Below are positions 1 to 64,000 of a stretch of DNA of 64,000 bases, piece by piece. The DNA comes from Kalaharituber pfeilii (lineage: Eukaryota > Ascomycota > Pezizomycetes > Pezizales > Pezizaceae), in NCBI GenBank assembly GCA_015179045.1, contig WHUZ01000009.1:992001-1056000 (forward strand). The letters are read 5' to 3'. The position numbers and the translations under genes were made by a program. The notes beneath the pieces are model-generated. The model was not told the DNA's origin. It did no database searches and saw only the letters and a program-made list of their open reading frames with translations. The stretch's first letter is position 1, and every line of letters starts with the position of its first letter.

Positions 1-2
1 TC

Positions 3-2378
3 ATTTACGCACCAATTCGTGCACCAAGCGACTGTTGTTTTCCGAGCCATCATCACCATAATTTCACTCCTGAATGGTGGGACCTTCTGGGATGTTGGAA
101 CGACCCTACAGAACACAATCCAATCACAGAGTACACTCTCAACCGAGTGATGTTGCCTCTGATAAGAACTCTGACTGCAAGGCCCGACCTTGCTGACCTA
201 GTTACAAAGATCCAGTTACCATTAGTGGTTTATCAAGACTATGTGCTACATCAGGATGAATCACTGAATCAGCTGAAGCCACCGTTAGCCGGGAGGAATA
301 TCACGAGGCCTGAGGAACAGAGACTGAGACTTTTCAGAGAAGCACCGTTAGCAAGAACTCCTATTGTTCTTATTCACCTTTTACAAGCCACACTCAGGTT
401 AACTGAGCTCTGTAGAAATTTGGAAGTCTTGGATGGATACTGGTCTCTTGATATCCTCTCGCTTCACCTTCTGGAGCATCAACGTCAAGTACTCAAATCT
501 GTGCAATGTATATCGCAAGAGGTGTTAAACCCTGAACCCGCTGCAGAGAGTGGCGATCCATCCTCGTCTGGGCCTCCGCTCGGACGAACAATCAAGAAAC
601 AGTCGTCAATGACACGTATCACCAATTTTGCTCGAACGCTACGACATAAGCTGTCCAACAAAAAGCTCAAGGCCAACGACGATTCGCATATTAGCCCTGG
701 TGATTCTAACGCTGATGCAAGTACTGACCTTAAAATACCAAATGCACACGTAGAGGATTCCGACATGATGGCGGTGCCCTTGCCAGGAGATGGCCTTATA
801 TCTTCTGGTGGTAGTTCGTTGCACAGTGAATTGGGAAATGATAAGCCAAATGATGCACATACAGCTAACCCTTCCAGTCTTTGGAGAGAACTTTTACGGT
901 GGTCTGTTCCTAGGCTCAAGTACCTGAGGCTAGATTTCGCCTCGCCGATGTCCATGGCGTTAGCTGACTGTCGATGGGCAAGCCATTGTGGCTCAGAGCC
1001 CCGGTTAAAAATGTGTAGAAGGAAGCATTGGCAAAACTACGCCTCTACAGACCTCAGGAGCACCATGCGAGACCAACTCTCCAATGATGATAGCTTAGAC
1101 TCGATATGGGACACTGTAGGGTTCGGTTTTCCAGCAAAACAGATTGAATTGAGCTTGCAGAACAATCTTGTTCATCTGGAATTCGCCACCATTGAGGAAG
1201 ATGAGATCCATAACGCTCGAAACTTGTCCCAAGTCAAAGCAAGACTGTCACAGGCTTTTTCGTATGGTTTGGAGAATCTTCGCAGCCTGTCGCTCATGGA
1301 TAGCTATGTCTCACTACTAGTTGTTGTACCAGCAAACAAGTTAGAGGCGCTGCAGGTGAGCCGGTGGCACATAACATCCCACTTAAGCCTCGTTTTGCAG
1401 TATTTAGAGCGAAGCCATAACAGCGTAGCCAATCCAGAAGCCACCATCTTAAAAAGCTTGACACTTGACACAGTAAGTGGCAAACTCGGAACAGCCTTCT
1501 GGGCAGGTGAAGATTGTTACCCCTTACTTATCGGAGGAGTCTCATCCTGCATGGTAAGACTACCCTGTGGAGGTCAGCGTCAGGTTTTCAACGGAGGGTA
1601 TCTTCATGAAAAATACTTTTTGAGCCTTGAACACGTTTACAACATCATTCAATATGCGCCCAACTTGGAAGAACTAATACTTCGAAGAGGACGCCCTGCT
1701 CTAGATGAATACTGGAAAATGCAAATGGAGGCCAGGTACACCGACTGGGTCGAGCAAACAGAGACTTTGTCCAGTAGTGGACGTTATCTTTCACCACCTA
1801 TTGCTCACAAATTGAAAACTTTAGCCTTACTAGTATGGGGCGAGGACCAACGAAATTGGCTTTTAAATGCCATTACCAGTCTTGGAATGTTTCCTGGGCT
1901 GAAAGATGTGATCTACACCCCAGCTGTAGTAGAACATCATAGAAGACAGGAGTTCAGAGTGTGGTACCGACACGAAAGGCTAGCAAACAAACGTCAGAGA
2001 AAAGACTATCGTTTCTGGAATTGGGATGATTTGGTTGATGCCGAGCTCAATGGCAACCCGAGCTACTCTCTTGATCAAGACGATCTCAAAGAAGAAGCAG
2101 AGAAGGCGGATGAACGTTTTACCGAGTCCCTTCGCATAAGAGGTATTAATGTGACCAGGGACCATGTCATGGGAAAATGGGATTTTACTTTGCCAAAGTA
2201 TAACAGTGTGATTGTCGAACCCCATTCAGAGACCCAGAGAGGACCAATTCCTGTTGACCACATCGAAACGAGACGATTATGGAAATGGTATAATGACCAT
2301 ATCGAATTCTGGTGGCAGAACACTTGGAAAGCGAACTCTGGATACGATCCAGACCAAGGCCTCTACGAACAAGTCTAG
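3..2378 (+). CDS. Leucine-rich hypothetical protein, 5' end outside the window
   Basis: The frame is open from base 3 to the TAG at 2376-2378. The in-frame ATG at 150 is preceded by 49 open codons whose composition continues smoothly, so the gene almost certainly starts left of the window. The visible product is about 791 residues. It has scattered leucine-rich segments spaced like degenerate LRRs (for example LRSLSLMDSYVSLL and LEELILRRG), a Ser/Asp-rich low-complexity stretch in the first third, and a Trp/Lys-rich C-terminal part (FWNWDDL, RLWKWYNDHIEFWW). The overall look is that of fungal F-box/LRR-like proteins, but no F-box is visible; it could lie upstream. No intron is needed in the visible part. 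Function unknown; the assignment rests on composition only. Confidence 0.7.
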   Translation: MYAPIRAPSDCCFPSHHHHNFTPEWWDLLGCWNDPTEHNPITEYTLNRVMLPLIRTLTARPDLADLVTKIQLPLVVYQDYVLHQDESLNQLKPPLAGRNITRPEEQRLRLFREAPLARTPIVLIHLLQATLRLTELCRNLEVLDGYWSLDILSLHLLEHQRQVLKSVQCISQEVLNPEPAAESGDPSSSGPPLGRTIKKQSSMTRITNFARTLRHKLSNKKLKANDDSHISPGDSNADASTDLKIPNAHVEDSDMMAVPLPGDGLISSGGSSLHSELGNDKPNDAHTANPSSLWRELLRWSVPRLKYLRLDFASPMSMALADCRWASHCGSEPRLKMCRRKHWQNYASTDLRSTMRDQLSNDDSLDSIWDTVGFGFPAKQIELSLQNNLVHLEFATIEEDEIHNARNLSQVKARLSQAFSYGLENLRSLSLMDSYVSLLVVVPANKLEALQVSRWHITSHLSLVLQYLERSHNSVANPEATILKSLTLDTVSGKLGTAFWAGEDCYPLLIGGVSSCMVRLPCGGQRQVFNGGYLHEKYFLSLEHVYNIIQYAPNLEELILRRGRPALDEYWKMQMEARYTDWVEQTETLSSSGRYLSPPIAHKLKTLALLVWGEDQRNWLLNAITSLGMFPGLKDVIYTPAVVEHHRRQEFRVWYRHERLANKRQRKDYRFWNWDDLVDAELNGNPSYSLDQDDLKEEAEKADERFTESLRIRGINVTRDHVMGKWDFTLPKYNSVIVEPHSETQRGPIPVDHIETRRLWKWYNDHIEFWWQNTWKANSGYDPDQGLYEQV

Positions 2379-2767
2379 GACCGTCTAACCTCAGGCGAAC
2401 AATAACTTTTGAAGACGAAGGATTCAGAGAAAATTGTATCTTAGAGCTCTAGACATAAATTAAATAATTATTTTTTGATCTTTCTTATTTTCTCTGTTGA
2501 TCGTCTCTTTCCTAAATAGAAATAGGCTAGATCTGGGCAATGGCATGGACTTGAGTACGGATGGCTGCAACGAAGTAATGGAGAAAGAGAAATAATGACC
2601 CAATAATTGGGCACATTAACCGCTCGCACATTAGCCGCTCCTGGGCAGCGTTTTGTTTTCAATATATTTGTCTCCTTGTCCTCTGGCAACGAATGACTTC
2701 TCTTTCTAGACTACAGTATACTTCAAATTCAATTGATGCAGATTAAGAGATCGCATAGCGCTGCTGC
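2379..2767. other. Intergenic, downstream of the LRR-like gene
   Basis: AT-rich 3' flank. I see no gene, repeat or structured RNA here. Confidence 0.5.
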
Positions 2768-3627
2768 TACTGTAGTTCACCACTTTCCCGGACACCCCAC
2801 TTTCCCGGACACATTTACCACCAAAACTGCGCAACTTCCGCACTCAATATCTCAACAACCATAACAGCATTTGTGAACACGCTTTGTATAGCTATTAGAC
2901 AAAGTGTAATTCTTGCTATCTAGCACTTTTTCTTCATCAAAAATTGTGGGTGCAAAGGGATTATGGCTTGTCGCATTTTTGTTGGAAGGCTTGGCATTTA
3001 TTTGTATGGGATCTCCATACAAATGTCACCGCCCCCGAATTCTGCATGCTACACATGTAATCAATTCATGAAAAAAACTCAGACCCTCACATTCAATAGG
3101 ATCACTCAGTTGGAAACTATGAGCAACGTAGTTAGGTAATACCTGTAGTGGTTGTGAAATCATTCACAATATTCATATTTCCCATAGAAACCATTTGTAT
3201 GAGAAACACACCCAAAAGTAGATAGTTGTACACCAACTCTACAATTCAACAAATGAAAGTAAACCAAATGCAGCACCTTACTATAACTCTTCAGGTGATT
3301 CTGGACATATACTATCATAGCTATTGTAATTAGCGTTGAAGAGTAGGACTATATTCAAGTCTTATGAACGTTTTGTATGGAGATCCCATACAAATAAATG
3401 CCAAGCCTTCCAACAAAAATGCGACAAGCCATAATCCCTTTGCACCCACAATTTTTGATGAAGAAAAAGTGCTAGATAGCAAGAATTACACTTTGTCTAA
3501 TAGCTATACAAAGCGCGTTCACAAATGCTGTTATGGTTGTTGAGATATTGAGTGCGAAAGTTGCGCAGTTTTGGTGGTAAATGTGTCCGGGAAAGTGGGG
3601 TGTCCGGGAAAGTGGTGAACTACAGTA
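2768..3627. mobile_element. Foldback / MITE-like element with about 256-bp inverted arms
   Basis: Bases 2768-3023 and 3372-3627 are nearly perfect reverse complements; I saw two mismatches by eye. The outer ends read CTGTAGTTCACCACTTTCCC inward from each side, and each is bordered by TA. This fits a TA target-site duplication as left by Tc1/mariner-pogo (Fot1-like) transposases. The 348-bp centre (3024-3371) has no transposase-like frame, so this is a non-autonomous element. The inner boundary of each arm carries a small inverted motif (TTTGTATGGGATC on one side). Confidence 0.85.
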
Positions 3628-4314
3628 CATGAATTCGAGATAATGTGGGCCATTGCTGTACATCAACTTGAATACATGTTTTAGTTGTAATGAAGAGCAT
3701 ATAAAATTTGTATTAGCATCTCGAAATACGTGCTGAATAATCACCGTTTTCAAAGAGTGTCCACAGTCTTCAATAGGTAACGTAACAGAGAAATATATGT
3801 CAGTGTTATGGAACCGAGAGCTGGTACTTAGCGGTGAAAAGAACGGCATTGGTAAGTTTAAAGTCTTGGCTTTGCCACCTGATGTACATACTGTACCTAT
3901 TTGTATTGGCTGATAGTGATACGGGTGTGTTGTGTCACATGCAGTTTCAGAGTCACGCATCCTCTATCTTGGCCCACCTTGAACCTGCAGTAGTCGACCA
4001 TCTTCAATCCTGCTTGAAGTCGCCACCCTTTCCAATTGTTAGTGTAGAATAGAACTATAGCACACTACCGTCATGGTCAAGAATCACAAAGTTCGCCCAT
4101 TCCTATCTGGGGCACCACTCACGTCGACTTGGAAATCTCGGCTCCAGGCAACACGAAAGATCTCTTTAGCCAAAATTGACCATCGCTTCTACTCCATTTT
4201 GTGATTTCAGCACCGGCAAGGCTTTTAGCATTACAGTGGTTCTGACTCATGGAGATTTGAAGGCCTTGTGCACAAGTACGGAGCAATCCTAGAACTGTTC
4301 TTCATCTAATGATC
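3628..4314. other. Intergenic, no gene seen
   Basis: Short frames only, with no coding character; no convincing repeat. Confidence 0.45.
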
Positions 4315-4326
4315 ATGACCTGTCGA

Positions 4327-4417
4327 ATTTTTTTTTTTTTTTTTTTTTATCACGTGACCCTGCGTGCAGCTGTTGGCCATGGCAGGGCCCCTGGGTCAAA
4401 GCCCGGAGGCAGGCTTG
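4327..4417 (-). mobile_element. SINE-like retroposon, family A, longest copy
   Basis: Read on the minus strand: a body of about 70 bp ending in GGGTCACGTGAT followed by poly(A), flanked by the 12-bp direct repeat ATGACCTGTCGA at 4315-4326 and 4418-4429. The 3' half matches the other family-A copies (CCCTGCCATGGC... CAGGGTCACGTGA). This copy has about 30 extra bases at its 5' side (GCCTGCCTCCGGGCTTTGAC...), so it may show more of the original element. That head has only a weak resemblance to a tRNA T-arm / B-box. Confidence 0.8.
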
Positions 4418-4429
4418 ATGACCTGTCGA

Positions 4430-6512
4430 TAAAAATCAGCTCAAGATATGAACACCATAGCTTCAACATATCTGCAGCTAAGATAGCCAAGTCGAAGCTG
4501 CTTATTTTCTAGAGATATATTTCACTCAGCAGCCAATGTTAGGTGTGCCTCAGATACTCTATTTCCCATTCAGAAGAATGTCTATCCAACATCCGCAGAT
4601 GAATATGATATCTCGTGTTTTGTGCAGGGCTAGCCTCGGTTGTGTCTCCACAAAAAGACGAAGTCCAATTGCAGAGTTAGCCTTCAGAGGACATATCTGC
4701 TGCGCCTACATTTCGGTTCTGTGCGTGGGGCGAAATCCTCTGACTTGCGCAACTTTAAAAGGCACGTCCGCGCAACTCCAATCATCGCATTAGATTTAAT
4801 AAAGTACTAGTACTTACTCAAGCATACATACACCTACATACAAGAGGCGACGACTCATATAATATCCCTCAGATCAGATCAGATGTTATCGGGCTGCACA
4901 CACCGCCAGTGGTCGAGTTTGAAATCTTACTGTCATATCGTGGTGCCAGATGCAGATTAAGCCTTCGGCAACGTCACGTTACTGGACGGATCAATATGCA
5001 CTCAAGCGTTCGGACCGACAGCTTTGCAGCGCCTCAGCCCCAGATATGTGAGTCTAGATAGAATTTTAATATAATAGACTTAGCTGAACATTGCACTTTA
5101 CAAGGTCTCGGAATTGACGTTTCAATAATTGTGCAGTTAGTCTTCCAATTGAGGAACCGAGAAAATTTCCCGAGCGAGCCCTGCAAGGTGGGAGAATCCT
5201 ATCATTGTCCGTACCTATACTATGCAGAGTACTTCACATGAAAAGATCCTGTCATTAGTACTTAGAATACATCTCTATATACGAGAGGGAAAAAAAAAGG
5301 CCGGAGATAATACTCAAGGCATCATGATATAAGCTTTTACTTTTGCTTCGTTAATACAGCAAAGCCATCGCTGTTCGGTTTGTATCTTAGTTTCGCAATA
5401 ATGTGCGCAAGGCATTCACTCAATGAACCACAGAGTTTACCCCGCACCGCCCCTCTTCGCTGCAATTGCGCAATGCTACCTAAGGACAACAGTCATTTTA
5501 CCGCAATCTCAGCTCTAAGTGTCAGAACAATTCACACAATAACCTAGAGCCATGATACTAGACTATTACGATATGCTAACTGCATGCGCTTAACTCTTGC
5601 AGAATGAAATAAATCTACGGAAACACATGGCGCCTCCGTTCTGGAAAAAAACGCTTAGAGAAAATAAAAAAAAAAGGCGATTTGACCATCGTATGTTAGT
5701 TACTCAATTAACCTATCATGATCATGACAGAAGTGCCTATGTTGAATCTCAATTGGTCCAGCTCTGAGATCAGCCATCTGGATGACGGACAGCGGGAGTG
5801 TCGACTTTGCGCGCAATTCCCACGAACTGTGCATGCGGTTTCCCCAAATTATCGCGGGTCAAAAAACAACAAGAACTGGAATTCTGTGTTGGCTTCACAG
5901 CCTTAACCGTTTTCATAACTGCGTCCAAACGAGGGTGGCGAGCTTGTGCGTTACTGTCTGACACAGCAAGAGTCGCTAACGTGATAAAGCAACACACGAT
6001 CAAACAACTGGAGGGCCCGAGACCGCCCTGAACTCGTCTAGCTGGTTTCTGGTGCCAGCGAATCAATTGGACTTCGGTCGGGCCCACCGTAGACGTTTAC
6101 GTTTGGTTGACGAATTTTACGTTTTTTCAGATCAACGAACCAATCTTCATTGTTCGACTTTCGCCAATCATAGCAAAACACATGCATGCAAGCCCCGCCG
6201 TAACCACATGCCTGGTGCACCCTTGTAGGGCTAAAATGGCTAGAGCAAGTTTGCCCCACCAATGTTTTTGCTGTCCAAACTGACCTCCGAACTTCCGTCC
6301 GCAGGAAAACTTCGAACATCGCATCACTCATGGGCGTGCATCGATTGGATCCGCTTGGCCACTGCTAGCTGTATACGCGATAGATGTGCGCTGTTCAGTG
6401 AGGTCAAAATGACCAAAGTGCTAGTTGGCGGGATAGCATGGCTGCGCTGTTCCTGCTGGCCCGAAAGGGCCGAGGATGCGTACTTTGGCGTAGTTCATCC
6501 TGATTTCCAAAG
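4430..6512. other. Intergenic, no gene seen
   Basis: Mixed sequence with short frames only. I see no domain, splice-linked reading frame or repeat that I can support. Confidence 0.45.
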
Positions 6513-6513
6513 C

Positions 6514-6520
6514 TATATAA
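6514..6520 (+). promoter_or_regulatory. TATA box of the RTHD-repeat gene
   Basis: TATATAA about 150 bp upstream of the ATG at 6670, followed by a CA-rich leader, a common fungal arrangement. Confidence 0.5.
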
Positions 6521-6669
6521 GTGCCATTGACCATCCTTCGAGTTCCTATCTTCCCAGCACCAGACATCACAACAAATCAATCTGCCTTATTACCAGCTAT
6601 TGATCAGCCCACTCAAATCACATCAACTTCGAATTCTAACTCACTCCATCTATATTTACTAATAACAAT

Positions 6670-7436
6670 ATGGCCAGCTCTGGTGTCCACAAGTAAGTGA
6701 TACCAACAATTCACATAAACGAAGAACAGAATTGCTAATCATTCTTAATATAGAGTTCCGGTAGCCCACCCCAAGAATGCCTCCTGCGTTTTGCAAGGAT
6801 TACGAGAATGTGACTGAAATCAAGCTAACATCATTGTAACAGACTCCTCCAGCTTCCCCAAAGGTCAAGGTCAGCTACGATGCGCAAGGTAACAAGGTTG
6901 TAGAGGCTGAAGGCCCCCAACGTGTCCGCACGCACGACTTCACCAACGAGGATGAGATCAATCAGAAGCTCTTCGGCAGTGCGGCTGTGAAGACACAGAA
7001 GGATGTCAGCACATATACAACCAAAGATGGTGATAAAATTCAGCAATACGAGGGCACCGCGCCACAGCGAGTCCGAACACATGACTTCACCAACGAGGAT
7101 GAGATCAATGCGAAGCTCTTCGGCAGCGGTGCAGCGAAGAGAAGCAATACTGCTACCTACCAGGACAAAGACGGCAATACAGTTGAGACCTATGCCGGTC
7201 CCGGCAGTGGCCCTGGTATCCGCACACACGACTACTCGAATGAGGATGAAATCAACCAGAAGCTCTTCGGCTCGGGAGTCGCCCGCACCAACACCGCATC
7301 AAAGACATACATCAATGCCGACGGTGACAAGGAAGAAGTTGCAGCTGAAGACAACATTGGTATCAGGACTCACGATCACTCCGACCAAAATGCCGCCAAC
7401 GAGAAGCTTTTCGGAAAGGGTGCTAAGAACGCATAA
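6670..7436 (+). CDS. Small protein with four RTHD-type repeats (three exons)
   Basis: Proposed exons are 6670-6692, 6754-6787 and 6843-7436, giving 216 residues. Intron 1 has GTAAGT and GCTAATC...TAG. Intron 2 has a good branch point (GCTAACATC) and CAG, but a poor donor (GTTTTG), so the exon 2 end is tentative. The product is small, soluble and without a signal peptide. It carries four imperfect copies of an RTHDFTNEDEINxKLFGS motif spaced about 45-50 residues apart, separated by Lys/Asp/Gly-rich linkers with a TYxxKDG pattern. Copies 1 and 2 are nearly identical; copy 4 is the most diverged (RTHDHSDQNAANEKLFG). I do not recognise a named family with certainty; similar short repeat proteins in ascomycetes are often stress- or conidiation-expressed, which is only a suggestion. 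Confidence 0.75.
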
Positions 7437-8878
7437 ACGCTCCCCTCTTCCGTCGATCAGCGGCTAGCATTTTCCTCTATTAGACGGTCTTAGACTCTGA
7501 TTTTCGGGTTTTGTTCTCATTGCTCATTTCCTTTGTTGCGGTTTTGGGACAGGCGGAATGGATTTGTTTGTTGATGAATATTTATGAGCTTTGGTTTTCC
7601 GTTTTTGTTTTTCAATCTCTTACGGTGCGGTTCGGGGTTACTTCTTCTGGTGGCATAATGTTTGTTTTTTTTGTCGACCTTCGTTCTACTGTCATCTAGC
7701 TATCTAAAGTTCAGTTGTTTGGTAGCGTAGAATGAAGAATCTTCAGAAATCTTTCAGTTCCAAGTTCCCATTCTGCTATGACTATGATTAAAGCGAGCTT
7801 CATCTGTTACGAGGATAGACTGCAGATCCATTTTTCCTGCTTACGCTGGTTAACTAAATGGGGCGGAGCAGTACTCACCATGAGTGTATAGTATGTGCGT
7901 TGAAGAAATTCCCCTTATTTCCAATTCGGGGAACTGAGAGAAATTCCGGTGCACTTCCGGTCCCCCAATCTTCAAAGCATAACCTGAACAATATAGACCC
8001 TTGGTGGAATTTCAATCTCGGGAGTACTTGCTCCTTCACCACGCTCCTCCTTTCCCAAAATTTCACCTATCCTTACGCCAAAGTCTGGGAATTTGCGTTA
8101 GTGAAACCAACGAGAACCCAGATACTACTCAAAGTCTTGCAGAATCAACACTATACATCCCCATTCACATGACGCAATCTTCCTTGGGACTTGGCCAATA
8201 CATGAACATATTATTGTGAATTAATTCAGAATCTTCTTTCATATACACCCATCTCAAATTTTATACAGGATCAAACCGAGTTCTCGGAGTCAATGCCGTC
8301 CAGGCTTATGACTATGCGGTACCAATTCAGGTCCGTCAGGAACTCGAAGAGGCTCTGTTGCTTCTACTTAGTAGAAGTTGGGATGCACAACTGCCACCGG
8401 ATAAACTAGGACCTAAGAAAAGTGTCAGAGTTTCGGGTGTGGTCTTGGCACGGAAGGAACCCCTACAATTTCAAACCCCTTAACATTCTTACAAAGCTAT
8501 TGTTAGAGGAAAACCTCGGCTGGGAGAAAGAGAGTAGCGGCTGGGCAGGAGACTAGAGGAAGAGCTTGCAGTGCGAAAATAAAATTGCAGTACCAATTTT
8601 TTTTGAAGATCACATCTTCCGGTTTTATTATTCATGAGGGCCCTGGTGGAAATGATTCTACAATTATGTATCATGGCTCCTGAGATTCCATGAGCGTTTA
8701 CACATGGATGTTTCTGCAGCGTTTTACCGAAATGCAAGATCAGCACAGCATCAGAACCACGCTATAAGTGTTTTCTAGGAGCGATGGTTGCAACTGTAGG
8801 TGAAGTTTCCGATCGAACATTCAGGCAGAAATTTAGTTAGAGGCTAGTTGTGCGTGCAGCTGGACATGTACTAAGGTC
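7437..8878. other. 3' flank and intergenic stretch
   Basis: T-rich 3' untranslated-like sequence follows the stop, then mixed sequence with no frame or repeat I can support. Confidence 0.4.
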
Positions 8879-9260
8879 GTTTCAAAAGTATTGGGACACA
8901 TGACTAATGCATAGCATGCGCTATGCAGTATCTAGTATGCACTAGTATACTTCTGGATAGGCTAGCGAGAGTAGCAGTCCAATCCGCCTACTTTTACTAT
9001 TACGGCTGCTTGCTCGACCTGCTGTTTTTGGATTCATTTCGGTGAGCATTTTCACAATTTTTATACCCGTGCTGACAACCATTTCAACAGCCATTTTGCC
9101 AGCCATTATGACAGCCACTGCAGCAGCCATTTTGACAGCCATTGCGGTAGCCATTTGACGTTTGCTTTGGCAGGAGGTTTGATAATTATTTCAGATGCTT
9201 TTTTTGACAGTCGTTTTGGCAGCTGTTTCATTGGTCGTTTCACACCTGTGTTGACAACTT
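8879..9260. mobile_element. Remnant of a Tc1-like element with a 12-bp minisatellite
   Basis: Bases around 8886-8965 (AAGTATTGGGACACATGACT... then GCGCTATGCAGTAT...) resemble the repeats at 63105-63299. About 110 bp further on, 9076-9157 is built from degenerate 12-bp units (CAGCCATTTTGA-like). On the minus strand these read as tetrapeptide repeats of the M-A-V-x type. No intact transposase is present. Confidence 0.45.
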
Positions 9261-9975
9261 TCTTTACCCATTCCGGACCGCCATCCCCACTATTATTATG
9301 TATCTAGTGCTATGCCATGTATATGCTATTCTAATTGATGTTTTCATAACTGCAGACTGTGTATGTTGCAAGGTGGAGGTAGAGAACTCAAAGGGCTACC
9401 AAGTGCCGGGTATCCAAAGTAGCATATATTCTTTTCAGCGTCAATCGTTGCTCACAGAGGCAGTTGAAAATACAGATGAGCATAAACATCTCATCGTTGT
9501 GAAGCGACGCTAGTTTGATAGCCAATTTGGGTAGCTTCGTCTTCCCACGTTTTTGGAACGCACCCCAATCCCGAGACCCTTGGCGTTTTGTCCTGACACA
9601 TGGACGTTAAACGTCAAAGCGGCTCTCCAAAGTATTCCCTATCCGTGATCCCAATCTCACCTCTCAGTTAGGCCTGTTGGCAAAATTAGGAAGTGGGAGC
9701 ATTTGACTCCCCACATAGATCAAACCATACCCCCAGTGTACTTCTTGCACCAGGGCGCATTCAATTGCACAGCAATGTTTATTCCAGGTTTCCGACTTGC
9801 AGATGACGCCCTGAGAACGCGTCTATCAGTGTTTCGATACAATAGCGCGTTCGAAGTTAATTTACCCGATGTTTGAATCTTATGTGAACGTTACAAGGTG
9901 GCTGGTTGCGCATGCGCACGCCGCAGGTCTACAGCTAGGCTCGCGGTAATGTGCACAAAGGCCGAATTTCCGCGC
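9261..9975. other. Intergenic, no gene seen
   Basis: No coding signal or repeat that I can support. Confidence 0.4.
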
Positions 9976-9977
9976 TA

Positions 9978-10596
9978 CAGAAGAACCTCTCATATTGGAT
10001 AGTATCGTCGGGGACGGGCCTTCTATCCAATATCGCCTCATATCCAGTAAGAGAGGTTTATTAAGCGGAGAGTCTATATAGTGTCAATACATGACTAGAG
10101 ATGAATCAGTGATATACAGGCTTGAATAATGAATCAGTCAATCCTGAGATCCCAAACCAGCTGTTGATTGCAGCTTAATGAACAGAGTGGGTAATTTTGA
10201 AGGAAGCCATTTGTCTCTCCAATCAGTGTAGTGAACTTGTTAATGCTACGACGGAGCAGTGAAGAGGAGTGTGACCTTGAGGCCATGGTTCCCAGTGCAC
10301 AAGTCAATCAAACTAATTGACAGTGGATATTGTTCACATTATAACTGGAATTAAAGGCCTATATATCACCTATTTTACCTGAGTAGCGTCCTATACAAAG
10401 CATTAGTGTATGGCACTATCCAGTATGACAGGGACAAATTGCTAGTAATATCCCTGTCTGGGCTACATGAACAGGCTATCCATCCAATAACCCCAAATAT
10501 CCAGTACGCTCCATAGTCCCAAACTCGGGAGAGGACCCCGTATCCAATAGCGGCTAATATCCAGTAAGCGAGGTCCCAATATGAGAGGTTCCTCTG
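9978..10596. mobile_element. MITE with TACAGARGAACCTCTC-type inverted ends
   Basis: The left end CAGAAGAACCTCTCATATTGG and the right end CCAATATGAGAGGTTCCTCTG are inverted matches apart from an indel, and both are bordered by TA (9976-9977 and 10597-10598). Subterminal copies of TATCCAATA and ATATCCAGTA occur near both ends. No transposase frame. It ends 300 bp upstream of the start codon of the next gene, close to that gene's TATA box. Confidence 0.75.
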
Positions 10597-10647
10597 TATC
10601 GAAGTTGGCAGAATTCGAGTATCATTGTCTTCTGAATAGCGAACAGG

Positions 10648-10659
10648 TATATATAAATA
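10648..10659 (+). promoter_or_regulatory. TATA box of the Asn-rich secreted protein gene
   Basis: TATATATAAATA about 240 bp upstream of the ATG at 10896, followed by a pyrimidine-rich leader typical of strongly expressed fungal genes. Confidence 0.5.
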
Positions 10660-10895
10660 CTCCGCTCCCGCTCATGTCTTCGATTTTATCCATCTCACAA
10701 CACTCTCTCTACAGCCTTACCTTCTTCAGTATTATCTTCGTTCTCACCGCAAGTCGGTTTTCTATCCACCTTTTTCGTTAAAGCAGTGCTTTCTTAATTT
10801 GATTTACTTCTCTTGAGCCAGTCTCATCTTTGATTAACGTTAACTCTCTCCTTCAAAGATTTATTTACTTTTCGACAAGACTGAATCTAGACGAG

Positions 10896-12051
10896 ATGTT
10901 CGCCTTCAAGAAGCTTCTCACATTCACCTTGCTCTCTGTTGCTTTCGTCGATGCCCGTTTCGGCCAGGAGACTGCCGTGCAGAATGTCATTGCGGCTATT
11001 GGTGGTAACAATGGACAAGCAGCTACTTTAGCTGGACAGTCGATTAGCACTCTCCTTGCTGGGTCGAATGCCTGTGACAAGCTTCGGCTTGCCGATCAGG
11101 TAGCTGCCCTCGAAGGTGCTGGAGCACTAGATGCGGCGAAGAGGCTTGTCCAGGCAGAGAAGAACTTCAATCCCTTTGTTGTTGACAGGCCAAGCATTTG
11201 CGACGATGTGGGGTTGCCCGCCACTACGGCGTTGCGAGGAATCTTGCCTGTAAGTTCTGACTGAGTTGACGTTATCAGTACCTCGACTGAACTGTGAGGT
11301 TAACAAGTTCTTTCTATCGTAGTTGATTGACCCAGCTGTGGAGGGTGCTGCCGAGATCAATGCTCTTAGTGCCCAGACCTTGAATAACCCTCTAAATCAG
11401 GACGGCTTGAGCCAGGCTGACCTGCTCATCGAGCAAGGCTTCACAACTTTCACCGCCCAGACTAGTGGCGGCCAAACCAACACGCCCCCAGTAGGAAATA
11501 ACAACGGCGGGATCAACGACGGAAACAATAACAACGATAACAACAATAATAACAATGATGGTAATAACAATGACGACAATGTCCATGATGGCAATGACAA
11601 TAACGACAACAACAATAATAACAACAACAACAATGGGCAATGCCCTCCCGCGAACAATGATGGTGGAAACACTGGGGGCAACACCGGCGGCAAAAACCCA
11701 ACCAACCTGCAATCCTTCACAGGTAACGTCGGAAGTGACATTGAGCCCATCACATTTTCAGGCAACAATGACCGACCCTTCCAAGTTGCAGGAGACACCT
11801 TTGTTAACTTTGCAGCCGCAGCCGCAAGGACCTGTGATAGGCAGTTTAACCGCTGTGCAGATGCCGCAAATGCGGGAGCAACGGGCTTTAGCTTTGAGGA
11901 TTGTACTACTCAGAAGGCCGCGTGCACTGCTGCGCAGCAATCTGCGCCTGTCACAAGCTTCTCGAGGAGAGCGAGGAGGGGGAGGAGGGGGTTCAAGAGG
12001 AGGGGCGCAAAGAGGGCTATGAAGCGTGCGGTCAAGGTGCAGAAGGCTTAG
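10896..12051 (+). CDS. Secreted Asn-rich protein, cell-wall-type (two exons)
   Basis: Exons 10896-11249 and 11323-12051 (donor GTAAGT, acceptor GTAG) give 361 residues. Residues 1-20 (MFAFKKLLTFTLLSVAFVDA) are a classic signal peptide. A helical, Ala/Leu-rich N-terminal region of about 150 residues with two Cys is followed by a long Asn/Asp/Gly tract (encoded at about 11500-11690). Next comes a conserved-looking C-terminal part (GDTFVN...ARTCDRQFNRCADAANAG...FEDCTTQKAAC) with four Cys, of a type seen in fungal secreted and wall proteins. The last 30 residues are very basic (RRARRGRRGFKRRGAKRAMK), which is odd for a wall protein and might be removed by dibasic processing or bind acidic polymers. 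It converges with the HNH gene. Confidence 0.8.
11500..11690 (+). repeat. AAC/AAT-rich coding microsatellite (poly-Asn)
   Basis: In-frame low-complexity tract of AAC, AAT and GAC codons within the secreted protein gene; likely length-variable between strains. Confidence 0.7.
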
Positions 12052-12371
12052 AGGTGCTCTTCAAGGAAGGAACAAACATGCGGCCGGGCCGGGCTTGGGT
12101 GGACACGGGCAGAGAAAGTTCATACCCAGGTTTGGTTGAAGTATGAGTAGTTGGACGTTGTTCTTGTACTAGTTATTGTTAGTTATTATTCATGGCGCTT
12201 TGTTTATTTTCATGTTATTTTGATATCTTCTTGTTAGAGTGCGCTCGCAAATACGCAAGGAACGCTTTAATGTGAGATCCATCCCTCCCAAACCCAGACC
12301 AAGCCCGCAAACCCTGTTCATTCCCCCTTTCATCAGCCGACCTCCCCATAGCAGCAGCATCACCCTTTCAC
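12052..12371. other. Convergent intergenic region
   Basis: Shared 3' flank of the Asn-rich protein and HNH genes; T-rich stretches on the plus strand fit polyadenylation signals. Confidence 0.4.
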
Positions 12372-13539
12372 CTAAGAAACCATAAAAAGTGATTCTATAT
12401 CCGTGGTACCATCAGGAGCCAAAAACCGACAGAGCTCTCTGTCACGCAATAACTTTTCCAGATACTCTCCCATTCCACTGGCATGCAGTATTTGCGCAAT
12501 CGATGCATGGAGTCCGAAAAGTATTGAGTGCGGAAGACTATGCATTGGGTAGTGATTGGTAAGGGTTACAAGCCTGTTTTCGGGGAGATTGCGAAATTGT
12601 GCTGTCGGAAAACCCCTGTAAGTCTTAATACGGTATATATGGTCATTGGACTTCCATTGTCAGGGTCAGCCTAAGTATGTATGGTAGGTGCTTCAGTGTA
12701 CTTACCGTTGGTTCCAGTACAAATTTGAACTTGTCAAATGCTTCGTGTAGGGGGGCAGTCATGGTGATGGCGTTGCACGGTTCATTAATTCTCTCGGGTG
12801 AGAAGCCGATCCTCGCTCGAATACCTGGAAAGCACCTGTACATAGCATCCCAACTCATGGCACTATTCCTGAGCTAGGAACGAGTCAATCCAGATTTTCG
12901 CCCATACTCGAGGAATGTAGATATACCCCAGACTCAGAGAAAGCCCCAAGTGAAAATGGTATGATATGGCACACTTTTGTGTATTCCAGCATCATAGTAT
13001 TTAGTTCACTTTCCGTGAAATCCATCTTTTCGGCCTCGCCTGCATCGTAGAATCCTGTAACGACACATCTATTTCCATCTCTCTCCAAACATGCTGCCTT
13101 CAACCAGGCCTGGTCTTTGCGAGACCCTGAGTGTGCAAGCTCACCAGCAATCTCATCGGTGTCGCATTCAGCCGCAAACCGTGGCGAGGGTGTAATGCTT
13201 GGGGTTTTCCTCCGAGACTTGACTATACGAATTAGCAACCTGGTCCTGGTTAGAGGGAAGACTTTACTTACAAGGAGCAAGAAGGGCAGTTAAAAAGTGA
13301 TGGGCGAGAGTGCGAAGTTGCTCATCTGAAGAACAGCCAAGGATATCATTGCATACGTTATAAACCCCATCACGGGGCAAGAACCTGACCAAGCTCTTGA
13401 GGATAGGGATAGTATTGTCAGGGGTTGTTATTGGCTGATACATTCCAAGCCTTGTTTCGACTTCACACAGTAACTGGCCATGAGCAGTGATGTTGTTGGG
13501 GACAGAGGACAAGGATGATTGGGAGCTTTGAAGCGGCAT
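12372..13539 (-). CDS. Fungal HNH endonuclease-domain protein (four exons)
   Basis: Exons on the minus strand: 13539-13272, 13222-12927, 12873-12706 and 12650-12372, giving 1011 nt and 336 residues; frames join cleanly at every junction. Introns show GTAAGT or GTATAT donors and branch points such as GCTAAT and GGCTGAC; the last acceptor is AAG. The central part has the hallmarks of fungal HNH_2-type proteins: ERDGNRCVVTG, CHIIPFSLG, then a region with INEPCNAITM, LHEAFDKFKFVLEPT and YRIKTYRGFPT, and a C-terminal LPHSILFGLHASIAQILHASGMG segment. The family is widespread and multicopy in Pezizomycotina; the domain implies metal-dependent nuclease activity, but the biological role is unknown. 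No signal peptide. Confidence 0.85.
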
Positions 13540-13761
13540 CGGGTTATAACTGCCGTGGGCGTAGTCTGGATGGAATGGTGGTGTGTAAGTCCAGACGACG
13601 TAGAAATTGATTGGACACTAAGCCCTATCTGTGCATACAGACGTCATATGTTGTATGCTTGGCGCATCATATGCAAAGCGTTTATGCAGCTGCGCTTGGC
13701 GTGACATAAATACTGGTACCGGTAGCTAAGGACCCTATCCTCGGCTGCGACCCTAAAATGA

Positions 13762-13762
<1 letters not shown>

Positions 13763-13793
<31 letters not shown>

Positions 13794-13808
13794 TTTCATT
13801 ACTCGCAT
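13763..13808 (-). mobile_element. Family-B short retroposon fragment
   Basis: On the minus strand only about 16 bp of body (ATGCGAGTAATGAAAT) precede poly(A). The insert is flanked by a perfect 13-bp direct repeat ACCCTAAAATGAT (13750-13762 and 13809-13821). The body matches the 3' end of the element at 43313-43374, so this is a severely 5'-truncated insertion. Confidence 0.75.
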
Positions 13809-13821
13809 ACCCTAAAATGAT

Positions 13822-14821
13822 AACCACTACAACGCTGACAACAGGCAATGTGAGGGCAGGAGCCACAATGAAGAAAGGGGTTTATCCAAAAGTCTCTTCG
13901 AAAGTTTTGTTCACATAACTGATGGAGAATATCCATTTATCGAAGTGAATGCCTTGGAAAATGAGCGATGTTAGCTCATGAAGGTGCGTACAAGCATATA
14001 TTAGTATACGAAGTAAATGCACGTGCATAAGTAGTCTCGGCACTGAATCTACGCTTCTTTGGGTAATATACTTCACGACAGATGAAGACTTGAGCATCTG
14101 CAGTGCATATTCACACTACACAATTCCTAGCACTAGTGTAAGAGGGCCAGTGATCGGGACCAAGCAATACCCAGACTAAAGCAGTAGTGCAGTCTTGGCA
14201 CAGCCGACTGTGGCTGGTGCTTTATCAACTGTACCATGGCCAGCAACTCACCGACCCTATAGGCCTACAATCCCATTACATGGTGCTCCATCCCTTCCAT
14301 GGCTCCCCGTCTCCACTCCGACGGAACACACATACTCCAAAGCGCGGATCGGTGCCTGACATGGAAGAGTGACCCTTGTGCCAGCTCAGATCATTCTCAT
14401 ATGGACACTCATCCCAACCCTCTACCAGTCTGAGGACTCTGTTTCTTCGACCTGACCTTCTCTTTCACTTGATACTAGCTTGATCAAAGCAGGTTTGTAG
14501 TATTGGCCGCCCAGTGTTAAGAGCACGCGGGCTAATGCTGCATGGGAACATAAAGCTACGAATCCATGGCCGCTACGGAACCCTTACCCAGAGACGGTAG
14601 CAACCCATTAACAATGTCGTATTATCCAGCAACTCAAGATCTACAGAATTCCTACTCGGTGCCAGTCGCTTTATGCCCGCCTAATAGTGCAATTGTCTAT
14701 GAAAATGCTACACCCTTGACTAACAATATAACGCAAAGCCCAGCAAGCTTTTCTGCATGAGACCGTGGTACGGCTGCTATATGATGCATGAATCCAACAG
14801 TCCGTGATCTGCATTGGACTG
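13822..14821. other. Intergenic, no gene supported
   Basis: Only short frames, for example one of 64 codons at 14566-14760, without recognisable features. Confidence 0.4.
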
Positions 14822-14951
14822 AAACCGCCTGGACCGGCCTGATCCACATTCAGGCCGGTACAGGCCAACTAGGCCGGTCCAGGCCAACTAGGCCGGTCCG
14901 GGCCATTCAGGCCGGTCCAGGCCACTGCTGGCCTGGCCTGGCCTGGCCTGT
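14822..14951. repeat. GGCC-rich minisatellite
   Basis: Tandem imperfect units of the form AGGCCGGTCCAGGCCAACT followed by GGCCT pentamers. The block is locally GC-rich against an AT-rich background and dense in GGCC sites, and can fold back on itself. Confidence 0.8.
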
Positions 14952-16231
14952 TGGATTCATTGATAATATTATGATGGCTACAGGAGTACCCATGTCAAGT
15001 ATTCGTGCCGCATGTTCGGGCGACCCAATTCATGAGCCTGGTGTGAGGAGTGAGCCAGGAGATACAGTAGCGGGTTTAACCTGCCACTATTTCAACCATT
15101 TCTGATGGTCACGAAATACATATCTAGATTAGGGTATGCAAAATTCTTGCCACAACTAAGATGTGATGCAAGATCGTAGCTCGTAAACTCTTCGGGACAG
15201 ATGAGGACCGCTGTGATTATTCACAATACCAGGCATCCTTTGACACTTGAAATCGAGGTATTAGCGATAACGCCACAGTGGGAGGGTGACTGGGAGAAAT
15301 CATTCAATGGCTTCCACACGCAAGCCAGGTATTTTCCATTGAAGCATCTGGAAACATAAACCTTCGTACTGCAGAATTGAGAATTCCATATGGGCTATCA
15401 TCGAATCTTGGATACATCGCCTCAAAACAGTGGGAGGAGATGTGATGCTCTCAATTGCAGACCTTAGAGCAATCTTCCATTACCTCTTTAGTTGTCTCGC
15501 TTAGCTGTCATTTCTGTCTCAATTCAAGTAATACAACTTCAAACTTTTCTCTAATGCTTGGAGGTAAATTAGGCCGTGTTCCTTGAGATTTTATTTCTCT
15601 AGTTTTCTTGAGCAAATGCCATTAAGAATTTTCTAGGCGGGCCTTACAGGTTACGTACGCGTGACAATACCAATACTCTCAATAAGGAAGGGGCCGTCGT
15701 CGTTGATGAGGCCAAACTCTCCACCGCCTTACTACTGAGCACTTTCTTACCGTATCAATGTTTCATACTGATGATTTTTTATGGCATATGCGTCGTGATA
15801 GAATCAATTGCAGAGAATATAAGCTTTCATGGGGCTTCAGCCGTCAGTCCAAAACACAAGTTTGCGATGTAATCATACATTGACAGATGAGATCATTCCC
15901 CTAGCGCCATGAACGAAATAGCACTTTTATTTTCCCCAGTCCCCAGCCCCCAGCCCCTCCGTTAACGTAACGAAAACACAATTAAATCCACAGGGTATTC
16001 TACGGTCCTGAACTAAATAGCAAGCATAGCTACTTACTAACTCCCTCCTCCAACGTTCAACTTCGTTAAGAGTTCGAACACATGCACAGGAAAACTTGAA
16101 CATTTTGGCTGTTAGCAAACCAGATTTTTAGCTTTCCTTTGTGCGAATTATTCCCTGAGCTTATGATCACGAGAACTACACTCACTCACTCACTCACTCA
16201 CTCTGTTAGTAAACAAAGTCATAAGCCTTCC
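14952..16231. other. Intergenic, no gene supported
   Basis: Mixed sequence. It includes a short CTCA microsatellite at about 16181-16203, close to the next reading frame. Confidence 0.4.
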
Positions 16232-16606
16232 TCAGTTCGAAGTTTCAGAGCTCATACTCACAAGGACTGTTACACTCACTCCCTCACCCTCCAAATAAGC
16301 CCACAAGAATTCCTCCAACGCCACCCTTACTTCCTCTCTAAACGCCTTCAGAAACTCCTCGCTCAGCTGCGAATATCTGACGAAGCCCATCTGGCGGATC
16401 ACGCGAATCTTCTCTGTGATCTGCTCGCCCACTATGCCATTAAAGTGGCACTGAATCTGGGAACATAAGGAGCTTGGGAGTAACTCGCAAACAATACTGG
16501 GGACGGATGAGGGGAGATTGTGGCTTTTGAGATCGGCCCGGAGCTCGATTTCGAGGGATTTGCGGAAGGAGAACGTCGATGTCGGGGAGCGGCAAACGGT
16601 AGGCAT
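16232..16606 (-). CDS. Hypothetical small protein
   Basis: ATG at 16606 to the stop at 16232, 124 residues. A TATAAAT motif lies on the minus strand about 85-90 bp upstream (16690-16697), which supports transcription. The product is predicted helical, with amphipathic segments (LRADLKSHNLPS, LSEEFLKAFREEVRVALEEFLWAYLEG). I recognise no family. A GTGAGT near the 3' end followed by ACTAACAG could be an intron leading to an alternative C-terminus. Confidence 0.45.
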   Translation of the reverse strand: MPTVCRSPTSTFSFRKSLEIELRADLKSHNLPSSVPSIVCELLPSSLCSQIQCHFNGIVGEQITEKIRVIRQMGFVRYSQLSEEFLKAFREEVRVALEEFLWAYLEGEGVSVTVLVSMSSETSN

Positions 16607-17482
16607 TTGGAAGGAGCGTGATGGGTCGTAGAGGAGGTTTTTGGCTATTTGAGTAGCGCTGATGGTATGATCAATTGGAGCTACAGCGCGAATTTATACT
16701 CTCATACCGAGATTCTGGATGATTAGCATTGTTGGCCGTTCACTCATTTACTATGTGTTGAATAGGCGCCCGGGCCATATCAAGTTGGGTCTGGACTATC
16801 ATGTAACATGGCCATGTTTGTTCGCGCGAGCCATAACCGCGTAGGCATTATTGCGCACCTTTGATGTTGCACAATTTGGTCAATTACTAGCAATTACAAG
16901 GAGAATGTTTCAGTATACCCTCATGCTTGCTTTGCTCTATAATTCCTGTCCCCCTTTTTTTCTTTCCGAGACGCAACTTAGTGTTCCACTGTTACATGCT
17001 ATCCCGCTTTCCCAGCAGAATGCTAGTGCTCCCAAGTTCTTTTAAGAGGTCTACACACTATAGACAAATATAAGCTCTTAGAAGGCGCTAGTTTATAGAC
17101 TAAGAGCATCATGTGCATGAAGACGATGGGTGGCATGAGATTGCTCCGCGATATATTTCTTCCGTTATTGGTCAAACTCAAACGCAAACGAGAGAAAACT
17201 GCACAACTCCACTTCTTGATAACTGACAAACCCGCAGGGAAGTTATGGACTTGCGCTCTTATGGTGTTCTTCGCTTCGGGTTGCGCGACTACTTTACGTA
17301 TACACTCTGCTCTGAAGCCCAGAAACTGCATCAATACTAGTTTATATGTTAAGAATTCGAGATTTATAATAATGTGGATATCAGTACCTAACGTTCAGGG
17401 AGGAAAACTAATCTGCAACATGAAAAACTACAAAACACATTCGAAAGTGCGAAACTGAGTAGCCATGCTTCCCACACACGCG
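16607..17482. other. Intergenic, no gene seen
   Basis: Apart from the TATAAAT motif at 16690-16697, no coding or repeat signal that I can support. Confidence 0.4.
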
Positions 17483-18138
17483 CTAATTTGAACAGTAACC
17501 GCAGTCACCGTTCGTGCGAACTCGTCTACCAACTGACAAATCCTTTGGGACCGCAAAGGGCGTCTTCACAATGCTTGATTCCGAGTTTGAAGGTGATGAG
17601 CCGTTGGATTCTGTGACAGTTCCCCAACTGTCTGAGAGACTGTCTGAAAGTACACTAGACGCCGTTGGGACGGCCATAGAGGCAGAGCTGGACTCAACAG
17701 CTTGGGAAGCTACGCGTGTGTTTACCTTTGATGTGATAAATCTATTAGTGCCTGTGCTCTCTCGGGTACTGGCTATTACAAGATAAGGTGCTGGGTAATA
17801 GAATTGCGGCTAGAACATACCTCATTTTTGGCCATCCTTCGAATTCTTTCGACTTTAGAGCTGGATCTCAACTCTTCTTGCACTTCATCCTTATTGTCAG
17901 ATACCGATGTGCATTCCACAGTTCTATATGACGCTACTGGAAATAAGCCGTTGTCCTTTCGCTGCAGACACGACTTTGGTTCTTCCATCTCCTCTGTGGG
18001 AGTGATCAACTCGAACATCATCGTGTCGTCCTCGCTTTCCGAGCTCGTCATTGTATCCATATCCCAATATCCCGTTCTCGGATTCTGTTGACGGAGAGAT
18101 CGGTTTGATGATTTCCAGTTGTTTGGAGGCTCTGACAT
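17483..18138 (-). CDS. Hypothetical acidic/Ser-rich protein (three exons, tentative)
   Basis: Proposed exons on the minus strand: 18138-17821, 17772-17726 and 17687-17483, totalling 570 nt and 189 residues with consistent phase. Intron 1 (GTATGT...TAG) is convincing. Intron 2 would be only 38 bp (GTAAAC...CAG), short for these fungi, so the C-terminal part is uncertain. The protein is hydrophilic, with an acidic Ser/Glu/Asp stretch (SSESEDD), a charged helical part (VERIRRMAKNE) and a Ser-rich tail. No signal peptide or known domain seen. Confidence 0.45.
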
Positions 18139-18323
18139 GCGCGTGTTACTATAGTAAGGGGCTTTCTGTTAGGACTTGTGGTTTCTGTATGGATGCGTGT
18201 TTTAGACACAGTAGAAGTTGGAGATTTTAACCCATTTCTTTGAGTGTCCTAGACCGAGTCATTATCGGTATTTGGAGCTCGAGAAGCTAAACAATGTGTG
18301 TCTAGAAAATGCTAATTAGGGCT

Positions 18324-18391
18324 GCAAGTTGGCTTTACGCTAACAGAACGATTGAAAGCAAGTTGCCTTTACGCTAACAGAACGATTGAAA
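18324..18391 (+). repeat. 34-bp tandem duplication
   Basis: Two adjacent 34-bp copies (GCAAGTTGGCTTTACGCTAA...) with one difference. Confidence 0.8.
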
Positions 18392-18606
18392 GACTGATTG
18401 AGGCCGTTGTTTTTCATCTTCGTGAAGCTAGCTATGGCATTCGAGAGTGGGTGTTGCCTGCGTTAGTGCTTTTGGCCATCGCTATGCTGGAGTTACGAGT
18501 AATAATTGTGGCTTTATATAACAGATACTGCTCGTTTAGATCGCTCGAGGAAGACAAGCTGGGTCCACTCGGAGCTGAGGAGATCTGTGACAGGAGAAAA
18601 CCATGA
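18352..18606 (+). CDS. Possible small membrane protein remnant
   Basis: An 84-codon open frame without a good ATG at its start; it begins inside the 34-bp tandem duplication. It encodes one strongly hydrophobic segment (WVLPALVLLAIAMLELRVIIVAL) followed by a charged tail. It could be a remnant exon or chance. Confidence 0.2.
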   Translation: MKASCLYANRTIERLIEAVVFHLREASYGIREWVLPALVLLAIAMLELRVIIVALYNRYCSFRSLEEDKLGPLGAEEICDRRKP

Positions 18607-18642
18607 CCGTTGAAGGTTGTGTGTGCAGGGAACTATTGGATA

Positions 18643-18690
18643 TTTTTTTACTTTATTTATTTTATATTATATATTATCATTACTCGTGGG
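18643..18690 (-). mobile_element. Possible family-B short retroposon fragment
   Basis: On the minus strand, CCCACGAGTAATGATAATATA is followed by an A-rich tail interrupted by T. It shares CGAGTAATGATA with the copy at 43313-43374. No clear target-site duplication, so an old or chance match. Confidence 0.3.
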
Positions 18691-18999
18691 CTGTATTGAC
18701 ACGAGAAATAAATGTGTGCTATGAGTTGAAGAAACTGTTAGAAAATTGAAGGGATTGTTCTATAGAAGTATCATTGGTTCACTAGTTATGAATCTAGAAG
18801 CGACAGGCTTTGGTTACTATACAGTAGACCGGAGCTTTCGCCAATACGGTTGTAGAGAAATATCAGATTCTTCCAATAACAACTTTTCCTCAATACTGGT
18901 ACCCCAAAGCAGCAGCCAAGGTTAACTCTGTCTAGTCGCACCCGTCGTTCCCGACACGGCACCAAAAACGTCGGTACCTACAGTTAAGGAATCTAATAT
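18691..18999. other. Intergenic, no gene seen
   Basis: No gene or clear repeat. Confidence 0.35.
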
Positions 19000-19010
19000 G
19001 CCCAACTGAT

Positions 19011-19066
19011 GCCCTGCTATGGCGAGCAGCTGCAAGCGGGGTTACGTGACAAAGAAAACAAAAAAA
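19011..19066 (+). mobile_element. SINE-like retroposon, family A
   Basis: GCCCTGCTATGGCGAGCAGC then TGCAAGCGGGGTTACGTGAC, followed by an A-rich tail, flanked by the 11-bp direct repeat GCCCAACTGAT (19000-19010 and 19067-19077). Its tail carries G and C interruptions, so it may be an older copy. Confidence 0.8.
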
Positions 19067-19077
19067 GCCCAACTGAT

Positions 19078-19245
19078 TCAAGCCTTTATCTGATTCTCAT
19101 GTATACTCACTGGTTCGGAAAGCGTTCGAGGGTTGCTTAACAAATTTGCACTATTCCAAAAGGCGAATAGCGCATATACGATTTATACAGCTTTCGAGCG
19201 TTTTCCGAACTCGCGAGTATACATCAAAATTAGATAAAGGCTTGA
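19078..19245. mobile_element. Short MITE with about 52-bp inverted ends
   Basis: TCAAGCCTTTATCTGATTCT at the left is matched in reverse complement at the right (AGATAAAGGCTTGA). The complementarity continues for about 50 bp on each side with several mismatches (ACTCACTGGTTCGG against CCGAACTCGCGAGT). It directly abuts the SINE target duplication on its left. Confidence 0.65.
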
Positions 19246-19753
19246 GCATATCAGATTCCTTAGTAGATACCAACATTTTTGGCCTGTCCTGAGTATGATA
19301 TGTTACAGAAGAGTTAAGGTAATTTGTATTACGTTGCGTTATATTACGTTGGGTTGCGCAGTGTGGGCAAAGAGTACAGACGAGAATCAGATAAATGATA
19401 CGATTATATAACCTAGGCCTCAGTGGACATAATCAGATTCTTTGCATAACCAAATACTTCCAGCAGCTGGAAAGAAGAGGGATTTTGCAACCCTGTGAGA
19501 ATCCTTGTAGGATGGAATTCAAAATCAACAAGGTAAAAAACATAGCCGCAAACTGTACGAGTACTCGAGTACAAGACTGTCTAGGACCAAAAGACCACTA
19601 GTTTTTGTCGATTTTAAACTCCACGTGATATTTACATGAAGCTCACTTCACTATGGATATCATATGTACTGAGTACCCAAGACAAACGCTAATGCCAGTT
19701 TGCTCTTCTTGGATACTGGGGTACAGGCTCTTAATAGTGAAAACCTGGTTATA

Positions 19754-20666
19754 CATTCTAACCCTGCTATACCGGATGACCTATGATTTGGACAACCGTT
19801 TCCCATACAAATTGCCCTTGCTATACCGGACGCCCTAACAATACCGGACCGGACAGAAACCTCCAGACAAGTACCCCCCTAGTCTCCATACAAATAATAT
19901 TTGCTATACAGGTGAACCTGGCTATAATGAAGGCCAAGAATTTGACCGATTCTCTTCACTATATCCAGTTTCACTATAGCGAGGGCACTTTCTTTACCTG
20001 TGTAGACAAAGAAGCTCGCCCATCCGTTCACTATAGCCAGGTTTTCACTAAAAAGAGGTTCATTATAGCCAGGGTCACCTGTACCGGACACACTAATGCT
20101 AATACATCTTAGACTACCCCACTTTACCACTTAGTCTGGTTGTTTACCACTCTGTTGCCGTCACTACTATGATACCGCTACTGCTGCCATTACTGCTGCC
20201 ATCGATGGAACTGCTGTCACTGCTGCTATCACTTGCTATCGCTGCTGCCACCACTGCTGCCACCTCTGCTGCCGCCATCGCTGTCACCATTGCTGCTACC
20301 ACTGCTGTCGCTGCTGCTGCTGGAAGACTGGAGCCATGCTTGTAGAGTTTGAAGCTTTTTTTTGTGAATTGAAAGGCTTTTAGAGAAACAGTTAGAGTTG
20401 CATATTTTGGCTATAGTTGATGCTTGTGTATGTGATGCTCCCCAAGAATCTATAAGGCTTGACACTTTTCTAGATGGTGAGAGCGATGAATATTGAATAG
20501 ACTTAATGTTTGCTACACTTGTTTATTTCCTCTTCTAGTAATTTCTATACAAATTTTTGCCATCCCCCTTTTACAGCTGCCAAGCATTTTATTCTACACC
20601 AGAACCTTGCTATACCGGATGAAAAGTGCCGGATTTTTACTCGTCCGGTATAGCAAGGTTAGACTG
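19754..20666. mobile_element. Pogo/Fot1-like MITE, copy 1, containing a nested MITE
   Basis: Ends CATTCTAACCCTGCTATACC and CGGTATAGCAAGGTTAGACTG are inverted matches, each bordered by TA. The element is homologous over most of its length to 60964-61748. A CTG/GCC-rich region (about 20165-20330) reads on the minus strand as a Ser/Gly/Asp-rich C-terminus of about 78 codons, plausibly the tail of a lost transposase. The nested insertion is at 19909-20081. Without it the element would be about 740 bp. Confidence 0.8.
19909..20081. mobile_element. Nested 173-bp MITE (CAGGTGAACC family)
   Basis: Inverted ends CAGGTGAACCTGGCTATAAT and ATTATAGCCAGGGTCACCTG, with TA on both sides. The sister element at 60964 has the uninterrupted sequence TTGCTATACCAGATACACTA at this place, so the insertion at TA with TA duplication can be read directly. 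It is a deletion derivative of the elements at 20706-21210 and 30955-31498. Confidence 0.9.
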
Positions 20667-20705
20667 TAGTGAAGTAATTGGCGGGGATCGGTTGCGCACG
20701 CAGCT

Positions 20706-21210
20706 GAACAGGACTAATTAATTCCGCTACATGTAAAATTTACTTGCTATAGTGAAATACCGGGGGGGTGGCCTCAGTGCTGCCTCATGTAATCAGCTTA
20801 GCAGAGAGGGAATTTAATTCAAGATATCTCAATACAAAAAAGTAAAAAAAAACTTTTAGTGTATCTGACTGCTTCAATATCATAGGCATTGAAGATCATG
20901 CCATTAGCTTGCCACAGGATTTGCATAAGTCTAGTTATCTCCCTTAGGCATTGTCCCACTTCCTGGCGAGCGTGACATATCTTCTATTTCTCTAGAGCTG
21001 GGCATCCAAAGCAGTGTCGAGAAGACATGATATTGGAAGTTTGGTAAGGAACTGAATTCGCACTTGAGATCTGAATATCATACACTCCGCATTTGACAAT
21101 TTTTTACACCCCCTGCATACCTTGGGAGCTAGCACGTGACCCCTCACTATAGTGAAAACTGAAGGAAACTGGTCAAATTCTTGGCCTTCATTATAGCCAG
21201 GGTGACCTCT
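20706..21210. mobile_element. MITE of the CAGGTGAACC family, left end missing
   Basis: Homologous along its length to 30955-31498 (for example CAGGACTAATTAAT, CTTGCTATAGT and TGGCCTCAGT with the following sequence). The right end TTCATTATAGCCAGGGTGAC matches the family terminus. The left about 45 bp are absent, and the element lies only about 40 bp from the preceding MITE. Confidence 0.7.
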
Positions 21211-22552
21211 GAGTGTGCAGCGTCAACATAGATGGAGAATTCCCAAGCCAAAGAGTACGAGTGCATACAAGAATCAGATAAATACATTGGTAAACTCTAC
21301 ACATAAGCATCTGTTTCGGCATATCAGATTCTTTGACAAATACCTACAGACCCAGCAACCAGGATAGATGTGAGTCTAGGACGGCTCGTACGTTGTACGT
21401 GCAGGATTTCGAACTCTTTACGTTCTAGTTTGAAACTAGCTAGTAGTACTAATGCTGTATTCCAATGGATGGATTTACGGATTTAGCTAGCGACCGGCAC
21501 AGCATTGGGAGTTGCAAGATGAGCATCGCCGTATTTTAAACTTTATCTGCAGCGCAGTCAGGCCCCACGATTCCGCTAAGGCAAACTTAGAAATTGATGA
21601 ACAGCGCAAACGACCCAATGGGAAGCTGGGAAAATCGAATATGAGACTTAATTCTATTTCCCAACGTCATCAAAGATGCGAATATTATCATGCTACTTCT
21701 CGATGCTCTTATATATACGGAAAAACTAGTACCTTCACGGTGGTGTGAAGTGCACAACAAACTAGGAAAGCTACTTGGTTTGAACGGCACTAGTCAAATT
21801 GATATGATTTCAGCAGTAAGATGTCTGGTGGAGGTGCTATTGCAGGTACCATTTGGCACCTGATTACGGCTACGAATTGCACATAATTGGCCTCAATTGA
21901 TATCTACCAGGCCCCCTGGCCGCTGCCTGGCACTCCCAATTCGCAGCAGGGACCATCTTTGCTACCCTGTAAAGCATCGCGGGCCACGTTCGTTGCAGGA
22001 CCAAATACCGCTGTGGTAGCCTGCCCAGTATAGGCTTCAGAGGGATGGAGGTTGCGACAGCTGGGTAGGTCGGTACTCGATCGGGGGCGGAGATTGATTC
22101 ACCACTAGCTTCAGTGGTATTTTTCTTTTTTTTTTAAAACGCAAGTAGCACACTTATGCGCCTCCCGTCCCTAAGTCTACTACGAGGTTACTAATGCAAG
22201 GGAAAGGTTTGAGAATCATAGAAGAAATAATTGATGCAAAAGTAGCTATAGCTTACACTCTCGGCAACGGCATTTCGCTCCAATTGCACTATATAGTATC
22301 TGCACCGTGCATATGTAGCACAGCCACCATTGAAACTTCCACATATGTATCGTGAAAGGCTTACGTACTCTTGCTGATGCTAATAGCGGCCAAATGTGTT
22401 CGCCCTCCTTAGCTAGCATAGTAAGTGGTATAGCTTGGCGCTCACAACATAGAGTAATTGAGTAGTGAAATAACCCTCCCACATACTTGCGGGAACGGGG
22501 AACTAGAACTAAACATGAAAAGTCAAAGGCAAGGCAATGTGACTACTTCGAT
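21211..22552. other. Intergenic, repeat-derived flank
   Basis: It contains AGAATCAGATAAAT and ATCAGATTCTTTG motifs that also occur near 19385-19450 and 18860, suggesting decayed repeats, but I cannot delimit an element. No gene seen. Confidence 0.4.
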
Positions 22553-24967
22553 TCATTGTAGTGTGACAACGATCGATGGGTCCCAAAAATTCACCCAGCG
22601 TCCCTCCATCATTGTAAAGCTACCCTTCAGGTCCGCCCGAAACGGCAGCCAGCCAATTCGTGCCGGCCTTGCGCCGCCCAAGTCATTTAGGTATATTCCT
22701 AGTGTCTCTACTTTCAGGCTTGAATCCCATTGCAGGGAGGTTACCCTGCGGAGCCTGTATTGATACGCATCGCCGGCGGGGTCGATTTCTCGCAGCGGCG
22801 TGAGCTCCTTGCATACAACGAGAGAATGAACAGAGTTTGCGGGTAGGTCCACATGTCGATTCGGTCGCAGGTAAACGTGGGGTGTTAGGTCGAGCAGGGC
22901 GTATGAAGTGTTGGATTCAATAGGCAGGTCCAAGTGCAGATCCGTTGATGCGGATCTATAGGACCTCCGGCACCAACGTGCCAGCAGCACCGAACACCGC
23001 TGCCCGTCGGTTCCAGTTGCTGTAGCAGTATATACAATGTCGCCTTTGCTAGTAACGGCTTTGTTCAGGGTGACTTCGCGGTACAGGTGTCCACCGTATA
23101 TCCGCAATGAGCCATCAATCCGTGGTGTTGCCCAATCTGGCAACTGCGGCTCCTGGAGAAAGATGTCGGGGTATCTCATTAGCTGCGTCCAGCTAGGGAA
23201 CCAGTGCTCTGCCGACGGGTAGGGGAAGAGCTCCATTAGCTGCACTGCAAACTGAAGCTCATAAAAGTGGCAGCATGCACATGTGGTGGTCTGAATACAG
23301 GACGCTGCTCGCACCAGCCGGATCCAGGCCGTCTCTGGGTCCTCCTCGGAATGATATACTGGTAGTGGTCGGGCCAGCGAAGGGATGTCCGGTTTGTGGA
23401 GGCAAAAGTATAGCAAGGCCCCAACCTGGTCAACAGGGTTGGAGTAGCACCGGTCTTTTATCTGCAAAATCAGCTGCTCGAGATGCAATTGGCCTGCGAA
23501 GCAACTTGCCTCCAAGATCTGCCTTAAACTTTGGCCCCGCTCGTCGATCTGGAGATTCTCAGCCTTACTTCATTGGCAGCATTCGATCATATGTGCGGAT
23601 GCTTGCGCGAAGGGGATCTAGAATATCCAGCAAAGTAGCCAAGGAATATAGAAAGGACTCACCGTGCATTCTAAAGGGTGCTGTGTGACGCCACGCACCC
23701 CGGCGAACTCTAGCCTCCGGAGGGAATGCGTTTCCTGCAGCGTCCAAACACGGCGCAACCAGTGCCGTTCGTTGCGCCAATCCCCTGCCCGAAAGGCCCT
23801 CCCTACTCCACTAAGATATACGAGCACACGGGCCTGAGGTTGCCGATAGAGAGCTCCAATGAGCGGCACATCTGACTCCCACTCTTTGTTTCTCAGCTGC
23901 TCACGTGCGTGAATGGTTCCGAGACTGAAAGGCTCGGACAGGCCTGCATTGAATCCTGGTATTGGTTCCATCTCCTGGCGGAGGCACAGGATGTCGAGCC
24001 ATGCATACCGGACGTTGCGAAGAAGCAAGTCCCTTCGAACATCCTCTATTTCGACTTCGTAAGGCATGGGAACTGGCCAAGTACGGAGGTTGACGTTGGT
24101 GATGATATACTTGCGCTCATTTGGGGCCACCCACGCATGCGAGAGCAGTACCATGTGGCCGCGGTCGAGAATCTCACGCGGGAGCCACGCTGCTGGGACC
24201 ACCCTGTTGGCGCACACATCCCAAACTCTCCTCGGCCGTCGGTCACTATCAGGATGGATGGCCTTGCCACCATCCAAACTCTGGATTCGGCGGCCAAGCG
24301 AGGGAGCCACAAGGCCAGCTAGAACCTCACCGTCCTCGTTATTGATGTATGTATCGGGAGCGCGGAGCTCAATCTCAGAGGGCTCGGGAACCTTGTAGCT
24401 ATGGCTGTAGCTAACGCATAGTCTAGCTTCGTCAGCGCGCATCCACTGCAGCCGGGCCCATTCCCTCAGGGCTGATACCCAGGCGTGCACAACGCCAAAG
24501 TCGAGGTTGTGTCTGATGAAGTAGGAGAGCCATTCACTGTACAGATCGGAAGCAGCCACTGACTGCGGGAGGATCCCGCCCCAAAACTGTCCAATCATGC
24601 TGGATAGCGTCGCCCGACTGAGCTTGCCCACAGGAATGTCGCTCTCCGCTGCGGTCAGAACAACTGCCTGTGATTCATAAATTGGAAAATGTCTTAGCGT
24701 GCTCCTGTAGTCCTTACATCGCCAGCCCAGCGGCTCTTCCGGAGAGGAACACCAATAACGAAGTGCTAGCCCGCGCCATTGGTTTCCAGTACCGGTTACG
24801 ACTAAACGGCCCTCCGTGCTAATGGGTTCTACACTTTCGGTCCGAGGAGGGCTCCAATCCTTGCTGGCGATCGCAAAGTACTTGGGCTGCCTCACAAACT
24901 CAAGGCCATACCACTCGCACGGATCAAAGTCGAAGTCGACCGTTACCTTTGGGCTGCTGCTGCTCAT
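22553..24967 (-). CDS. HET-domain protein (two exons)
   Basis: Exons 24967-23663 and 23548-22553 on the minus strand (donor GTGAGT; AGGCTGAGA...CCAG acceptor), giving 766 residues. The ATG at 24967 is the first in frame. The middle of the protein (about residues 285-435) has heterokaryon-incompatibility (HET) hallmarks: LSHAWV, an IEDVRRDLLLRNVRYAWLDI block, a WESDVPLIGALYRQ block and WLRRVWTLQE. The N-terminal 280 residues and the C-terminal half show no NACHT, ankyrin or WD40 repeat, so this is a HET protein of the stand-alone type. Such proteins act in vegetative incompatibility or, more broadly, in allorecognition cell death; whether this one does is unknown. No signal peptide. Codons look intact, with no internal stops. 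Confidence 0.9.
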
Positions 24968-25160
24968 GCTAATTAGACTAGAGTAGATTGCAGAAAGATA
25001 CAAAATAGAATATATCTAGGCACAGAAATGCATATGGTTCCGTTGTGGGCTGGGGGATGCGTACGGTACGTTAGCACATGTCATACGTGTCGACATCGAT
25101 GGGCAAGCATATGCACACATATGCAAGGCTCAAGCTCGGCAGGGGTGCTACTCTGAGGCA

Positions 25161-25610
25161 TGTTGGCACGTGAAGGTTGGATATGTGAGGAGATATACAG
25201 GAATTCTGTACGATACGATGCAGTCCTTACAATTCAACTTCTTATATCGAGAGTGTACCCTGCTTCTTACTTGTAAACTCTCATTTGCTTGGAGACTATT
25301 AGTGCGCTGGTAGTCTTCTCCTACCCAAGTGGGTACTTGCCTGAGTAAGTAAGTCGATCTATCCGGCGTGCGAAGAGTGCGTCGGCGAGAGCGCCGCAAT
25401 CCTCTCCATCCTCCATTCCCTTCTCTTTCTTTCTTCTTCTCATTTCTACTCAATTCATTCCTTCTCCAAAGCCTATCTTCAGATTCACTCGCCTTTCTTA
25501 CACTTACTGCTCTGTCACCAATTGACACTGTAGTCTGTTATACCTGTCACTACGCTTCTGTTGTGTAAGCACTGGCTCTCAGTTCTTAACATCAGTTTGG
25601 TATTAGAACC
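25161..25610 (+). mobile_element. Possible solo LTR-like sequence with primer-binding-like motif
   Basis: It starts TGTTGGCAC and ends CTTAACA (25591), followed five bases later by TTGGTATTAGAACC, a motif resembling the primer-binding sites of some copia-type elements. No second LTR or pol domain is in the window, so the call is weak. Confidence 0.25.
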
Positions 25611-28095
25611 TCTACCTCCGGGTACCTCTATAGATTTATATTCATCCTACGCAGCTATTTTTTTCATAGTGGTGCATGTGTCAATTCTCAACAATCATTA
25701 ATTTGATGGATTCTACTGAGTCCCGTCAAGTCCCCCCCCTGAGCGAAATGGATGCTGCTCGGATGAAGTTGTACGACCATCCTCCTTTCAGATGTACCTT
25801 CCATGCACTTGCTTGCATAGTTCCTGTGCAAGACCCTATCCCCAAGCTCAATCCTTCTCCTGCTTACCATCCAGGTCTTCATATTCCCAGTCTACGAAGC
25901 ATCTTGAGCTTCTCAATTCAGACGCTTTGATGCTGGCGTCAGCGGCATGGCCAGAAATGACAGCTGTACAGCTCCACTTCGTTAGTCCTTCCAGCTCACC
26001 CAGAATTTTTGGTATGCGATATATTGACCTGTGCCACTTCATGAGAGAAAGTACCCACAGGGAGAGTAGGCACAGGGATTGTCAAGCTAGTAAAAATCCG
26101 GGGATTGAGGACTTAACCCATGCAATGGTGAAGTTGTTGAATCATATTTATAAAGAGCTTTGGCAACTTCCCCGTGATTTTCCCCGTAATGCTGCGCCAT
26201 ACCGTTGCTGTGACAACAGTGGCTTTATTTACACAAAACTCGGAGAACTTTGAAAAAATCCCCGTGATTACAGGGAAAACTGCACATCTTTGAGCAATGC
26301 CCGCAAGTATTCAATCAAGTTGGATTGCCTTCAAACTTTGTATAGAGTTAAAATCTATTGTGAAAAACTGCCTTACAAATTTCTGTCTTGATCCACTTCC
26401 GCAGACACTAGCAGCACCATTTTCCCCGTGACCTTTATTCACACAATTGCCATGCCTCCAAGACATCCAAGAGCAACCCCTTCAGCATCTGCCACCCTCA
26501 AATAGATATGCCAAGCTCAAAAACAGGGACTCTGCAAGCTGAACCTGCTTTAGCAAGCCCGAATTGTTTTCTCCACCAATTTCTTGTAGATAAGCCACTG
26601 TGAGTGTAGAAAGTACTTAGAAGAGAGTACTGCAGGCTAAAACTGCTGCCTGTAGCTGCGAAATGCTGCAGGTGCATGTGCATGGCAGATGGATTTGTTG
26701 CGGTGATTGGTACGGGGATATGAACGGGAAGTCGGTGCCAAGCCTCTCATTCGCAGAATTCCTCTAAATTATCGTATGGTTGCAGACTCCGCTTCTATGT
26801 AACACTTACTAATACAGTCCTTTTTTCTTTCCTCTTTTGCTCTTCATCCTCCTCTACCAAAAGGAATACGGTAAGCCTCTTGCTCTTCGCTCTTTACAGA
26901 ATACCACACCTTTCGCGTTTCGCTTCCTCGCCCTCTACCGTACAAAACACCGGGCCTTTTACTCTTCGCTTCCTTGCCCTCTACCGTACGAAATAAATAC
27001 TGCACCAGTTAAATTTCATTAAAAGATTATGGTGTGCAAAATATTATGCTTGTGAGAACTGTACAATATAACGTTGAAGACTTACGAAGTACAGTACCTG
27101 CTGCTTTACATTCTGTAAGTACTACTTCTAATTTGCAGTACTATGAGCAATGCATGCGACGTCTGGATGCATACTCTAATGGATATACCTATGGAACTAA
27201 ACAGTTTCAGGAACATGTATATAGAGGTCATCGGATAAAAGCAAGTGGTAATTAATGTAGAGTACTTTAGATTTAACTTCTTTAAGTAATTCTGCTGACT
27301 AAGCCATAATTTACCTAATTTGTATTAGTAGTATGTAACTCGGTTAGGGGTCCACCACCATAAATTACGTCTCTTTAACTTTGAATAACTTTTCCAGAAA
27401 GATTTATACAATAAAAAACGCAATATAGATTTATTCTTTTCTCAGTTTTCTTCATATCTATGTGCAGTTTTGAATTTTAACGATTCTTATTGCGTCAGTG
27501 ATTGGCGTTGAAATTAAAATGTGCCGACTAAAGGAGTCCGCAACCATATTCTGTGCAGGAATATGGAATAAAAGTTGGTGGCACAACTGCGGGTAACTGA
27601 ATGGGTGGACGCGGCTAGGGGTACCCCCATGTTTATGAAATGGTTAATATTAGATATCTCACCAAGAAGCCGGCGAGACCGACGAGCTGTGAAGTAACAC
27701 AACTTGGGATGCAACGTCTGCCGATTGTATATTGATTGGTGAAAACTTGTAATATTTATGGGCTGTTGTTAATGGCATAGTGGTAATGAAATGAGATATT
27801 GTAGTCTAGGAGCACATCATGGGACATGAAGTTTTACGGCGATTTGCAATGGCAGATGGAGTGTCAATTCTCCCCATTGCCTCGAATCCTGGCGCCAGAG
27901 GCGATCGTCCTGAGGTCATTGATGGCTCATTCAGAGGGTGTTGTTGTTGCTAGGATCAATCATGTTTTCGGGATTTCGCGATATAGTTAGTGGAATTGGG
28001 AAAGGGCGGCTCACTGGGAAAGGGCGGCTCACTGACTGTTAACTTGCGCGTGTATATCGTAAGTTATCAATACAATACTAGGTGAGAGTAGTGCA

Positions 28096-28308
28096 ATGTC
28101 ATCCGTTAAGGACCTGGTATCTCACTTACACGACTCCAAGCTCCTCAAGCACATTGGCAAATTCGGAGGTTGCTTCAGAAATGCGCCCAAACTTGCCTTA
28201 TCGGCTGTTGCACATTTCCTCTGTAGAAGAAAAAAGCTAAAGGAATGGATAAGCACGAAGGCTCTCAAGAGGGTAAAAGGAGGATTAGAATCGGAGGTAA
28301 AGGGGTGA
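28096..28308 (+). CDS. Small basic hypothetical ORF
   Basis: A 70-codon frame from an ATG. It is Lys-rich and helical (LLKHIGKFGGCFRNAPKLA, then a basic tail). A possible donor GTAAAG lies just before its stop and open frames follow, so it may be exon 1 of a decayed gene. No family recognised. Confidence 0.25.
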   Translation: MSSVKDLVSHLHDSKLLKHIGKFGGCFRNAPKLALSAVAHFLCRRKKLKEWISTKALKRVKGGLESEVKG

Positions 28309-29246
28309 AACTAAAAGAAATGATAGAAGTGGGGACAGTCTCGAAGGGAATACATCGCCTCTCGGGGTGTTTGTTATAGGAAGGTGCCGGCTTATCTGGG
28401 AACGCACCATCACCATGTGTGAAGGTCATAGACTGCCGGGCAAATCTCCGAAGGAAAATCTCATCAAAGTGCCGGCAGTTATTGAGACTCCGCAACGACA
28501 TCGCGCTACGGGTATCAATATACCACGAGTGTATAAGTCAACGGCTCGAAGAGCACAAATACAAAGTTGTCGTGTACAGGGGTGAGATGCGCATCCAAAC
28601 ATAGACAATGCTGATCTGTTCCATTCTGAGATAGGGAATAACTATTCCAACTTTTAACGCCTGCCATGGTATCTTGATGTTGAGTAGATTCAGAGACGAA
28701 AGGGGAGGTACATCAGAATCCAACAGTTGATAACTGCCAAGATTCTCCTCTTGTACAGAATCTTCCACTTTGAATGGAAAGGAGAATGATCATGAGTAAC
28801 GCCTAATAGTTGTATTAGCTCAATTAGGCAATCGTTCACGACGGAAGGAGCAATTTTTCAATATGAACATTCCACTGCTAGACAAAGTTTGTCACTTTTC
28901 AGCTTCTTGAGATCAGGCGTATCGCAAATTTCCATTAGGTATCAATTCAACTTCAATTAGAGCATGGGTCGGCACGTAGACAGGGGCATGACGGGCATTT
29001 CAATCACAGTGTGGGCAGAGAAACTGTGGTTCTGTTGCTCTCCATCACCACACAATCGCCGCCCAATGGCAGCCTGATTCGGAGGCCTCTCGGAGCTATA
29101 CGATAAAGTTGAGAACCCTTACTTTGTCTATCAACACCCAGACGTGACAGTAATGGTGCCAGCCGGATGGATCCATCTAGTATGCACAGTTCGGTGGAGT
29201 GCCAGTGAATTTATTCGAGCTGGGCCCAATTTTGGTACTTACGTAT

Positions 29247-29292
29247 GTTTTCTTATTTTCATCCATCATACATGAGATGAAAATAAGAAAAC
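29247..29292. repeat. Perfect 17-bp inverted repeat
   Basis: GTTTTCTTATTTTCATC and its exact reverse complement are separated by 12 bp; this could form a strong hairpin. Confidence 0.8.
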
Positions 29293-30954
29293 CCATAGGA
29301 CAGGGTTCCGTTTCTCAATAGTAGCCCTACGCCCAAATAAAATATGTCAAAGAGTTAGCGGTCTGATGAAGAGTGGTGGGTGACGTACTCGAGTAGGATG
29401 AAAAGCGACTAGGAGTGTTCTTGGGCTGCACTTGCACTTACATCTCCTCGGAGGGCCTGCAGGTACAGTCACTGGTGACGCCACCTTTCTTGGCACCTTC
29501 AAATGCATGATTCAAACCCTCATATCTCCAGTCCCAACAGCGCAATTGCAAACTTGCACCTGCAGTTTCTAGAGCCTTGCCCATAGTATCATGTAGCACA
29601 GAGTGAGGCCTGGAAATTGCTGCTGTCAGTTATATTAAACATTAATGAAAGAATAAATAATAGCGATTTTTCTCAAAATTTATACTGCATAATAGTTTGG
29701 CTCTCCATGAGGAAAACTTTTTTGTTTCTAATAATCTCTGGTAATGAAAATACATACTGAGTTAAATATTTTTAGTATTTCTTCTAGGATGTTATGGGCT
29801 TTGTGGAGAGCTATTAATTTTTTATGTCCAGATTTTATGTCAATTTTGTATGGGAATTTGATAGTCTTGGCATTTTCAAGTGATCTCCAACTCTAATATA
29901 TTTCAATTTCTGTTCACATGAATCTTGTTGCTGCGTGCGATCAGATCGCTTTCGCCAAGACTTTGCTTAGAGTTTGTTTTTTTGTATGGTGAGGCGCATC
30001 TAGAAGGGACCCCTGCAACCCAAAATTACGGACTCAAATTGGAAAATATATTTCATCAACAAACCACAACTGATTAAAATCTAAAGGCCGAAATATGTAC
30101 TGTTTCGTTCGCTCTACAACTCTTCGTTTTCAGACTTGAAAAATATGAAGGCGTTGCTCAGAAATTTGAAGTTGAGAACTTCGTACTTTATATGTGAGGC
30201 TTTTAGAGTGTTATATGGCAAGATTGCCAAATTTATATTAGTGTAGTAATGGAATCACTATATACGGAAATGATCTACATATCCACTCACCTATCATATG
30301 CCTTTTACACATCTTCAGGATATACATAATCTTTATAGTTCATAATAAATGTTTATTGAAAAATTGATTAATGGTAATATGAAACAGCATCAAGGGCTTG
30401 TGGAATCATTAGTATCAAATTTGTACTCACAATGAAGTTTCGCTACAGCCCAAATAAAATTCAATAAGACTAAGCTCACAATGAAAACGAGGGAGAAAAT
30501 AATACTAGATGACCACGAGCTTCAATTTCTGCCTGTAAGCGTTATTCTTGATGTGAGAAGGTGAAGCGACTGGTGTGAGAAGTACTGGAGTGACTGGTGC
30601 AATGGAGCAATGGAGCAACTGATGCATAGAGCAATAAATGGAGTAACTGGTGCAAGCGGAATTGGTAGCAAGGGGCCGGGAGAGGGGGTTCAGAAGGTCC
30701 AGCAGAGAAGGGAACAATCAACACCAGCGTGCATAGGTAGAGCAGCGAGCTTGAGCAACAAGAACAGCAGGGGGGGGGTGGTACAAAGAGTAGGAAAAGT
30801 GGATTACATGAGCACGAGACTAGGGATTACGTGAATGTTACAAGTCCCTTCTAGATGCGCCCACCATATGCCGTCCAATGACAGGGAAGTAGTTTTTCGT
30901 TTTCTCGAAAGGTTCTTCTGCTTCTTCCACAACGGAGCTTGCCGAAAGGCTATA

Positions 30955-31498
30955 CAGGTAACCCCAGCTATAGTGAAAAGAAGCGCTTTCGTAAAAGTGA
31001 AGGACTTTTTCAGGACTAATTAATCTACTTGCTATAGTTGAAAAACTGGGGGGCATGGCCTCAGTACTGCCTTATGTAATGCGCTTAGCAGATTGGTCAA
31101 GATTATCGCAATACAAAAAAGAGAGAAAAACCTTGTAGTGGTATCTGATGGCTTCAATATCAGAGACATTAAAGATAATGCCGTTGGCTTGCCATCGGGG
31201 GATCAGGAAATGATTTACGGAAGTCTTCCAAAGTCATTTCTCCTGGGCACTGTTCCGCTTCCTGGTGAGCCTCCATTTCTCTAGAGCTGGACGTCCTAAG
31301 TGGCATTGAGGAGGCATGATGCTGGCGGTCTTGTAAGGTACTGAATTTGCACGTGAGATCAGAATATCATACACTGAAAACTTCCTTTCTTTCACCCCGT
31401 GCCTACTTGTGGCCAGCATGTGACCCCTCGCTACAGAGAAAACTTGCTATACTGAAGAAAACAGGTCGGATTCTTGGCCTTCGATATAGCCAGTACCC
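30955..31498. mobile_element. MITE of the CAGGTRACC family, fuller copy
   Basis: Left end CAGGTAACCCCAGCTATAGT is preceded by TA. The right end (TTCGATATAGCCAG then TACCC) is degenerate and followed by TA. It is homologous to 20706-21210 along most of its length. No transposase frame. Confidence 0.7.
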
Positions 31499-32222
31499 TA
31501 CGATACTGAACTTCATGAAGCACAAAGGTACTCAACTAAGCCAAGAGTGATGCAGATTTAGGGTATAGTGGATCGTGTACCGCCCCACAATGTTTTGCAG
31601 CGGGATTTTTCCCCACAAAAGATCCTGGGGAAGTATGGCTGGTCCTACATAGATTGTGGCGAGAAATTCACCGAAGTTCATCCGAGCCTCCGAACGCCCC
31701 CCTTCCCGCCTCCCCCCAAATCGGGAAAATTGCAATCTCCAAATTCAGAACAGTCTTACTCTACCATAAGCTACCAGGTTACGTATGGAACACGTTGTGG
31801 AGTTTTTCGGTAGGGACTAACGCGGGCGGACGCGAGAGCGGGATAATTGACAAGTGGGGCGACGCGGACGGGCAGCCCGATATGTTGCTTTGCGATCAGA
31901 TGTTTTGGACCATGAAATTTGCGAAGCGCAGAGTTCGTCAACAAAAAAAACATCTCATGTGGTAGGTGAAACCTTCGCCTAAGTCAAACCTGGCAATCGC
32001 TAAACCCCAGAAAACAAAAAAAGGAGGGTGCACAGATTTGGACTCCACCCAATAATGGCTGCCGCAAATCCTAATTCGGTAGTTGCGATCCCAGCCGGCA
32101 TCGAGGTTTTACCGGCCCAAGGGACAGGTATATGATGGGCGAGGTTTCCTCATGGGCTGCGGGTAGCATCACCAGTCGATATCACTCTCCTTCTCTCACT
32201 CTCTGAACATCATCCATCAGCA
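31499..32222. other. Upstream flank of the GH32 gene
   Basis: Promoter-side intergenic DNA. CT-rich sequence (CTCTCCTTCTCTCACTCTCT) lies just before the ATG at 32223; a GTATATGATGG near 32129 could act as a TATA element. Confidence 0.4.
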
Positions 32223-34512
32223 ATGCCTCTTCCCAGCGCCTCCCTCCCGAGTTTCCAGCATGCGCGGCCCTCCAGAACTGGATCGCTCGCGCGGCTGCTC
32301 ATGCTGATGACGGCGGCGGTCCAGCTGCATCCGTGTGCTTCTGCGTCCCTTCCACCATTGATGTCGGTTCATGATGGTCATGCCAGCACTGTCGGGAGGA
32401 GAGCCGACGCCGGGCTCTCAAACGACTACTTCGAGGCCTTGGGCAACAACACGCTCTTTGACAAATGGAGGCCCCGGTACCATTTTATGGCGCCGGCGGG
32501 GTGGATGAATGTTTGTATACATTTTTAGTGTATTGGGTATATTATTGTCTGGGTATTTTGCTGATGAACGGATTCAATCGTGATTTAGGACCCCAATGGA
32601 CCAATGTACGATCCTGTCCGGGACGAGTATCATCTGTTCTACCAATGGAACCCTAACCACGTCGGTTTGTTTCCCCCCCACCTCTCCCCCTTCCCCAATA
32701 TAATTCCACAGTTTGGTATATGTTTATACTAACATCCACTCTCCCGCGGCACCAGGCTGGGGTAACATCTCCTGGGGCCACGCCATCTCCCGCGACCTCA
32801 TCTCCTGGACCGACATCCGCTCCTGGCGCGACGCGTCCTCGCAGGCTCTCGTCGGCAACCCCAACAGCCCCATAAAGCATGACCAGCTCGGCGTCTTCTC
32901 CGGCACCGCGCAGCCCATAAATGCCTTCAATGGCCAACAAGACGGCACGTTGTCGATATTCTACACTGCAGTGAGCGCGCTTCCGACGCATTGGACGTTT
33001 CCGTATATACCTGGGACTGAAAAGCAAGCACTCGCGCTGTCGAAGGATGGCGGGCGGACTTGGGAGAAGGTGGCCAATCCGGTGATAATGGAGCCGCCGG
33101 AGGGGTGGAATATCACCGGCTGGAGGGATCCATACGTGGAACCAAACCCTGCCCTAGATGAAATTCTCAAGCAGACAGAGCCGCACTATTATATGGTCCT
33201 CGGCAGCGGGATCAAGGGAGTCGGTCCACGCATGCCACTATACTCAGCCCCGGCGACGGACCTCACCAAGTGGACGTTCCTCGGAGCCCTCTGGGAGCCC
33301 GGCCTCAACGAGTCGTTTGCCGGCGTTGAAATCTCCGGGTCCCAGGGCTTCAACTTCGAGATGTCTGGATTGTACTCCCTCCCGGGTGCGGACGGCACTG
33401 ATCGACATTTTACCTTCTTTGGCGCAGAGGGAGGAAGCATAGAAGGTCACTTCCGGTGGACCCTGTGGGCAGAAGGCGCCATGACCCCGCGTTACCCCGC
33501 GGGCTCGGCAAACAAGAGCGTAGAATTCCAGACAGTGGCGGCGGGAGTCGCAGATTGGGGCAAGTTGTATGCGCTGTCGTCGTTTTGGGATAAGAAGAAT
33601 GAGAGAAGAATATACTGGGGGTGGTCGGAGGATGAGTTGGGAGGGAGTGTACCGCTAACCAGGGCGCTGGGGTATCAGGGGGCTATGGGGATCCCCAGGG
33701 AGGTGTTTATCCAATATGTGGACAAGGTGGTAGATACGGAGGATGGATATCTGTCGAAGAGGAGTTCATTCGTGGTTGAGGAGATGGGAAAGAAGGGGAA
33801 GTACTTGAGTGTATCCACGCACGGAATGCGCCCTCTGCCAGAAATCGTTAAAGCGTTGAAGAAAACCGCGGGAGGATTTTACAATTTCAAGGGGGGCAAA
33901 CGCGGTCCTGGTTTCGAGACCCTCAAGCAAAAGAAGAACGGAAAGAGGGTTGAGGCGAAGCGGTTCGTGCTCGAGGCAACCATCTCTGACGTCGGCTGCG
34001 ACGTCGACGAGGTGGGCTTTGTCGTCAGGGCGTCCCCGGACGGAGAGGAGACAACCAAGATCGTCTACAACCCAAAGCTGCACCAGGTGCAGGTGCACCG
34101 CGACAGGTCCTCGCTGCTGCCGCAGGTGGACAATTCTACCGTCTGGGGCCACTTCCGTCCGCTCGTGCTCGCAAAGAACAAGCAAGAGGAAGACATCAAG
34201 GTTCAAATCTTCGTCGACAGCTCCCTGCTCGAGATCTATGTGAATGAGAGGTGGGCTATGACGACGAGGGTGTATCCGTGGAGGGACGATAGTGTAGGAA
34301 TGGGGATTCATGTTTCTGCGGCGGAGGGCAAGGGGCAAGGGGACAGCAAGCTGGTGGCGGTGAAGGATGTGAAGGTCTGGACGGGAGTCGGGAAGCGCAA
34401 TGGCTTGGAAGGAGGCCTGGTGTGGCCGGAGAGACCGAATAATTCGAGTTCGAAGTTGGTGTGGGATGGGCCGGAGAAGACTAATGGGGGGGTCTGGTGG
34501 CCTGGGTTTTAA
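32223..34512 (+). CDS. Secreted glycoside hydrolase family 32 (invertase/fructan-type), three exons
   Basis: Exons 32223-32510, 32589-32664 and 32756-34512 give 706 residues. The first intron splits WMN from DPNGP exactly; the second has a TACTAAC branch point. A hydrophobic N-terminal stretch (LARLLMLMTAAVQL, ending CASA) suggests secretion. GH32 motifs: WMNDPNGP with nucleophile Asp97, FYQWNPNHVGWGN, FSGTA, GWRDPYV with transition-state stabiliser Asp246, and FEMSGLY with probable acid/base Glu323. A C-terminal beta-sandwich follows, ending before a low-complexity Gly/Trp/Pro tail. The family hydrolyses or transfers fructosyl units of sucrose, inulin or levan; which one cannot be told here. 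The residue after Glu323 is Met rather than the Cys common in invertases. The gene converges with the M35-prodomain-like gene. Confidence 0.95.
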
Positions 34513-35138
34513 TTGTTGATGAAGTGAGTATATGGCTTGGATTTGTGAGGGGGGGGGATGTATTAGTTGAGGTTTTATTTTTGTTTTATTTTTCTATCTT
34601 TTGAGACACAGGGTTAGCTTTTTGTTGTGTGTATGGTTGGATATATATATACGAGAATGTGATAATATACAATGGAAAATCCAACATTTGTCTCACACAC
34701 AGAGAAGCCATTTCATTTTCGATCTTTTCAAACGAGAATAAATGAGGCAAAAATAAAGGCATCATGCAAGTAGTAAGAAGTTTCAAGTAAGTTATCCATG
34801 TTTTTACGCAACGGGATTACATGAAAATATTTCCCTTCCTCAGAAACGAAATTTTTTTTTCTTTTTTAAAAAGTCGAACTTGGTTTTTAGTTATGGAGAT
34901 ATGTATATCTCCCGGAAAACAGGAAACAAAAAAGGACGGCAATAAACCACACCCATCTGTCTTGTGGATTATAACATCCTTATTGCTTTGAGTTCTGAAA
35001 GGTTTTGTTTCGGTGATTTGCTTGCTAACCTTTGATGGAATCCTGATTTGCTCCCGCACATGCGTATAATACTAATTCTACTATTTCCAATTTCACGAAG
35101 AGCATTCCAAGCCCCTCAATCCCTTTTCTTAAACTCGC
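34513..35138. other. Convergent intergenic region
   Basis: AT-rich shared 3' flank between the GH32 and membrane-protein genes; no gene or repeat seen. Confidence 0.4.
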
Positions 35139-35942
35139 TCACTCCCTCACCACCTCAAACTCCAGTTCTCCCTCAAACCCTCCCTGGCTCACTTCCTCGC
35201 CACTCAACGCACCCAAACTCTCCTCACTCACCTCCTGCTTGCCCATCCCCATCCACACAGCCCTGTACTCTCCCTCCGCCTTGACCAAGTACCGGCCCGG
35301 CTCGCGCAGTTTCTCCGCAACTTCCCTCAATGCATGTTCGGCCTTTACGCTCCCGCCAGCTGGGATCTCGATCAAGTCTGATTCCCGGGTCGGAGGGAGC
35401 AGGCGCCGGAAGAAGAGCGTGCGGAGCGGGATTTCGTTTGCGGCTGCGGAGGAGGAAGAAGGGGGGAGTTTGTAAAGGCGGAAGACGCCCAGGGAGGAGG
35501 CTTTGGGATCAAGTGGGGTGTCCCATGTCAGCAGTGTAACCGGGAACGAGTTGGGATTGGTTATGGTCGCGGTTAACTGCGGTTCCTGGTTCACGAGGAT
35601 CGGTGGGTGGAATTCGTCCTCCTCCTTGGATTCGGGGTTGTGGGGGGAGGATGTAGATAGGGTGAGCGGTGACGGGGAGGTGAGGTTGAGCTCGAGCGTC
35701 AGGCCTAGTTGGTTCGGAGAGCTCGACGTGGGGGTCATTGTGAGGATGGACGGGTGCGGGAAGATGGACGAGAGGAGCAGGTACGACACGTAGCTGGCGA
35801 AGACGACCGTCGCGAGGAGCTTGACGAGCTTTAGGGGTGCGGAGAAGGTAGGCGAGGAGCCGGGATACGGGTCTTTCTCGGGGGTTCTGGAGGCGAAGAT
35901 GCGGAGTTTGGAGGACGACGTGGGGAGTAGAGGAGGGGACAT
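35139..35942 (-). CDS. Single-pass membrane protein with M35-prodomain-like region
   Basis: ATG at 35942 (267 residues); a frame open further upstream begins only with GTG after a TAG that could be a splice acceptor, so an extra 5' exon is possible. About residues 35-65 form one transmembrane segment (LVKLLATVVFASYVSYLLLS). The rest resembles the N-terminal propeptide of deuterolysin-type (M35) proteases: LTLELNLTSP..., TITNPNSFPVTLLTWDTPLDPKA, FFRRLLPPTRESDLIEIPAGGS and YLVKAEGEYRAVWMG. The catalytic domain with HExxH is absent. It may therefore be a membrane-anchored propeptide-like or inhibitor-like protein; this is inference. No internal intron is needed. Confidence 0.7.
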   Translation of the reverse strand: MSPPLLPTSSSKLRIFASRTPEKDPYPGSSPTFSAPLKLVKLLATVVFASYVSYLLLSSIFPHPSILTMTPTSSSPNQLGLTLELNLTSPSPLTLSTSSPHNPESKEEDEFHPPILVNQEPQLTATITNPNSFPVTLLTWDTPLDPKASSLGVFRLYKLPPSSSSAAANEIPLRTLFFRRLLPPTRESDLIEIPAGGSVKAEHALREVAEKLREPGRYLVKAEGEYRAVWMGMGKQEVSEESLGALSGEEVSQGGFEGELEFEVVRE

Positions 35943-36637
35943 TATATGGCGCGGGAAGAGGGCTCTGCGGGGATAGCCGGTCGGTCGGGGAAGAAGGATG
36001 AGCACCTAGTAGTAGTTGTAGATAGTCGTTAGTGTAGATTACGTATTCCGGATGGCAATCACCGGAAAGAAACTTGTGGGGGTATCATAGTTAAAACCTT
36101 CGCTACACCAATAACCAAGCTTCAATATTATTATCAATATTATTTGATATCGGGTGTTGAAACCCATCCGATTACTTTACATACCTGACTACCAAAGTTT
36201 TGTTTTGATGATCAAACAAAGGCATCCGAAACAGGAAGGAGGGGGGGGTGGGGGGGACTCCCTGGTTCGAGAGTTTGTCACGTGCGGAGTGAGAGAAGGG
36301 AATAAGGTACAAATATAACAAACCAACCGGGTTTGGGAGGATCCTGGCCACACCACGTGGGACGTTCGTTTCGTAGAGGTGAAATAGATATCATTAAAAT
36401 GTTTAAGATAAAAATACATCATTGACCAAAGGAGAAATACTCAAAAAACCCCATTAATCCATCCATTTGCTTCATCAATTCAAAAACCGACGTCCGCCGT
36501 TCCTTCCCAGTTGGTATCCTATTCGCATCATCATACAACAATAATAAATAAACAACCATCATCGTCTCTCTACTCTCGCCCCCCCCCAACCCCCCACCAC
36601 CACCTTTTCATTCCCCCCAAAGTCTCCGATCCCACTC
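35943..36637. other. Intergenic between two minus-strand genes
   Basis: Possible 5' exon or leader of the membrane protein and 3' flank of the GRDP-like gene; contains a G-run (36241-36256) and a C-run (36582-36597). No gene seen. Confidence 0.4.
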
Positions 36638-39160
36638 TTATCGATAATACCTCTCCACCCACTTGGGCCTATTCCACACCAACAACGGCCCGCCCTCCCT
36701 CCTTGCCACCTCCACCTGCCTATAATAATGCACCGTAGCTCTCACAAACCAATCCCACTTCACCGCAAGCCCCTCCCTCTCCTTATCCCAAAACTCGTCT
36801 CCGCGAGCTTCAACATCCCTCCTCATCTCGCACGCCCAGCACACGCATCTATCATACTCGCTGTCGGCCGTAGGCTGCTGGTCGTCCTTTGGGGGCTCTA
36901 AAGCATCTTCTTCTTCCTCAGAAGTCCGGACAGACGTTTCCTCCTGAGACATAGTATTTCCGTATTCTATACTCCATATCCTCTTCGTATCCTTGAACCC
37001 GGTCCCCAACACCTCTTCCCCGAACCGGTCGTTATGGTCAATATACCTCCTTGCCATCGTTTCCGGCCCCTTGCTCCCCCAAAACGCCCCTCCGGTAACA
37101 CGGTTTGAGTACTCATAGTAGAGATGCGGGTAGCACTGCATCGTGTGCCATACCAGGTCCACGTCATTACATGGCACAAAAATGGTCCCCACATACTTTG
37201 CGATCAGCCGGAAGAACTTCTCGTAACGGTCACGGGCGCGGGATATGGTGCCGCAGACGGCGGGGGAGCGGATTATGCGTATGTCGTCGTGCATTTTGTG
37301 GATGAAGACCCCTTGGCGGTGCACGGCGGCGGCGAGGTCGATGGAGAACGGGAGGAGCGATGGGTGGGAGTGGTAGGTGGTAAGAATGTTATTGAGGATA
37401 GTCTTGAGAGTGTCGATAGAGTGAGGACCTTCACTGGAGGTGGGAGCACGAGCAAGAATGCGATCCGATACAGCAGCAGTAGTTGGGAACTTGGAGAGTA
37501 AGTTTTTGTAGTTGGGGGTGTCGGGGCAAACGGTTGGAAGAAGCTCCGGGAAAGCAGCCTTCAAAGTAGACTCGAGCCATCCATTTGGGGATTCAGTTCC
37601 ATAACCATAGAAGTGGCCGCTGCGTGTCAAAATTGCTCCCCTGTGTCGTTGTCAGCGAATAAGCATAGCGGTATATTAGGGAACTCATACCTCAGAAGTG
37701 AATTCTCCGTAGTATTTGCTACTCTGGCCTTGAGGAAGTCGTGGACGTCGCGGATGAACATATACATCGATATAGCTTCCCCATCGAACTCCTTCCCACA
37801 AGTTCCCGCATTCGGACAAATTCCCTGAAATTTCTCGCCTCTCTCCAACCACCCCGTCATCCCCACTGGGAAATTCGTTTCGCAATACGGACATAACAAG
37901 TGCCTCTGCAGCAGGCCGTCCGATGATTTCGAAAACAGCAGCGGAGGCAATCCAGCTGCAGACGAGGCAGCAATGGATTCCAGCAAACTCGCGTCACTAC
38001 CGGTAATTCGAGTAAAGAATCTCTCGGCAGTACTGTTCAGTTTGAAAGTCCAGTCGTAGGAGTTAATGCACCCATGCTACGGAAAACCGTTAATGTATAT
38101 TTTTGATTTACGTGTTTCGAAAAGAGAGGACGAAAGAGTGAGTGGGAGGAGAGTAGGAAAAGTGCATGAATGGGGAAGGAGCATGAAGATATGGGGTAAC
38201 TCTACAATTGAATCCCAGGGCAACGGCATTCCCCAGAGGTCCAGTCTGCCGAGTCGTAAACAATCTTCGTAAAACGACCGCGGATTTAGCGTGAACGAAT
38301 GCCAGACCATTAAAACGTCTGTGTGAACGCATTAGACAATTATACAACAGCCAAATTGAGATGGTAACAACGAACCCAACGGAGGCAACATCTCCGACGT
38401 CAAAGCTCTAAACATCACTTCCCTTGTATTGTCTTCGATCACCACAGGCAGTGATATCTCCCATTTCGGCTTTAATGGAGTTCCTCCTTTCAACGCACTT
38501 CGTAACCATTTTGTTGGCGACAAGAATCTACCCCATCTCGCTTTCGTGATTTTCGTTGGAACATCAACGTCATAATCCGCGTCCGCTAGAACAACAGTCA
38601 TCTGTTGTCTTTCTTCCTTCTGCCTCTCGAGTGCATCGACCACTGCAGGTAGAGCGCACCACCATTCATAGAACCGCGCTACCGCAATCTCAACAAATGC
38701 CTTCCATTTCATATCCTTCTTTGCTTTCAATTGCGCCTGATCGAGTTCCTGATCGTTCTGATACTCATTCGCCTTTCCAAAAAGAAGTTCGTCCATTTCC
38801 TCGCTCTTTTCCACATTCTGTCTCAATACTGCGAAACAACTCAACAGCTCCAGATGTGTTGCGCACTGCGCTACGGTTGGTATGAATGACCGGACGTTTC
38901 CATCAGGACCCACTGTCAGGCTGTCTAGCGGTGTATATACCAACTTGCTTGGTTCAAAAATCGCTGGATCTGGTATCACCGGCTCCTCCTCACGGCTTTT
39001 AGCAATCTCAAACTGCGGTGGTCCGTAATCAAATTTATTGCTACCTATTTCACCTCTTGTCAGCCCGAACAGCGGAAGCGCATTGAAAACATGTGCGCGC
39101 GGACTCACGTCTATCCCGCAGTTGAGAAATACTAATGCGCGAATGCCGGGGTTTCTCCAT
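36638..39160 (-). CDS. Glycine-rich-domain-containing-like (GRDP-like) protein, five exons
   Basis: Exons on the minus strand: 39160-39109, 39044-38376, 38318-38206, 38076-37691 and 37640-36638, 2223 nt, 740 residues. Phases agree at all junctions. Intron 2 uses an unusual donor, GTTCGT, but joins PPL to DVLMVWHSFTLNPR, exactly as the family requires. Landmarks are HLELLSCFAVLRQ, WKAFVEIAVARFYEWW, PPLDVLMVWHSF, LPWDSI followed by INSYDWTF, a Cys region (LCPYCETNFP ... CPNAGTCG) in exon 4 that may bind zinc, and a second histidine motif NDVDLVWHTMQCYP with YIDHND in exon 5. Such proteins are common in ascomycetes; the molecular role is unclear. The start codon is uncertain: open frames upstream to 39606 could form further 5' exons. 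Confidence 0.85.
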
Positions 39161-40439
39161 CTTGGACAATACCTCTGTTGTATGCTCACCCATCCCCGAG
39201 CCAACAGAGTTCCAAGTCGTCATTCCGTGATTTGGGTCAATTTCAATTTCAAATGTGGGCGGTTTGCCCCCCGAAGACTGTTGGGTCTCACTTGATCGCT
39301 TCCTACCGCCTCCTTCCGCTTCCAAGCCTTCTCAGGATAGCTGAACTTCTGCTCCTCCGGGGGTGGTGGTGATGACGTCCCAGACTTAGCGTCCTTACGT
39401 TGCTTCTTGGCGCTGGTGACGATCATAGACACATCCTCTGGATATGACCTCCCAGCCAACAGCGACGTAGTATTGTAGTAGTATCGTCCTGCTCTGCGTC
39501 GAGATGCTCGCCGGTCGTAGCCCGCCTCAGCGCGGTAACGCTGACTTGCACTTGCACTGAATTGATCGGCGCCGATGTCCCATTTGCAGGTGATGAGCCC
39601 GTGCATTAGCTACTTGAGCTTGTGTGCTTATGCGTCAGGACGCAAGGCAGAGTGCCGTACGAGCTCGACCTCAGCCTGTGTGACGTCGCTGACGATCTGG
39701 TCCGAACGCAACGTGCGGCCGACACGCAAGGGCGGGGACCGTGCGTCGATCGTCGCAACGCCCAGCACGTGAGACAGTGGCTGCGGCCTCCGTCCCAAGT
39801 GCCACGCGGGGAACTGGGCTAGGGCTGGGGCATCTGCTGTTTAGTACCATACAGCCACTGGACATTTTCTCAGAATATCAATTACGTTATGATAGTACAA
39901 ATAGCAGTTGAGTCTCTGTAGATTTGAATTGCAAAGCTTCTGTATGCCGGCCGTCGTGTATACTGCGATAATGTTACAGCGTTCCCTTTTGCGAGTACGT
40001 TTTGGCTGCGAATTTTGTGCGCTTGAAGCTTTCAGCTGCGGATTCCAAAATAATAATTTGCGCAGCGATTTTGAGGCATAGGTGATATCAGCCACTAAGC
40101 GGTAGTCTGGTTCGAGACTGAGGTGATATTCGTAATGCCAGTGCGGCGCTAGTTACATATGAATATGGTCGTTTATTCTGATGTTCGCACATTGTGACGC
40201 ACCCGCTGTGCCGTCCCCGCTCCAAGCCCAGCAAGCGTCAAGCCATTCCCGCACGATCGAGTCATCTCTCGTATCATATGATAGTCCCCCACATAATCAT
40301 AATAGGAGGCAGGATCCGCAATCGCACTCTTCATCCACTCAACTTGCTGTCAACCTTGCTGCCACTTGTGCTGCGATTCCATTCCTTAGAAGCCATCCTC
40401 TTCCCATTTGCAACAACTCAACTACAATAGCAGCCAAAA
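39161..40439. other. Divergent intergenic region
   Basis: Between the GRDP-like gene and the thiamine-binding-family gene. A 128-codon minus-strand frame at 39606-39220 may be an upstream exon of the former. Otherwise promoter-like; no repeat seen. Confidence 0.4.
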
Positions 40440-40879
40440 ATGCCCCCAGTCTCCGTCCCACCACTTGAATCTCTATCCACTCCGCCAAAGTGCTCAGTGG
40501 ATGTGTCCCTCCTCCCAATTGGCACAGGCACCCCCTCTGTGGCCCAGGAAATCGCGCAGATTCAGCGCCTTCTGGCGCAATCGGGGCTTGTGTACACAAT
40601 GCATTCTGCCGGCACGACTATCGATGGCAGCTGGGACGAGGTGATGACAATTATCGGAAAGTTCCATACACTGATTCATGATATGGGTGTAGTGAGAATT
40701 CAAAGCGACATTAGAGTTGGGACCAGGTATGCAGCGCATGAACTTCTTTATGCCTTGATTGCCCCACAGTGGTACTGAAATTGCTTCTTCAATATAGAAC
40801 CGATAAAAACCAGCCGCATACCGAAAAAGTTGCGGCAGTAGAGAGAATTTTGCAAGGGGATGCGAAAAAGGCGGAATAA
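40440..40879 (+). CDS. Thiamine-binding (UPF0045/MTH1187/ECM15-like) family protein, two exons
   Basis: Exons 40440-40726 and 40798-40879 (donor GTATGC, branch TACTGAA, acceptor TATAG), 122 residues. It matches the small ferredoxin-like family of yeast ECM15 and bacterial YqgV/MTH1187: CSVDVSLLPIGTGTPSVAQE, then GLVYTMHSAGTTIDGSWDEV, then IRVGTRTDKNQPHTEKV spanning the splice. Family members form tetramers and some bind thiamine or a related pyrimidine; the cellular role is unsettled. Length is typical. It converges with COX13. Confidence 0.9.
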
Positions 40880-41185
40880 AGTGGAGTTAGCCGGCATTGA
40901 ACATTCCAGATTCACTTTCCCATGTTTTGACCTACGAGCTATTGAAAAGCTGTCTTTGAGTAATCAAAAATTTCATCTTGTTTTGTTAGTGAGTGTTAAT
41001 TTATTCACCTTTGCTATGTATGTACCTTCTGGAATAATGCTCAATCCCGCATTAACTGACTACACCTTGACTACAATCATATGATGACAATGAATGCCCC
41101 AATATGAGCTTGAAGCCCAAGTCGAGCAAACTGACTCAGCACTGAAGCTTGCACCGTGCAAATTCACCGACAAGAGAAAGCTGAT
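40880..41185. other. Convergent intergenic region
   Basis: AT-rich shared 3' flank; nothing else seen. Confidence 0.45.
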
Positions 41186-41987
41186 TTACATGTCCTTCTT
41201 GTGAAAATTATATTTGTCATTCCAACTACTATGCGGTTAGAAAAATCCGAATATCAAACGCAGATTCAGCATCAAAGACTTACAAAAGCGTCTAGCAAAT
41301 TAATGTCAGCACAAATCTTCGTCAAATGTTTACTCAGACAACCAGCAGCAATAATCCTCACCTTATCCCCATCTCCCCAGAAATAATTCTTTGCCCGAAT
41401 GTTCTGATAACTATACTCGACCCTCTTAGTATCCGGAGGTAGTGTAGCTTGGTGAGCCCAATGCTGATTCCATAGTTTCCAAGCGTTGAAACCCGCTACG
41501 GTCAATGCCGGAATACTGACGCTGGTGCGATGTCAGTGACTTTGCTGGTATTGTGTGGGTGTGTGAGGGGGGGTAGATCGGAGGTAGATCATTCAGAGTT
41601 AATCCGAGATGTCTTACTATAGAGCCATTTTGCGCCAAAAGTCTACTCACATGTTAGCACAGACATTAATACATAGTGATACCCCACCCCTTCATTTGTC
41701 CCAATTCGCCGCTCAGTTCATTTCAACGAAAATCCTGCGTCGGTGCTCCATGTCGAAACCACTCCCATAGATGTTACTCAAAAAATAAAAGCAGCGGATA
41801 CCTACCAGCATTCTTAGCAGCATGCTCCTTCAACTCCTTCCTCTCCCTCAGAAATGGATTCTCCTCTGGAGTTTTTTGCAAACTGTGGCATACTCGAGGC
41901 CCTCCGAGCTTTAGGTTTCACTATAAACCCCGGTCTCTGGGTAGAGCGTGCAGATCTGAAAACTAAATTTCGAATGGAGAACATCAT
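41186..41987 (-). CDS. cox13: Cytochrome c oxidase subunit VIa (COX6A/Cox13), five exons, apparent frameshift in exon 1
   Basis: Exons on the minus strand: 41987-41806, 41642-41618, 41521-41362, 41291-41284 (only 8 nt) and 41225-41186. The product starts with a mitochondrial presequence (MMFSIRNLVFRSARSTQRPG), then PEENPFLRERKELKEHAAKNAG, DFWRKMALYVSIPALTV with the single membrane helix, and the hallmark VEYSYQNIRAKNYFWGDGDKTLFWNDKYNFHKKDM. It is a subunit of respiratory complex IV in the inner membrane. Phases agree at all introns. The presequence and the mature part, however, lie in different frames: the A6 run (T6 at 41872-41877 on the plus strand) has one base too many. With that caveat the protein is 137 residues, a normal length. 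Either an assembly/sequencing indel or a real lesion. Confidence 0.9.
41284..41291 (-). other. cox13: 8-nt micro-exon of cox13
   Basis: ACGCTTTT lies between TTTGCTAG and GTAAGT. It supplies the T-L-F codons that join GDGDK to WNDKYNFH in correct phase. Both flanking introns have clear branch points (GTGCTGACA and TTCTAACC). Confidence 0.85.
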
Positions 41988-42598
41988 AATAGTCTTGACG
42001 GAGTGTTAAAACCAGTGATTAGGGGTGAAGTCCTCGGGGGCAGGGAACGATCACTCACTCAGGTGAAATAAGCATTGCGGGGAAATTACGTAGGAGTGAT
42101 GTGAAACCATGTGAGTAAAGGGCAACCTGCGACTCAATTGGGTAGCTTCGGCACCATACCCACTCGCGGAAGCTTCCAAAGCTTCCAGGTGCCTAATGCA
42201 GCAGTAAAAGGACGGCACGTGACATGGCACTAACCCCGCGTCCTGGCGCGGCATGGTGATGCAGGAGGTCGACGAAAGGACAAAAAAACATCATAATGTT
42301 CTACGCCACTCATGACTCTTTAGATATAAATCCAATAATTGTCTATTCATATATTCTTAACTATATCTGAAATGAAACCTTACCGGGCGGCACACTAGTA
42401 ATGATATTTTTTTTAATATTTTTCTTAAATAAAAAAAAAATGAAAGAAAACCTTGCCAATACATAGTTGCCAGCTGAACACACTTGAAACTACAGTACTA
42501 TGCATGAGCCCACAAGAATTGCAAAAATTGCAAATTCACGTGTATAGCCTTTTCATCCACTGCTGTGCATACCGACCAAGATCGTTTTGCGCGGAATA
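41988..42598. other. Upstream flank of cox13
   Basis: Contains A/T runs near 42410-42440; no gene seen. Confidence 0.4.
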
Positions 42599-42610
42599 CA
42601 TCTCACAAGG

Positions 42611-42681
42611 CTTCTGTTTTTTTTTTTTTTTTTTTTTTTTTTGTCACGTCACCCCGCTTGCATCTGTTCGCCATGGCAGGG
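42611..42681 (-). mobile_element. SINE-like retroposon, family A
   Basis: On the minus strand CCCTGCCATGGCGAACAGAT then GCAAGCGGGGTGACGTGAC and poly(A) ending in CAGAAG, flanked by the 12-bp direct repeat CATCTCACAAGG (42599-42610 and 42682-42693). Confidence 0.9.
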
Positions 42682-43107
42682 CATCTCACAAGGATACAAC
42701 TGCCATTTAGTAAGAAAACTTGCCCTGGCCGGACACTATAGTGCCGTTCACGATTGCCGCCATATGAGACCTAGCAAGAGCCGAAATCACAGCCAGATAC
42801 TTATCAAAGAAGGGGAATAGCTCTAGGCCACCATACAGAGGCGGACTGCAAGATTGCAGAGAAGTTTATTCAAAGGAACTTCATCCGAGAACAAAGCCCT
42901 GCTGCAGGAGTGACCCGGAAGCCGGATGGTCCCCTCCTAGACCGAGAGAGAGCGAGAAGAGAAATCGATAAAGTACCCAATAGGACGAAGTTGAGGTCAG
43001 CACCAGGCCCTGACAAGGCCCAGTACCGCCTACTCAAGATGCTAAAGGGCACGACACTAAAGAATAGTGGACTACATCAACGGGGACTACAACTTCGCCA
43101 GAGGCTT

Positions 43108-43168
43108 TTTTTTTTTTTTTTTTTTTTTTTCACGTGACCCCGCTTACAGTTGTTCGCCATGGCAGGGC
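43108..43168 (-). mobile_element. SINE-like retroposon, family A, inside the LINE remnant
   Basis: Minus strand: CCCTGCCATGGCGAACAACT then GTAAGCGGGGTCACGTGA and poly(A), flanked by the 13-bp direct repeat TCGCCAGAGGCTT (43095-43107 and 43169-43181). Confidence 0.9.
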
Positions 43169-43312
43169 TCGCCAGAGGCTTAGGCATTCGCCCTGCTCAA
43201 CACGGTGGCCAAACTAGGATAAAAGATGGTAGCTAACATCGTGCAGACTTAGAACCCACTGTTCCACGAAGCACAACTGGAAGGCAGACCGTGCAGAGGC
43301 TCAGAAGACAGG

Positions 43313-43374
43313 TTTTTTTTTTTTTTTTTTTTTTTATATCATTACTCGCGTGCTGCCCTATGGGCTATGGCGAG
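43313..43374 (-). mobile_element. Family-B short retroposon, inside the LINE remnant
   Basis: Minus strand: CTCGCCATAGCCCATAGGGC then AGCACGCGAGTAATGATAT and poly(A). It shares its 3' end with the copy at 13763-13808. The target duplication is unclear (only GACAG on both sides). Confidence 0.6.
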
Positions 43375-44390
43375 GACAGCCGCGTCAGACCTTAAAAGAA
43401 GTCCACAAGCAACTTAGGGAGGGGAAGTGGGTCGCGATGGTAGGGGACGACATTAAGTCCACATTCAACCATGTTAGACGGAAGAGAGTAGTGTAACTTT
43501 TAAACGAACAAAGCAGCAATCTTGCAGCATTTGCAAATGGCTTCCTCCAACCAGCCGTGTTCAGTCTGAGCTGGGACAAAAGCGGTGATACAAGGCGGTA
43601 ATGACCGATGGCGCCCTACAGGGCTCTCCTCTGTCACCAGCCTTATTCCTGGTAGAGATACAGCCAACAGTCAAGCAAGCCAGTGAGAGTGTTCATGCGC
43701 ACCTACGTGGATGACTTTCACGAAGTCATCGCGGACCGGTCCCTAACGCCGCTGAAGAAGGCAATCAAGGCGCACCGCACTGAACTAGGGAGCGAGGCCA
43801 AGAAAGAAGGCTTTCAGCTAGACCAGGCCAAGAGAGAAACACTCATCGTCAAGACCAAGGGCCCTGACTACCGACTGGTAGGGCTGCACGTGGGTTGAGA
43901 CTCAAGTTCGATTCACACTTCCAGAGAAGACTGAACCTAGGAAGGGCCACATGGACCATGGCAGCGAGGCTAGGGAGGTTGGGCCCGGAGAAGAGGAGAC
44001 AGCTGTACACTAGTATAGCAAGAGTAATCGCAACTTACGGGAGCTGGGCATGGTTAGACTATAGGAAGGACGCTCACCCAGAGCAGAAAGTGAGGGAACT
44101 GGAGAAGTGGCAGTACGTCGTGGCAAGGAGCTCCATGGAGCACACGAAGAGACATAGTGGAAGGCCTAACAAACGTGGAATCGGTACAGACGTTCTTAGA
44201 AGGTGAAAGGACCCGAGTAGAGGCCAGGTCCCTGAAATTTTGGGGAGAAACCCTCCTGAACGAGGAGGAGGACACAACCTACCCGAGAGGGGACTTGGGA
44301 TGTAGGCAAGCAGGATTGATTGTAAGAACGGCCAACACGGCTGGCTGTCAATGGCCAAGCATCTAGCGTTATCCTAAGTTACATTCTACA

Positions 44391-45654
44391 TTATTGTAGA
44401 ACCGCAAGAGGAAACGGCATAACGTCGAATATTTTTATCCGTCGACTATTTAAATTTGACGCAAAAATGCAACTGCAGCATGTCGAACCGAGCAGTTACT
44501 CTCAGCATGCTCGACACATGCAACATCTATTCGGAACAGATTATCACACGATTACTAATACCGAAACGTGACCACTCGGTGGACTGCTCACCCTCAGAGC
44601 AAGAAGCTTAAGTCCGCGACTCTTGATTTCTCTTTTCTCAATCCAGACACCGATTCTACTTGAATCATCAAGATTCTAAAGCTCATAAGTCAGCCTCCAC
44701 ATAAGTGGGACATGTGAGCATGGAAAGCCTACAACGCTGGTCGACGGCTTTGGCCAGCTGTATCTGTAGTGGTAGTACACCGAAGACACTGAAGTCATGT
44801 ATATATAAAACTGGTCCGGCTTTTCAAATTGGCTAGCCAATAGGCTTCACTTCTGAGTCAACCAAGCGATGCTGTTGCGGAGTTGGAGTATCCGATAGCA
44901 TCTTAGACGAAATATTCCCGCAATTTGCATTAATGCAGTCATTCGAGATAGGTATCATCACTTGCAGCAAAGTTGACAAAATCCAGGTGATTTACCTTAA
45001 ACATAATCTCGCCCCGCCGCGCAATTGCGCAAGCATATACGTGTATTCCCCCAGGTGCCTAGATAGCTACTAGCCGGACTTCTAAGTCTCTGGATAAGCT
45101 GACATACAGTACATAAGCATACTTAGATTTGAGCTTGATGCGGAGATCAGAGTCTAGTTGTCAAATAATGCACGTGAAGCGAAATAAAAACGATACCTCA
45201 CATTTACTAGTATGAGAACTCACCATTAGTGGCTATCACAATTATTTAAAGACTAGCTGGTAGATAAACATTCTTAAGACATGTACCGTTGTGGTGAGCA
45301 GCGGCACCTAACTGCTATAGCCGCGTTGGCGCTGGGTTCAAGGAAGCCGCAGGTCACGTGGGTTATACAGTAAGCGAAGTCTGAGATGAGGGTAAGACCG
45401 AAAGGAAGGATGAAAATGAATATTCGGTCGGCCAACAGAATAAGAGGTGGTGATTTTGTACGGCTCTTTGTCCTTAATATCTAGTTCATCATTCAGTGTT
45501 TAGTCCCTTATTCAACAACTCGTGCTTTCAGTTCAGTCTTCCTTTACTTCAGTCATAGCTTCCCTTTATGTTCTTACCAATGACCTTCTATCTTAATTAC
45601 CTTTAATACATATATGCGGTTACTCTCGTCTTGCTTGAACATTTGCACTTGTAC
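44391..45654. other. Intergenic, no gene seen
   Basis: No supported gene. A segment near 45300-45365 has a GGTTCAAGG motif but does not fold into a tRNA. Confidence 0.4.
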
Positions 45655-45668
45655 ATATACTCAGTATG

Positions 45669-45725
45669 CCCTGCCATGGCGAACAGCTACAAGCGGGGTC
45701 ACGTGAAATAAAAAAAAAAAAAAAA
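45669..45725 (+). mobile_element. SINE-like retroposon, family A
   Basis: CCCTGCCATGGCGAACAGCT then ACAAGCGGGGTCACGTGAAAT and poly(A), flanked by the perfect 14-bp direct repeat ATATACTCAGTATG (45655-45668 and 45726-45739). Body identical to the copy at 59643, so probably young. Confidence 0.95.
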
Positions 45726-45739
45726 ATATACTCAGTATG

Positions 45740-46685
45740 GCCCCGCACAATACAACTCGACCGTATCCTCTAAACATAGCGGGCCGCGGCGGTCACTTTT
45801 CGACATCCTGAAGTGAGCTGCCCAGTGACCTCCCAGCAGAGGACCCACGGCTAGTGAGCAAAGGTCGGTTGTGCCCCTGGCCCGCTCATAACGTATTTCT
45901 TCTCTGGGCAAATACCGTTGACTTTGTTTCTGGTGGCATCTGGGAGTGCCTGATCAGTGTCACGTGTGCGTGTATAGCCTCGTTCGCGGTAGTTCAGCAC
46001 TCTAAGCCAGCAATGCTTCTCCACTTTAATACATGCTTCTTGATATGCCTACATCAACAATTGATCTACCTGCCACACAATACTACCTGTCCCGCAATGC
46101 CAGGGCATAAAGGTTTATCATCTGATCCGGTCCGAGAGCCGCTGTCGGAATGTGACTGCCACGAGAGGTTCCGGTTTGGCTGCAGTCTTAGCACTTTCTG
46201 CCCCAGTCTTCCACGCAATTGGCTTCCTTTACTGAGACCCTTCGGAACATAAGCAATGAGCGTCACGGGAGACATACACGGTAGTCATGTGTAGTCGGAA
46301 ATCACAAGATAGTTCTTGCGTGACTGTGAGATAACTGTTTCTCATTGCTACAATGCCGCAACGCCATATCTGCACCAATATGCGTTTAGCTCATTGTGCC
46401 TGGAAAAGAGCTCTGGGATTTTCCTTCTCCTTCAGCTGGTAGCCTGTATGCAGCGTTACGTTACAAAAAATAGAAACGATCCAGTCACATGTTCACAGCT
46501 AGGTTCTAACTTACTGAGTAGTAAGCATTGAAAAAGTCTTGGCGAACTTGCCGGAAATGAAACGCAACTTCTCACTACGTGCAATAACTCCACCTTCTCA
46601 ACTGCTTCCTATCACCCCTGCTCCCTCGCCGCTGACTACATAAAGCTGTACTTGAACCTGTGTCATTCTTCTGAGTAATTCACTG
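45740..46685. other. Upstream flank of the deaminase-like gene
   Basis: A 132-codon frame at 45854-46252 shows no domain. CATAAAG about 45 bp before the next ATG could serve as a TATA element. Confidence 0.4.
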
Positions 46686-48377
46686 ATGGCTACTCCTTCC
46701 CACCCACCAATAGCAAGGTGGACAGCTTCTACGGTTGCCTCCGCTGTGGCATTGGCAGCAGCAACTGCACCATTTGATTGTTATTCAACTGCCCATACTG
46801 GTGATCGCAACTTTCCTGCGCCAGAGCTACAAAATAGATTTCTGTCAGACAGGTCACAGGAATCCCAGCAGAGGGGTATGCAGCTCTTAGATGCTTTGGC
46901 TTTGCTCTGCATCAGCGAATCTCGGTCTCAGGTGATCGCCGTTGGAGCCCAGATTTATCATAAACCAGGTGGGGAGTTAGCACAGGTTGAGCTTACAGTT
47001 ACCGGGAATGAGCGGACAACCTCACTTGACGCCATTTCCCCATTCTTACAAAAACTCTGGAGGAAGATGCAAACAATCTCAAGGCTGACAAACCAAGAGA
47101 GGCGTGGCGTAGAGCCTGGATCAGTGCTTGTTAAACTTTCACCGACGCCGCCCCACTCTGAGTACAAGGTGAATGCTCGGAAGATCGATGACATTATTCT
47201 GGACATGCAAGTGATGGCCATGAGCCATACATTATCAAAATATTATCGTCACTTCCGGAAGCGATATCACAAGTTCCTAGAATTTCGAATTGCGTTCTTA
47301 GGCATGCCTAAAAATATCTGGCCTGGAAAACTAATTGAACCAGCATCAATGCTAAGAAACATCTCTACTTTGATTTTGGATCTTGCCGAGGTATTCTCCG
47401 AAATATCGGTAATCAAAGCGCATCCATCTAATGCAGCTGTGCCCCGTGAACTGTACATAAAGCTGGTCAGGTTGGTTGCGACTATTGGATCAGCATATAA
47501 TGGCCACGTGGAATCAGAGATTGCCCTGTGCGCCGGTTTCGTGGAGTCACATGGCGGACCTAGTAAGTACAATAGTCTATTCGGAGCAGCATTTTCTTCG
47601 GCCAGCACTAACTAATGTGATTTAGACTTCCCCCTAGAAAGATATATAAGAAAATTGTGCTCCTGCCAGTATGCAATTTCTGCCCTGGTGCGATGGGCTG
47701 AATCGCCGCGGCTGCGGCCAACGCTCAAGGGTCCGCTGAAAATAACTCTGCATGCAAGTCAGATGCAGGAAATTCCAAGGCTGCCATCGTCGGTAGCTGA
47801 CTGGATAAACTTGTCATCCGATATCATGCAGACGGCATCCTTCATTGAAAAGGAAGGGTTCAGAGAAGGAATTGGAGCGAAGGCCCATCAGAGATACAAT
47901 ACGTAGGGAAAAGATCGTTCTCATATTCATTGCGAGATAACCTTGCTTCTCTATTATGACAACCGTCCCAGGGACAGTACTCCACCATTCTCATATCTGG
48001 GAGTATCGAAACTTTCATGTGCCGCTTGTTCTTTGCTCATCCAGTCGTATAATGTAGCTCGAAAAACCAACTTCGCTGTGAAGGGCACCCATGGAAAGTT
48101 TTACTATCCTTGGGGCGTGCCGGCGGTTTCGAAATCGATTCTGAAAAGCTTCCGCCAACTGGTTTGTGAATGCCTCTGCAAGCGCTGGGAACAGCAAGGC
48201 GGTGGAAGGATGTGGCATGTCTTGAGTGATAGCACAGTTGATTCCAAGCCGGAGTTTATTGACAGTGGTTCCTTGAGTTTATCAGAGGACCAAATTGATC
48301 GACCCCCACGGGTAGATCTGCCCCCTCCCCCTGAAAGTGCTATAAAGGGTTATATCTCCAAATCACTCTCACAATGA
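46686..48377 (+). pseudogene. OTT_1508-like deaminase-domain protein gene with one internal TAG
   Basis: Exons 46686-47562 and 47626-48377 (donor GTAAGT, branch CACTAAC, acceptor TTTAG) form 543 codons in one frame, interrupted only by TAG at 47904-47906 (codon 386). The stop lies eight codons before the deaminase-type motif IHCEITLLLYYD, and the frame then runs on through GVSKLSCAACSLLIQ and GTHGKFYYPWG to a normal end. His394/Glu396 and Cys424/Cys427 would form the zinc site of this family. The N-terminal 380 residues are helical and otherwise uncharacterised. The fungal family is multicopy and of unknown substrate. No intron that removes the TAG keeps the HxE motif. It may be a nonsense pseudogene, a sequencing error or, less likely, readthrough. 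Confidence 0.8.
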
Positions 48378-48785
48378 TTGTTTTTGCGAAATTCAGGTGT
48401 AAAAATGATTCCTGTTTGTACTATAACTGTTGAGTTGCTGACAATTCTGTTACTGGCAAGTTGCTGCCACCGGCTAATTAGTGCCACCATTGAGTCACTC
48501 TCTCCTACGACAGTTTAATTGCTACGATTCTAGATTTCCACAGGTTAAGATGATAATTATGTTATTGTTGCTAGACGATCCTAGATAATATACTCCAAGT
48601 ACTTGCCTTGCTCTGAGCGAAATTTCAGAGTGTTATCTTTACAGGCAGAGATATCCAGATTCCTCCGCCATTTGTAGTATTATTCAAAATTACTGTTCTA
48701 AACGTGACAGGGATTGCATTGACGCCAAGCATCTTGATTTGGATTGCTCTTTGCCCCATCGGGTAGTCAACCCCCATGCAAATGC

Positions 48786-48995
48786 CAGTGACCCGTAAAA
48801 AGTCTTGGGGTTAGGCAATAGTGGGGGTAAGTGTATCATGCAATATACTTACAGATTGAGTCTGTATTTGTTGGGCAGAAGAGATCTCTTTGCCAAATGT
48901 GAGCGTACAATATATGCAGACTCGATCTGCATATTGCAGGACACACTTTCCCCAATACTGCCTAATCCCCAAGACTTTTTACGGGTCACTCACTG
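48786..48995. mobile_element. MITE with about 45-bp inverted ends
   Basis: AGTGACCCGTAAAAAGTCTT then GGGGTTAGGCAATA at the left is the inverse of TACTGCCTAATCCCCAAGAC then TTTTTACGGGTCACT at the right. The right end reads CACTG before TA. An inner inverted pair (GATTGAGTCTG and CAGACTCGATC) adds a second hairpin. Confidence 0.8.
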
Positions 48996-49781
48996 TACGA
49001 GTAAGTCTCGTAACCAGAAGCAGGGCCGCTGAGTATACTCCGTACATAGCAAAAACTCAACAAATTCAAAGCCACACCACGTTATGCACTTTGATCCGAT
49101 TGACATGATTTTCATACCATTGTAAAGCTATGAATAATATGTACTTTATTTGCCCTATAGTTTGTTAAGATTGGCTATCCATAGTATTATTAATTTATGA
49201 TGGGACATAACCGAAAACTTACAATGATTTTAGACCTCTCAGGTTTAAGGACCCATAAATCTGTCAATTCTTCATGAAATGAAGCGGCTTTTGGAATTTC
49301 TGAACATAGCCATGACGTAGGACCTCGAATGTATGTGTATTATAAAAGGTCCCTTTATTTTATTTTATTATTTTTTTTCGGGAAAAGGCAGCTATGCTTT
49401 ATATAATTTTCTGATTTCTAATCCTCTCATCTTCTTATTTTCTAAATAGTAAGGGTATTCATAGGAGGAGCGGTAGAAGAGAGGCAGCAGAAAAGGCTGC
49501 CTGAGAGGATGTTTGAGGTTTAAAAAAGTCCACATGTCTGTGAATGGCCGGAGTATCACAGAAGTTTTCGATAAAATGATGATAGCTTTGATCATTTGGT
49601 GCATGGATTCCATATCAGCAAATTTATACGGGTTTTATCCGCCCAAGCGATATTGAAGAAATTATGAAGAAATTATCTACAGAATAAAACAAACTGTGAG
49701 CACCAGGGGTACTAAGATGTAGAGGACGCTAGTCAGCTACTGTTTCTAAGATCACCCTCCTTCGCGACGGCCCAGCCAAAG
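48996..49781. other. Intergenic, 3' flank
   Basis: AT-rich with no gene seen. Confidence 0.4.
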
Positions 49782-50567
49782 TTACTTCCTTTTCTTTGGT
49801 TCTTCACCCTTCTCTGCAGTCAGTCTCCCGACCCTCGCAACCTCCTCGTCAAATCTAGCTTCGCATCTCCACCCCTCAAAAAATGCATTGATGAGCCATT
49901 TGACCCAAGGACCTCTCACCCTCCCCCTTTTGTTAATATCAACTTGATGCTTCCTCAGCTTCTTCGCCATCCCAAGTACATCACCCCAACGCTTCACAAG
50001 AATGGCAGCATGAAAGAAAACTGTCAAATTGAACTTCCATTCCTTATTGAATATTTTTCTCGCGACAAATCCCCCAATATATGGCATGTCCTCCCCATAG
50101 CGCAGCCAATAATAGATGAACATTGTCAGACCGATGAACTGGAACATGGTCAAGAAGGATGCAATGGTATGCGGTGGGAGATAGCGCTCAACAACAATGT
50201 CGCTGCGACCCTCAAGAATTTTTCGTGCCTCAGCCTCCATCTCCTTTAGCCGATTGGCGCACTCGGATTCCCACTTGTAGGCGGCGTCGGTGTTGGTGTG
50301 GGCTTCGATTGGAATGGGAGGGAGAGGCGGGTTGAATGGGATTGTTGCACTGCGTGGGACGGGCTTGAAGACAATGTCCTCGACAGGTTGGAGATAGGAG
50401 AGAGAAATGGATTGTGGAGTGAGGGATGTGACAGTGATGTCCTTCGGGGTGTAGGCGCGTGCATAGTGGGTTAGGAGAGTACTGAGTAGGGTCTGTGGGA
50501 TTTGTGGGATGAGGTTGCGGACTGGTAGTGGGTGGTGCAACATGGCTTCTGGGTCTGACGATGCCAT
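49782..50567 (-). CDS. Fungal membrane protein, possibly DUF2470/DUF4499-related
   Basis: Single exon from the ATG at 50567, 261 residues. The N-terminal 95 residues are a soluble part with a HYARAYTPKDITVTSLTPQS segment of the kind seen after DUF2470-like starts. A charged helix (WESECANRLKEMEAEARKIL) and YLPPHTIASF follow. Two hydrophobic segments come next (FLTMFQFIGLTMFIYYWL and, more weakly, FNLTVFFHAAILV), then a basic C-terminus ending EEPKKRK. This architecture resembles conserved ascomycete membrane proteins of unknown function; the family name is from memory and unchecked. The C-terminal KKxx-like basic end might retain it in the ER, which is speculative. Confidence 0.75.
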   Translation of the reverse strand: MASSDPEAMLHHPLPVRNLIPQIPQTLLSTLLTHYARAYTPKDITVTSLTPQSISLSYLQPVEDIVFKPVPRSATIPFNPPLPPIPIEAHTNTDAAYKWESECANRLKEMEAEARKILEGRSDIVVERYLPPHTIASFLTMFQFIGLTMFIYYWLRYGEDMPYIGGFVARKIFNKEWKFNLTVFFHAAILVKRWGDVLGMAKKLRKHQVDINKRGRVRGPWVKWLINAFFEGWRCEARFDEEVARVGRLTAEKGEEPKKRK

Positions 50568-53500
50568 AGTGAGTGAAATGTTAATTGGATCGTAGTGCAG
50601 TACAAAATCTGACTGTAGCTGCGGTTGATCGGAGCTGCGGACTGCGCTGAACGAAGGTTGCGACGTAATTATCAGGATTTATGTGGAGGTGAACGAGTTT
50701 TGAGCTGCAGGGAGTCCAAAAGACCTGCAAGATTAGTCTCCTAACTTATTGCAATGTGTACTCTACAGCACAGCTTTTTTTTTTGTCGTTGACATGCAGC
50801 AGAGAGCTGGGGTACATGTATGTCGCCATAGCTGGGTGCTTCCTGGGTGCAGCAGTGTTGCTATGACAGAAAGGAATTAGCAACCCTGCAGGGGTGGAAT
50901 TCAGAATCGACTAGAACGTGAGGAAGCCAATGAGTACGCTCAATAATGTACAAAAAAAAAAAATACCAAACATACTGAACAAGATCAAAATACTGATAAT
51001 TATTATATTTACTCAACCAGGTAAATTCATCAATGTTCGATACATTCAATATCTCCCTAACCACTTGATACTAGTATCCTTAAATGCTACTTATACTGTA
51101 TCGGGGGTTGGTAATGAGAAGTAGCCATGCTGCGACGTTGACACTGTTCAAGTTCAAACTACACACCTAGTAGTATTGCTTGGAAATACTGCAGTAGCAT
51201 CAATTTTGGGAAGAGCAAACTGGCATTGGCATTGCATTGGGTGAAATTGATCGTGGTAGTAAACTGAGGTTCATGTATCTCATGGAGTTCTAAGCTGACA
51301 TAAACTAGCTTGTCTTGTCGTCTTGTACAGTTTGGGGTTACTTCATTTTACCCTGTTTGAATTGCACCCTACAGGGTTAAGTACATGGTTGCAAAATCCC
51401 ACTGTTGGAAAGGGTGCAGGGACGAAAGCTTAAGAGCTAAGCGAGAATGAGGAAAGGGACAAGTGGAAATGAGACAGGGTGATGGCCAGGAAAAGCTTGA
51501 TGAGAGGCAGCCAATGAAAGAGGAGGTGGTGGTGATGGAGCGGAAAATACCCGTATGCGAAGAGGCGGGGAAGGCAGAGATGTAGGAGCAGAATGGTGCT
51601 GCTATGAATAACGATGCACTTACTCTAAGGACGAGCGTGTATGTGACATGGGGGCTGCGGGAGGTGCTGGAGGCGGTGCAGAGCTATCTGTCAGAGTTTG
51701 GATATGCCACACGGCGGTATGATAGATGGAGGATAAATTCACCAATTGAGGAGCTTGCTGTGGTAGCAAAATACTCGATACCATCTCTGCCTCTCTATAC
51801 AGTACTAGCGTATACTACCTATGTAGGTAGTACAGTACGTAGTTATCACAGGAAGCCCAGCTACAGCAGGAAAGGCTTCACAGTCTCACCTTGCCGTAGT
51901 GTTTGAGCCAACGATGGAGGCACCGTGAGCAAGAGAGCGCCTCTGCAGAAGATACTCGTGCAACTTTGTTCACAGATACCAACTGCTGTAAGTTAGGGCT
52001 TGATGGACAGGATTTTAATAAGGGGGGATAAACCATGCATACCAAGTGTAAGCAGTTTTTCATTACTTTCCCTAAACAAATATAGTGATACTGCTGGTCC
52101 CCGTATTCCTCATTTTTTCAGCAGGAGACCCCGAACTAGATGGACGCCTATCAATTGGCATAGGTTAGCCTAGGAACTACAGTAATGGAGTGCCGTTATT
52201 TTGGAAACTCACTTCTCCGGCAGCTTATCCAGAAAAATCTCCCCCTCCTACGGCACCCTCCTTGATCTCCATCTTTCTGGTTATCCATCTTAAATAGACT
52301 TCTGCGGCAGAATCACATAACCGTTGGATGTATAAAGGAAGGAAAGCGGAGCTTGTGTAAAGAGCCGTTTTGTTCACTTCGAAGCCGTGAGTGATGGTGT
52401 ATGATGATTGTTTATTCCTCCTCAGTTGCAATTATAGGTATCCCTCACAATATGCTAGTGATTTGTACGTGCTGAGCTGTTCTCGTGCCCAGAGTCTCCT
52501 CCATCGCATTTGCAGCCAATTGTGTGCGGAGCCCACATTCCCTTGGCGACTAGCAGTCCATGTTGTAGAAACTACAAAAAATCCTGGGAACAAGCGTCCC
52601 AAAATGGGCCCTATTTATACAAGAAGAACTCAGGAAATACCTTCATACATAACTAGACAATTTGGTGCGGTATGAGGTTGTTCATAGTAGCGGATTCAAA
52701 CGGTAAAGAGGATAAACCCATGAAATCATAGAAGCGTCAATCTGTACTATGACCACGGCTCAGGTTGCGTATGTTCGGCACACCTGACCATTATGCCCTT
52801 CAGCGCTGCATATTCTTTCAACAGTCCATACCGCCTGGTATCAACTAAATAAAGCAGTGTTCTCGATCAGTCCCGCATCTCTGTCCCAGAGGTCTTGTTT
52901 TGAAGACATTACTGTGCAGCGGCGCTCATTTTCGCATGACGTCCCGCCATGCACTTTCGCTGCAACATGGATTCTACACTGCACACCCGTAATAAATTTA
53001 GTAAGGACACAAACACTTAAGACCGATAAGTTTCACCCAGTATAACAATACAGGGAGTATAGCAAAGTAACATCTTTGATGGTGGTGGAATAACTCACAA
53101 AATCCATATTCTTGTACAAAGTTCTTGTACGCAAACCACTCCCAAAAGTACAGTAATTAATTATTAACATATCCAAGACACAATTATGAATTTCGGTTAA
53201 GAAAAGTACTGCATCGATCTCGATGTACCCATTGATAATACCCTTTAGCTACTTTCATGGCCGTAGCAAGTGATGTTGCGGGGTGGTACCCAATTCCAAT
53301 TACATCCGTAGATTATCCTATACGCTTAGCTCTCTACTGCATAGTCCAAGGGTGTTGCCTACGCATTGAATATATATGCTGCTGAAGAAACACACGGGCG
53401 CATTTAAGCAATCGCAACACACAGTAAATATAGTGTACTTACATAACCGGGGATTATTCTAGGAATTCAAAGAAACTTTGATCACCTGCACTCATTAACG

Positions 53501-53690
53501 ACCGTTATTAACAAGGGAACCAGCAACAACAAAGAAACATCATGGACAGTCATGCATCGAAGATAAAGTGTTAGTCATTCAATATTATATATAGTACATA
53601 TTTACAATCCCTAAAAGATATCATAATCATCCCCAACATTAAAATTCTATCCCGTTACTATCGTACAACATATATCCAGAAGCAGATCTA
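50568..53690. other. Long intergenic region
   Basis: About 3.1 kb without a supported gene. A 100-codon plus-strand frame at 51604-51906 lies in a G/A-rich stretch and lacks features. A short palindromic CTACCTATGTAGGTAG lies at about 51817-51832. Confidence 0.4.
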
Positions 53691-54947
53691 TCAGCGGCCA
53701 AACAAGCCACCGAATGTGTCCTTAATCTTGTCAATGATTCCCTTGCCCTGTTCAATTGTCTCCTTCACGTCATCCGTGACCTCGCCCACCTTGTCCTCCA
53801 CCTTCTCAACCTTATCCTTCACGGGCTCACTAACATCTTGGACCTTGTCGAAAAGCTTGCTCATTTCACCAGCACTCTTGGTGGGTTGCCAAAGGTTTTT
53901 GGGTTGATCCTTGAAGGTCAATGGAGCGTTAACCCTGTTGCGAGGATCTTTGAAGCCATTGGCAGCATCGATGACGGCAATTGGGTTACCCTCATTGAAG
54001 AAGTCGACCAGGATGTATCCTCCGCGACGTCCCCACTCAGTGGCACACTTCTCAATGCCATCCTTCATGTTACCAGGAATGGACTGATCACCTGAGTTGA
54101 TCTTGGGCGCCAAGTCATCGTGGGGAGTATAAATTTCGAGTCCGAATTCTTCTAGCCTCTTGTCGTACACGAATCGGTTTTGGAAGCCAATACGAGTGGC
54201 AACAGCCTCGTTAAGCTTCTCTGCCCCCTTTACTCTGCCAGGACGGTCGCCGTTGCATGTAAACTTGGCAGGATCAAAGTTCTCGAATGGTGTTTCAAAC
54301 ATATATGAGAACTCGTCAAGCATCCAAGGGATATTTGCCTCATCAGCAGAAGTAGAAATGAAGAGCACAAGCCGTTTCCCAGAGTCAATCATTTGCTGCA
54401 AGGTGGGCCACTCGCCTGGAGTAATCGGGTGCTTGGGTGGGGCGTACGCAAGATTTTTCAAACCGGTATCCGCAAAGTACTTCTCCAAGTCTCGGGCAGG
54501 CATATTGTCGGCATTGACCCAGAGCATGGTCACAACGTCGCTCGGGTGACCATCCATCCAGCTCTTAACCTCAACGAGATAGTCTTCCAATTTTCCTCCA
54601 TCCATCATCTTGCAGTCAGAGTGGCACAAGCGGGGCTTTCCTCCCTCATTGTGAATTTGACCCTGGAGTAACCTCACTCCCCCCTCTAGTTGGGTACGCA
54701 CGTTGAAGTACTGGTTTCCAGCGACGGAATATCCGTTCTCAGGGTGGCGGAGGAATGGAGAGTCATGCGCACCGAGGTGGTAAATCTCGGAGTACTTCTT
54801 GTTACAGAGTGAGGGGTGGTTGTTGCAAGCCGAGGGGTCGTATTGACGTTTGGTCATACCATGGTAGCCAGGGAACGCGAAGGCAGAGGAAAACAATGCG
54901 GTAGCGGTAAGGAGCGTAGGCAAAAGTGCTGCTGGTTGGATGAACAT
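53691..54947 (-). CDS. Secreted PLC-like phosphodiesterase
   Basis: Single exon, 418 residues, ATG at 54947. Residues 1-24 form a signal peptide. A PI-PLC X-type TIM barrel follows: YHLGAHDSPF with catalytic-type His61, then RLLQGQIH and LCHSDCKMMDGG with His109, VTMLWVNAD, VLFISTSADE, and a late GGYILVDFFNEGNP. Four Cys before residue 115 suit an extracellular fold. Bacterial PI-PLC members use two such histidines for cleavage without calcium; fungal members of this branch are little studied. After residue 355 comes a tail of 11-residue-like amphipathic Lys/Glu/Asp/Val repeats (VSEPVKDKVEKVEDKVGEV...), ending GLFGR, that could bind membrane or wall. No intron. Confidence 0.9.
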   Translation of the reverse strand: MFIQPAALLPTLLTATALFSSAFAFPGYHGMTKRQYDPSACNNHPSLCNKKYSEIYHLGAHDSPFLRHPENGYSVAGNQYFNVRTQLEGGVRLLQGQIHNEGGKPRLCHSDCKMMDGGKLEDYLVEVKSWMDGHPSDVVTMLWVNADNMPARDLEKYFADTGLKNLAYAPPKHPITPGEWPTLQQMIDSGKRLVLFISTSADEANIPWMLDEFSYMFETPFENFDPAKFTCNGDRPGRVKGAEKLNEAVATRIGFQNRFVYDKRLEEFGLEIYTPHDDLAPKINSGDQSIPGNMKDGIEKCATEWGRRGGYILVDFFNEGNPIAVIDAANGFKDPRNRVNAPLTFKDQPKNLWQPTKSAGEMSKLFDKVQDVSEPVKDKVEKVEDKVGEVTDDVKETIEQGKGIIDKIKDTFGGLFGR

Positions 54948-57280
54948 ATTGTGTGAATGAGAATAAGATTAAAAAAAATATTATGGGAAAATGCTCAACT
55001 GATGTCGGGTATAACTGAAATGAATGTGCAAGAACCAAAAACGGATTATGCGCAGAGATCCGGCCTCAAGCGCAAAATGGATAGCAGAGAATGACTGACT
55101 GACTGTTGTTAAGAGAATCACAAGAGTGCAGGAGCAAGGGATTATGTAGACAATGGTGATTGTTCAAGTAGTTGATACCCGGTGGAGTCTGGTCAGCAAC
55201 GTACCGGCGAAATCAATGCTATATATACCGGTGAGCCAGCATGAGCTTGTAATACGAACATCTTGCCAATTTAGGGGCTTTCGCCAACTAGAATCCAAGC
55301 TGAATAGCGGACGCTCAGGACTCATCTCCACCTCATTCTGATTCTGGGCGTTGTTGAATCCGCTGTTTTGTGTTGGCCTTGCCCTGAAAGTTGCTAATTT
55401 CCACGACGTCTGTGCCTCGCTGCCGTATTTGGCAAAGGTAGCGGTGTTTACAGAGGGCTGCCAATCAGAGGGCGAGATTTTGTCCGATCGACAGGGACCC
55501 GAACATATGGCAGCGGGCGTCCAGGAACCAAAAAGCCCAACGATGCGACTTGTGATCTACAGGCCCCTATCCTAAGAATAATGTACTTGTTTGTATTTTG
55601 CGGGCCAATGATGACAGAGAGTCAGCGCTTAGGAGGTTCGGTTTCTGACAGACAGGACACGGGAGAGCCTCACTCCTGCCGAGACAGGTGCGGAGTGGGC
55701 TAAAGTTGACATGAGACGGCCCGACGCTTGGAATTGGTACGACTTCGCAGCTGACTGTTCCTCTACGCATAGGCATTCCCGAAAAGTTGCAGTGGCGCAG
55801 GCGACCCCTAGAATGGTGATTTGCATGTTCTGCAGGAGTACCTGGTTTGAGATCAGACCAACCCGCTGTTAATACGGTAAGCTACAAGTTGGAATCTCTT
55901 GCACAGACGCTTGACTACCTTAGTTGGAAATCTGCTTTCTGGTGAAGCATGCTAAATTGGTGCTAGAATTGACCTTGAAGTCACTTTCATCGAGTAAATG
56001 AATTTGCCAGATCCACAAATCATTGGGCTTAAAAATAGTAATGAGAGTTCAAGAACATTCTGAACTCAGACGATTTGCACAAATTTCAACATCAGATGGC
56101 TGCCACGGTCATTCATAGATTTTTACTGACGGAGTAAACCAGTGGGTCCGCATTTCACGATGTTACTCTTTCGGTGGCTTAGCTATAGGAGAGGCGGGGG
56201 TTTCGCATGACAACCTGTGCCACACTTGTAGTCATTGTGCAACACATGGGGTACATTCATTTTTGCTTACTGTGCTGCAAGTGATATAAAAATCTAGAGG
56301 AGTCCTGTACAATCTTTGGATAAAACTGGACGACGGTCAAATGATTGACAAGAAACCACGAACAATGAGCGAATACTGGACAATACGAAACAACTCCGAG
56401 TCGGGGGAGAGTACGTGCATATCATAATGCAAGATCGTTACCCTTACCGGTACATATCTTGATACCTAACCGGCGACGTCGCCGCAAATGACATCATCCA
56501 GACCCCATTGTTTTATTTTCGCAACACACCAGTCCCAACGGTGTAAGTATGCATGTGACCAGAGTAGCTGGGACCTTGTTAAGTAGCATACTGTCAGGAT
56601 GTGGGAATAAGACTGCAATATTATACACGGGGCGTCATGTGTTCTGACAGGAGGCCTCTCACAGCCTCACTCACGGGTACTTTCTTACATATGTATTTTC
56701 TTATTCGCGGGGACAAAGATTGTTTGTTTGGGTAGAGTATGGTCCGAGGACTAATATAGATTATTCACATAGTTGATCTCCTACGCATACCTCCTTATCA
56801 TACTATCAGTCAGTGCCTCTTTCCTCTTACGAGTTTTTGCTAAGCTTGTGACGCAGGCAAACGAAATTCGCAGGAAAGCAAAGGGCGATAAGCCGTTGTG
56901 TCTCTGGAGTCGCCAGGATTCAAAAGGAAACACCATTGAGTTGCCATACTCGGGTATATGGTTTTCATTGCCAGCTGCGGAGCGCATTATTTTCTTGGGG
57001 TATATGTACCCTCCCACTTGGCCTTCTCACAACGCAATGAAATCGATAACGATCGCGACACTACACTTGATTTCTCGCTCTACACCCCAGTTTCTATTCG
57101 TTTCATAACTAAACTACAAAAAAGATCATCCAATAAGCCACATTGCAAAAATGCAACTCCCAAAAAGAAAAAGAAATTACGTCTAACAAAAATTTAACTC
57201 GAATCGTAAACAAAATTCCCGCGTGAGAGGCCTATTTTGCGCAATACTCTACCAGAAGTCCCTTTAAATGCAAGACTACG

Positions 57281-57319
<39 letters not shown>

Positions 57320-57372
57320 TCTGTCTTCAACTTAATATGCAAACATGAACTCTACCATAACCAACTATCAAT
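54948..57372. other. Intergenic region with long poly(A)
   Basis: No gene well supported; one frame at 56773-57108 starts with TTG and has a single hydrophobic helix. A run of about 32 A lies at 57283-57314 with no SINE body or duplicated flank. Confidence 0.4.
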
Positions 57373-60178
57373 CTATTGCTTCTTGTAGTTATCACACTCC
57401 CTCGGGAGCGAAAACCCATTAACTTTGAGGCCGTCCGCAGCAATATGGGCGTCAGTTCCCAAACCACGTTTACTGTTTCATTACAAAACAAGTCAGTCTC
57501 CTTGCAGCAGAGCCATGCTGGCCATTATGGGTAACTTTAGGTTCTCTTACGCAAAACCAGCCCAGATCTCACAAAAGTTTTCGCCTTCTGTCAACAAGAT
57601 GTCCGCATCGATAATCGCATCTCGAGCGTCAAGGAAGGTAGGGTTGCACGGTTGGAGCTTCATGGCCTCAAGAACAATTTTCATGGACAGGTTGCGGCCG
57701 TCTTTGGGGAGGCCGGTGTTCTCGTCAAATTTGGGGAAGATTTCCTCGTCGATACCTGGGTAAAAAACAAGGTGACTTAGGATAAGAAGAAATATCAATA
57801 ATTGACTGTAAACTTACCATATTTATCCACGATATTCCAAAAGACCTCATAAAGCATTGTGGCCCAAATGGTACCAGTGTTGTGAACGAGCATATTGTAA
57901 AACGGACTGTTCAGATTGGCGTAAGTCAAAGGATTTGTCTGGGTGTTGGTCGAGTAAACGCATGTCCTGATACCTAGTTCCCACGAACACAGTTAGGATC
58001 ATTTCTCATTAAAGACATTCTTGTGAATTTTAAAGCCATACCAAGTGGTGCGGGCAATCCAGTAGGATCCTGGAGATACGATCCCATTGCAAAATTTTTC
58101 TCGCGGGTATCTGTGTGCTTCATTCCGATGGCATAAGCATAGAAGTCGCTCCATCCCTCGCCCATTCCAGCGCTTTCGTATGTGTCTAGGCAAAGTGAAT
58201 TCTCTGGGCCTCCAGTAAGACGGATGCTGAGTCCGTGTGTGTATTCATGAATGACAACGCTGGCGTCAAAGCATGAGTCTTTGACTGGTCTGTTGGGCGC
58301 ATCACCATTTGGATTGTTGAATAGGAACATTCTCTGTCGAAGTGCTAGTTGTTTGTCTTCCTGATCAACGGCAGGTTTCGTCTATTGGACCCAATGAACT
58401 TACCATTCTGGGCCTCTCACCATCAGGGGGTGCTTGGAAGTTTGCGTTGTTCATATACTCAGGGTCCATGAGAGCACCCGCATATTGAGCATGTACGTCT
58501 GGCTAATAACTCAGAGAGAGCGCTGTTAGTATATGTTTGAAATCTGGCCATTGCGTAGGACCTACAGCATCACCTCCCTCCCCACCACTCTCTCCAGTAA
58601 TCTCTTCTTCGAAGTTTCCAGCTTGTGATGTGAATCCGAGTTGTTCCAACAGGTCATGAAACTAATCCAGTATTTCCAGTGAGTAACCAGTTTAAGACTT
58701 CTGCGTGAATATGCTTACCATATTAGAAGTATAAAAAAGCTGGGTGGCGGCCGCATCTTGCCAATCACTGATGTTCATGCTGTCTTGTGGGAATGGGAAC
58801 TCAAACTTAAGATCTGGGCCACCGTCTGGGCTGTATAGTGGCAAAAAATCGATCTCTTCCATGTAATGATTAACCAGCGAGATAACATTGTTTCCGCGAG
58901 TGTTGGTAAACTCTGTTGTTGGAGTCTTGTGCCAACCAAGGGGAGATTCTTTCTTCTTGAATGGATCCACCTCAACTGTTCGTTCGCCGGCGCTTGGATC
59001 GATGATACCAAACTTGCTGTTTGACGTGAGTCACGTGCGGGAGTAAGCCAGGACTAGGGGGATTGAGGCTTACTAGACAAGGTAAGAGGCGTCAGCGCCA
59101 TAGTCACCAACAGAATGGAGTTTCTTTTGCTCATGTGCGTCAGCGTAGATGATTAGCCAATCCTTTCCACTATCATATTCGAGCCTCCAGGTAAGCTGCA
59201 GCTCTCCATTGGGATTTTGCATATATGATAAGGTCGCTTCAGGTTTCTGTGAGAATCGTGAGCTCAAATATCACTAAACCCTATGTGGACAACACAATCT
59301 GTATCCTTATGTGCGCCCCGGCAAGCTGGTATTGTACACAGCAGGCTGAACTACTTACTGAGTTTAAACCGTCAACACCAGCAATCACATAGTCTGGCTT
59401 TCTGAAATGCTTCTTTTTGGCCTTGGGGCTGTCGAGCCTGAATTTCTTGCGCGAATTTGTTCGGCCCACCTCAGCATGATTAAACATCTTTCCATCATTG
59501 AGTTTCAAGACTTCTATTGCTCCTTTAAGGGCGTCTAGTGGATTGATTTCCTTCCTCCTTTGAAGATTTCGCTTCACTTTGGCGTTCTTCGTGAAGGATG
59601 AACCCGATGAGTATATTGTGCTATCTTTCAGGACCTGTTATTGCCCTGCCATGGCGAACAGCTACAAGCGGGGTCACGTGAAATAAAAAAAAAAAAAAAA
59701 AAAAAAGGACCTGTTATTAGTATTAATTGCATAATGGTCAGCATGAAAGTTTCTCAGCTTTGAGCTATACAGCAAAATTACAAAGTTAGTAACCCACATT
59801 GACGTTAAATCTTGCATTGTCAATTCGTATCCCTCCAAGTGTCTGCACGGCAAAAACGTGTGTAACACCAGTATCGGTATCAGTATAGTGGGAATCTATT
59901 TCAAACTCGGTTCCTGGTGCAGAGTGCTTTGCGATATGATGCTTTGCAATCTCCACAGGGTCCTTTGTCTTTCTCTCTTGAAGACCCCGGGCCTTTAATG
60001 TTGCACTTGATGTACTATGGTCGTACCTTCCTTGGATCTTTTGTCTGACATCGAGTCCAGCAAAACGACTCCTCAACGCTTGCACCTCCTCCCCACTAAG
60101 ATCATTATGCGCTAGAGTGGGAGTGACGGCGGCAAGCAGCCAGGACGTAAGGAAAACAGAGGAAGTTAAGAATCTCAT
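57373..60178 (-). CDS. Fungalysin, M36 extracellular metalloprotease (ten exons)
   Basis: Exons on the minus strand: 60178-59798, 59634-59359, 59246-59074, 59016-58719, 58661-58566, 58502-58404, 58333-58042, 57973-57818, 57755-57551 and 57472-57373; 2076 nt, 691 residues, all phases consistent. Residues 1-23 are a signal peptide (ending TLAHN). An FTP-type propeptide follows (about 24-250), including [23 protein letters not shown]. The catalytic part holds [30 protein letters not shown] and the zinc motif HEYTHGLS (His470, Glu471, His474), with a third ligand probably Glu500 in GMGEGWSDF. These enzymes are secreted as zymogens and cut proteins outside the cell. Intron 1 carries a SINE at its 3' splice site. 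A TATATAA box lies about 75 bp upstream of the ATG. Confidence 0.95.
59643..59705 (+). mobile_element. SINE-like retroposon, family A, at the fungalysin intron 1 / exon 2 border
   Basis: GCCCTGCCATGGCGAACAGC then TACAAGCGGGGTCACGTGAAAT and poly(A), flanked by the perfect 13-bp direct repeat AGGACCTGTTATT (59630-59642 and 59706-59718). In gene orientation the repeat reads AATAACAGGTCCT and contains the splice acceptor AACAG/G, which is thereby duplicated. The element is antisense to the gene. Confidence 0.95.
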
Positions 60179-60248
60179 GCTGAAGAAGACGCGAAATGCA
60201 ATTGACTGAGCTCAAGCTTGCTGGATTGTCATACGTGGGTTACATCTC

Positions 60249-60258
60249 TGCTTATATA
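60249..60258 (-). promoter_or_regulatory. TATA box of the fungalysin gene
   Basis: On the minus strand TTATATATAAG about 75 bp upstream of the ATG. Confidence 0.55.
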
Positions 60259-60547
60259 TAATAGCCATCCCATACTTAACTGAAAGTCTGTATATGTTTG
60301 TCCTACTCTACGAAGTACCCCGTCAAGGGCTCCTTGCTATGCAAGACACCGCAAGCCATAAAGTGTGTGCCAGCCAGAGGCTATAGCTTGTTAGTGCCCA
60401 CCACAGCATGGGACTGTGTGTATGCATGTAACTTTTTAGCTCGAAAGCACCGACTAGTCCACTTGCCAGCTCTCGATTACCCCACATCCCTTTACAATAA
60501 GTATCCGAGTCGAGTCAGGCTAGAAGACATGCACAGACCAGGCACCG

Positions 60548-60614
60548 GCCCTGCCCTGCGAGTAGGGATAAGCGAGGTTACGTGATACTTTTTTTCTTCC
60601 CCCCCCAAAAAAAA
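60548..60614 (+). mobile_element. SINE-like retroposon, family A, diverged copy
   Basis: CCCTGCCCTGCGAGTAGGGA then TAAGCGAGGTTACGTGATAC, followed by T, C and A runs. It is flanked by a 13-bp direct repeat with one mismatch (AGACCAGGCACCG at 60535-60547, AGACCACGCACCG at 60615-60627). Probably the oldest copy seen. Confidence 0.65.
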
Positions 60615-60963
60615 AGACCACGCACCGTTGTAACCAAATTCTACAGCTTAGTTGGTCGGACCGGTCGCCGTTGCTATTCATGGGTATAATCAAGGACTGT
60701 ATCGACAGTGGATCGACCTTGAAGACTGCTTCAATCATCATCGTGTACTGTTGAACGATAAACGAAGCAATATTGTGATTACTTCACATTCAGTAAACTG
60801 GAAGTATTGGAAAGGAATAAGAGGCCCGCTCCGCTAGGAGGCGAGTGCTCTCCAGTCAAGTCGGACATTGAGATATCTGCACTGCCGCTGGGTGCTAGAG
60901 CACCTACGTTGTGGCTGGGTTCAATCATGAGACTAGAGCAAATCCCTGATGATGATTGTAATA

Positions 60964-61748
60964 CAATCTACCCTTGCTATACCGGATGGCCTCTGCCTGC
61001 GACATCCGTTCCCCATACAAATCGCCCTTGCTATACCGGACGCCCCAACAATTCTGGACCGGACAGAAACCTCCAGACAATGACCCCCCCTGTCTCCATA
61101 CAAATAATATTTGCTATACCAGATACACTAATATTAATACATCTTAGACTACCCCATTTCACACTTGGCTGTCATCACTACTGCGACCACTGCCGCCACT
61201 GCTTCTGCTATTGCCGCTGCTACCGCTGCGACTGTCACTTGTTACAATGTTGTTCAAGTAATATGGAAACTGGGCACTTTGTGGCTTCTTTTTCCATGTG
61301 CAATCATTTCCGAGAGTAATTGCTAACCACTTATCACTTTGTTCAAATATCTGACAAAGTAATACAGCTACTGGTTGGCCTAAAATAATAGATTAGCTAC
61401 CTAGGACATCAAAGTTAAGTTAAAGTACAGTATTCTTACCAATTCATCTCCAAAATGTTACTTAACTTTTCTTTAGCATATTTTGGTTCTAGTCAACATT
61501 TACATATTTGATGCTTCTCAAGCACACTTAAAGCCTGATGTTTTTCTAGATTTTGTGAGTGATGCATATTGATGTTTTTGGCTGGGTATGTGAACAAGTT
61601 GATGTTTACTTCGATCATTTCAGTAATTATTTGAATTACGATTTATTATCACCCCCTGTCTGCCAAGCTTTTTTATTCTATACCGGAACGTTGCTATACC
61701 GGGCGAAAAGTGCCAGATTTTAGCGATCCGGTATGCAAGGGTAGACTG
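60964..61748. mobile_element. Pogo/Fot1-like MITE, copy 2
   Basis: Ends CAATCTACCCTTGCTATACC and CCGGTATGCAAGGGTAGACTG are inverted matches, each bordered by TA. Homologous to 19754-20666 but without the nested MITE. It keeps the GCC/CTG-rich part at about 61179-61240, which reads Ser/Gly-rich on the minus strand. Confidence 0.8.
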
Positions 61749-63102
61749 TAATGGTTGCACCAATGCAGGCCTAATTAAGCGACTGGACCCTTTTTACAAG
61801 ACATGACAGTACACTAACGAGTCTAAGGGCTAATATCTGAACTTTAAGCATATCAGCATACCCCTACAAGCTCAGTTATGCAGCTACCTATTTATCGGGT
61901 TCGAAACTTCAAGGTGTGACTCTCACCGGCAATTGTAATGCAGAGAACCTGACCATACGTGCACCCAATACGTAGGAAGAGTGAAAGTTGACTTACCAGT
62001 ACGTCTCCACTCGAATCGGTAACACTGCTAATAACAAGGAGGGTTCAATTCTTCGAAATGGTGGATTAGAAAGTTAATTATCAATCGGACTCGAAGGTAA
62101 TACACTTAATAGTATTAACTACAGCCGGCACTGGCACAGAGCTCAGTCCAACATCGCGTCAACCATTCGGAATGACCCGTGAAATCCGTGAAAGCCTCTG
62201 GAATAGCGAATGTTCAATGGCTTGTTCTCCCCAGCCGTTGACTGATATTAATTTTGCTACCGGGTGTGGCTCTCTATCGTTCAGAGTTAGCTCCCGATAT
62301 ACTATTTGTGTCCGGGAATGGACCTTGCGAAGAGTACAGAAATATGGCTAAACACTTATTGATTTGCGGTTAGAATTTGAGGAGCCCCAGATTAATTTAA
62401 TTTGAAGATCACAAAATACATGGGTATTTAGCTCAACTCTCTCAAGAGTACATAGTATATCTTAGCCTACTATTCTTTGCACCGCCCAATTATATACAGA
62501 GCACTAAGGTCGAGGAACTACTAGTACACCTCCAGTCCGTTCAAGTTGTAGTACGGGGGACTTAAATCTCTATATTCATTAAATCGTTTCTCAAAAAAGC
62601 CAACGGGGATTGTTCGCAGATTAACAACACTGCAAGCATGCTGCACGTTCACCACTTCCCTACATACGCCTATCTGAATACATGCCAGGAGAGCACACCA
62701 GGTTTCCGGCAACATCGGGGCGAAACCTAAAGCAAAACTACCAGAGCTTACTAGCATCGATATGTCATAGTTCACTGTTAGGCCCTGAGCTTTAGAACTC
62801 GGTCAGGCAAAAAAAAAGTGTCCGAAGATTGATCAACGACACTCACCTTGACTCCCAATTGTTAGACTGGCGGAAGAAGTTTTAGAAAAGACAATTCAAG
62901 GGCTGGGGTCGTTTGCAAGGGCCAGCCATAGAAATTGCCCAATAAAGTACAAGAGTTGGGCGCTCCCTGTCCAGAACAACACTTGAGGAACTAGTACAGT
63001 TTTTAGACCTCACAATATGTCCGAACTGTGCTGACTTGTGAAGCTGATGTCGACAGTATGCTGTCGACGAGCATTATAAGCATCTTATCGTACTAGCCTA
63101 AA
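61749..63102. other. Intergenic, no gene supported
   Basis: An 84-codon minus-strand frame at 62521-62775 (Cys-containing, hydrophobic) begins right after a CTAACAG motif and could be an exon remnant; not supported otherwise. Confidence 0.35.
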
Positions 63103-63104
63103 AG

Positions 63105-63299
63105 ATAAGTATCCGGACAGGAGACTAATGCGTATTATGCGCTGGGCAGTATTCGGTATAAACTACTAGTAGCATATTTTCGTTTGCTTGGCTGCAGATA
63201 CTTAGCCGAAAAAATAAGTATCCGGATAGGGAATCAATGCATATTATGCGCTACGGTATAAACTAGCATATTTTCGTATGCTTGGCTGTAGATATTTAT
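63105..63299. repeat. Tandem duplication of a Tc1-like end sequence
   Basis: About 90-100 bp units beginning ATAAGTATCCGGA at 63105 and 63213, both containing ATTATGCGCT and GCATATTTTCGT; a further partial AAGTATCCGGACAG is at 63349. Related to 8886-8965. Confidence 0.65.
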
Positions 63300-63740
63300 G
63301 AGAACCAGTCCAAATTTCGCAACAGTGTCTAAATTTTATTATGTCAGAAGTATCCGGACAGCTGACATAATGAATTTGGGCCTTCAATCCCGGAGATGCC
63401 TGCATCATACAGCAACAGCATAAACACATCCATAATATTACGTGGATTGCAGGTAAGACTCAGTTATCATACTTAGTAAGATACTAATATTCTCATAGGT
63501 TCTAAAATAACCCCCCGGAAAGGAGTAGCTATTGTGGCAAGTGTTCGAATAGCATTGCCAGGTCACTTTCAATAAGGGCCATCTGAAATCAACATGTGCT
63601 GAATTATTGATAATGCAATTGTAAGGGCTTCACACATGCGTGCTAAGTTAGCTACAAATCTTGAAGCTGTGAGAAGTGCAAATGAAAGTATCGCCACCAG
63701 AGGTAGGATACTGCTGTTTTTGTTTTCATTACTATTGTAG

Positions 63741-63845
63741 TGCTGTCCTGGAGGCTGTTTAAGAGACCCTTTCGGGGGCTGTTTCAGAGGCTGTTATGGA
63801 GGCTGTTACAGAGGCTGTTCGAGAGGCCGTTCTAGAGGCTGCCAG
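63741..63845 (+). repeat. 12-bp minisatellite reading as EAVx tetrapeptides
   Basis: Imperfect GAGGCTGTTxxx units; one frame reads EAV-M-EAV-T-EAV-R-EAV-L-EAA with a TAA in the first unit. Probably the decayed C-terminal part of an element-borne protein. Confidence 0.6.
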
Positions 63846-64000
63846 TAATGTTGATGGTGAGAATTATTATGTAACATGATAGTTATATGTATATAGATTG
63901 ATATTGATTAATACCCAAAATATAATAATAGTGAGAATAGCACTTGAAACTGATTGGGTTGAAATTAGGAATAAGGCGGATAATAAAGTCTGTTTTATTG
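63846..64000. other. Window end, AT-rich
   Basis: No feature seen. Confidence 0.4.

Follow-up and report, generated by a model that had tools for sequence, protein, structure and literature searches.

Seven times within a stretch of 64,000 nucleotides of the genome of the Kalahari desert truffle, Kalaharituber pfeilii (Pezizaceae; contig WHUZ01000009.1, positions 992,001 to 1,056,000; hereafter the window) the same very short body recurs, followed by an A-rich tail. The question raised is whether units so short are a SINE-like family in their own right, as a sequence-only reading of the window proposed, or are derived from a longer element. All seven of the copies listed by that reading are confirmed (Table 1); each has an A-rich tail and its own flanking direct repeat of 11-14 bp, exact in six, and both orientations occur, as claimed. 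The estimate that most bodies measure about 36-45 bp holds for six sites, where the short unit is 38-39 nt long, but not for the site at 4327, where the unit is 68 nt and no bare short unit is present; this unit starts with CAAGCC and most of its hairpin 2 is missing, likewise in another genomic copy, L013. A covariance model of the 39-nt body, run over the window, returned the same seven sites, six at 48-57 bits and the one at 60548 at 20.3 bits (E = 0.00045); it disclosed no eighth convincing copy there, its sole extra match, at 52313 (E = 0.18), being at chance level. A CACGTG palindrome noticed in the body, and likened to an E-box or CLEAR element, is found in only four of the seven window copies and in 37 of 100 copies sampled from the genome; since it is not constant, the E-box idea is unsupported. 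The window also contains, at 2768-3627, a foldback element with 256-nt inverted arms, 99% complementary and 348 nt apart, which looks like a MITE-type DNA transposon.

Table 1. The seven copies in the window (strand in brackets; positions are those of the window).
Copy	Span	Unit	Tail	Target-site duplication
1	4315..4429 (-)	medium-type, 4350-4417 (68 nt); body with terminal hairpin at 4350-4388, extended 5' to 4417 by a stretch with hairpin 1 and a deleted hairpin 2	A-tail (read as T) 4327-4349	ATGACCTGTCGA at 4315-4326 and 4418-4429
2	19000..19077 (+)	short, 19011-19049	A-rich, 19050-19066	GCCCAACTGAT at 19000-19010 and 19067-19077
3	42599..42693 (-)	short, 42644-42682	tail region 42611-42643	CATCTCACAAGG at 42599-42610 and 42682-42693; first base of repeat is first base of unit (overlap)
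4	43095..43181 (-)	short, 43130-43168	43108-43129	TCGCCAGAGGCTT at 43095-43107 and 43169-43181
5	45655..45739 (+)	short, 45668-45706, exact TACAA variant	45707-45725	ATATACTCAGTATG; last base of repeat overlaps first base of unit
6	59630..59718 (+)	short, 59643-59681, exact TACAA variant	59682-59705	AGGACCTGTTATT
7	60535..60627 (+)	short, degenerate, presumably old, 60548-60585	interrupted, 60586-60614	13 bp with one mismatch

The sequence-only reading had suggested searching the whole genome with the body. With up to 3 mismatches allowed, 78.0 Mb in 360 contigs contain 2,466 matches to the 39-nt body and none to its reversed pattern; there are 2,207 exact instances of the 14-mer CCCTGCCATGGCGA (control 0), and an upstream block, AAGCCTGCCTCCGGGCTTTGAGGG, was found 1,063 times with the same tolerance (control 0). 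The 100 sampled copies are the first 100 listed places of the 14-mer, on contigs C1-C3, and are thus not spread across the genome; some lie in duplicated segments (L042 and L045, for example) and none was removed. The listed 14-mer copies are clustered toward one end of C1, a contig of 2,994 kb where 30 of 37 fall short of about 600 kb, and of C2, 1,541 kb long, where 48 of 57 fall short of about 705 kb. Nested insertions, short copies within other copies of the same family, were also seen (L035 around 826, minus strand; L044; L047).

The body comes from a LINE (family F1) that has APE-endonuclease, reverse transcriptase (RT) and RNase H domains and of which it forms the 3'-terminal hairpin; the units thus have the sequence of the 3' end of an element that encodes RT and resides in this genome. 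When eight long loci were compared, L018, L024 and L025 aligned piecewise over about 1.6 kb, and pieces further upstream aligned too; within the aligned region L024 is longer than L018 by about 500 bp. The LINE domains come from different copies: RT (RVT_1) matches in L040, L041 (below the Pfam cut-off), L178 and L175, an endonuclease (Exo_endo_phos_2) match in L175, and an RNase_H match in L018, whose frame ends in the hairpin-bearing 3' region. The linkage of RT to body was followed with 48 F1-type RT matches and 39 about 59% identical to them, from 150 matches scored of 672 candidates; the longest open frames among the RT matches listed are 1,215 aa (F1-type) and 1,321 aa (about 59% identical). 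An F1-type match starts 2,533-2,537 bp upstream of five of 13 TACAA ends of copies that continue into the LINE, the cross-control giving 0 of 13; three of eight long F1 loci have an RT match, at 2,135-3,007 bp; and 13 of 14 further ends have one at 2,474-2,514 bp, these 14 having been hand-picked because RT matches seemed near, so that they show spacing, not frequency. The longer source for which the earlier reading proposed to look is thus an RT-encoding LINE, with the body about 2.5 kb downstream of the RT matches.

Three classes of copy can be told apart: S copies (39 nt) begin at the terminal hairpin's foot, M copies (about 77 nt) begin close to the foot of hairpin 1, which lies two hairpins further upstream, and L copies run on into the LINE. 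Three quarters of the sample (75/100) are S copies, which are without the second hairpin and have no element sequence past one base before CCCTGCC, and the other 25 extend further upstream. The base preceding CCC in the 75 is G in 71, A in three and C in one. LINE-derived sequence thus begins at one base in most copies, which bears out the earlier claim of a shared 5' boundary; the scattered truncation points of 5'-truncated LINEs are not what S copies display. The tetranucleotide TCTG lies immediately 5' of CCC in five of the 75. Copies with A as first base number three among the S copies of the sample vs 17 among the extended ones; A-first LINE copies seem to give few S copies. Genome-wide, the exact TACAA variant is represented by 368 copies, of which 41 have the exact extension CCAGGGG, 13 of them L (running into the LINE 3' UTR) and 28 M (at or near the foot of hairpin 1); the other 327 were taken as S, a count in which extended copies mutated in CCAGGGG would be misplaced. 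The M starts, found 0-5 nt ahead of GCC and in one case 7, are fuzzier than those of S; L157, among the M copies, starts inside hairpin 1. A duplication was recognised in 25 of the 28. Both start zones, S and M, are at hairpin feet.

An adjoining duplication scoring at least 9, mostly 12-14 bp long, accompanies 58 of the 75 S copies, compared with 2 of 222 pairings of flanks taken from different copies; in the remaining 17 none was recognised by the script. Together with the A tails this upholds the earlier reading's claim of target-primed reverse transcription (TPRT), and its proviso, that lack of duplications in most copies would count against the idea, does not apply to the S copies. The units do therefore resemble SINEs in being short, non-coding and retroposed by TPRT, with target duplication and A tail. 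In 37 of the 58 the repeat abuts the G or CCC, in 20 it is separated from the unit by 1-6 further bases, and in one an A replaces the G. The extra base next to the G in those 20 is T in 10, C in seven, G in two and A in one, where the F1 LINE has G; remnants of an eroded duplication may account for some of the extra bases. A weak pyrimidine/purine preference is seen at the nick site, and in all three classes the tail most often begins with AATA or AAAA.

A SINE would be expected to have its own lineage, amplified apart from the partner LINE. In the two variants compared, the extended share is the same, 41/368 for TACAA and 11/90 for the other (Fisher p = 0.72), and a SINE with its own lineage is rejected on this ground. 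F3, a second LINE family with an RT about 59% identical, has 547 ends when as many as 3 mismatches are tolerated (control 0); an RT match of the 59% type lies 2,470-2,877 bp upstream of 15 of the 53 F3 ends entered, of 100 listed, the cross-control giving 1 of 53. Of the first 25 exact F3 copies 22 continue into a common upstream sequence and three (L194, L198, L200) are short, starting at the homologous base, which is T before CCC as in the F3 LINE; this is clear in two, and in L194 the T may belong to the duplication. F2, a third variant, has 439 ends genome-wide, and in the one short copy seen (L023) the first base is A, which may belong to the duplication. A first G added without template, derived from a cap, is less likely because the identity of this base tends to go with the LINE family concerned, being G for F1, T for F3 (two clear cases out of three) and A for the sole F2 short copy seen. 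The equal extended share in two variants, and the short F3 copies at the homologous base, are why the short units look like recurrent retrocopies with 5' ends at hairpin feet, neither random truncations nor an independent SINE. The SINE-like, self-contained family of the earlier reading is accordingly not supported: its body forms the 3' end of a LINE that encodes RT, its longer copies run into that LINE, and the F3 LINE yields short copies of its own.

We consider it probable that the short units are retrocopies of the F1 terminal hairpin, made by F1's own TPRT, and that their 5' end is set by the RNA. LINE RNA would be shortened from the 5' direction as far as the foot of a hairpin kept intact by its own stability or by the LINE protein, whether by a 5' exonuclease that stalls there or through protection by that protein; the 39-nt piece left over, which would have the G of GCCCTGCC as its first base and carry poly(A), would be a sufficient template for LINE TPRT. 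The S copies would be by-products lacking a promoter of their own, and not a self-propagating SINE. The more specific proposal, that a discrete, structure-protected 39-nt hairpin RNA with poly(A), arising from decay of LINE RNA, is a complete retroposition substrate in vivo, we put forward tentatively, as something that may or may not prove correct. Several observations speak against the favoured view: the nearly invariant terminal stem, the covariation measures no higher than in shuffles, the modest folding, the difference between F1 and F3 in S share, the scarcity of S copies with A as first base, the fuzzy M starts and the start of L157.

The predicted structure gives a mixed picture. The calculated folding energy of the body is better than that of shuffled sequences only modestly, with z of -1.98, -0.38 and -2.52 for three bodies and from -0.21 to 0.47 for four 65-78-nt forms. 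Covariation was tested on 22 of 56 extended sequences, whose rows are closely related. In hairpins 1 and 2, 22 cells are changed on both sides; the shuffled figure is 7.9, none of 500 shuffles reaching 22, and slid controls give no more than 11; pairs changed on both sides (4 vs 3.1 shuffled) and pair types (13 vs 13.3) do not exceed the shuffles, so that two of the five covariation measures are not above them. Covariation was looked for in the terminal hairpin and none was found, but its stem is nearly invariant and the test is therefore neutral on that hairpin, neither for nor against.

The strongest alternative, though on balance we think it unlikely, is abortive reverse transcription: the template would be longer, RT would stop past the terminal hairpin, for instance at LINE protein sitting on hairpins 1 and 2, and the short cDNA would be integrated. 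Such stops would suit the fact that many copies begin in one or other of two zones, both of them at hairpin feet, and a report on zebrafish L2 LINEs describes binding of the tail stem-loop by the LINE protein (PMC4176376). Some copies, moreover, have lost hairpin 2 (window 4350-4417; L013), which suggests that this stretch troubles the RT. Against this, RT would already have melted the hairpin before reaching the stopping point, and the bases beyond the G are mostly not the G of the LINE (18 of 20), which fits a template ending there. LINE RTs typically add untemplated bases at a template end; with this, the mismatch beside the G favours a fragment over an RT stop.

It is distinctly improbable that the units are true minimal SINEs, made from a separately transcribed 39-nt RNA which matches the LINE tail and is mobilised in trans. 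This would account readily for a sharp 5' end and thousands of copies, for the large excess over LINE copies in F1 and for the far lower S share in F3, a gap (75/100 in the F1-core sample, which also contains A-first LINE copies, vs 3/25 in F3; p = 9e-9) that a simple structure rule does not account for. The equality of extended share in the two variants and the production by F3 of its own S copies argue against it, as does the failure of ARAGORN to find a tRNA gene, and of Rfam to find a family at gathering score, in the window, which holds all seven copies; a known RNA family, self-cleaving ribozyme or tRNA head was likewise unmatched there by these searches. By eye, no Pol III A or B box is apparent in the 39 nt. 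Ordinary random 5' truncation of LINE copies, common as truncation is among LINEs and although L157 and L114 start elsewhere, is barely credible and for the S copies is rejected by their single start base (75/100), so that of the objection which the earlier reading raised against itself, random 5' truncation of a long element, the derivation from a LINE stands and the randomness does not.

If the more specific proposal of a discrete, protected RNA is true, this 39-nt hairpin RNA would be among the smallest natural templates for retroposition, and the genome would contain a fossil readout of the end points of RNA decay. The insertions hint at how little RNA a LINE-type element needs for copying; in their thousands they appear to mark a minimal LINE RNA sufficient for TPRT, made up of a single hairpin, seven bases and poly(A). 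The 39-nt form offers a small, concrete substrate for in vitro study of how LINE proteins choose their RNA. For repeat annotation, a sharp 5' boundary and high copy number are not by themselves proof of a SINE family. In the literature surveyed, mostly titles and the beginnings of abstracts with few subscription papers, we recognised no account of such 39-nt units, which is not proof that they are unpublished.

How do these units compare with known systems? The F1-type LINEs share APE-type endonuclease, RT and RNase H domains with the Tad1/I-type fungal LINEs, the clade to which we presume they belong; among the protein candidates scored, only two (43% and 49% identity) passed E 1e-30. LINE copies truncated at the 5' end commonly keep the 3' end, A tail and target duplication and lose the 5' part, and so do the copies described here; unlike them, most of the 39-nt copies have one fixed start base, with a second, fuzzier zone for those of about 77 nt. 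Short retroposons have been described in another ascomycete, Aspergillus fumigatus: AfuSINE2 is given as 140-493 bp, tRNA-related, with Pol III promoter features, low copy number and target duplications, and AfuSINE3 as 259-343 bp, 5S-related and present in five copies (PMC5063351). The truffle units differ from these in being 39 nt long, derived from a LINE, and present in thousands of copies. The stringent-type LINE/SINE pairs UnaL2 and ZfL2, as portrayed in PMC4176376, are alike in that the 3' end of the LINE has predicted stem-loops and its tail is common to the short copies; here, in contrast, the short copy is the tail alone, with no SINE head, it starts at the foot of a hairpin, and recognition by the LINE protein is putative.
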